From: Xanthomonas arboricola | GTDB taxonomy: Bacteria > Pseudomonadota > Gammaproteobacteria > Xanthomonadales > Xanthomonadaceae | NCBI RefSeq assembly: GCF_003353015.1 | Contig: NZ_QREM01000001.1 | Location: 534,391-577,634, forward strand | Direction of reading: 5' to 3' | DNA length: 43,244 nucleotides | Shown here: piece by piece, positions 1 through 43,244 of the stretch | Position numbering within the stretch: the stretch's first letter is position 1 | How the letters are laid out: each line of letters begins with the position of its first letter | Translations under genes and position numbers: made by a program | Notes under the pieces: model-generated | What the model was told of the DNA's origin: nothing | Database searches by the model: none | What the model saw: only the letters and a program-made list of their open reading frames with translations

Positions 1-39
1 AACTGTCTGGTGCGGTGTCCTCGCCGGTTGCGGGACCGT

Positions 40-61
40 GTGGCGGCATGGATGCCGCCAC
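40..61. repeat. Perfect hairpin, 10-bp arms
   Basis: GTGGCGGCAT (40-49) and ATGCCGCCAC (52-61) are perfect inverted arms separated by GG. No T-run follows on either strand, so it is not a classical intrinsic terminator. It may be the 3' hairpin of a gene left of the window, or part of a dispersed intergenic repeat. Confidence 0.5.
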
Positions 62-274
62 CGCGCCGCCAAGGATGGGTTCACGGCGTCTCCCGCAGGC
101 GGTGAGGGCACCGCGCCCTTGACCGGCAGAGCGTCGCTACAGCTTCATAACGCCCTGACTCAAAAGCTGGTCGTCCTGAGTTGGCACCGGTGGGTGTGGA
201 TGGGCTAGACGCCGTGGTTGCCTGAAACGGCTGCATGGTCGGGATACCCGACTGCACACCGTCGCTGCGCAGCA

Positions 275-327
275 TTTATGCGGAATTTACGCGGCGGCTG
301 TCGCAGGTCCATAGCGACTTTACGCAG
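275..327 (+). promoter_or_regulatory. Candidate KdpE-binding repeats
   Basis: TTTATGCGG at 275 and TTTACGCGG at 286 are direct repeats with an 11-bp period. A third copy, TTTACGCAG, lies at 319, 33 bp (three periods) further on. The E. coli KdpE site upstream of kdpFABC is a pseudo-direct repeat of the form TTTAT-N6-TTTAC, and 275-290 fits that pattern exactly in a GC-rich background. The position, about 200-250 bp before kdpF, is further upstream than in E. coli. Assignment to KdpE is inference from this match and from kdpE being in the same operon. Confidence 0.5.
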
Positions 328-523
328 CGCGGGAAGACACTGCGCAGGTTGGCGGAGCGGTTCCGCCCTGGACGATTCCGATGCATCCCTTGACCTGTCT
401 GCTCCATCGCCGCTGCGCGCGCGGTGCGGCAGCGCTTTGCCTCGTCGGCCCGCAGATGCTGCATGCGCCGCCGCACACCGTCTCCATCGCGCCGCGTTGC
501 GCGCGTCTCGGGGAGTAGCCGAC

Positions 524-616
524 ATGCCTGCCTGGTTGTCCCTGTTGTGCGGCGTGGCCGTGCTGGTTGCCGCTGCGTACCTGCTGTACGTGGTCCTGCG
601 CCCCGAAGACTTCTGA
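524..616 (+). CDS. kdpF: KdpF, small subunit of K+-transporting ATPase
   Basis: A 30-residue peptide with one membrane-spanning helix (roughly residues 3-24) ending in LRPEDF, the usual size and layout of KdpF. KdpF stabilises the KdpABC complex in the inner membrane. The ATG at 524 was chosen because a GGGGAG ribosome site sits 8-13 bases upstream and kdpA starts 15 bp after the stop. A longer in-frame opening back to 218 has non-protein-like composition and was not accepted. Recognition rests on size, hydrophobicity and its place before kdpA. Confidence 0.85.
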   Translation: MPAWLSLLCGVAVLVAAAYLLYVVLRPEDF

Positions 617-631
617 TGCGAGTGCGCTCCA

Positions 632-2446
632 ATGATTGAAACTCTCCTTGTCTATGCGCTGGCCATCGTGCTGGCCTGGCCGCTTGGCCGCTATCTGGCG
701 GCGGTGATGCGCGGCGCCCCGATGCGCGGCGATGCGCTGTTCGGCTGGATCGAACGGCCGCTGTATGCACTGCTCGGCACCCGCCCGCAGCAGGGCATGT
801 CGTGGCGCGGCTATGCGGTGGCGTTCTTGCTCAGCAACCTGGTTGTCGGCCTGCTGACCTGGGCAGTGTTCATGACCCAGGCGTGGCTGCCGTTCAACCC
901 GGACGCCGTCCCGAACATGCGCTGGGATACCGCGCTGCACACCATGGTGTCGTTCGTCACCAACACCAACCAGCAGCATTACTCGGGCCCGGCGCAGTTG
1001 TCGTATCTGGCGCAGATGAGCGGCATCGTCGGCCTGCAGGTGGTGACGCCGATGATGGGCCTGGCGTTGGCAGTGGCGACCTTGCGCGCCTTGTTCGGTG
1101 GGCGAGTTGCCGCAACGCTGTCCGATGCCTCGCTGCTGCCTCATGCGGCGGCGGGCAGCAAGTCACTGGTGGCTGGGCCGGACGCTCCGGAGATGGGCAT
1201 GCCACGCCAGGGACGGCAGCCGTCGGGTTCCGGCATGGAGGACCTGCCGGACGCGGACGTCGGCAATTATTGGGCCGATGTGATCCGCGCCAGCGTGCGC
1301 GTCCTGCTGCCGTTGTGCCTGCTGTGGACGGTGCTGCTTGGCTGGCAGGGCGTGCCCTCCACGTTGCAGGGTGCGGCCACTGCCGCACCGCTGGACAGCA
1401 GTGCCGGCATGCCCAGGCAGACCATACCGGTCGGGCCGGTTGCGGCGATGGTCGCGGTCAAGCAGCTCGGCACCAATGGCGGCGGCTGGTACGGCCCCAA
1501 CAGTTCGGTGGCGCTGGAAAATCCCACGCCGCTGAGCAATCTGCTGGAGACGCTGGCGCTGGTGCTGTTGCCGATGAGCGTGGTGTTCATGGTCGGCTAC
1601 CTGACCGGGCGCAAACGGCTCACCGCCCTGGTATTGGGCACCATGCTGACGATGTCGGCCGCGTCCACCGCGCTGTTGCTGTGGTCCGAAGCGCATTCGG
1701 CCAGTGCCAGCTCGGCTGCCGTGATGGAAGGCAAGGAGGTGCGTATCGGCGCGGATGCGTCCGCGTTATGGGCGGCGTTGACCACGCAGACCTCCAACGG
1801 CTCGGTCAATGCGATGCACGATTCGCTGGCGCCGTTGAGCGGCCTGGTCACGCTGGTGGACATGCTGATCAACGCGATCTGGGGCGGCGTCGGCTGCGGT
1901 TTGCAGCAGTTCGTGGTGTATCTGCTGCTGAGCGTGTTTCTGGCCGGTCTGATGACCGGGCGCACGCCGGAGTTGTTCGGCCGCAAGATCGAAGCGCGCG
2001 AGGTGCAGCTGCTTGCGCTGCTGATCCTGCTGCAGCCGCTGGTGGTGCTGGGCTTCACCGCGGTGGCGCTGGCGGTGCCTGCAGTGACGGCCAATTCCAA
2101 TCCCGGCTTCCATGGCATCAGCCAGGTGTTCTACGAGTACACCTCGGCCTTCGCCAACAACGGGTCGGGCTTCGAAGGGCTGGGCGATGCGACGTACTGG
2201 TGGAACCTGAGTTGCTCGGCGGTGCTGGCATTGGGCCGCTATCCCGCGCTGATCCTGCCGCTGATGGTGGCTGCGCGCATGGCAGTGAAGCGGCGTGCGC
2301 CCGAGTCGGCCGGCAGCCTGCAGGTCGAAACGCCAACCTTCGCGCTGACCCTGATGGCGATCGTACTGGTGCTCACCGTGCTGCAGTTCATGCCGGCACT
2401 GGTGCTGGGTCCTATCGCTGAACACCTCGCCCTGGCGGCGTCCTGA
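632..2446 (+). CDS. kdpA: KdpA, K+-binding channel-like subunit
   Basis: A 604-residue polytopic inner-membrane protein, the potassium-translocating subunit of the KdpFABC high-affinity uptake ATPase. It belongs to the superfamily of K+ transporters and has four pore-loop repeats. Visible selectivity-filter segments are TNTNQQHYSG, GTNGGGWYGPNSS and FANNGSGFEG. The protein is some 45 residues longer than E. coli KdpA. Much of the excess is a polar, low-complexity loop at about residues 163-207, before the conserved VGNYWADVIRAS segment. The ATG at 632 gives the standard N-terminus (MIETLLVYALAI). kdpB follows 11 bp downstream, so the subunits are co-transcribed. Confidence 0.98.
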   Translation: MIETLLVYALAIVLAWPLGRYLAAVMRGAPMRGDALFGWIERPLYALLGTRPQQGMSWRGYAVAFLLSNLVVGLLTWAVFMTQAWLPFNPDAVPNMRWDTALHTMVSFVTNTNQQHYSGPAQLSYLAQMSGIVGLQVVTPMMGLALAVATLRALFGGRVAATLSDASLLPHAAAGSKSLVAGPDAPEMGMPRQGRQPSGSGMEDLPDADVGNYWADVIRASVRVLLPLCLLWTVLLGWQGVPSTLQGAATAAPLDSSAGMPRQTIPVGPVAAMVAVKQLGTNGGGWYGPNSSVALENPTPLSNLLETLALVLLPMSVVFMVGYLTGRKRLTALVLGTMLTMSAASTALLLWSEAHSASASSAAVMEGKEVRIGADASALWAALTTQTSNGSVNAMHDSLAPLSGLVTLVDMLINAIWGGVGCGLQQFVVYLLLSVFLAGLMTGRTPELFGRKIEAREVQLLALLILLQPLVVLGFTAVALAVPAVTANSNPGFHGISQVFYEYTSAFANNGSGFEGLGDATYWWNLSCSAVLALGRYPALILPLMVAARMAVKRRAPESAGSLQVETPTFALTLMAIVLVLTVLQFMPALVLGPIAEHLALAAS

Positions 2447-2457
2447 GAGTTTGAGCA

Positions 2458-4506
<2,049 letters not shown>

Positions 4507-4509
4507 GTC

Positions 4510-5163
4510 ATGACCACTTCTTCAAACACCCGCATGTCCGCTGCGCTGCCGTTGCGTGACGACGGCGCCCTGCGCGGTTCGGTGATGCTGGCGTTGTTCG
4601 TCCTGCTCGGCCTGGGCCTGAGCTATTCGTTGATCGCCACCGGCATCACCGGCGCCTTGTTTCCCGCGCAGGCGCATGGCTCTCTGCTGCGCGATGACGC
4701 ACGCGTGGTCGGCTCGGCCCTGGTGGCCCAGCCGTTTGCCGATGCGCGCTATTTCCAGCCACGCCCCTCGGCGGCCAAGTACGACCCGACCGCGGCGGCC
4801 GGCAGCAACCAGGCGCGCTCCAATCCCGACCTGCAGGCCCGCATCGCCGCCACGCGCGCCGAGGTGGCGGCGCGCGACGGCATCGCGCCGGAGGCAGTTC
4901 CCGGCGAATTGCTGACCCAGTCCGGCAGCGGCCTGGACCCGCACCTGAGCCCGGCCGCGGTGCAGGTGCAACTGCGCCGCGTCGCCACCGCGCGCGGCTG
5001 GCCGGAACAGCGCGTCGCCGCGCTGGTCCAGGCCGCCACCGAACGGCCACAGTTCGGCCTGCTCGGGCAGGCGCGGGTGAATGTGCTGGCACTGAACCTG
5101 GCGCTGGATCGCGCCGGGAATGGGGAGTCCGGAATCGGGAATGGGTCAAAGCCACAACGCTAG
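4510..5163 (+). CDS. kdpC: KdpC, K+-transporting ATPase subunit C
   Basis: A 217-residue protein with one N-terminal membrane helix (about residues 22-44) and a periplasmic domain, as in KdpC, which supports the KdpA-KdpB interaction. Family segments include the GSALVAQPFADARYFQPRPSA stretch, SNPDLQAR, and the DPHLSP and ARVNVLALNLALD segments near the end. The family normally stops about here. The last 16 or so residues (from about 202) are encoded by the left arm of a heptad repeat element that begins at 5113, so the C-terminus is repeat-derived. kdpD follows after 61 bp that hold the other arm. Confidence 0.96.
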   Translation: MTTSSNTRMSAALPLRDDGALRGSVMLALFVLLGLGLSYSLIATGITGALFPAQAHGSLLRDDARVVGSALVAQPFADARYFQPRPSAAKYDPTAAAGSNQARSNPDLQARIAATRAEVAARDGIAPEAVPGELLTQSGSGLDPHLSPAAVQVQLRRVATARGWPEQRVAALVQAATERPQFGLLGQARVNVLALNLALDRAGNGESGIGNGSKPQR

Positions 5164-5220
5164 ATCTGTCAGCTCGCGGTAGGCTCCACACATCCCCAAT
5201 CCCGACTCCCCAATCCCGGC
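5113..5220. repeat. Heptad inverted-arm element, kdpC-kdpD
   Basis: The left arm (about 5113-5146) starts GCCGGGAATGGGGA and continues with GGGA-type heptads. The right arm (about 5192-5220) is the reverse-complement type and ends CCCCAATCCCGGC, four bases before the kdpD start. The spacer of about 45 bp is unrelated to the spacers of the other copies. The left arm encodes the end of KdpC. The arms could form an imperfect stem-loop between kdpC and kdpD. Confidence 0.85.
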
Positions 5221-5224
5221 CTTC

Positions 5225-7885
5225 ATGATCGACGCCCGCACCCAACAAGCCGACGCGCTGATCGGCGAACTGCAGCGCGAACATGGCGGGCGTCTGACGG
5301 TCTTCCTGGGCGCCGCGCCGGGGGTGGGCAAGACCTACGCGATGTTGTCGCGCGCGCGCGAGCGCCTGCGCCAGGGCATGGACGTGGTGGCCGGAGTGGT
5401 GGAAACCCATGGCCGCAGCGAGACCGCCGCACTGCTGGATGGCCTGCCGTTGCTGGCGCGTACCCGCATCAGCTACCAGGGCCGGCAGCTGGAAGAGCTC
5501 GACCTGGACGCCTTGCTCGCGCGCAAGCCCAAGCTGGCCCTGATCGACGAGCTGGCCCACCGCAACGTGCCCGGCAGCCGGCACGAGCGGCGCTGGCAGG
5601 ACATCGTCGAACTGCTCGATGCCGGCATCGATGTCTACACCACGGTCAACATCCAGCATCTGGAAAGCCTCAACGACATCGTGCTGCGCATCACCGGGGT
5701 GCGCGTGTCCGAGACTGTGCCCGATGCGGTGTTCGACCGCCTGCGCGACATCGTGCTGGTGGATCTGCCGCCGCGCGAACTGATCGAACGCCTGCAGCAG
5801 GGCAAGGTGTATCTGCCCGAGCAGGCGACCCAGGCCTTGCAGGCGTTCTTCTCGCCCTCCAACCTCACCGCCCTGCGCGAGCTGGCGATGCAGACCGCGG
5901 CCGACCGCGTCGACAGCGACCTGCGCGACACCCAGGCCGCGCGCGGACTGCCGGGCACTGCCGCCTTGCGTCGCCGCGTGGTGGTGGCCATCGACGGGCG
6001 TGGCGGCTCGGATTATCTGGTGCGGGTGGCGCGGCGGCTGTCCGAGCGGCGCGACGCGCCGTGGACGGTGGTCACCGTGCAGACGCGCACCGTGGCCGAT
6101 GCCGCCTGGCAGCTGGAGATCGACCGCGCGTTTGCACTGACACGCCGGTTGGGTGGGGATACCGCGCTGCTGCATGGCGCCAACGTCGCACAGGCCTTGC
6201 TGGATTTCGCTGCGCAAAACGGCGTGTCCACGCTGGTGCTGGGGCGCACGCGCGAACGCCCGCTGGCGCGCATGTTCAACCGCACGCTGACCCAGCAATT
6301 GCTGCAGCGGGGCGCGCATTACGAACTGGTCATCGTCAGCTCCGCCGATGCGCGTGCACGCGCGCGCCAGCGTTGGCGCAATCCGCGCCAGTGGCTGCAG
6401 CGCTACGACCTGGCGTTCGCGGCGATTGCCGCCGCTGCAGCGGTCGCGGTGGCGTGGGTGATCCAGCGCTGGACCGACATCGACGACCTGTCGATGGTGT
6501 TCATCGTCGCGGTGGTGCTGGTGGCCTCGCGCACACGCATGGCCGCCGCGGTGATCGCCGCGCTGCTGAGTTTTGTCGCCTACAACTTCTTCTTCATCGA
6601 ACCGCGCTTCACCCTGCACATCAGCGCGCGCCAGGGCGTGGTGACGGTGTGCCTGTTCCTGATCGCCGCCCTGGTGGCCGGCCGCCTGGCCTCGCGCCTG
6701 CGCAGCCAGGTGCTGGCCCTGCGCGCCGCCAACGCGCACGCCAACGCGCTGCAGGCGCTGGCCCGCGAGCTCAGCACCGCCGCCGACCTGGGGCAGGTGC
6801 TGGAAGCCGGCCGCCGCGCGCTGGCCACGGCACTGGATGCCGAGGCCTGGTTGCGGCTGGAGCAACGCGAGAGCGATGCGCCGGCCAGCTTCGGCGCACT
6901 CGATCGCAGCGCGGCGGAGTGGACCCAGCGCCACGGGCAGCCGGCGGGCCACTTCACCGACACGCTGGCCGGCGCGCAGTGGTGGTGCCTGCCGGTGCGG
7001 CACGAACGTGGCAGCCTTGGCGTGGCCGCGTTGCGCTTTCGTCAGAGCGTGCAGCGGCCCGGCCTGGAGCAACGCCGGCTGGCCGAAGCGATGGTGGAGG
7101 ACATCGGCCAGGCCGCACTGCGTACGCGCCTGGTCGCCGATCTGGAGGGCGCGCGCGTCAGTGGCGAAACCGAGCGCCTGCGCTCGGCATTGCTGTCCTC
7201 GGTCTCGCATGACCTGCGCTCGCCGCTGGCCTCGATGATCGGCTCGGCCAGCAGCCTGGCCAGCTACGGCGATGCGATGGACGCGCACGACCGCCACAGC
7301 CTGCTGGACACCATCCAGCTCGAAGGCGAGCGGCTGGATCGCTACATCCAGAACCTGCTCGACATGACCCGGCTCGGCCACACCGGGCTGACCTTGAAGC
7401 GCGACTGGATCGGCGTGGACGAGTTGATCGGCTCGGCCACGCGGCGGCTGCAGCGCTACCAGCCGGCAGTACGGCTGCACCTGGAGCTGGCCGCCGACCT
7501 GCCGGCGATCTGGGTGCACCCTGCACTGGTGGAACAGGCGATCTTCAACGTGCTGGAGAATGCGGCGAAATTTTCGCCAGCTGGCGTGGCCGTCACCGTG
7601 CAGGCGCGGCTGCAGGCCGGCGCCCTGCAGATTGATATCGGCGACCAGGGCCCCGGCATTCCCGAGGACGAGCGCGCGCGCATCTTCGACATGTTCTACA
7701 GCGTGGAGCGTGGCGACCGCGGCCGCCATGGCACCGGGCTGGGCCTGACCATCTGCCAGGGCATGATCGGCGCGCATGGCGGCAGCGTGGAGGCGCTGGC
7801 CGGCGCCGATGGTCACGGCACCACGATCCGCATTACGCTGCCGTTGCTCGTTCCTGCCGCGCCACCTCGCCCCGATGCCGACTGA
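5225..7885 (+). CDS. kdpD: KdpD, osmosensitive K+ sensor histidine kinase
   Basis: An 886-residue sensor kinase controlling kdp expression. Order of domains: N-terminal KdpD sensor domain with Walker A GAAPGVGKT at residues 29-37; a universal-stress-protein-like domain (about 245-375); four membrane helices of the DUF4118 type (about 395-488); a GAF-like region; a HisKA domain with phosphoacceptor His662 in SVSHDLRSP; and a HATPase domain with NVLENAAKFSP, DQGPGIP and GTGLGL motifs. Size matches the E. coli protein (894). The ATG at 5225 lies four bases after the repeat arm and has no clear Shine-Dalgarno site. kdpE overlaps its 3' end by 11 bp. Confidence 0.97.
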   Translation: MIDARTQQADALIGELQREHGGRLTVFLGAAPGVGKTYAMLSRARERLRQGMDVVAGVVETHGRSETAALLDGLPLLARTRISYQGRQLEELDLDALLARKPKLALIDELAHRNVPGSRHERRWQDIVELLDAGIDVYTTVNIQHLESLNDIVLRITGVRVSETVPDAVFDRLRDIVLVDLPPRELIERLQQGKVYLPEQATQALQAFFSPSNLTALRELAMQTAADRVDSDLRDTQAARGLPGTAALRRRVVVAIDGRGGSDYLVRVARRLSERRDAPWTVVTVQTRTVADAAWQLEIDRAFALTRRLGGDTALLHGANVAQALLDFAAQNGVSTLVLGRTRERPLARMFNRTLTQQLLQRGAHYELVIVSSADARARARQRWRNPRQWLQRYDLAFAAIAAAAAVAVAWVIQRWTDIDDLSMVFIVAVVLVASRTRMAAAVIAALLSFVAYNFFFIEPRFTLHISARQGVVTVCLFLIAALVAGRLASRLRSQVLALRAANAHANALQALARELSTAADLGQVLEAGRRALATALDAEAWLRLEQRESDAPASFGALDRSAAEWTQRHGQPAGHFTDTLAGAQWWCLPVRHERGSLGVAALRFRQSVQRPGLEQRRLAEAMVEDIGQAALRTRLVADLEGARVSGETERLRSALLSSVSHDLRSPLASMIGSASSLASYGDAMDAHDRHSLLDTIQLEGERLDRYIQNLLDMTRLGHTGLTLKRDWIGVDELIGSATRRLQRYQPAVRLHLELAADLPAIWVHPALVEQAIFNVLENAAKFSPAGVAVTVQARLQAGALQIDIGDQGPGIPEDERARIFDMFYSVERGDRGRHGTGLGLTICQGMIGAHGGSVEALAGADGHGTTIRITLPLLVPAAPPRPDAD

Positions 7886-8591
7886 CCCCACTGCCATCCC
7901 GCCTGCCCGCGTGCTGATCGTCGACGACGAGCCGCAGATCCGCCGCTTTCTCGACATCAGCCTGCGCGCACAGGGGTATCGCGTGCTGCAGGCCGGCACC
8001 GGCGAAGAAGGTCTTGCGCTGCTGGCCGGGCAGGGCGCCGAACTGGTGGTGCTGGACATCGGCCTGCCCGACCGCGACGGCCACGAGGTGCTGCGCGAGA
8101 TCCGCCAGTGGTCCAGCGTGCCGGTGATCATGCTCACCGTGCGCGCCGGCGAAACCGAAAAGGTCGCCGCGCTCGATGCCGGCGCCAACGACTACGTCAC
8201 CAAGCCGTTCGGCGTACAGGAACTGATGGCGCGCATCCGCGCGCTGCTGCGCCAGGCCGGCGCCGCCAGCACGGTGGAGGAGAGCGTGTTCGACGACGGC
8301 CGCCTGCATATCCATCTGGGCCTGCGCGAGGTCACCCTCGATGGCGAGGCGGTGCCCTTGAGTCGCAAGGAATACGCCCTGCTCGCGCTGCTGTTCAAGC
8401 ACGCCGGCCGCGTGGTCACCCAGCCGCAGCTGCTGCGCGAGGTGTGGGGCCCCACCCATGAAGACGACACCCATTACCTGCGCATCCTGGTCGGCAAGCT
8501 ACGCCAGAAACTGCACGACGATGCCGCCGCCCCGCATTACATCGTCACCGAACCGGGCGTGGGGCTGCGCTTCATCGGGGTGACGCGCTGA
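7875..8591 (+). CDS. kdpE: KdpE, response regulator of kdp
   Basis: A 238-residue OmpR/PhoB-family regulator. The receiver domain (about residues 12-125) has the acidic pair DDE, the phosphoacceptor Asp61 in LDIGLPDRDG, LTVR for the conserved Thr, and Lys in TKPFG. The C-terminal winged helix follows (about 140-235; ends YIVTEPGVGLRFI). The ATG at 7875 was chosen over a longer opening at 7776: it overlaps the kdpD stop by 11 bp and gives the family N-terminus. Phosphorylated by KdpD, it should activate kdpFABC; candidate sites lie at 275-327. It converges with the next gene, leaving only 10 bp. Confidence 0.97.
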   Translation: MPTDPTAIPPARVLIVDDEPQIRRFLDISLRAQGYRVLQAGTGEEGLALLAGQGAELVVLDIGLPDRDGHEVLREIRQWSSVPVIMLTVRAGETEKVAALDAGANDYVTKPFGVQELMARIRALLRQAGAASTVEESVFDDGRLHIHLGLREVTLDGEAVPLSRKEYALLALLFKHAGRVVTQPQLLREVWGPTHEDDTHYLRILVGKLRQKLHDDAAAPHYIVTEPGVGLRFIGVTR

Positions 8592-8601
8592 GGCGGTAGC
8601 G

Positions 8602-9990
8602 TCACTCGAGCGGTGGCAGCACCTTGCCCGGATTCAGGATCCCGTCCGGATCCAGCGCGGCCTTGATCGCACGCATCGCCGCCAGCGTCGGTGCGCTGAA
8701 GGCCTGGGCCATGAAATCGCGCTTGGCCACGCCGATGCCGTGCTCGCCGGAGAGCGTGCCTTCCAGCGCCAGCACCAGCGTAAACAGGCGCGGCAATGCG
8801 GCATGCGCGCGTGCGTCCTCGTCGGCATCGGCCGGGTCGTACATGATGTTGACGTGCAGGTTGCCATTGCCGGCATGGCCGAAAGCCACAATCGGCAGCG
8901 CGAACTCCGCAGCCAATGCCTCCACGCCGGCCACCAGGTCGGGAATGCGCGACACCGGCACCACCACGTCTTCGTTGATCTTGCCGGGCTTGATCGTGCG
9001 CAGCGCCGGCGACAACGCGCGGCGTGCCGCCCACAGCTTGTCGCGCGCGCTGCCATCGGCGGCCACGTCCAGGCTCACCACGCCCTCGCCATCGGCGGCA
9101 TCGTGCAAGGCCTGCAAGGCATAGGGCAGGGTGTCGTGATCGCCATCGGCTTCGATCAGCAGCATCGCGCCGGCCTCGGGCACGTCGCTGCCATTGCGGC
9201 GCAGTAACGCGATCGCACTGGCGTCCATGAATTCCAGCATCGTCGGCGTGGTCGGTTGTGCCATGATGCGCGACACCGCCGCCGCGGCGCTGGCCGCATC
9301 GCGATACAGCGCGCGCAAACCGGCTTGTGCGATCGCACGCGGGGTCAGCTTCAAGGTCGCCTCGACGATGATCGCCAGGGTGCCTTCGCTGCCGATCAAA
9401 AGATGTGTGAGGTCGTAGCCGGTGGAGTTTTTGGTATACGCACCACCGCAGCGGATCACCTCGCCGGTGCCGGTCACTGCGACCAGGCCGAGCACGTTGT
9501 CGCGGGTGGTGCCGTACTTCACCGCGCGCGGGCCGCCGGCATTGGTGGCCAGGTTGCCGCCGACGCTGCAGATGTCCGCGCTGGACGGATCCGGCGGCCA
9601 GAACAGGCCGTGCGGCTGCAGGGCCTGCTGCAACTCGCCATTGAGCAGGCCAGGTTGCACCACGGCGCAGCGGTCCTGCGGACGCAGCGCAAGGATGCGG
9701 TTCATGCGCGCCATCGACACCACCACGCCGCCGGCAAACGGCACTGCCGCACCGGTGGTGCCGGTGCCCGCGCCACGCGCCACGATCGGCACGCCATGCG
9801 CGCGACAGGCCTGCACGATCGCCACCACCTCCGCGGTATCGCGCGGCAGGGCAACGGCGGCGGGCAAGGCGCAGCGGCGCGAATCGTCCTCGCCATGGCG
9901 ACGCCGCGCGTCGGCGCCGGTGAGCCAGCCATCGGGGCCAAGCCGCGCGGCCAGCAAGTCGGCCAGGGCAGTGGGGAGTACATCGGTCAT
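8602..9990 (-). CDS. GlcD/Dld-type FAD-linked oxidoreductase
   Basis: A 462-residue flavoenzyme of the glycolate oxidase subunit D / D-lactate dehydrogenase type. The N-terminal FAD-binding PCMH domain (about residues 35-215) has the GAGTGTTGAAVP loop and the DICSVGGNLATNAGGPRAVK segment. The C-terminal FAD-oxidase domain carries GHAGNGNLHVNIMYDP, the GEHGIG motif and the terminal DPDGILNPGKVLPP. It should oxidise a 2-hydroxy acid (D-lactate, glycolate or 2-hydroxyglutarate; the sequence does not say which). The start at 9990 gives MTDVLPTAL and overlaps the upstream stop by four bases (ATGA), so it is coupled to the preceding gene. A longer frame to 10176 is only the shadow of that gene. Confidence 0.92.
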   Translation of the reverse strand: MTDVLPTALADLLAARLGPDGWLTGADARRRHGEDDSRRCALPAAVALPRDTAEVVAIVQACRAHGVPIVARGAGTGTTGAAVPFAGGVVVSMARMNRILALRPQDRCAVVQPGLLNGELQQALQPHGLFWPPDPSSADICSVGGNLATNAGGPRAVKYGTTRDNVLGLVAVTGTGEVIRCGGAYTKNSTGYDLTHLLIGSEGTLAIIVEATLKLTPRAIAQAGLRALYRDAASAAAAVSRIMAQPTTPTMLEFMDASAIALLRRNGSDVPEAGAMLLIEADGDHDTLPYALQALHDAADGEGVVSLDVAADGSARDKLWAARRALSPALRTIKPGKINEDVVVPVSRIPDLVAGVEALAAEFALPIVAFGHAGNGNLHVNIMYDPADADEDARAHAALPRLFTLVLALEGTLSGEHGIGVAKRDFMAQAFSAPTLAAMRAIKAALDPDGILNPGKVLPPLE

Positions 9991-10526
9991 GACAGGTGAT
10001 CCTGTGGTGCCGCGCGCTGGATGCATTTCCATCCCAGCACCGCGACGGTGAGCGGCAGCCAGACCCAGCGCAGCTCGGAGAGCAGCGTGGCCAGGCCGCG
10101 CGCATTGAAGAAACCGGTGGCGAACGGCGACACGCGAATCGGGCGCCACGGCGCGAACCAGCGCGCTTCGCTCCATGGCCAGGCCAGCGCAACGCCCAAT
10201 CCGCCGGAGGTCATCGCATCCAGCAGCGGATGCGAGGCGGTGCAGAGGAACAAGAATGCCGCCGCCTGCAGTGCGTCCGCACGCAACGGGCGATGCGCAG
10301 TACCGCCCAGCAGCGCGATCAGCCCGGCGAACAGCAACGAGTGGCTGGCGCCGCGATGGCCGAACGCATCGGCGTACGGGACATGCAACGCGAACGCCAG
10401 CACATCGGCATCGGGCACCATCGCCGCGACGATGCCGGCAGCGAGCAGGCGCGGCGACAGGCGGCCGCGTTCACTGGCGCACCAGAGCGCCAGCGGCACC
10501 GCGGCGTGGGTAAGGATGGTGGGCAT
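9987..10526 (-). CDS. YdjM-like membrane-bound metal-dependent hydrolase
   Basis: A 179-residue protein of the LexA-binding, inner-membrane-associated putative hydrolase family (DUF457, YdjM-like). Typical features are the N-terminal MPTILTHAAVPLAL, PDADVLAF, the FGHRGASHSLLF segment and a second SHPLLDAMTSGG motif. These supply His and Asp residues that could bind metal. Three to four hydrophobic stretches suggest an integral membrane protein. The function is not established for the family. Its stop overlaps the next start (ATGA), so it and the FAD oxidoreductase are translated from one message. The link between the two activities is unclear. Confidence 0.85.
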   Translation of the reverse strand: MPTILTHAAVPLALWCASERGRLSPRLLAAGIVAAMVPDADVLAFALHVPYADAFGHRGASHSLLFAGLIALLGGTAHRPLRADALQAAAFLFLCTASHPLLDAMTSGGLGVALAWPWSEARWFAPWRPIRVSPFATGFFNARGLATLLSELRWVWLPLTVAVLGWKCIQRAAPQDHLS

Positions 10527-10542
10527 CGCGCGTGGGTCGTTG

Positions 10543-10911
10543 TCAGCAGTCGTCGGCGCGGAAGGCGTCGCGGATCCAGTTCAGCGCCGGCGGTTCGCCG
10601 CTGGCTTCCACCACATCGAAGCGGCACGGCAAGCTCGCCAGTGCCGGGTGATAGGCCAGGAACAATTGCGCGGCCAGCACCAGCTTGCGGCGCTTGCGCG
10701 CATCCACCGACGCCGCGCCGCCGCCGAAGCGGTTGTCGCGGCGGTAACGCACTTCCACGAATACCAGCGCCTGGCCGTCGCGCATCACCAGATCCAGTTC
10801 GCCGCCGCGGTAGCTGGCATTGCCCACCACCAGCCGCAGCCCGGCCTGCTCCAGCAGCGCGCGGGCGGCCGCTTCCACCGCCGCACCACGTTGCTGACGC
10901 GCTGCCGGCAT
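10543..10911 (-). CDS. yraN: YraN-family (UPF0102) endonuclease-like protein
   Basis: A 122-residue protein of UPF0102, with the restriction-endonuclease-like core [21 protein letters not shown] (read in two parts: [10 protein letters not shown] and LVFVEVRYR). The Glu/Asp/Glu and following basic residues match the PD-(D/E)xK-like pattern of the family. The start at 10911 gives [13 protein letters not shown] and lies four bases after the lpoA stop. A longer frame up to 11037 is the shadow of lpoA and was rejected. Pairing with LpoA and divergence from rsmI match the E. coli yraL-yraM-yraN order. The biological role remains unknown. Confidence 0.9.
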
Positions 10912-10915
10912 GGCG

Positions 10916-12646
10916 TCAGCGGCCGTCGGCGATCGGCACCGGGCGGCCACCGTTGAAGGTGGACCAGGCCGGGGTGCGCAGCACGTTGCCGAAGCCGTCC
11001 AGATGCAGGGTGCCGGTGGCGCCGCGCAGCCCGCCATCGGTGCCGGTGGCGAGCTTTTCCAGATACGCGCTGATCTTCCAGGCGTCGTAGCCGAACGCGA
11101 ACAGGCGCGCGCCCGGCCCGCGTGCGCTGGGCAACGTGCTGGCGACCTGGGTGGAGGCCGGCAGCCCGGACACGCCCAGGGCGGTCCAGGTTTCGCTCGG
11201 GTAGACGATGCCGTCCAGGGCCAGGTCGTCCTCGATCTTGCCGGTGCCGGCCACCAGCTGCGAGGTGCCCACCCGCGACTTGCCGGCGAATCCGCTCAAG
11301 GCCAGTTGCGGCGCCAGTGCGCGCGCGGTGTTGCCACGCACTGCCAGGAACACCGCGTCGGCGCTGCCGTAGTTGCGCAGCTGCGCACCGATGTCGCCTG
11401 GCACATCGGCCACGCTGATGCTGCCGGCGATGGTGCCGCCGCGCTCGCTGAAGCGGTCGCGGAAGGCCTTGATGGTGCGCTTGCCGTTGTCGTCGCTGGT
11501 GCCGACGATCAGCACGTTGCGGCGCTCGCGCGCGAGCAGGTACTCGGCAGCCATGATGCCGTCGTCTTCCGGCGCCAGCGAAAAGCCGGCGCTGCCGCTG
11601 GGCGGCGCCTTGTTGTCGGTGGGGCGGTTGAGCGCCAGCACCGGCACCGCGAGCTGGCCGCGTGCGAACAGCGCGCTGACCTCGTCGCGGCCCAGCGGGC
11701 CGACCACGTAGTCGACCCCGGCACCCACGGCCTTGTCGTAGGCGGCATTGGCGCCGGCGGCAGTGCCGGCGGTGTCGAAGAACTGCACCTCCGGGCGGCG
11801 GCGGGTTTCGGCGTAATAGCCGGCCAGCAGGCCGTCGCGCACCGGGGCCGAGGCGGTGGCCAGGTTGCCGGTGAGCGGCAGCAGCACGCCCAGCTTGACC
11901 GGCGGGCGATACCCATCGCGCTCGGCCGGCGGGCGCTTGCTGGTGTCAAAGCCCCATTGCGCATCGCGCTCGAACGCGCGCGGCAGCGCCAGGCCGCGGC
12001 TGATCATGGCCCGCCCGGCGAAGTTGTACAGCGGATCGCCCGCCGGCAGCGCCGCGGTGCGGCTCTTCAGCGTGGCGTCGTCGAGTGCAGCCAGCAGGCG
12101 CACGATCGCGCGCTGGTTCTCGCTGCGCGCGGTGCCGCTCAGGCTGGCATCGGCGCGTGCACGTGCGGCGGCCGCGCCGTACAGGTCGCCGGTGGCTTCC
12201 AGCGCCGCGGCATGGGCCACCAGCCAGCGCGTCTGCAGCGGCTGGGGCAGGCCATGCGGGCTGTCACCCAGGGCCTGCAGCGCCTGGGCGCCCTGCTTGT
12301 CGAGCACTGCCAGTTCGCCGGTCAGCAGGTTGAAGCGGGCGCGGTCGTCGCCGCTCAGGTGGCGCGCATTGACCTGCGCGAGCAGGGTGCGTGCGCGCGC
12401 GTCGTCGCCGGCGTCGTGCCAGCCGAACGCCGATGCCGCCAGCAGCCGGCTGCGCTGCGCACCGCTGGCGCCGGCGGCCTCGGCTTCCAGCTGCTGCGCC
12501 GCCTCGCGCGGCTTGCCCTGGTCCAGCAATGCCAGCGCCGCGCTCTGGGTCGGCGAGGCGGTCTGGGTGACGCTGCTGGTGGCACAACCGGCGGCCAGCA
12601 TCACCATCAGCGACAGGGCGGAGATCCTTGCAACACGCTTGTTCAT
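10916..12646 (-). CDS. lpoA: LpoA/LppC-family penicillin-binding protein activator
   Basis: A 576-residue outer-membrane lipoprotein. The signal peptide ends in the lipobox LAAGC with the acylated Cys at residue 21. The N-terminal half is an alanine-rich TPR-like helical region. The C-terminal half (about from residue 245) is a periplasmic-binding-protein-like domain beginning [14 protein letters not shown], with [12 protein letters not shown] and FSLAPEDDG. In E. coli LpoA activates the peptidoglycan synthase PBP1A; whether the Xanthomonas protein does the same is inference from family and context. It is divergent from rsmI and co-directional with yraN. Confidence 0.9.
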
Positions 12647-12728
12647 TTCAGATCCATTGGACGGGGCCCGCCGGGGCGGACCGTTAAAAACGCTACGATT
12701 CTACCCTTTGCCCTACGGAATACCGTCG
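12647..12728. promoter_or_regulatory. Divergent lpoA/rsmI promoter region
   Basis: This 82-bp spacer separates two divergent genes and must hold both promoters. An AT-rich patch (12684-12703) contains TACGAT (12694-12699) facing rsmI. On the opposite strand it contains TAGAAT (12698-12703) facing lpoA. These overlapping -10-like boxes suggest the two polymerases compete. The -35 regions are poor, so the call is tentative. Confidence 0.35.
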
Positions 12729-13550
12729 ATGACCTCCCCCGGAACCCTGCACGTGGTCGCCACGCCGATCGGCAACCTGGCCGACCTGTCGCCGCGTGCG
12801 CAGGAGGTGCTGCGTGGCGTGGCCGCGATCTGCGCCGAAGACACCCGCCACACCCGCCAGCTGCTCGGCCACTTCGGCATCGACCGCCCATTGCTGGCCC
12901 TGCACGACCACAACGAAGACGCCATGTCCGAGCGCATCGTCGCGCGCCTGCGCGAGGGCGAGTCGCTGGCCATCGTCAGCGACGCCGGCACCCCGCTGGT
13001 CAGCGACCCCGGCTTCAAGCTGGTGCGTGCCGCCCGCGCCGCCGGGATCCGGGTCAGCCCGGTGCCGGGCGCCTGCGCGGCGATCGCTGCCCTCAGCGTG
13101 GCCGGCCTGCCCAGCGACCGTTTCGGCTTCGAGGGCTTTTTGCCGGCCAAGAGCGCCGCGCGCCGCGAGCGCCTGGCGCACCTGGCCGGCGAGACCCGCA
13201 CCCTGGTGTTCTACGAATCTTCGCACCGCATCGTCGAGTCGCTGGCCGACCTGCGCGGGGCCTTCGGCGACGAGCGTCCGGCGGTGATCGCCCGCGAGCT
13301 GACCAAGCTGTTCGAAACCGTGCTCGACGGCACCCTGGCGCAGTTGCAGGCCAGGGTCGAAGCCGACGACAACCAGCGCAAGGGCGAGTTCGTGGTGATG
13401 GTGCAGGGCGCCGCCGACGCCGCCGAAGGCCAACTGGCCGAAGGCCGCCGCGTCTACGCCAAGCTTGCCGAACACCTGCCGCCGTCCACGGCCGCCAAGC
13501 TGGCCGCCGAACTGACCGGCGCGCCGCGCAAGGCCTTGTATGGCGGCTAG
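12729..13550 (+). CDS. rsmI: RsmI, 16S rRNA 2'-O-ribose methyltransferase (C1402)
   Basis: A 273-residue tetrapyrrole-methylase-fold enzyme that methylates the 2'-OH of C1402 in 16S rRNA using S-adenosylmethionine. Diagnostic segments are LHVVATPIGNLADLSPRA at the N-terminus, EDTRHTRQLL, SDAGTPLVSDPG, VPGACAAIAALSVAGL and FYESSHRI. The ATG at 12729 was chosen because it gives this N-terminus; the longer frame from 11856 is antisense to lpoA. Its partner at the same base is RsmH (N4 of C1402), also encoded here at 16596, so both C1402 modification enzymes lie within 5 kb. Confidence 0.96.
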   Translation: MTSPGTLHVVATPIGNLADLSPRAQEVLRGVAAICAEDTRHTRQLLGHFGIDRPLLALHDHNEDAMSERIVARLREGESLAIVSDAGTPLVSDPGFKLVRAARAAGIRVSPVPGACAAIAALSVAGLPSDRFGFEGFLPAKSAARRERLAHLAGETRTLVFYESSHRIVESLADLRGAFGDERPAVIARELTKLFETVLDGTLAQLQARVEADDNQRKGEFVVMVQGAADAAEGQLAEGRRVYAKLAEHLPPSTAAKLAAELTGAPRKALYGG

Positions 13551-13600
13551 GTGTGCCGTTGCAGGAGCAGGTATACGTGCATTGGGATTTTTCTCGGTAA

Positions 13601-13631
13601 GGCCTTTCGCGCCCGGGTGCGCTCCTACGGG
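13601..13631 (-). repeat. REP-like palindrome with GTAG head
   Basis: On the minus strand this reads GTAGGAGCGCACCCGGGCGC followed by GAAAGGCC: a GTAG tetranucleotide and a GC-rich imperfect palindrome around CCCGGG. This is the layout of REP elements mobilised by REP-associated tyrosine transposases (RAYTs) in Pseudomonas, Stenotrophomonas and Xanthomonas. It lies between rsmI and rnpB, the usual extragenic location. No RAYT gene is present in the window. Confidence 0.65.
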
Positions 13632-13675
13632 CAATTGCGGGCTTGCCGGCAACGGCGGGGGAAATCGCGGCGCCG

Positions 13676-13702
13676 TTGTGCACGGTGGCGATAGCGTATA
13701 GT
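13676..13702 (+). promoter_or_regulatory. Putative rnpB promoter
   Basis: TATAGT at 13697-13702 is a good -10 box placed 9 bases before the predicted 5' end of the RNase P RNA. TTGTGC at 13676-13681 is a possible -35 but with only 15 bp between them. The -10 is the stronger part of the call. Confidence 0.4.
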
Positions 13703-13710
13703 GCGCCCCG

Positions 13711-14150
13711 GCGGAGTCGGCCAGACAGTCGCGTCACTCGCAAGGGTGCCGAGGAAAGTCCGGGCTCCATAGGGCAAGGTGCCAGGTAACGCCTGGGCGG
13801 CGCGAGCCGACGGAAAGTGCAACAGAGAGATACCGCCGAACGGTCCTGCCACCCCATTGCCGCCTTCTGAACGAGGCGGGCTCGACTTGACGGCGAAGCC
13901 GGGCAAGTGCCTTCCGGAGACGGCAATGGGGTGGCAGGGCGCGTGGTAAGGGTGAAATGGTGCGGTAAGAGCGCACCGCGAGTCCGGTAACGGACCGGCA
14001 CGGCAAACCCCACCTGGAGCAAGACCAAATAGGGATCCATTGGCGTGGCCCGCGCTGGATCCGGGTAGGTTGCTTGAGCGCTGCGGTGACGTAGCGCCTA
14101 GACGAATGACTGTCCACGACAGAACCCGGCTTACCGGCCGGCTCCGCCAC
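13711..14150 (+). ncRNA. rnpB: RNase P RNA (M1 RNA, bacterial type A)
   Basis: The catalytic RNA that matures tRNA 5' ends. Conserved blocks are all present: the P4-forming GAGGAAAGTCCGGGCTC near 13751, ACAGAGAGATACCGCC near 13822, AATGGTGCGGTAAGAGCGC near 13957, GGTAACGG-ACCGGCACGGCAAACCCC near 13985, the GAGCAAGACCAAATAGG region near 14016, and CACGACAGAACCCGGCTTA near 14116. The 5' end GCGGAGTCGGCC pairs with the 3' end GGCCGGCTCCGC to form helix P1, which sets the boundaries to within a few bases. The location between rsmI and mraZ is conserved in related gammaproteobacteria. Confidence 0.97.
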
Positions 14151-14153
14151 CTT

Positions 14154-14174
14154 GCTTTGGGCATCGCCCAAAGC
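14154..14174 (+). terminator. Hairpin after rnpB
   Basis: GCTTTGGGC (14154-14162) and GCCCAAAGC (14166-14174) form a perfect 9-bp stem with an ATC loop just after the RNase P RNA. There is no following T-run, so it may set the 3' end or block exonucleases rather than act as a classical intrinsic terminator. Confidence 0.5.
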
Positions 14175-14191
14175 TAAGGCGCCCACGCTTC

Positions 14192-14281
14192 GTACCGCCG
14201 GTGGCGGTACAAAACGCGGGTCCCGCTCCGGGCATGCCAGAACCCCGCGGCGGTCGCCGCGCCCCCTTGACTCGAGGGGGC
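14192..14281. repeat. Three further perfect hairpins after rnpB
   Basis: Perfect inverted repeats follow in quick succession: GTACCGCC/GGCGGTAC (14192-14210), CGCGGCG/CGCCGCG (14246-14261) and GCCCCCT/AGGGGGC (14261-14281). They share a base at 14261, so the last two cannot both form fully. No gene is visible from 14175 to 14407. They may terminate rnpB and, from the other side, ccdB. Confidence 0.5.
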
Positions 14282-14407
14282 TTGCACTCGGTGAGTTACC
14301 CGGTGCGTTCAGCGGTTTGCGATCAACGTGATTTTGCTGCTTCGATCGTTGTTGCCTGGCTTGGGCTTTGCCCTCGCGGCTGGCATTCGCTTCGCCTGCG
14401 TTGACGT

Positions 14408-14469
14408 TGGCGCTTAAGCCGAACGAGCGGGTGAACAGCTGGCGCTTAGCCGAACGAGCGGGTGAACAG
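14408..14469. repeat. Tandem duplication of the ccdB 3' end
   Basis: A 31-bp unit at 14408-14438 is repeated as 30 bp at 14440-14469 with one base deleted (cttaagcc versus cttagcc); all other bases agree. The second copy contains the last seven codons and stop of ccdB (minus strand); the first lies just beyond the stop. This looks like a recent slippage or recombination duplication that may have set the present C-terminus of the toxin. Confidence 0.9.
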
Positions 14470-14763
14470 TTCGTCCAGGGCGTCGATGATGGTTTGGCCC
14501 TGGTCTTTCAGGGAGCCGGCAGGTGTGCTGAGCACCGCCAGTGGCACCGAGGTCATTTCCAGCGGTTGCAGGATGACGCGTTGGCCGGCGACGGTGAGTT
14601 CCGGGGTGAAGCGGGACGGGGTCGGGGAGTGGCTGGACTTGACCACCAGCGGCACCACCACGCGGCGCGGTGAGGCGTCGAAGATTTTCGACTGGACGAC
14701 GACTACGTAAGGGATGTGCTTGTTCTGGCCGACGTTTGCGTAGACATCGAACTGGTCGGTCAT
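14446..14763 (-). CDS. ccdB: CcdB-family toxin
   Basis: A 105-residue protein of the CcdB family, toxins that poison DNA gyrase. The N-terminus MTDQFDVYANVGQNK, the strand IPYVVVVQSKIFD, RVVVPLV and the C-terminal DALDELF helix are typical. F-plasmid CcdB ends with Trp-Gly-Ile, which contacts gyrase; here the end is RSFG, so toxicity cannot be assumed. The start at 14763 overlaps the antitoxin stop by four bases (ATGA). The 3' end lies in a tandem duplication. Location in a core region between rnpB and the dcw cluster suggests a chromosomal toxin-antitoxin insertion. Confidence 0.9.
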   Translation of the reverse strand: MTDQFDVYANVGQNKHIPYVVVVQSKIFDASPRRVVVPLVVKSSHSPTPSRFTPELTVAGQRVILQPLEMTSVPLAVLSTPAGSLKDQGQTIIDALDELFTRSFG

Positions 14764-15011
14764 AGCGTGGAGAACTCGTCGGCGAACGAGCCATGCGCGT
14801 CGGTGAAGGTCTTCCATTCACTTGCAGCGCGCTGCAATTCCATCGCCCTGGCGCTGTGGCTGTCGCGCTCTTTGGTGACGTAGTCGGCCAGCAGTTCTTC
14901 GACCTTCGCCGACAGGTTGCCGGTCATCGCCCGTGCCTGCGCGGCCAGATCCGAGTTGATGGTCAGGTTCAGCGGCTTCTTTTGCGCGGAACTGTCGTAG
15001 TAACGGCTCAT
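14760..15011 (-). CDS. ccdA: CcdA-family antitoxin
   Basis: An 83-residue antitoxin. The N-terminal half (KKPLNLTINSDLAAQARAM) is a ribbon-helix-helix DNA-binding domain. The C-terminal part (SEWKTFTDAHGSFADEFSTL) is the toxin-binding tail, with the Trp and GSFADEF pattern seen in chromosomal CcdA proteins. Antitoxin first, toxin second with an ATGA overlap is the standard order. The start at 15011 has a GGGAGG ribosome site seven bases upstream. A palindrome at 15031-15049 upstream is a likely autoregulatory operator. Confidence 0.92.
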   Translation of the reverse strand: MSRYYDSSAQKKPLNLTINSDLAAQARAMTGNLSAKVEELLADYVTKERDSHSARAMELQRAASEWKTFTDAHGSFADEFSTL

Positions 15012-15030
15012 GATTGGCCTCCCGTCATTA

Positions 15031-15065
15031 ATGCGCACGCTATGCGCATGATTGTACGTTGTCAA
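15031..15065 (-). promoter_or_regulatory. ccdAB promoter and operator palindrome
   Basis: On the minus strand a perfect TTGACA (15065-15060) is followed 17 bp later by a weak -10 TAGCGT (15042-15037). The -10 lies inside a perfect 7-bp inverted repeat, ATGCGCA-TAGCG-TGCGCAT (15049-15031). A palindrome covering the -10 is what is expected of an operator bound by a CcdA ribbon-helix-helix dimer, giving autorepression. The -35 also overlaps the last codons of the NRDE gene. Confidence 0.55.
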
Positions 15066-15829
15066 CGCGTACCGACGATCTCCAGCCGCGTCTGGCCCTG
15101 GAAGATCCCGCTCGGGCCGAAGCGGCGTTCGTGGATGAAGCCGCTGCCCTGGTGATCCACCGCGACGATCGTGCTGGCGCGGGTGCCGTAGCTGGGTCCG
15201 GTGATGAAGGCGGCCGAGAGCAGGCGTTCGGTGGGCAGGTCCACGCCGGTGTGGGGCAGGGCGGCGTCGGGCGCGACAGCCGGGTTGCCCAGGGCGGTCC
15301 ACAGCGGTTGCAGGTCCTCGCTGCCTGCAGCGCACCAATCGCGCAAGGCCGCAGTCAATGCAGCGGTCTTGGGCCAGTGCGCATCCAGCGGGCCGTTGGA
15401 CATGCCGTGGATGCCAGGCGCCAGCGTGCGTGCCAGTGGCGGATGGTTGCTGAGGTGTTCGCAGCGCTCGGCGTCGCACAGCAATAGATTGAAGGGCGGG
15501 AACTCGTGCGCGGCCGCGGCCAGGTCGCTGGCGTAGGCGGCCGCGTCCAGGCTGCCGGCCAGGTAATCGGCAATCAGGTGCCCGCGCGAGCGGCCGGACG
15601 CAGTGGCGAGCGGGTCGCGCACATTGGTCACCACCGCGGCGCGTCCGCCGCCACCCAGGCCCACCCAGCTGCCGCCGGAACGCAGGTCGCGGCCCGCCAG
15701 CACGCCGTCGGCGGGGGCTGGCCAGCGCGCCAGGGCGGCGGTCGGGCGGTCGTGGAATTCATCGCGGTTGCCGGCCAGCAGCAGGCGCCAGCGCGGGTGG
15801 GTTTTCCAGGCAAGAGCAACCAGGCACAT
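15062..15829 (-). CDS. NRDE-family (TANGO2-like) protein
   Basis: A 255-residue protein with the family signature: Cys at position 2 (MCLVALAW), then GNRDEFHDRPT, GRDLRSGGSWVGL, VTNVRDP and HGMSNGPLDAHWPK. Cys2 is the probable N-terminal nucleophile of an Ntn-hydrolase-like fold once Met1 is removed. The human homologue TANGO2 is linked to lipid and haem handling, but the bacterial function is unknown. The gene is transcribed away from the dcw cluster. Its 3' end contains the ccdAB -35 region. Confidence 0.88.
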   Translation of the reverse strand: MCLVALAWKTHPRWRLLLAGNRDEFHDRPTAALARWPAPADGVLAGRDLRSGGSWVGLGGGGRAAVVTNVRDPLATASGRSRGHLIADYLAGSLDAAAYASDLAAAAHEFPPFNLLLCDAERCEHLSNHPPLARTLAPGIHGMSNGPLDAHWPKTAALTAALRDWCAAGSEDLQPLWTALGNPAVAPDAALPHTGVDLPTERLLSAAFITGPSYGTRASTIVAVDHQGSGFIHERRFGPSGIFQGQTRLEIVGTR

Positions 15830-15965
15830 GCCGCCGATTGTCGCCTGTTTGCGCAGTCACGATGTGCAGCTGGCGCAGTGTGAAGTGAGACTGCGGTCGG
15901 GTTTACATGGCCTTCACGCCCCTGAATTTTCGTTCAATCTCAAAATCTGAGATGAAACAGCAACT

Positions 15966-15974
15966 TGTGGATAA
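15966..15974 (-). promoter_or_regulatory. Perfect DnaA box
   Basis: The minus strand reads TTATCCACA, the highest-affinity E. coli DnaA box. It sits about 70 bp upstream of the mraZ promoter -35. An A/T-rich nonamer is unlikely by chance in this GC-rich window. It could let DnaA adjust expression of division genes; binding is not shown by sequence alone. Confidence 0.55.
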
Positions 15975-16044
15975 CCTTTGAACAAGTCTCTAAAGAGTGC
16001 TGCAACTCATTGATGCGACTGGCGATTTAGGACCTCCAAAGTTG

Positions 16045-16072
16045 TTGACAACCTTTGACGCGCTGCTAAGGT
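16045..16072 (+). promoter_or_regulatory. Putative mra (dcw) promoter
   Basis: A perfect -35 TTGACA (16045-16050) is followed after 16 bp by TAAGGT (16067-16072), a weak -10. Initiation near 16079 would leave a leader of about 75 nucleotides containing the MraZ-like repeats. It would serve the whole mraZ-ddlB transcription unit. Confidence 0.5.
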
Positions 16073-16091
16073 GGGCATCGGAGGGAAAACC

Positions 16092-16116
16092 AGGTGTTTT
16101 GTGGTTTTTCGTGGTT
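16092..16116 (+). promoter_or_regulatory. Candidate MraZ-binding repeats
   Basis: Three pentamers start at 16092 (AGGTG), 16102 (TGGTT) and 16112 (TGGTT), exactly 10 bp apart. E. coli MraZ binds three TGGGN repeats separated by 5 bp, the same 10-bp period, between the promoter and its own gene. The core here is GGT rather than GGG. The position and phase make autorepression by MraZ likely. Confidence 0.5.
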
Positions 16117-16152
16117 CAATGATCCCCCAGCGGGTATTCGAGGTTGTATTCG

Positions 16153-16599
16153 GTGTTTCAGGGCGAGACTGCCATCACGGTGGACGACAAGGGGCGCATG
16201 GCGGTGCCAACCGCGTATCGCGACCTGGTCACGCGCGTGAGCGGCAATCGCCTGGTACTCACCTACAACCCGTTCGAGGCCGGATGCCTGTGGCTGTATG
16301 CGGAAAAGGAGTGGGAGCGGGTGCGTGACGATGTGATGTCCAAACCCAATACCCAGCGCGTGGTCCGCACGCTGCAGCAGAAGCTGGTGGGTTCTTCCGC
16401 GGTGCTGGAGCTGGACGCCAATGGCCGTCTGAGCATCCCGGCCAGCCACCGCAACGCGGTCGGCATCGAGAAGAAGGCCGTGCTGCTGGGCATGGGCGAC
16501 AAATTCGAACTCTGGAGCGAGCAGGCACATCGCGCACTGATCCAGCAGACATTGTCTGACGGGGATCTGGGCGATGAATTGCTCGATCTCAGGTTGTGA
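16153..16599 (+). CDS. mraZ: MraZ, transcriptional regulator of the dcw cluster
   Basis: A 148-residue protein with two AbrB/SpoVT-like halves, each holding the DNA-binding motif: [14 protein letters not shown] at about residues 11-24 and [14 protein letters not shown] at about 95-108. MraZ forms a ring-shaped octamer and binds direct repeats upstream of its own gene, in addition to any role at the nucleoid. The GTG at 16153 (GTG TTT CAG, giving MFQGET) was preferred over a TTG nine bases earlier: it gives the family length and has GAGG nine bases upstream. Its stop overlaps the rsmH start as GTGA. Confidence 0.95.
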
Positions 16600-17657
16600 G
16601 CCGGGGTGCCCGGATGCGCGGTGAAGCGCAGCCCGGTCACCCGGTGTCGCAGCCACCGGCGGCCCATGTGCCGGTGCTGTACACGCAGGTTCTGGACGGC
16701 CTGCAGGTGATCGAAAACGGAACCTATCTCGATGGCACCTTCGGGCGTGGCGGACACGCCCGTGGCGTGCTGCAACACCTTGGCCCGGGAGGTCGACTGC
16801 TGGTGATGGACAAGGACCCCGACGCGATTGCCGTGGCCGAACAGGCGTTCGGTGGCGATGCGCGCGTGTCCATCCATCGCGGCAGCTTTGCCGGCCTCGG
16901 CCAGGTGGTCGCTGCGGCAAGCGTCGACGGCATCCTGCTGGATCTGGGCGTGTCCTCGCCGCAGCTGGACGTGGCCGGGCGCGGTTTCAGTTTCGGCAAG
17001 GACGGCCCGCTGGACATGCGCATGGACCCGGACGCCGGCCAGAGCGCGGCCGAGTGGCTGGCGCAGGCCAGCGAGCGCGAGATCGCCGACGTGTTGTGGA
17101 CCTATGGCGAAGAGCGCCAGAGCCGCCGCATCGCGCGCGCCATCGTGGCGCGTCGCGCCGAACAGCCGCTGCTGCGCACCGCGCAACTGGCCGAGCTGAT
17201 CGCCTCGGTGATGCCGCGCGGCGACAGCAAGACTCATCCGGCCACGCGCAGCTTCCAGGCGATCCGCATCTACATCAACCGCGAGCTGGACGATCTGGAA
17301 GCCGGCCTGGATGCCGCCCTGGGCGCGCTCAAGCCCGGCGGCCGCCTGGCGGTGATCAGCTTCCACTCGCTGGAGGACCGCATCGTCAAGCAGTTCATGG
17401 CCCGCTACGCCAAGGCCCCGCCGAGCAACCGCCGCCTGCCCGAAGCCCAGCCCTTCGTGCCGACGCTGCAGCTGATCAGCGGCGCCATCAAGGCCGACGA
17501 CGCCGAACTGAGCGTCAACCCGCGCGCCCGCAGCGCGGTATTGCGGGTGGCCGAGAAGCTGGGATTCGGGAGTAGGGATTCGGGATTGGAAAAGCGCTCT
17601 GAGCGAATCTCGAATCCCGAATTCCCAATCCCGGCGTCTCAAGGAGACGCCCAATGA
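16596..17657 (+). CDS. rsmH: RsmH (MraW), 16S rRNA N4-methyltransferase (C1402)
   Basis: A 353-residue S-adenosylmethionine-dependent enzyme methylating N4 of C1402 in 16S rRNA. Motifs: [23 protein letters not shown] (cofactor loop), [32 protein letters not shown] and [13 protein letters not shown]. The GTG at 16596 overlaps the mraZ stop (GTGA); an ATG at 16614 with GGGG upstream is an alternative giving 347 residues. The family core ends near residue 322. The last 30 or so residues are encoded by a heptad repeat element (17558-17635), yet the frame stays open so that the stop overlaps the ftsL ATG (ATGA). Confidence 0.95.
17558..17635. repeat. Heptad inverted-arm element in the 3' end of rsmH
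   Basis: The left arm GCTGGGATTCGGGAGTAGGG and following heptads (17558-17588) and the right arm (about 17611-17635, ending AATTCCCAATCCCGGC) flank a spacer of about 22 bp. This is the most compact copy and should fold into a long stem-loop. It lies wholly inside the rsmH reading frame and is 78 bp by my boundaries, a multiple of three. Confidence 0.85.
17633..17651 (+). promoter_or_regulatory. Hairpin covering the ftsL ribosome site
   Basis: GGCGTCTC (17633-17640), AAG loop and GAGACGCC (17644-17651) form a perfect 8-bp stem. The AAGGAG ribosome site of ftsL (17641-17646) lies in the loop and 3' arm, and the ATG follows two bases later. Folding would limit initiation at ftsL unless ribosomes finishing rsmH melt it, so it fits translational coupling. 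Confidence 0.6.
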
Positions 17658-17917
17658 GCCGCCTGCTGCTGATCGTGCTGCTGGCCTGCAGCATCGCCTC
17701 GGCGATCGGGGTGGTGTACATGCGCCACATGCATCGCAAGCTGTTCGTGCAGTTGTCCAAGCTCGAACACACGCGCGATGAATTGAATATCGAATTCGGC
17801 CGGCTGCAACTGGAGCAGGCCACCTGGGCGGAAAGCAACCGCGTGGATCAGGTCGCGCGTGCGCGCATCGGGATGAAGTTCCCGGAGACCAACGACATCG
17901 TGGTGGTGCGCCCATGA
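17654..17917 (+). CDS. ftsL: FtsL, divisome bitopic protein
   Basis: An 87-residue protein with a short N-terminus, one membrane helix (about residues 3-23) and a periplasmic coiled-coil rich in Leu, Glu and Arg (about 30-75), then the [11 protein letters not shown] end. FtsL acts with FtsB and FtsQ to bring FtsWI to the septum. Identification rests on size, topology and position between rsmH and ftsI. The ATG overlaps the rsmH stop (ATGA) and its ribosome site lies in a hairpin. Confidence 0.93.
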
Positions 17918-18000
17918 CGATGCCGCAGCACAGCCGTTTTGCACGGCGCAGCCGCCCGCAGGGTGGCGCACTGGCTGGTGCACACGGAGGTGCGCCATGA
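17914..18000 (+). CDS. Possible 28-residue bridging ORF between ftsL and ftsI
   Basis: An open frame of 28 codons begins at an ATG overlapping the ftsL stop (ATGA, 17914-17917) and ends at a TGA overlapping the ftsI ATG (ATGA, 17997-18000). The peptide is basic, starting [16 protein letters not shown] and ending in Gly/Ala. No family is recognised. It fills the only gap between annotated genes from mraZ to ddlB. Its own start has no Shine-Dalgarno site, so it would depend on coupling from ftsL. It may act only as a coupling leader for ftsI. Confidence 0.4.
   Translation: MTMPQHSRFARRSRPQGGALAGAHGGAP
17964..17997 (+). promoter_or_regulatory. Stem-loop at the ftsI start
   Basis: TGGCGCAC (17964-17971) and GTGCGCCA (17990-17997) are perfect inverted arms with an 18-base loop. 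The ftsI ribosome site GGAGG (17986-17990) lies at the loop edge and the A of the ftsI ATG is the last paired base. This could make ftsI initiation depend on translation through the bridging ORF. Confidence 0.5.
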
Positions 18001-19859
18001 AAGCCGGCCGCAACCGCGCGCGCAGCAACTTCAACCTGCGTGGCCGCCTGACGCTGGTCGGCATCGCGCTGGGCCTGTGCTCGGTGACGCTGATCGGCCG
18101 CGCGGCGTTCGTGCAGCTGGTCAACCGCGATTTCTACCAGCGCCAGGGCGAGGCGCGCTACCTGCGCGAGCTGCCGATCGCCACCTCGCGCGGCATGATC
18201 ACCGACCGCAACGGCGAGCCGCTGGCGGTGTCCACGCCGGTGGAATCGATCTGGGTCAATCCGCAGGAACTGTTGCGCAACCCGGACCGCATTCCCGAGC
18301 TGGCCAAGGCGCTCGGCCAGCCGCTGGACGAGTTGAACGCCAAGCTGGCGCAGAAGGCCGGCAAGGAATTCATGTACCTGCAGCGCCGGATCAACCCGGA
18401 CAAGGCGCATGCGATTGTCGACCTGAAGATTCCCGGCGTGTTCTCGCAGCGCGAGTTCCGGCGCTTCTATCCGCAAGGCGAGGCGATGGCCCACGTGCTG
18501 GGCTTCACCAATATCGACGACCGCGGCCAGGAAGGGCTGGAGCTGGCCTTCGACGAATGGCTGCGCGGCAAGCCGGGCTCCAAGAAGGTGGTGCGCGATG
18601 CGCGCGGCGCGATCGTGGAGAGCGTGGACCTGGTGCGTCCGGCGCAGCCGGGCAAGGACCTGACGCTGAGCATCGATCGCCGCATCCAGTTCCTGGCCTA
18701 CAAGGAGCTGCGCAACGCGCTGGTCGAAAACAACGCTGCCGGCGGCTCGATGGTGGTGATGGACGTGGCCACCGGCGAAGTGCTGGCGATGGTCAACCTG
18801 CCGACCTACAACCCCAACGCGGTCACCGGCATCAACCCGTCGGCGCGGCGCAACCGTGCGGTCACCGATCTGGTCGAGCCGGGCTCGACGATGAAGCCGC
18901 TGACCGTGGCCACCGCGTTGACCGCCGGCGTGGTGACCAAGGACACCGTCATCGACACCAACCCCGGCTACATGTCGGTGGGGCGCTTCACCATCCGCGA
19001 TGTGCCGCGCAACAACGGCGTGCTCAACGTCACCGGCGTGATCACGCGCAGCTCCAATATCGGCGCGGCCAAGATCGCGGCCAAGGTGCCGGACCAGACC
19101 TTCTATCAGTCGATCCGCAACTTCGGTTACGGCGCTGCGCCGCATAGCGGGTTTCCCGGCGAATCGGCCGGTGTGGTGCTGCAGCCGGCGCGCTGGAGCG
19201 GCCCGTCCAAGACCACGATGTCCTACGGCTACGGCCTGTCGGTGACGCCGCTGCAGATCGCGCAGGCGTACGCCACGCTGGGCAATGGCGGCAAGCTGAC
19301 CCCGCCGACCTTCGTGCGCGGCCAGCACAACGAAACCCGCCAGGTGGTCACCCCCGAGGTGGCGCGCCAGGTCATCGACATGATGGAAACCGTGGTCACC
19401 CAGGGCGGCGCCAAGGGCGCGGCGATCCTGGGCTACCACGTGGCCGGCAAGACCGGTACCGCGCGCAAGAACGGCGCCAACGGATACGAGCGCGGGCATT
19501 ACAACGCGCTGTTCGCCGGCCTGGTGCCGGCCACGCGTCCGCGCTTTGCCACCGTCATCGTGATCAACGATCCGCAGGGCAAGGTGTATTACGGCGGCCT
19601 GGTGTCGGCGCCGGTGTTCCATCGGGTGATGGAAGGCGCGCTGCGGCTGATGGACGTGCCGCCGGACGACATCCAGTCGTGGCTGGCCGCGCAGGCCGCC
19701 GGCAAGACCGGGCAGCCGGTGGTCAAGCCGCAGCCGGCCGACCTGGACCCGGCATTGGTGCCGGATCCGGTGGACGAAGTGTCGGCCGGCATCCCGACCG
19801 CGATCGCGCCGCTGCCTGCGCCTGCACAGCCCGCACCGTTGCAGGAGAGCCGCCAGTGA
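17997..19859 (+). CDS. ftsI: FtsI (PBP3), septal peptidoglycan transpeptidase
   Basis: A 620-residue class B penicillin-binding protein. One membrane helix lies near residues 20-42. The PBP dimerisation domain follows, then the transpeptidase domain. All catalytic motifs are visible: SxxK as STMK with the nucleophile Ser297, SxN as SSN in ITRSSNIG, and KTG in [11 protein letters not shown]. The ATG at 17997 has a strong GGAGG eight bases upstream. A Pro/Ala-rich tail of about 45 residues follows the catalytic domain. The stop overlaps the murE GTG start (GTGA). Confidence 0.97.
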
Positions 19860-21343
19860 GCCGCGCCATGCCGCTGTCGCAGCTGTTGCCGGACGTGCCG
19901 CTTGCGCACGACGTGCAGGTGTCGGGCCTGGTGATGGACAGCCGTGTGGTGCGTGCAGGCGATGCCTTCGTGGCGATCGCCGGTTTCGGCGCGCACGGCC
20001 TGGGCTTTGTCGACCAGGCGCGCGCCAATGGCGCGGTGGCGGTGTTGTTCGAGCCGCCGGCGCCGGCCGATCTGCCGGTACCGGTCGATGCGATCGCCGT
20101 GCCCGGTCTGCGTGCGCGCCTGGGCGCGATGGCCGATCAGTTCCACGGCCAGCCCTCGCAGGCGATGCGCATGGTCGGCGTCACCGGCACCAACGGCAAG
20201 ACCTCGACGGTGCAATTGCTGGCACAGGCCCTGACGCTGCTCGGCACGCCCGCCGGCACGCTCGGTACCCTGGGTGTGGGCCTGTACGGCAGCGCGGTGC
20301 CGACCGGTTTCACCACGCCGCTGGTGCTGCAAACGCATGCCTTGCTGGCGCAGTTGCGCGACGCGGGCGCGCAGGCCGTGGCGATGGAAGTCAGCTCGCA
20401 TGCGCTGGACCAGGGCCGCGTGGATGCGGTGCATTTCGACGTGGCGGTGTTCACCAATCTCACCCGCGACCATCTCGATTACCACGGCGACATGGCGCAG
20501 TACGGCGCGGCCAAGGCCAGGCTGTTCGCGCGCGCCGGATTGAAAACCGCCGTGGTCAACCTGGACGATGACTTCGGCCGCACGCTGCTGGCCTCGCTCG
20601 ACCCCGCGCTGCGCGCGATCGGCGTGAGTTCGCGTGCGCAGGCCCAGGCAAGCGTGCGTGCACAGGCGCTGCAGCTGGATCACAACGGGATCAATTTCGC
20701 GCTGCATGTCGACGGTCACGTGCATCCGGTGCACTCGCCGCTGCTGGGCCGTTTCAACGTGGACAACCTGCTGGCCGTGGCCGGCGCGTTGTCTGCGCTG
20801 GAGATCGCGCCGGCACGGATCGCCGAGGTGCTCGGCCAGCTGCAGCCGATCCATGGCCGCATGAACCGCCTCGGTGGCGCGCATGGCGCACCGCTGGTGG
20901 TGGTCGATTACGCCCATACGCCCGACGCGCTGCAACAGGCACTGGCCAGCCTGCGCGCGCATGCGCAGGACCGGCTGATCTGCGTGTTCGGCTGCGGTGG
21001 CGAGCGCGATACCGGCAAGCGCCCGCAGATGGCGGCCATTGCCGAGGTCAACGCCGACGTGGCGATCGTCACCGACGACAACCCGCGGGGCGAAGACGGC
21101 GATGTGATCGTGGCCGACATCCTGCGCGGCTTCGCGCGTCCGGATGCGGCGATCGTGCAGCGCGACCGCGCCGCGGCGATCCATCAGGCCATCGGCATGG
21201 CCGGTGCCTCCGACATCGTGCTGATCGCCGGCAAGGGCCACGAGCCATATCAGGAAGTGGCCGGTGTGCGGCATGCCTTCGACGACGCCATCGTGGCGGC
21301 GCAGGCCTTGTTGCCGCGGACCGGGCTGGGAGTGCGCGCATGA
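19856..21343 (+). CDS. murE: MurE, UDP-MurNAc-tripeptide ligase (meso-DAP)
   Basis: A 495-residue Mur ligase that adds meso-diaminopimelate to UDP-MurNAc-dipeptide in the cytoplasm. The ATP loop VTGTNGKTS, the HDxLDxH-type segment [11 protein letters not shown] and the C-terminal DNPRGED motif that recognises meso-DAP are present. The GTG at 19856 overlaps the ftsI stop (GTGA) and has AGGAGAG seven bases upstream; an ATG at 19868 is possible but too far from it. In Xanthomonas the second peptide residue may be supplied by MurD2/MurL rather than MurD. Confidence 0.96.
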
Positions 21344-22822
21344 AGCTCACTCCATTGTCGTTGATCGCCCACTGGGCCGGTGGCGAGCTGCATGGCGACG
21401 ACGCCATGATCGACACCGTCGGCAACGACACCCGCACGCTGGCCAACGGCAGCCTGTATGTGGCGCTGCGCGGCGAGCGTTTCGACGGCCACGACTTTGC
21501 CGCAGACGCGGTCGCGCAGGGCGCCAGCGGTTTGCTGGTCGATCGCCTGCTGCCGGCGCTGAGCGTGCCGCAGGTGCTGGTGGGCAATACCGAACTGGCG
21601 TTGGCGCGCATCGCCGCCGGCATGCAGCGCGACCGGGCCACGCGGGTGATCGCCTTGACCGGTTCCAACGGCAAGACCAGCGTCAAGGCGCTGCTGCTGG
21701 CCATCCTCAGCGAGGCTGGGCGTGTCGACGGCACCACCGTCTACGCCACGCCGGGCAACCGCAACAACGAAATCGGCCTGCCGCTGGCGGTGATCGCCGC
21801 CCCGGACGATGCGGATCTGGCGATCTACGAAATGGGCGCCGGCAAGCCGGGCGATATCGCCTATCTCACCGAGATCGCGCAGCCGCACGTGGCCCTGGTC
21901 AACAACATCGCCCCCGCGCATCTGGAACGCCTGGGCAGCCTGCTCGGCGTCGCCCGCACCAAGGGCGCCATCTACGCCGCCTTGCCGTCCGATGGCGTGG
22001 CGGTGATCAATGCCGACGATGCCTTCGGTGCCTGGTTCGCGCAGCAACTGCAGGCGCAGCCGGTGCAGGGCCGCCGCGTGTTGCGTTACGGCCTGCAGGC
22101 CAGTGCCGAGATCACCGCGCATGGCCTGCGGCTGCAGGCGGGCGGCGCGCAGTTCACCCTGGTGACCCCGCAAGGCCAGGCGCAGATTGCGCTGCCGTTG
22201 CCGGGCCGCCACAACGTGCTCAATGCGCTGGCGGCGGCCGGCCTGGCGTTGGGCGCGGGCATCGCCTTGCCGGTCATCGCCGCCGGCCTGGCGCAGGCGC
22301 GCCCGGTGGCCGGTCGCCAGATCACCCACACCCTGCCCGGTGGCGCGGTGTTGATCGACGACAGCTACAACGCCAATCCCGGTTCGCTGGACGCCGCCAT
22401 CGACGCCCTGGCCGCGGCAGCTGGCGAAGGCTGGCTGGTGCTCGGCGACATGCGTGAACTGGGCGCGGAAGGCGCGGCCCTGCATGCCGCCGCCGGACGT
22501 CGCGCGCGCGCGGCCAAGCTGCAGCGCCTGTACGCACTGGGCGAGCTGAGTGCCGCCGCCGCGCAGGCGTTCGGCGAGGGCGGCCGCGTGTTCGCCACCC
22601 ATGCCGCCTTGATCGCGGCCTTGCAGGCGGATCTGGCGCAGCTCGCCGTTTCGCCGCCTCAAACGCAGGAATCTTCTTCGATGTACGAACACACCGGTGC
22701 GGCGGCGCAGACTGCCGCCACCACGGCGCACACCCCGCCCACGCTGCTGGTGAAAGGCTCCCGTGGCAGCGCCATGGACCGCATCGTCGCCGCGCTGCTG
22801 GCACCGGCGGAGGACGCATCCC

Positions 22823-22833
<11 letters not shown>
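21340..22833 (+). CDS. murF: MurF, UDP-MurNAc-pentapeptide ligase
   Basis: A 497-residue Mur ligase that adds D-Ala-D-Ala to UDP-MurNAc-tripeptide. Motifs: [16 protein letters not shown] at the N-terminus, [12 protein letters not shown] for [41 protein letters not shown] and [10 protein letters not shown]. It is about 45 residues longer than the E. coli protein. Most of the excess is a Thr/Ala/Gln-rich insert at about residues 437-468, just before the conserved LLVKGSRG. It overlaps murE by ATGA and mraY by 11 bp. Confidence 0.96.
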
Positions 22834-23907
<1,074 letters not shown>

Positions 23908-23908
<1 letters not shown>

Positions 23909-25287
23909 TGAACGACATGTCCCGCCAGGCCACGCGACTGGACGCCATCGGCGGCCGCTACGACCCGTGGCTGCTCGGGGCCGCGGCCACGCTCGCCTCG
24001 CTGGGCGTGGTGATGGTGGCGTCCAGCTCGATCGAGCTGTCCGACAATCCGTTCTATTACCTGACCCGCCACCTGCTGTTCCTGGGCATCGGCGTGGGCC
24101 TGGCGTTCTGGGCGATGCGTACCGAGCTCAAGACCATCGAGCAGTACAACCAGGTGCTGTTGCTGGCCTGCTTCGGCCTGCTGATGGTGGTGTTCGTGCC
24201 CGGCCTGGGCAGCAGCGTCAACGGCGCCAAACGCTGGATCAACCTGGGCGTGTCGAAGTTCCAGACCGTCGAAGCGGTCAAGGTGCTCTACATCGTGTGG
24301 CTGTCCAGCTATCTGGTGCGCTTTCGCGACGAGGTCAACGCGACCTGGCCGGCGATGCTCAAGCCCTTGGGCGTGGCGATCGCCCTGGTCGGCCTGCTGC
24401 TGATGCAGCCGGACTTCGGTTCGTCCACGCTGCTGCTGGCGATCACCGCCGGCATGCTGGTGCTGGGCGGGGTGAACCTGCCGCGCATGTCGATGCCGAT
24501 CGTGTTCGGCCTGCCGGTGTTTGCCTTCATCGCAATCCTGGAACCATACCGCCTGCGCCGCATCACCTCGTTCCTGGACCCGTGGGCCGACCAGCTCGGC
24601 TCCGGCTACCAGCTGTCCAATGCCTTGATGGCGGTGGGCCGCGGCCAGTGGACCGGCGTGGGCCTGGGTGCCTCGGTGCAGAAGCTCAACTACCTGCCCG
24701 AAGCGCATACCGATTTCATCTTCTCGGTCATTGCCGAGGAACTCGGCTTTGTCGGCGTGTGCGGGGTGATCGCGCTGTACGCGCTGCTGGTCGGCCGCGC
24801 GTTCTGGCTGGGCATGCGCTGCGTGGAAATGAAGCGTCACTTCTCCGGCTACATCGCCTTCGGCATCGGCTTGTGGATCAGCCTGCAGAGCTTCGTCTCG
24901 GTGGGCGTGAACCTGGGCATCCTGCCGACCAAGGGCCTGACCCTGCCGCTGATTTCCTCCGGCGGTTCGTCGGTGCTGATGACCTGCGTGGCGATGGGCC
25001 TGCTGCTGCGCGTGTCCTACGAGATGGATCGTGCCGAGCGCCTGCGCAGCAAGTTGTCGCCGCAGGGTGCGGGCGCGCCATCGGCCGAGCCGGCCGAACC
25101 GGTGGTCGAATCGGTCGCGCCGGCCTATGCGCCGGCGCCCAAACCGCAGCGCGAGCCGGTTGCCGCCGCACATGCCGCTGCACCAGTTACTGCAGCATCG
25201 GCGACGTCTGCACCTGCGTCGGCGTTCCTGCGTGGCACCAGCCGCATGCAGCAGCGCGTGGAACCGACCTTCGGGAGGATCGCATGA
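23908..25287 (+). CDS. ftsW: FtsW, septal peptidoglycan glycosyltransferase
   Basis: A 459-residue SEDS-family polytopic membrane protein, the glycan polymerase partner of FtsI. Motifs: [65 protein letters not shown] and PLISSGGSS. The membrane core ends near residue 375. It is followed by an unusual cytoplasmic tail of about 75 residues dominated by Ala, Pro and Glu. The ATG at 23908 overlaps mraY by one base. The stop overlaps the murG start (ATGA). Confidence 0.96.
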
Positions 25288-26579
25288 GCGCTCATGCGGA
25301 TTCCTCGCAAACGCCGGCACATCATGCCGGGATCCAACCGGTGATGATTCTCGCTGGAGGCACCGGCGGGCACATCTTCCCCGGTCTGGCCGTGGCCAGG
25401 GTGCTGCGCGCGCGTGGCGTGCCGGTGACCTGGCTGGGTGCCGACGGCGCGATGGAAACCCGGCTGGTGCCGCAGCACGACATCCAGCTCGACACGCTGG
25501 CCATCAGCGGCCTGCGCGGCAAGGGCCTGGTGAAACTGCTGGGTGCACCGGTGCGGGTGATGCGCGCAGTGCGCGCCGCCGGCTTCGTGCTGCGCAAGCG
25601 CCAGCCGCGCGCGGTGATCAGTTTCGGCGGCTTCGCGGCCGGGCCGGGTGGCCTGGCCGCGCGGCTGCTCGGCGTGCCGCTGCTGGTGCACGAACAGAAC
25701 CGCGCGCCCGGCATGACCAACAAGGTGCTGTCGCGGTTTGCGCGTCGCGTGCTGACCGGTTTCCCGGGCAGCTTCGCCGGCGAGGAGGCGGTGGGCAATC
25801 CGGTGCGCGCGGAAATCGCCGCGCTTCCCGCGCCGGCCACGCGCCTGGTCGGCCGTGGCGGTGCGGTGCGTGTGCTGGTGCTCGGTGGCAGCCAGGGCGC
25901 GCGCGCATTGAATCAGGCCGTGCCGGCCGCACTGGCCGCGCTCGGCCACCCGGATGTGGACGTGCGCCACCAGTGCGGCGAAAAGCTGCGCGCCGAAGCC
26001 GAGGCCGCTTACGCGCAGGCGGGCGTCAACGCCAGCGTCGAACCGTTCATCGCCGACATGGCCGCCGCTTATGCCTGGGCCGACCTGGTCGTGTGCCGCG
26101 CCGGCGCTTCGACGCTGGCCGAACTGTGCGCCGCCGGCATCGGCAGTGTGCTGGTGCCCTTCGCCGCCGCGGTCGATGACCACCAGACCCGCAATGCCGA
26201 CTACCTGGTCGGCGCCGACGCCGCCGTGCTGCTCAAGCAGGACGACACCCTGGCCGTGCGCCTGCAGCAGGTCTTGCAGACCCTGCTCGCCGACCCCGCA
26301 CGCCGCCTGTCGATGGCCCAGGCCGCCCGCACCCTGGCCAAACCGGATGCCGCCGAACGCATCGCCGACATCATTCTGCAGGAAGCCGGGAGTGGGGATG
26401 GCCGGCCTCCGGCCGTCAAAGAGCGAGCGGGATTGGGGATTTGTAAAGAGCAACAGCACAAGCAGGAAAGCATGCAGAAATCCGTTAATGGTCAATTTTC
26501 GGCGCGATCGATCGCCGCCGTTGCCAATCTCCAATCCCTAATCTCCAATCCCGGCACCTCCGCCGGAGGTGCCCAGTGA
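25284..26579 (+). CDS. murG: MurG, lipid II synthase
   Basis: A 431-residue GT-B glycosyltransferase that adds GlcNAc to lipid I. Motifs: [52 protein letters not shown], and [15 protein letters not shown] for UDP-GlcNAc. The protein is about 75 residues longer than E. coli MurG. Homology stops near residue 368 ([10 protein letters not shown]). The last 60 or so residues come from a heptad repeat element and its spacer, ending [14 protein letters not shown]. The frame stays open to a TGA overlapping the murC GTG (GTGA). Confidence 0.95.
26385..26555. repeat. Heptad inverted-arm element in the 3' end of murG
   Basis: The left part starts GCCGGGAGTGGGGATGG (26385) with a further GGGATTGGGGATT at about 26430. 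The right arm (about 26523-26555) reads CCAATCTCCAATCCCTAATC and ends CCAATCCCGGC. The spacer is about 85 bp and includes a local palindrome, GGCCGGCCTCCGGCCG-like, near 26400. The element lies inside the murG frame and measures 171 bp by my boundaries, a multiple of three. Confidence 0.8.
26553..26573 (+). promoter_or_regulatory. Hairpin sequestering the murC ribosome site
   Basis: GGCACCTCC (26553-26561), loop GCC and GGAGGTGCC (26565-26573) form a perfect 9-bp stem. The murC ribosome site GGAGG (26565-26569) is fully paired. The GTG start is two bases after the stem. Initiation should need the stem to be opened by ribosomes completing murG, whose stop overlaps the start. Confidence 0.65.
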
Positions 26580-28009
26580 TCCGCCGTCTGCAGGACAGCG
26601 GCGACCTGGTGCGTGCATTCCCGCGCGTGCATTTTGTCGGCATCGGCGGCACCGGCATGAGCGGCATTGCCGAAGTGATGCTGACGCTGGGCTACGAAGT
26701 CTCCGGTTCGGACAACTCCGATAACGTGGCGACACGGCGGCTGGCCAAGCTGGGTGCGCGGGTGATGCGCGGGCATTCGGCGGCCAACGTGCTTGGCACC
26801 GATTGCGTGGTGGTGTCCAGCGCGATCCGCGAGGACAATCCCGAGCTGATGGAGGCGCGCAGCCAGCGCATTCCGATCATGCCGCGTGCGGCGATGCTGG
26901 CCGAGCTGATGCGCTTCCGTCGCGGCATCGCGGTGGCCGGCACGCATGGCAAGACCACCACCACCAGCCTGGCGGCGGCCGTGCTGAGCGAAGGCGGGCT
27001 GGATCCGACCTTCGTCATCGGCGGGCAGTTGCTGGCCGCCGGTGCCAACGCCAAGCTCGGCGGCGGCCAATGGCTGGTGGCCGAGGCCGACGAAAGCGAT
27101 GGCAGCTTCCTGCGCCTGAATCCGCTGATGGCGGTGATCACCAACATCGATGCCGATCACCTGGAAAACTACGGCAACGATTTCGCACGCATCCAGGCCG
27201 CATTCGCCGAGTTCCTGCAGCGCCTGCCGTTCTACGGGCTGGCGTTGCTGTGCATCGACGACCCGGAAGTGGCCGCGCTGGCCGGCAAGACGCCGCGCCA
27301 CGTGATGAGCTACGGCATGAGCGAGAACGCCGACGTGCGCGCCGAAGACGTGGTGCAGGATGGCCCGCGCATGCGCTTCACGCTGCGTCTGCCCGAAGGC
27401 ACCACCACGCCGGTGACGCTGGCATTGCCGGGCCGTCACAACGTGCTCAACGCACTGGCCGCTGCCGCGATCGGCTGGCAGCTGGGCGTGGCACCGGAGA
27501 CCATTGCGCGCGCGCTGGAAAACTTCGCCGGCATCGGCCGCCGCTTCAACGACCTGGGCGAAGTCACCACCAGCACCGGTGCGCGCGTGCGCGTGGTCGA
27601 CGATTACGGCCACCATCCGCGCGAGCTGGAAGCGGTGTTCGCCGCCGCCCGCGGTGGCTGGCCGGACAAGCGCCTGGTGGTGGCGTTCCAGCCGCATCGC
27701 TACAGCCGTACCCGCGATCAGTTCGACGCCTTTGCTGCAGTGCTGAGCACTGTCGATGCGCTGGTATTGAGCGAGGTCTATCCGGCCGGTGAAGCACCGA
27801 TTCCGGGTGCCGATGCACGTGCACTGGCGCGCGCGATCCGAGCACGCGGCCGCAGCGAACCGGTGGTGGTCGGGCAGATTTCCGGACTGGCCGAAGTGCT
27901 GCCGGACGTGCTGCAGGACGGCGACCTGCTGCTGATGATGGGCGCCGGCGATATCGGTTATGTCGCCCAGCACATCATCAACAACGGTTTCACCGGAGCG
28001 AGCGCATGA
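26576..28009 (+). CDS. murC: MurC, UDP-MurNAc-L-alanine ligase
   Basis: A 477-residue Mur ligase that adds the first amino acid to UDP-MurNAc. Motifs: [17 protein letters not shown] (nucleotide-sugar loop), [10 protein letters not shown] (ATP loop), [34 protein letters not shown] and DDYGHHPRE. The GTG at 26576 overlaps the murG stop. The ribosome site sits in a perfect hairpin. murB, which follows murC in E. coli, is absent here; ddlB follows directly with an ATGA overlap. Confidence 0.97.
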
Positions 28010-28962
28010 GCGCGGTGATTGCCAACGCACGCAGCAGCGATCCGGCCGCGTTCGGCCGCGTCGCCGTGCTGCTCGGCGGTACCTCGTCCGAGCGCGAGGT
28101 GTCGTTGAATTCCGGCAGCAACGTGCTCGACGCACTGCGCGCGCGCGGTGTCGACGCGCAGCCGGTCGATGGCATTCCGGCCCTGGCGCAGGCGCTGGTC
28201 GAAAAACGCTTCGATCGCGTCTTCAATGTGCTGCACGGCCACAACGGCGGCGGCGAAGACGGCATCGTGCAAGGCCTGATGGAAGCCTTCAAGGTGCCGT
28301 ACACCGGCTCCAACGTGCTGGGTTCGGCGTTGAGCATGGACAAGATCCGCACCAAGCAGGTGTGGCTGTCGCTGGGCCTGTCCACGCCGCGCTATGCGCG
28401 CCTGGCCGCCGGTGCCAGCGCCGACGACATCCATGCGGCCGCACGGCAGATCGGCCTGCCGGTGATCGTCAAGCCGGCCAACGAAGGTTCCAGCGTCGGC
28501 ATCAGCCGCGTGTTCGACCAGGCCCAGCTTGAAGAAGCGGTGGTGCTGGCGGCGCGCTACGACGGCGCGCTGCTGATGGAGCAGCTGATCGAAGGCGATG
28601 AGCTCACCGTGGCCGTGCTCGGCGAGGTCGCGTTGCCGTCGATCCGCATCGTGCCCAAGGGCCAGTGGTACGACTACACCGCCAAGTACCTGGCCGACGA
28701 CACCCAGTACCTGTGCCCGGGCCTGGACGGCGATGCCGAGACACAGATCCGCCAGCTCGCGCTCGATGCCTTCCGCGCCGCCGGCGCCCGCGGCTGGGGC
28801 CGCGTGGACGTGATGCGCGACCGCGCCAGCGGCCAGCTGTATCTGCTGGAAGTCAACACCGCCCCGGGCATGACCAGCCATTCGCTGGTGCCCAAGGCCG
28901 CGCGCCAGCTCGGCATCGATTTCGAAGAACTGGTCTGGCGCGTGCTGGAGCAGACGCTGTGA
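28006..28962 (+). CDS. ddlB: DdlB, D-alanine-D-alanine ligase
   Basis: A 318-residue ATP-grasp ligase that makes D-Ala-D-Ala for MurF. Motifs: [31 protein letters not shown] (HG loop), [40 protein letters not shown] and [18 protein letters not shown]. Its N-terminus carries about 15 extra residues compared with E. coli DdlB. It overlaps murC (ATGA). The 169-bp gap to ftsQ, filled by repeat arms, is the first true break in coupling downstream of mraZ. Confidence 0.97.
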
Positions 28963-28963
28963 G

Positions 28964-29115
28964 GCCGGGATCGGGGATTCGGGATTCGGGATTGGCATAC
29001 GGCGACGCCGCGCGCGCCGTTGCCGTTGCTGTGGCCAATTCCCAATCCCCAATCTCCAATCCCGCGAGCGCAGCTCGCGCCGTTGCGAATCCCCAATCCC
29101 CAATGCCGAATCCCG
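28964..29115. repeat. Heptad inverted-arm element, ddlB-ftsQ
   Basis: The left arm (28964-28995) starts GCCGGGATCGGGGATTC with regular 7-bp units. A first right arm (about 29034-29065) and a second (about 29085-29115) carry the complementary AATCCCC units. A perfect CGCGAGC-GCA-GCTCGCG hairpin (29063-29079) lies between the two right arms. GCATAC at 28995 is repeated inverted as GTATGC at 29115. This copy begins two bases after the ddlB stop and ends just before the ftsQ ribosome site. Confidence 0.85.
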
Positions 29116-29131
29116 TATGCGGAGCACACCA

Positions 29132-29968
29132 ATGAACGCCACCCTGCGCATCCTGGCGTGGTTGCTCGCGGTGGCGCTGGTCGCGTTGCCGGTGGTGGCC
29201 GTGCTCAATGGCTGGGTCGGCGCCGAGCGCTGGCCGTTGGCGCGGCTGCGGGTGTCGGGCGACTTCAAGCGGGTGCCGGCCGAGCAGTTGCGTGCGGTGG
29301 TGTTGCCGTATGCACACGCGGGCTTTTTCGCGGTGAAGTTGCAGGACGCGCAGGACGCCATTGCGCGCCTGCCATGGGTGGAAAGTGCGCAGGTGCGCAA
29401 GCGTTGGCCGGACGTGCTGGAAGTGCACGTCACCGAGCACAAGCCGTTCGCGCGCTGGGGCACCGACCGCATGTTGTCCGAGCAGGGTCGGCTGTTCCGC
29501 ACCCCGCCGTTGTTGAAGGATTTCAAGCTGCCGCAACTCGGTGGCCCGGACAGCAAGACCCAGGACGTGGTGGCGCTCTACAACGAGGCGCGTGCGCTGT
29601 TCGCGCCGACCGGGCTGGATGTGGAACGCCTGGAAATGGACGCACGCGGCAGCTGGTCGCTGGGCCTGAGCAACGGCGTGCAGATCGTGATCGGCCGCGA
29701 CGATGCCCGCGCCCGCCTGCAACGCTTCGCCCGCGTGCTGCCGCAACTGGCCGACCCGCAACGCCCGATCGCCCGCGCCGACCTGCGCTACACCAACGGC
29801 TTCACGGTCCAACGGAATATGGAAAACGCGGCGCCCGAGACCAAGAAAAAACCTCCGCCGGCCACGCCCGCCGCACACCACACGGTCGTCCTGGAACTGC
29901 CTCGCAGCCGCGCACCGTTTTTCTCCAATCCCGAATCCCAAATCCCGAATCCCGGCTTTAAGACATGA
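29132..29968 (+). CDS. ftsQ: FtsQ, divisome scaffold protein
   Basis: A 278-residue bitopic membrane protein: short cytoplasmic N-terminus, one helix (about residues 6-28), a POTRA domain (WPLARLRVSGDFKRVPAEQL to about residue 105) and the FtsQ/DivIB domain. The ATG at 29132 with GGAG eight bases upstream was preferred to one at 29117, which lies within the repeat. The last 14 or so residues (SNPESQIPNPGFKT) are encoded by a heptad repeat arm at 29923-29956. The stop overlaps the ftsA ATG (ATGA). Confidence 0.94.
   Translation: MNATLRILAWLLAVALVALPVVAVLNGWVGAERWPLARLRVSGDFKRVPAEQLRAVVLPYAHAGFFAVKLQDAQDAIARLPWVESAQVRKRWPDVLEVHVTEHKPFARWGTDRMLSEQGRLFRTPPLLKDFKLPQLGGPDSKTQDVVALYNEARALFAPTGLDVERLEMDARGSWSLGLSNGVQIVIGRDDARARLQRFARVLPQLADPQRPIARADLRYTNGFTVQRNMENAAPETKKKPPPATPAAHHTVVLELPRSRAPFFSNPESQIPNPGFKT
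29923..29956. repeat. Single heptad arm in the 3' end of ftsQ
   Basis: Only the right-hand orientation is present: CTCCAATCCCGAATCCC, AAATCCCGAATCCCGGC. It ends AATCCCGGC like the complete copies, nine bases before the ftsA ATG. No left arm is visible upstream in ftsQ, so this is either a half-element or a decayed one. Confidence 0.8.
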
Positions 29969-31200
29969 ACCGCAAAGGCGACAAATCCCTCATCGTTGGA
30001 CTGGACATCGGCACCTCCAAGGTCGTCGCGCTGGTCGGCGAGTACTCGCCCGGCAATCCGATCGAAGTGATCGGCATCGGTTCGCATGAATCGCGCGGCC
30101 TCAAGCGCGGCGTGGTGGTGGACATCGAATCCACCGTGCAGTCGATCCAGCGCGCGGTGGAAGAGGCCGAGCTGATGGCCGGCTGCGAGATCCGCTCGGT
30201 GTACGCGTCCATTTCCGGCAACCACGTGCAGTGCAAGAACTCGCCCGGCATCGTGCCGATCCGCGACGGCGAAGTGACCTGGAGCGATCTGGAGCGCGTG
30301 CTGGATGCGGCCAAGGCCGTGGCCATTCCCGCCGACCAGCGCATCCTGCATGCGATCCCGCGCGAGTACGTGCTGGACGATTCGCAGGAAGGCATCCGCA
30401 ATCCGGTCGGCATGACCGGCGTGCGCCTGGAGGTGCACGCGCACCTGGTGGTATGCGCGCAGTCGGCCGCGGCCAACATCACCAAGTGCGTGCAGAAGTG
30501 CGGCCTGCAGGTGGACGACCTGGTGCTGTCGTCGCTGGCGTCCAGCGTGGCGGTATTGACCGCCGACGAGCGCGAACTGGGCGTGGTGCTGGTGGATATC
30601 GGCGCCGGCACCACCGACCTGGCGGTCTACGTGCAGGGCGCGATCTGCCACACCGCCTCGCTGCCGATCGCCGGCGACCACGTCACCAACGACATCGCGC
30701 ACATGCTGCGCACGCCGACGCCGGAAGCCGAGCAGATCAAGGTGCGCTACGCCTGCGCGCTGGCGCAGCTGGCTACCGCCGAGGAAAGCATCCAGGTGCC
30801 GTCGGTGGGTGATCGCCCGCCGCGGCGCATGCCGCGGCATGCGCTGGCGCAGGCCGTGCAGGGCCGTTACGAGGAAATCTTCGAGATGGTGCAGGCCGAA
30901 TTGCGCCGTTCCGGTTTCGAGGAAATGGTGCGCGCCGGCATGGTGCTCACCGGTGGCGCCTCGAAGATGGAAGGCGTGGTCGAACTGGCCGAAGAGATGT
31001 TGCAGATGCCGGTGCGCGTGGGCATTCCCCAGCACGTCACCGGCCTGGGCGAAGTCGTCGGCAACCCGGTGCACGCCTCCGGCGTGGGCCTGTTGCTGAT
31101 GGGCAGCCAGATCGAACACCCGCGCCGCCCGTCGATCCCGACCGGACGCGCGGGCAGCTTGTTCAAGAAATTGAAGAACTGGTATCGCGGCGAATTCTGA
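29965..31200 (+). CDS. ftsA: FtsA, actin-like membrane tether of FtsZ
   Basis: A 411-residue actin-fold ATPase that anchors the Z-ring to the inner membrane and recruits later division proteins. Motifs: VGLDIGTSKVVALVGE (phosphate 1), the SHS2/1C domain at about residues 85-165 including ISGNHVQ, VLVDIGAGTTDLAVY (phosphate 2) and VLTGGASKMEGV (adenosine). The C-terminal amphipathic membrane-targeting helix is LFKKLKNWYRGEF. It overlaps ftsQ by ATGA. A 292-bp gap with repeat arms separates it from ftsZ. Confidence 0.97.
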   Translation: MNRKGDKSLIVGLDIGTSKVVALVGEYSPGNPIEVIGIGSHESRGLKRGVVVDIESTVQSIQRAVEEAELMAGCEIRSVYASISGNHVQCKNSPGIVPIRDGEVTWSDLERVLDAAKAVAIPADQRILHAIPREYVLDDSQEGIRNPVGMTGVRLEVHAHLVVCAQSAAANITKCVQKCGLQVDDLVLSSLASSVAVLTADERELGVVLVDIGAGTTDLAVYVQGAICHTASLPIAGDHVTNDIAHMLRTPTPEAEQIKVRYACALAQLATAEESIQVPSVGDRPPRRMPRHALAQAVQGRYEEIFEMVQAELRRSGFEEMVRAGMVLTGGASKMEGVVELAEEMLQMPVRVGIPQHVTGLGEVVGNPVHASGVGLLLMGSQIEHPRRPSIPTGRAGSLFKKLKNWYRGEF

Positions 31201-31203
31201 GGA

Positions 31204-31476
31204 GCCAGGATTCGGGATTCGGGATTTGGGATTGGCAAGAGCGAAGGAAAAGCAGGGCGGCGGCGAAGATAAGTGGAGAGCGGCAAGCGGGTAGGCGGTA
31301 AACTTTTTTGCAGGCATTGCGTCGAGGAGTAGGTGCGGTGAGTCGTAGAGCGCAACAGCGCATCCATGACCCAGGCACACGAATCCCGACTTTCAAACAA
31401 CAACACTCGCCGTGATGCGGAGTGGGCAGGGACCCTCGCTTTTGCGACTCCCCAATCCCTACTCCCCAATCCCGGC
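31204..31476. repeat. Separated heptad arms in the ftsA-ftsZ spacer
   Basis: A left arm GCCAGGATTCGGGATTCGGG with further heptads (31204-31236) begins three bases after the ftsA stop. A right arm (about 31446-31476) ends CCCCAATCCCGGC, 16 bases before the ftsZ ATG. About 210 bp lie between them, the largest spacing in the window. The inner segment is less GC-rich, has no plausible gene, and could hold an ftsZ promoter that I cannot pinpoint. Confidence 0.75.
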
Positions 31477-31492
31477 TCAAGAGGACACTGAC

Positions 31493-32737
31493 ATGGCACA
31501 TTTCGAACTGATTGAAAAAATGGCTCCCAACGCGGTCATCAAGGTCGTTGGCGTGGGCGGCGGCGGCGGTAACGCGGTCGCGCACATGGTCAACACCAAT
31601 GTCGATGGCGTGGAGTTCATCACCGCCAACACCGACTCGCAGGCGATCAAGAACTGCGGCGCCAAGCTGCAGCTGCAGCTCGGCACCAATGTCACCAAGG
31701 GCCTGGGCGCCGGCGCCAATCCGGAAGTGGGCCGCCAGGCCGCGCTGGAAGATCGCGAGCGCATCATGGACGCGCTGCAGGGCGCGGACATGGTGTTCAT
31801 CACCGCCGGCATGGGCGGCGGCACCGGCACCGGCGCGGCGCCAGTCGTTGCACAGCTGGCCAAGGAAATGGGCATCCTGACCGTGGCCGTGGTCACCAAG
31901 CCGTTCCCGTTCGAAGGCCGTCGCCGCATGCAGGTCGCGCTCAAGGGCATCGAGGAACTGAGCCAGCATTGCGACTCGCTGATCACCATCCCCAATGAAA
32001 AGCTGATCACCGTGCTCGGCCGCAACGCCACCATGATCCAGGCCTTCCGCGCTGCCAACGACGTGCTGCAGGGCGCCGTGCAGGGCATCGCCGACCTGAT
32101 CGTGCGTCCGGGCCTGATCAACGTCGACTTCGCCGACGTGCGCACCGTGATGTCGGAAATGGGCCTGGCCATGATGGGCACCGGGTCGGCACGCGGCGAC
32201 GATCGTGCGCAGGCCGCTGCCGAAGCCGCCATCCAGAACCCGCTGCTGGACGACGTCAACCTGGCCGGTGCCAACGGCATCCTGGTCAACATCACTGCCG
32301 GCCCGGACTTCACCATGTCCGAGTTCGACGAAATCGGCCGCACCATCGAGGCGTTCGCCTCGGAAGATGCCACCGTGGTCGTCGGCACCGTGCTTGACCC
32401 GGACATGCAGGACGAAGTGCGCGTCACCGTGGTGGCCACTGGCCTGAACCGTGCGGTTGCCCGCCAGACCCAGCGTCCGGACCAGCGCGCGCCGATCAAG
32501 TTGGTGCGCAACGCCACCACCGGCCAGCCGGAGTTCGGCGATTTCGACACCAGCGGCGGCGATGCGGTGTCCAAGGCCGTCGGCGGCAGCATGGGCCTGG
32601 GCCTGCGTCGTCCGAGCAGCGACTCGGTCGGCAGCAGCAGCGGTAGCAACAACGGCGGCGGTTCCGCTGCGCCGGCTGCAGACCTGCCCAACGACTACCT
32701 GGATATCCCGGCGTTCCTGCGCCGCCAGGCCGACTGA
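31493..32737 (+). CDS. ftsZ: FtsZ, tubulin-like division GTPase
   Basis: A 414-residue GTPase that polymerises into the Z-ring at midcell. GTP-binding features: [20 protein letters not shown], the tubulin signature [10 protein letters not shown], and [11 protein letters not shown] with the synergy-loop Asp region. A flexible Ser/Gly/Asn-rich linker (about residues 340-395) precedes the C-terminal peptide [14 protein letters not shown], which binds FtsA and ZipA. The ATG at 31493 has GAGGA eight bases upstream and gives the family N-terminus. A strong terminator follows 80 bp later, closing the dcw cluster before lpxC. Confidence 0.98.
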
Positions 32738-32779
32738 GGAGCGTCGGCCGCGTCGCCACGGTGGCGCGGTCCGTCCCGC

Positions 32780-32797
32780 CCCGGGGTTCGCCCCGGG
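32780..32797 (+). repeat. Hairpin after ftsZ
   Basis: CCCGGGG (32780-32786), TTCG, CCCCGGG (32791-32797) form a perfect 7-bp GC stem with a tetraloop but no T-run. It may pause polymerase or protect the ftsZ transcript end. Confidence 0.5.
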
Positions 32798-32816
32798 ATG
32801 CTGTGCCATGTCCTTT

Positions 32817-32847
32817 CTGCCGGATCGGCCACGATCCGGCAGCTTTT
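32817..32847 (+). terminator. Intrinsic terminator of the dcw cluster
   Basis: CTGCCGGATC (32817-32826) and GATCCGGCAG (32833-32842) make a perfect 10-bp stem with a 6-base loop, followed by CTTTT. It lies 80 bp after the ftsZ stop and before the lpxC promoter. Confidence 0.85.
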
Positions 32848-32891
32848 GCAGTGGCGTGACCCGGGGATTACAGTTCCCGTCACGCGCGACT

Positions 32892-32909
32892 TGTTAAAAT
32901 TCGGATAAT
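32892..32909 (+). promoter_or_regulatory. lpxC promoter, extended -10 type
   Basis: TGTTAAAAT (32892-32900) is an extended -10 element (TGn plus TAAAAT). A second -10-like GATAAT lies at 32904-32909. No good -35 is visible, which suits an extended -10 promoter. The leader to lpxC would be about 60 nucleotides. Confidence 0.5.
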
Positions 32910-32968
32910 CTCCACGGATTAGACAGCCGGTTCAGCGTCTGTCTGCATTGTTCATCCAGACTTCGCAT

Positions 32969-33880
32969 ATGACCCAGCAACGCACTCTCAAGAACACCAT
33001 TCGCGCCACCGGCGTCGGCCTGCACAGTGGCGACAAGGTGTACATGACGCTACGACCGGCCCCGGTCGATCATGGCGTGGTGTTCCGGCGTGTGGACCTG
33101 GAGCCGATCGTCGAAGTCCCCGCCGATGCCGAGCTGGTCACCGAGACCACGCTGTGTACCGGCCTGACCTGCAATGGCGCCAAGATCCAGACCGTCGAGC
33201 ACCTGATGTCGGCGCTGGCCGGCCTGGGTGTGGACAACGTCATCGTCGAACTGTCCTCGGCCGAGTTGCCGATCATGGACGGCTCGTCCGGCCCGTTCGT
33301 GTTCCTGCTGCAGTCGGCAGGCATCGTCGAGCAGAACAAGGCCAAGCGCTTCATCCGCATCAAGCAGACGGTGGAAGTGCGCGAGGGCGACAAGGTTGCG
33401 CGCTTCGAGCCGTACGACGGCTACAAGCTTGGCTTCACCATCGAATTCAATCACCCGATGATCCCGGCCAAGCAGTCGCGCCAGGAAATCGAGTTCTCCA
33501 CCTCGGCCTACGTCAAGGAAATCTCGCGCGCCCGCACCTTCGGTTTCATGCGTGATCTCGAGTACATGCGCGAGCGCAATCTGGGCCTGGGCGGGTCGAT
33601 GGACAATGCCATCGTGCTGGACGAGTTCCGCGTGCTCAACGAGGACGGCCTGCGCTACACCAACGAATTCGTGCGGCACAAGATCCTCGACGCCATCGGC
33701 GACCTGTATCTGGCCGGCGGCGCCATCCTGGGCGCCTACGAAGGCTTCAAATCCGGCCACGCGCTCAACAACAAGCTGGTGCGCGCGCTGCTGGCGGATC
33801 AGGCCGCCTGGGAATGGGTCAGCTTTCCCGAGGGCAGCGTGCAGCCACCGGTCACCTACGCCAGCCCTGTCTACGCTTGA
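32969..33880 (+). CDS. lpxC: LpxC, UDP-3-O-acyl-GlcNAc deacetylase
   Basis: A 303-residue zinc enzyme catalysing the committed step of lipid A synthesis. Zinc ligands His78 (in [15 protein letters not shown]), His237 and Asp241 (in [12 protein letters not shown]) are present, as is the SRARTFGF segment. The ATG at 32969 gives the family N-terminus [15 protein letters not shown]; an in-frame TTG at 32948 is unlikely. No clear Shine-Dalgarno precedes it. Its place after ftsZ is conserved in gammaproteobacteria, but here it has its own terminator-insulated promoter. Confidence 0.97.
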
Positions 33881-33887
33881 TGTCAGG

Positions 33888-33907
33888 GAATGCCGTAATC
33901 GGCATTC
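33888..33907 (+). terminator. Hairpin after lpxC
   Basis: GAATGCCG (33888-33895), TAAT, CGGCATTC (33900-33907) form a perfect 8-bp stem eight bases after the lpxC stop. No T-run follows directly, although the sequence downstream (33938-33965) is T-rich. Probably a transcript 3' end. Confidence 0.5.
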
Positions 33908-34067
33908 AAAGTGTGAGCTGCATCGGATTTGCGGCCCGTTCTTAACTTTTATTTAAGACTTCTCTAACTCCTGCGTGGCCCAGGCCCGCTAGGATGCGTC
34001 GGGTCGTGCGCGGCCTTCGCGATGCTTTCACGCCGCGATGGCCGCTGCGTAACAGACGGCTGCGACC

Positions 34068-34505
34068 TCACCGCTTGGTGGGTGGAACGTCGTGCAGGGA
34101 GGCCAGCGCATCGCGCAGACCTCGGTGCGTGGCCTCCGACACAGGACGTGGACGCTCGCGATTTTGCTGCAGCGGGGAATGCAGCGGGGTGGTGGTGGTC
34201 TTGATGGTCACTGCAGTGGCCTTCAGTCCGATGGATCGGGCGGCATCCAGTAATTGGGTCTCGGCAAGCCGCAACTTGGCGTGCCAGACAGGTGAATCAA
34301 CCAGAAAAACCAGCTGTTCGTCTCTGACATTGGCCAGCCGGCAACGGGTGGCCAGATGAGGCGGTAACAGGGGGCGCAACTGCCGGTCCAGCGCATCGAG
34401 CCACAACGCTCGGCGCAAGGGGTCGCCAGCCTTTTCACCCAGCGCGGCCTCGATGGCCGGTTGTGGAGCGGAAGGGTTGCGTGCGTTGGACTTGGGCTTG
34501 GACAT
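34068..34505 (-). CDS. DUF721-family protein
   Basis: A 145-residue protein of the DUF721 family (DciA-like proteins belong to the same group). The domain runs from about residue 20 to 110 with WLDALDRQLRPLLPPHLATRCRLANV and LVFLVDSPVWHAKLR. The C-terminus is basic and polar. DciA family members interact with the replicative helicase; whether this one does is inference. The start at 34505 (MSKPKSNARN) was chosen; an in-frame ATG at 34514 (MSVMSK) is equally possible. It is divergent from the M23 peptidase gene with start codons 9 bp or less apart. Confidence 0.8.
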   Translation of the reverse strand: MSKPKSNARNPSAPQPAIEAALGEKAGDPLRRALWLDALDRQLRPLLPPHLATRCRLANVRDEQLVFLVDSPVWHAKLRLAETQLLDAARSIGLKATAVTIKTTTTPLHSPLQQNRERPRPVSEATHRGLRDALASLHDVPPTKR

Positions 34506-34514
34506 GACACTCAT

Positions 34515-35459
34515 ATGGCGTTGAAGAAAGTCGTAATCAAATCTCGCGAAACCCGGGCGCAACGGTTGGCCCGGCAGTTCCAGGGCTTCGCTGCGGATCG
34601 ACCGATGGTAGTCCTCGGCGCCGTGCTTGGGTTGGGCATGTTGATCGGCGTCGGCGCCAGCACCGCCACCGGCATGGTGAGCAATTCCGCACTGCAGGCC
34701 AAGGTTGCCCGGCAGCAGGTCGAGCTGGCCCAGGCGCAGCGGGCCTCGCAGGCGCAGGTCAACGCACTGGCCGCGCGCATGGGCGAGCTGCAGGCGCAGG
34801 CTACCCGTCTCAACGCACTGGGCGAGCGGCTGACCGAAATGGGCAAGCTGAAGGACGGCGAGTTCGACTTCGACGCGCCGGTCGGCGTCGGTGGCGGCGA
34901 CGAGCCGGTCAGCGACATGCCGGTCGAGTCGCTCAAGCAGACGCTGGGGCAGGTCGAACAGCAGTTCTCCGCCTCCGGCCAGCAACTGAACGTGCTGGCC
35001 GCGCTGATGTTCGATCATCAGCTCGAACAGAATTCGGTGCCCTCGCGGATGCCGATCCGCAACACCTACATCACCTCCGGCTTCGGCGGCCGCGCCGATC
35101 CGTTCGACGGCGGCTCGGCCTTCCACAAGGGGGTGGACTTCCACGCCAACGTGGGCGACCCGGTGATGTCGGTCGCCGACGGCGTGGTCAGCTATGCCGG
35201 CGTGCGCGGCGGCTACGGCAACGTGGTCGAAGTGGACCACGGCAACGGCTATGTGACCCGCTACGCGCACAATTCGCGCCTGGTGGTGAAGGTGGGCGAT
35301 CTGGTCCGCGCCGGCCAGCAGGTGGCCCGGGCCGGCTCCAGCGGCCGCTCCACCGGCGCGCACGTGCATTTCGAGGTGTGGGCGGACGGGCGGGTGGTCA
35401 ATCCACGCAAGTTCCTCGGCGATACCAACACGCCGGTGGGCCGCCGCGGGCGCGGTTGA
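34515..35459 (+). CDS. M23-family (LytM) peptidoglycan endopeptidase
   Basis: A 314-residue membrane-anchored protein: cytoplasmic N-terminus rich in Lys/Arg, one helix (about residues 32-52), a periplasmic coiled coil with Gln/Ala/Leu (about 58-100), and a C-terminal LytM domain (about 185-300). The zinc site is complete: His204 and Asp208 in HKGVDF, His283 and His285 in HVHFEV, so it should be an active D,D-endopeptidase rather than an EnvC-like activator. The ATG at 34515 lacks a Shine-Dalgarno site, and its promoter must lie inside the divergent DUF721 gene. Placement before secA, where E. coli has secM, is notable. Confidence 0.92.
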   Translation: MALKKVVIKSRETRAQRLARQFQGFAADRPMVVLGAVLGLGMLIGVGASTATGMVSNSALQAKVARQQVELAQAQRASQAQVNALAARMGELQAQATRLNALGERLTEMGKLKDGEFDFDAPVGVGGGDEPVSDMPVESLKQTLGQVEQQFSASGQQLNVLAALMFDHQLEQNSVPSRMPIRNTYITSGFGGRADPFDGGSAFHKGVDFHANVGDPVMSVADGVVSYAGVRGGYGNVVEVDHGNGYVTRYAHNSRLVVKVGDLVRAGQQVARAGSSGRSTGAHVHFEVWADGRVVNPRKFLGDTNTPVGRRGRG

Positions 35460-35503
35460 CGACGGCGCGGGTGGTGCTTGATTCGTGAAGGCCCGCCCCA
35501 AGC

Positions 35504-35550
35504 TACAATAGGGTGTTGCCATCGACAGGGCGCAGTGCGCCCTGTTTCGT
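35504..35550 (+). promoter_or_regulatory. secA promoter and leader hairpin
   Basis: TACAAT at 35504-35509 is a good -10. TTGATT at 35478-35483 is a -35 candidate with a long 20-bp spacer. Downstream, ACAGGGCGC (35525-35533), AGT, GCGCCCTGT (35537-35545) form a perfect 9-bp stem followed by TTCGTTT. If transcription starts near 35516, this terminator-like hairpin lies in the secA leader; otherwise it ends the M23 transcript. The remaining leader to 35614 has no open frame resembling secM. Confidence 0.55.
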
Positions 35551-35614
35551 TTACGGCTGCCGGGTCCTGGGGACCGGCGTCGGTCAAACCGTTCCTTTTC
35601 AACCGGTTTCTTCA

Positions 35615-38353
<2,739 letters not shown>

Positions 38354-38376
38354 GCTGAGTTGAATTGCGTTGATTC

Positions 38377-38403
38377 AAAGCCCCGCCTTGTGCGGGGTTT
38401 TTT
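38377..38403 (+). terminator. Intrinsic terminator of secA
   Basis: AAAGCCCCGC and GCGGGGTTTT form a stem around a CTTGT loop, followed by a run of six T residues (38398-38403). This is a textbook terminator 24 bp after the secA stop. Confidence 0.92.
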
Positions 38404-38706
38404 GTTGCTGTCCCTTCGCGTTGCAGCACTTGGGTGTCAGCGAATACGTCGTCAGATGCCGCAATGAGGGAAGGCCTGAGCGCCGTACGGGTGGCGCGAA
38501 TATCAGGTATGCATTGTTAGGAAAAATCCTACAGTGCCGTCAGGCGCATCCCCACGTTGCGCCAGGCCAGCTGGCCTATGCCGTGCTGTGCCAGCCATCT
38601 ACCTTTGTGATCCCGCGTTGCCTGCATGACGTCGGGTCTCAGCGCGTCATGACAATCCGTGCAATGCGGCGTCGGCGTGTCCTTGATCAATTTCAAATGG
38701 AGCTTC
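38404..38706. other. Non-coding region before the autotransporter
   Basis: About 300 bp with lower GC content than the core genes and no supported gene. A small open frame crossing it begins inside the secA terminator and was rejected. It includes the inverted repeat TAGGA-AAAA-TCCTA (38518-38531), a possible regulator site. The promoter of the autotransporter must be here, but I cannot place it with confidence. Confidence 0.6.
38518..38531. promoter_or_regulatory. Inverted repeat TAGGA-N4-TCCTA
   Basis: A 5-bp inverted repeat with an all-A spacer, TAGGA-AAAA-TCCTA, lies 176 bp before the autotransporter start. This shape is typical of sites for dimeric helix-turn-helix regulators such as NarL/FixJ-type response regulators. 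No regulator is identified. Confidence 0.3.
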
Positions 38707-41700
38707 ATGAACAGGATCTATCGCTTGGTGCTTAACCGCGCCACCGGTTCGATGCAGGTTGCGTCCGAACTCGCCACATCACACGGTTCGTCCACTCACG
38801 TGACCGGAGGACGCATCTGCCATCGGTCGTCGTTGAACACGGCAATGCTGATCGCACTGGGCCTAGTTGCGGCACCCTCTGCATTTGCTGCTGTGGTCGA
38901 TTTCAACAACGATGACACCATCACCAACTCTGTGGTGTATGACGATGGTTTCCGCATCGGCCCGAATGGCGTCGTGACTGTCGATGTCGCTGGTGGTGCG
39001 GTGGTGACATCCAGCGATGACGTCTCTCTGGGCAGTACGACGACCGGTAACGGTACCCTGCGTCTGACCGGGCCTGGCGCAAGTCTGGCGATCAATAGCG
39101 GTTTTGCGCAGCTATACGTCGGTGATGCGGGGATTGGTAGCCTCATTTTACAGGGCGGGAGCAGTGCCACAGCAGATGGTCTGATGCTTGTCGGCAATCA
39201 GCAAGGCAGCACTGGCAATGTGCTGGTCTCTGGTGCCGGTTCGGCTCTCACGGCCCGCAACATGCGTGTCGGTCGCAGCGGTACAGGAACCTTGGATATT
39301 ACAGATGGCGGCACGGTCACCACGACTCGACCGTATGCTGTTGTCAATCCCTACGGCATGTCCATCGGGAACGACACCACCGGCGTGGGTACGGTGAATG
39401 TCAATAATTCTGGCGTGCTGACCACCACCGATAATTTCCTGGTCATTGGTAACGATGGCAAGGGCACGCTGAATGTCGGCAGCGGCGGCAAGGTCAACGC
39501 CGACCGTGGCGTGCTCCTCGGAGCAGACATCAATCTCAGTGACGAGCTCACCAGCAATGGCACCTTGAACGTGACCGACGGCGGTGAGCTCAATACCTTG
39601 CAGCTGACCATCGGGGTTCGAAGTGATTCCGTCGGCGCAGTGACCGTGAGCGGTACCGGCAGAATCAATGCCGACGCCGTATGGGTCGGCTCCAATGGCG
39701 ACGGAAGCCTGACCGTTTCGGGCGGCGCCATCGTCAAAGCGGCGACCGAATTGCGTGCCGAGCGTCCGACCGGTATTACCGACGATTTTGGTCAGGTTGG
39801 CCGTATCGCGGTCAGCGGCACGGGCTCGGCGATCGAAGCGCCTCGACTGGATGTCAGCAATGAGCTTCTGGTCGAGAGCGGTGCGGCACTGCGTTCGACC
39901 ACTGCAGACGTGAGTGATTCGTTCGGTAACACGCGCACCGCCGCCACTCTGACCGGCGCTGGGTCTACGTGGGCGAATAGTGGCGCGATGCGTGTCTTGA
40001 CCAAGCTGGACGTACTCGACGGCGCAGTGCTCAATACGGATACCTTGTCGATTTCCGGCGGACTTAACTCCTCGACCCTGTCGCCCCGGATCGAGCGCGA
40101 TCAGGTTCGCGTCAGTGGCGCTGGATCGGCGATCGTTGCCGCCAACGGCGTGACTGTTGGAGGCACTGTGTTTGAACCCTTTGGCGTGCTCAGCGCCAGC
40201 AGCGGTGGCCGCATCGATGGCGGTAGCGGGATGACGCTGGGCACTGCAGGTTATCTGGCTTTGGGTGGGGGCATGGACCAGTGGTCGGTCGCCGACATTG
40301 CGCCCGCCTGGAGCGCTGCCGAAGCGCCAGGGCAATTATCTGCATCGCCGATCTTGATGCAGGTGAACTCCGGTGGCTTGGTGTTCAACCACACTGGCGA
40401 TGCCATTTTGTCGAACAACATCAGCAGCGTACCTAACGGAAATTGGTGGGTCAGCGGCCAACTGTTACAGCTATCCGGCAACACGCGCCTGGATGGCAAT
40501 CTGACTGCATTCGGTGGGGAAATCAACGTCGCCGGCGGCACCCTGGAGATTAACTCTGACCTCTACACTGGCCAGGGCTATACGGATCCCGGCCAGGCAT
40601 CTGTTCAGGAGATCCGGGTCGCCGGTGGCACACTGGTGTTCAATGGCACGTCCGGTTTCCAGCAGCAGATCACCCTGGGTAACAACACCGTCGAGACCGT
40701 CCGTAGCTCGATTGCCGCAGTGGCCGGCGAGGGCATCCTGGCCGGTAATGCCAGGCTCGGAGATACCCTGCTCGGCAATGGCGGTACGTTGTCACCGGGC
40801 CGCAATGGGGTCGGCAAGATCAGCATCGATGGCGATCTGTACTTTGCTGCAAACAGCATGATTGGCGGCGCGATTACCGGCACTTCGTTCTACGACGTCG
40901 ACGTGCTCGGCAATGGCCAGAGCGACCAGATTGCCGTGAGCCGCGTTGCTTACCTGGGCCGTACCTCAGGCTTGAGCAATACTGCCGATGCTGCGCTGCG
41001 CGTGACTGCGCTGGACCCGTCTGTCAGTTATCAGAATGGTCAGACATATACGATCCTGGAGGCGGCTGGGGGGGTGCAAGGCCGCTTCGACCAGGTGATT
41101 TCGCGCTCTGCCTTTCTCGACCCGAGCGTTGTCTATACCGCCAACCAGGTGCAGTTGACCCTGGCGGTCAAGGACACCGCTCCGCCCGTTACTCCTGCTC
41201 CGCCTGTGGATCCGGGTACGCCGGTCACCCCGGTCACCCCGGTCGATCCAGTCACGCCGGTTACACCTGCGCCACCGATCGCCCCTGTCACCCCTGTCAC
41301 CCCGGTTGCCCCCACTGTCCCCATTACCCCACCTTTGGTGTTCGGTACGGTCGCCATCAGCGGCAACCAGCGCGCTACCGCTGCGGCGTTGGATACGCTG
41401 CAGCAGTCAGGCACCGCGCTGGCGCTCTACAACGGCTTGTTGATAATGGATGCCGACACTGCCCGTGCGGCGTTCGATGAGCTCTCCGGCGAAGTCCACG
41501 CCAGCAATCGTGCACTGCTACTGGAGGATCGCTTCCTACGCGAAGGGATCAGCCAGCACCTGCGCCAGACCTCAAGCATTGCCGAAGACGGGGGCGCATC
41601 GGGTTGGATCGCCGGCAGTGGCGCGTCCAATCGGCAGGATGGTGATGGCTCCGCTGCCCGTGGTCGCCAGAACCGCGACGGCCTGATGGCCGGTGTGGAC

Positions 41701-42423
41701 TGGTCGTTCGGCGAGCGTTGGACAGTCGGGCTTGCCGCCGGTTCGGAGTCGCTGCGTCAGCAGATCCAGGCGCGTAACGCGTCGTCGGATGTCGATGCCG
41801 TGCATGCCGGGGTATACGGTCGCTATCGCGGCGAGGCTGCATGGATCAATGGCGGAGCTAGCTATGCGGACTACCAGGTGGACACCGAGCGTACCGTTGG
41901 TCTGGGTACCGGTATTGCCCAGCGCTTGGGCGGTCGTTATGACGCCGACGCGGTGTCGGCTTTTGTCGAGGGCGGCTGGGACTTCGAGCTGGGTGCGCTC
42001 ACGCTTACCCCATACGTCGCAGCGGCTTACACGCGGTTGTCCACTGACGCGGGAGTAGAGGCTGGCGGTAGTGCGGCGCTGGCGATCGATGCCAGCAAGG
42101 ATGAAGTGTGGACGTCCACCGCTGGCGTGCGAGCCTCTTGGGATATCAGTGGCGGTTCGCAGGATGGTGCACGTCTAGAAGCTGGCCTGGCCTGGCAAAA
42201 TGCGGCCGGGGAACTACGCGCCGATTCCCGGCAACAATTCGCGGCCGGCAGCAGCGCATTCACCGTTGGCGGCGTACCGTTGGCGCGGAATGTCGGCATC
42301 GCCGAGCTCGGTATCTCCCTCAATCCCTCCGCCAACAGCCGCCTGTCGCTGGTCGGGCAGGGACGTGCCGGCGATGGTCAGCGTGAGATCGGCGCGCAGT
42401 TGAACTGGAGGGTCGCGTTCTAA
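38707..42423 (+). CDS. Type Va autotransporter, large adhesin-like passenger
   Basis: A 1238-residue secreted protein. The N-terminus [21 protein letters not shown] is an extended signal peptide region. A hydrophobic core follows and likely cleavage is after residue 61-62 (SAFA-AVVDF). The passenger (about 63-820) consists of Gly/Thr/Asn/Ser-rich beta-helix repeats such as [11 protein letters not shown] and [12 protein letters not shown] Pro/Val/Thr repeat linker spans about 823-875. The C-terminal 12-strand barrel (about 965-1238) ends in Phe (LNWRVAF), as needed for Bam assembly. No protease or lipase active site is evident, so an adhesin role is likely. The ATG at 38707 has GGAG four bases before it. 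Codon use is more AT-rich than in the neighbours. Confidence 0.93.
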
Positions 42424-42450
42424 GCGACGTGGGTCTGCCTTGAACCAACA

Positions 42451-42478
42451 TCGAAGGGCTCCGCAAGGAGCCCTTCGA
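42451..42478 (+). terminator. Terminator of the autotransporter gene
   Basis: TCGAAGGGCTCC (42451-42462), GCAA loop and GGAGCCCTTCGA (42467-42478) make a perfect 12-bp stem with a GNRA tetraloop, 27 bp after the stop and followed by CATTTCATTT. It is symmetrical enough to work in both directions. Confidence 0.85.
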
Positions 42479-42768
42479 CATTTCATTTGCGGGACGCCGC
42501 ACGCACTTCCCGATCAAGATTCGATGGTCCGACGTGACGTATCCCGATAGTTCCAAAGAAGGCGTCCGGCCTACCCTAGGTCTTTCGACTGTGGAACGCC
42601 TTCAGAGACCGGGTCTCTGGCCGGAGCCGAAACTCCGATTTTCGGATTATGGCGCCCTTCGCAGCGTTCTACGCCTTGTTGTCCTCGCTACGGTGATCGT
42701 CTGTGCGGGAATACCGGACACCTCGCCTGGGCGTATGCTCACCGCCATATCCTGCGTGGAGTGCGGTC
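42479..42768. other. Spacer before the VOC gene, no gene seen
   Basis: This stretch has mixed base composition and no supported gene; an open frame from 42534 runs into the VOC gene in another frame and looks like a shadow. It holds two small inverted repeats: CAGAGAC-CGG-GTCTCTG (42603-42619) and CCGAAA/TTTCGG near 42627-42646. It could be the remains of older inserted DNA at the edge of the autotransporter. Confidence 0.5.
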
Positions 42769-43137
42769 ATGGCACTGCTGTCCAGCCAGCAACTGAAGGT
42801 GTTCGTGCCTGCGCGCGACTACGCGCTGTCGCAGCGGTTCTACCGCGCGCTGGGCTTCGTGCAGGAGGACGAGGTCGGCAATGTCACCTGCTTCCGGCAT
42901 GGCACGCATTGCGCGTTCCTGCTGCAGGATTTCTACCAGCGCGAGCTGGCCGAAAATCTCATGCTGCATCTGTGGGTGGACGATGCCGATGCCTGGTGGC
43001 AGCACATGCATGACATGGGGCTGGACGAGCAGTTCGGCGTGAGCTTCAGCGCGCCGGAAGACCGGCCATGGGGCGCACGCGATTTCACCCTGCACGATCC
43101 CAGCGGCGTACTCTGGCGCATCGGGCATCCGCTGTAG
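42769..43137 (+). CDS. VOC-fold (glyoxalase/bleomycin-resistance-like) protein
   Basis: A 122-residue single-domain protein of the vicinal oxygen chelate superfamily. The fold shows as two beta-alpha-beta-beta-beta halves: LKVFVPARDYALSQRFYRALGF, HCAFLLQDFY, MLHLWVDDADAWWQHM, and RDFTLHDPSGVLWRIGHP. The final DPSGVLWRI is the usual signature. Substrate cannot be told; small members include glyoxalases, antibiotic-binding proteins and uncharacterised dimers. The ATG at 42769 has GGAG about nine bases upstream, and a longer frame to 42703 lacks homology. A heptad repeat array starts right after the stop. Confidence 0.88.
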   Translation: MALLSSQQLKVFVPARDYALSQRFYRALGFVQEDEVGNVTCFRHGTHCAFLLQDFYQRELAENLMLHLWVDDADAWWQHMHDMGLDEQFGVSFSAPEDRPWGARDFTLHDPSGVLWRIGHPL

Positions 43138-43140
43138 GCG

Positions 43141-43244
43141 TGAATCGGGAATCGGGAATGGTTGAAGCACGCACATGCCCGCCTTGGCAATTCCCGATTC
43201 CCCAATCCCCAATCCCGAATCCCGAATCCCGAATCCCGAATCCC
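43141..43244. repeat. Heptad inverted-arm element at the window end
   Basis: The left arm (43141-43161) is made of GAATCGG/GAATGG units. After about 28 bp the right arm (about 43190 onward) runs AATTCCCGATTCCCCAATCC and then at least four identical AATCCCG heptads to the end of the window. This is the longest uninterrupted 7-bp tandem here, and it is cut off by the window edge. Confidence 0.85.

Follow-up and report, generated by a model that had tools for sequence, protein, structure and literature searches.

The heptad repeats scattered through the 43,244-nucleotide stretch of the Xanthomonas arboricola genome analysed here (the window; contig NZ_QREM01000001.1, positions 534,391 to 577,634) are real and their basic form is known; what our analysis adds, if it holds, is that they are two-arm palindromes written in several sequence dialects, for which pairing between the arms fits better than a quadruplex. 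In the excerpts of Rehm et al. 2015 (PMC4692102), Xanthomonas repeats are described as GGGNATC G-quadruplex sequences, with 186 and 183 arrays in two genomes, 70 inverted pairs in Xcc and 75 in Xac, and 83% of the Xcc repeats at the same place in Xac. According to these excerpts, the arrays lie after stop codons on the coding strand and before start codons on the other strand, four units are preferred, oligonucleotides form quadruplexes in vitro as judged by CD spectra, and no role in gene regulation was identified for the repeats, which are classed as simple sequence repeats that Xanthomonas has and other gammaproteobacteria lack. Genus, heptads, inverted pairs, stop/start placement and four-unit preference mark these as the same repeats as ours; the first-pass annotation, which knew of no assigned function, was right on that point, but the repeat itself had already been published. 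GGGATTC also turns up in papers on VNTR typing of Xanthomonas. Compared with the excerpted account of Rehm et al., our elements further display an arm of ~38 bp with common flanks and a mild heptad order, dialects common to both arms, a patchy occurrence across the order, one dialect that lacks G-runs, and in-frame read-through. Among the papers that a search of the open-licence literature turned up, none dealt with fixed arms, dialects or a form lacking G-runs.

The six best MurC matches of the window are all named Xanthomonas, at 97-99% identity. Heptad arrays were present at 7/7 places reported in the window, and a single family with arms alike across loci is supported. A 3-heptad scan of the window returned 14 arrays at 16/21 matches, 13 at 17 and 11 at 18, against 0-1, 0 and 0 in five first-order Markov sequences of equal length. 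Six copies lie at the kdpC-kdpD, rsmH-ftsL, murG-murC, ddlB-ftsQ, ftsQ-ftsA and ftsA-ftsZ junctions (murG and ftsL being named by their position), and one is cut by the window edge. Their arms are as follows.

5113..5143, plus strand: left arm at kdpC-kdpD, GGGAAT type, inside the kdpC frame, whose stop at 5163 is in the spacer
5190..5220, minus strand: right arm at kdpC-kdpD, GGGATT type, ending 4 nt upstream of the kdpD ATG
17558..17588, plus strand: left arm at rsmH-ftsL; the rsmH frame covers the entire element
17605..17635, minus strand: right arm at rsmH-ftsL
26385..26442, plus strand: left arm at murG-murC, split by a nested hairpin (26402-26428) and within the extended murG frame
26525..26555, minus strand: right arm at murG-murC
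28964..28994, plus strand: left arm at ddlB-ftsQ, starting one nt past the ddlB stop
29036..29063, minus strand: inner right arm at ddlB-ftsQ
29087..29114, minus strand: outer right arm at ddlB-ftsQ
29926..29956, minus strand: right arm without a left partner at ftsQ-ftsA, coding for the FtsQ end
31204..31234, plus strand: left arm at ftsA-ftsZ, starting three nt past the ftsA stop
31446..31476, minus strand: right arm at ftsA-ftsZ, directly upstream of the ftsZ ribosome site
43140..43160, plus strand: left arm of the cut-off last copy
43189..43244, minus strand: right arm of the last copy, an expanded array extending beyond the window

The common design first proposed for these loci stands in part. 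The left arms start with GCCGGG at 5113, 26385 and 28964, but with GCTGGG at 17558 and GCCAGG at 31204. The left arm at 26385 is interrupted, 28964-29115 has two right arms, and 29923-29956 has a right arm only. Among relatives, both arms pass the array score in 20/33 distinct Xanthomonas sequences of the ftsQ-ftsA junction, and in L022 and L023 a nested hairpin or a repetition of the arm start breaks up the left arm at ddlB-ftsQ. The last copy had been set apart as an exception in its right-arm end; it does end GAATCCCGGC past the window edge. Just there, beyond 43189-43244 (L209), a repeated stretch and an N stand in the assembly, which may have been joined across the expanded array.

Placement between stop and start codons was supported, with the amendment that the kdpC, rsmH, murG and ftsQ arms sit inside the upstream frame. 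In 6/7 window copies, 4 to 20 nt separate the right arm from the next gene's likely start (with ATGAAC taken as that of ftsQ). The rsmH and murG frames run through the element to stops that still overlap the next start, and the elements add tails to RsmH, MurG and FtsQ. Length classes keep the frame at all read-through junctions (rsmH-ftsL 6/6, the extracted sequences being checked by eye; murG-murC 6/6; ftsQ-ftsA 4/4), and the ftsA-ftsZ lengths vary in frame (10, 7 and 7 distinct sequences by remainder). At ddlB-ftsQ, 33/34 distinct sequences share one remainder modulo 3 though the ddlB stop precedes the element, and this constancy may come from hexamer repeats in the loop. Two perfect small hairpins follow right arms directly, one at 17633-17651 holding the ftsL ribosome site (GGCGTCTCAAGGAGACGCC) and one at 26553-26573 holding the murC ribosome site (GGCACCTCCGCCGGAGGTGCC); by eye, the former or something similar is kept in most of the 24 distinct rsmH-ftsL sequences. 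As read from the sequence, no T run stands behind the right arm in any of the first six copies of the window, and intrinsic terminators were rejected on this ground. At gathering score, no Rfam family matched the heptad elements in the window, the matches being RNase P RNA at 13713-14149 and the sRNA Xoo8 at 32724-33041, downstream of ftsZ.

We then describe the element in the window's own genome. The pattern GCCGGGATT, followed by 1-10 bases and GGGATT, matched 58 times in the assembly (some matches overlapping) and 0 times in the reversed control. A survey of 843 kb (two 400-kb stretches plus the window), which by design misses arrays of fewer than three heptads, yielded 50 arrays of at least three heptads, compared with 1 in the reversed sequence. 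Neighbouring arrays less than 400 bp apart formed 17 inward pairs, 0 outward pairs and 5 same-direction pairs in these 843 kb, in agreement with the proposed preference for inverted pairing, and the loop between facing arms measures 16 to about 210 nt. Four heptads make up the arm in 36/50 cases, five in 7, three in 6 and eight in 1. The arm thus described is a ~38-bp unit with GCC outside, four heptads, and GYAANRGC inside; the heptad consensus, outermost first, is GGGATTG, GGGAGTC (or GGGATTC), GGGATTG, GGGATTC, and tandem GGGANTN heptads, GGGAATC included, are found in the arrays. The order of heptads is mildly preferred (mean pairwise identity 0.812 versus 0.799 for within-arm shuffles, maximum 0.807, beyond 2000/2000). 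The spacers of different elements are unrelated (14 spacers from the 843 kb, 1/182 comparisons above z 5), although divergence among old copies could explain this; the earlier statement that arms are conserved while spacers vary is borne out across the loci of a single genome. Because arms mostly have four heptads, common flanks and a mild order around unrelated spacers, the arm rather than a free tandem repeat looks like the unit. In a crude, ORF-based assignment of 16/17 pairs, which misplaced ddlB-ftsQ, the flanking genes were codirectional in 12, convergent in 2 and divergent in 2. Elsewhere in this genome (C12:178090-178258), a local duplication has left two near-identical right arms that share their flank and lie 134 bp from each other; there is an N nearby.

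To follow the arms between species, six junctions were collected from up to 33/35 genomes of the genus and six named Xanthomonas records (with possible overlap), giving 168 distinct sequences whose heptads are mostly of type GGGATT, GGGAAT or GGGACC. After 38/168 sequences with weak or short arms were dropped, left and right arms agreed in dialect in 114/130; shuffling the right arms within each junction gave 64 on average and 83 at most. Agreement within genomes was 88/97 for arms of the same element versus 229/308 for arms of different elements, and shuffling right arms within each of 21 genomes (omitting L009, L217, L219 and loci with fewer than two scored elements) gave 80/87 observed versus 67.5 (P = 0.0001). 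Raw arm identity shuffled within genomes was borderline (P = 0.051). In the own genome, paired arms were not more alike than arms of other elements (0.850 versus 0.862, P = 0.93, and P = 0.98 when the arms were anchored by their outer ends; both for 16/17 pairs). A shared consensus could by itself produce the complementarity in this genome. On midpoint-rooted, unsupported trees of the flanking genes, for which recombination between species is likely, 39/52 inferred dialect changes involved both arms; of the 13 one-arm changes 7 fell at kdpC-kdpD, a junction where the two arms often differ in dialect. The mosaic make-up of some left arms (L098, L102, L115) suggests that recombination may move alleles, so that independent rewritings would number fewer than 39, and many of the joint changes may be transfers of whole alleles.

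Between these arms, the ftsA-ftsZ spacers are homologous across the two main dialects in 4/5 planned comparisons (z 9.2-16.9; the fifth not computable). The statement about conserved arms and varying spacers can thus be reversed between species at one locus, as here, where the spacer is homologous while the arms differ. Cross-dialect spacer homology above z 5 was found in 4/19 comparisons elsewhere (kdpC 2/6, ddlB 1/5, murG 1/5, rsmH 0/3). We also considered whether the arms at ftsA-ftsZ bracket native intergenic DNA; among 21 relatives, some with arms, one Stenotrophomonas segment (L017, z 8.0) matches a native-looking spacer and L027 gives a weak match (z 4.7). All remaining matches at z of at least 4 (L029, L030, L032, L033) involve heptad arrays or very short stretches, and the idea was set aside. 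One dialect per genome was rejected, as 12/21 genomes are mixed, some through a single element. The same mixture bears on the proposal, among those first offered for the elements, that the arms are binding sites for a protein. A nucleoid or recombination factor reading DNA arrays of four heptads would be in keeping with the preferred unit number and the common outer and inner flanks, but several dialects within one genome weaken the case for one sequence-specific protein, and the arms abut gene ends; we regard this reading as very improbable.

A further dialect bears on the choice between quadruplex and hairpin. Three exact GTGATTS units occur in 37/397 genomes of the order, and the reversed pattern in 0. 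Of 19 GTGATT loci, a first reading gave 10 with inward pairs, 1 with two left arrays and a right, 3 with a left arm only, 3 with a right arm only and 2 not called. Under a stricter reading, 9/19 have inward arms with at least two GTG units in each arm and no arm with four GGG runs, counted over the arm plus 10 nt; two further loci fail it, one having a GGG-type right arm and one being doubtful. One of the nine (L295) carries GGG-rich 8-bp repeats between two left arrays. Several GTGATT loci keep the outer GCC and the inner GCARAAGC-like flank. With patterns for GGGATT and GGGAAT that allow one mismatch, genome G371 has the GTGATT dialect and no match to either G-run pattern, and genome G369 has 72 GTGATT matches beside 12 GGGATT matches (reversed control 4) and no GGGAAT match. 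By the genetic code, one strand of tandem GTGATTC contains a TGA stop, unlike the GGG dialects, and therefore read-through of the rsmH or murG type would not be possible in every frame there.

These loci bear directly on the published reading, in which the four G-runs of each arm form four-stranded DNA or RNA. That reading draws on the CD spectra and four-unit preference in the excerpts of PMC4692102, and in our data the own-genome arms carry G-runs that allow a quadruplex, with GGG among their most constant parts and kept in the GGGACC dialect. A quadruplex, however, has no need of a dialect shared between left and right arms, and 9/19 GTGATT loci keep inward arms, none with four GGG runs. 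Judged from these sequences, four G-runs would not be the common property of the family; arm pairing can be. A quadruplex could still act in Xanthomonas; as the explanation of the element, we consider it improbable. The predicted RNA folds are consistent with pairing, with z -3.05 to -6.34 for five of the seven window copies (ddlB-ftsQ up to the inner right arm only) and -9.24 for a guaB-guaA element, and 0/200 shuffles as good; a segment that does not cover its element (L175:17629-17740, z 0.51) was left out. It is possible, though in our estimate rather doubtful, that both arms are rewritten together (GGGATT, GGGAAT, GGGACC, GTGATT) with no change in the number of units, the flanks, the pairing or the position between two genes, either through copying across the spacer or through a selected RNA clamp joining a stop to the next start.

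Across the order, GGGATT arrays were detected in 103/397 genomes and GGGAAT arrays in 117/397, including all 15 sampled from the window's genus, its own genome among them, with an uneven distribution within other genera. The reversed controls were not all zero (six genomes with 1-4 matches each in the GGGATT scan; two genomes, with 1 and 4, in the GGGAAT scan). At the four dcw junctions compared, no heptad arms were found in four named Stenotrophomonas loci (one junction being unreadable in one of them) or in most Pseudoxanthomonas and Lysobacter loci, nor at those readable in a Xanthomonas massiliensis record (L024; ddlB-ftsQ unreadable). Arms do occur at some dcw junctions of Pseudoxanthomonas suwonensis J47, Pseudoxanthomonas sp. 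J35, Luteimonas salinisoli and Lysobacter sp. Root690, and a degenerate right-arm-like sequence lies upstream of ftsZ in L029 and L031. In 20 other-genus genomes picked for few GGGATT arrays, some rich in other dialects (reversed control none), an array precedes ychF, recognised by eye, in 5/20 (L119-L148). By eye, arrays in other genera also recur around dnaK/dnaJ, in 2 genomes, and upstream of a lolC-like gene, again in 2. Within the genus, folD-guaB is polymorphic, with the element in 12/30 genomes, absent from 17/30 and not assignable in 1/30; the two alleles differ by replacement of about 65 bp, not by clean insertion.

Such a distribution invites the view that the element is a non-autonomous, MITE- or REPIN-like mobile palindrome with no host role, whose arms are its ends and whose sites are low-harm insertions. 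The dispersed copies share common ends and pair inward, that is, they have the terminal inverted repeats of a MITE, their occurrence in the order is patchy, and the folD-guaB alleles show presence and absence. Insertion near gene ends would also be tolerated, because no frame of a GGGATTS or GGGAATS heptad contains a stop codon (from the genetic code). Against this, the spacers are unrelated in the own genome, and the folD-guaB element replaces about 65 bp instead of being cleanly inserted; no target-site duplication was found, as these alleles replace each other and the empty dcw sites are too diverged. Y1-type (RAYT-like, PF01797) transposase genes are present in 31/35 genomes of the genus, but arrays lie near only 1/20 RAYT-type loci (stretches of about 2.4 to 3.3 kb), for which reason RAYT was rejected as the mover; among the Y1-type transposases examined, no mover was found. 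One window element had no match in the phage collection and matched two plasmid records, both Xanthomonas. A record filed as a plasmid (NZ_CP010410.1, Xanthomonas sacchari, 508,653 bp) has four places similar to a window element. The suggestion of a mobile palindrome thus keeps its presence/absence alleles and lacks a target duplication and a mover, and mobility with no host role seems to us unlikely. REP, BIME and REPIN sequences are interspersed, high in copy number and arranged in inverted pairs, and the heptad elements resemble them in all three respects; they differ from REP/BIME/REPIN with RAYT in that each arm comprises four heptads rather than one short palindrome, and in their near absence from RAYT-type loci.

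Among the options of the first-pass annotation (mobile palindromes, RNA stability elements, protein binding sites) we favour, with qualification, action at the RNA level. We propose that this is an old, dispersed palindromic repeat of the order Lysobacterales whose transcript hairpin would bring a stop codon and the next ribosome site together, a reading that we hold tentatively, at somewhat below an even chance. Where a left arm begins just past a stop and a right arm ends shortly before a ribosome site, a long hairpin would form in the transcript, its foot joining these two sites. The pairing would then work at the RNA level. Its most likely role would be to mark a site that governs processing or stability, on the lines proposed for NEMIS and ERIC; alternatively, a terminated ribosome might pass on to the next start. 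The arms would have been spread by some mover and homogenised by slippage, hairpin-templated copying or conversion. Several points count against the hairpin: translating ribosomes would melt it in rsmH and murG, the own-genome paired arms are no more alike than random ones, and 10/19 GTGATT loci are without a clear two-arm form. The borderline raw arm identity, the mixed arms of kdpC-kdpD, possible allele transfer and the scarce cross-dialect spacer homology outside ftsA-ftsZ weigh on the same side.

Precedents exist for parts of this proposal. In the excerpts of PMC2229807, the Correia/NEMIS repeats of Neisseria form a stem-loop proposed to be cut by RNase III, and ERIC sequences are co-transcribed and linked to mRNA stability. 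The heptad elements are like Correia/NEMIS in being short palindromic repeats, NEMIS being transcribed with their neighbours, and like ERIC and the Rickettsia palindromic elements (RPE) in being read in frame within genes (PMC2229807, same excerpts). They are unlike NEMIS, for which these excerpts give defined sizes from filled and empty sites, in that the spacers here bear no relation to one another and clean empty sites were not encountered, and unlike ERIC and RPE, which as described there have no heptad arms or dialects.

The repeat sits inside essential operons, the division cluster included. If a quadruplex is not the property that is kept, quadruplex-based experiments would be aimed at the wrong structure, and the dialects provide a natural test of quadruplex versus hairpin. 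Arrays of the GGGATTC type also feature in schemes for strain typing, so their mode of change matters there.
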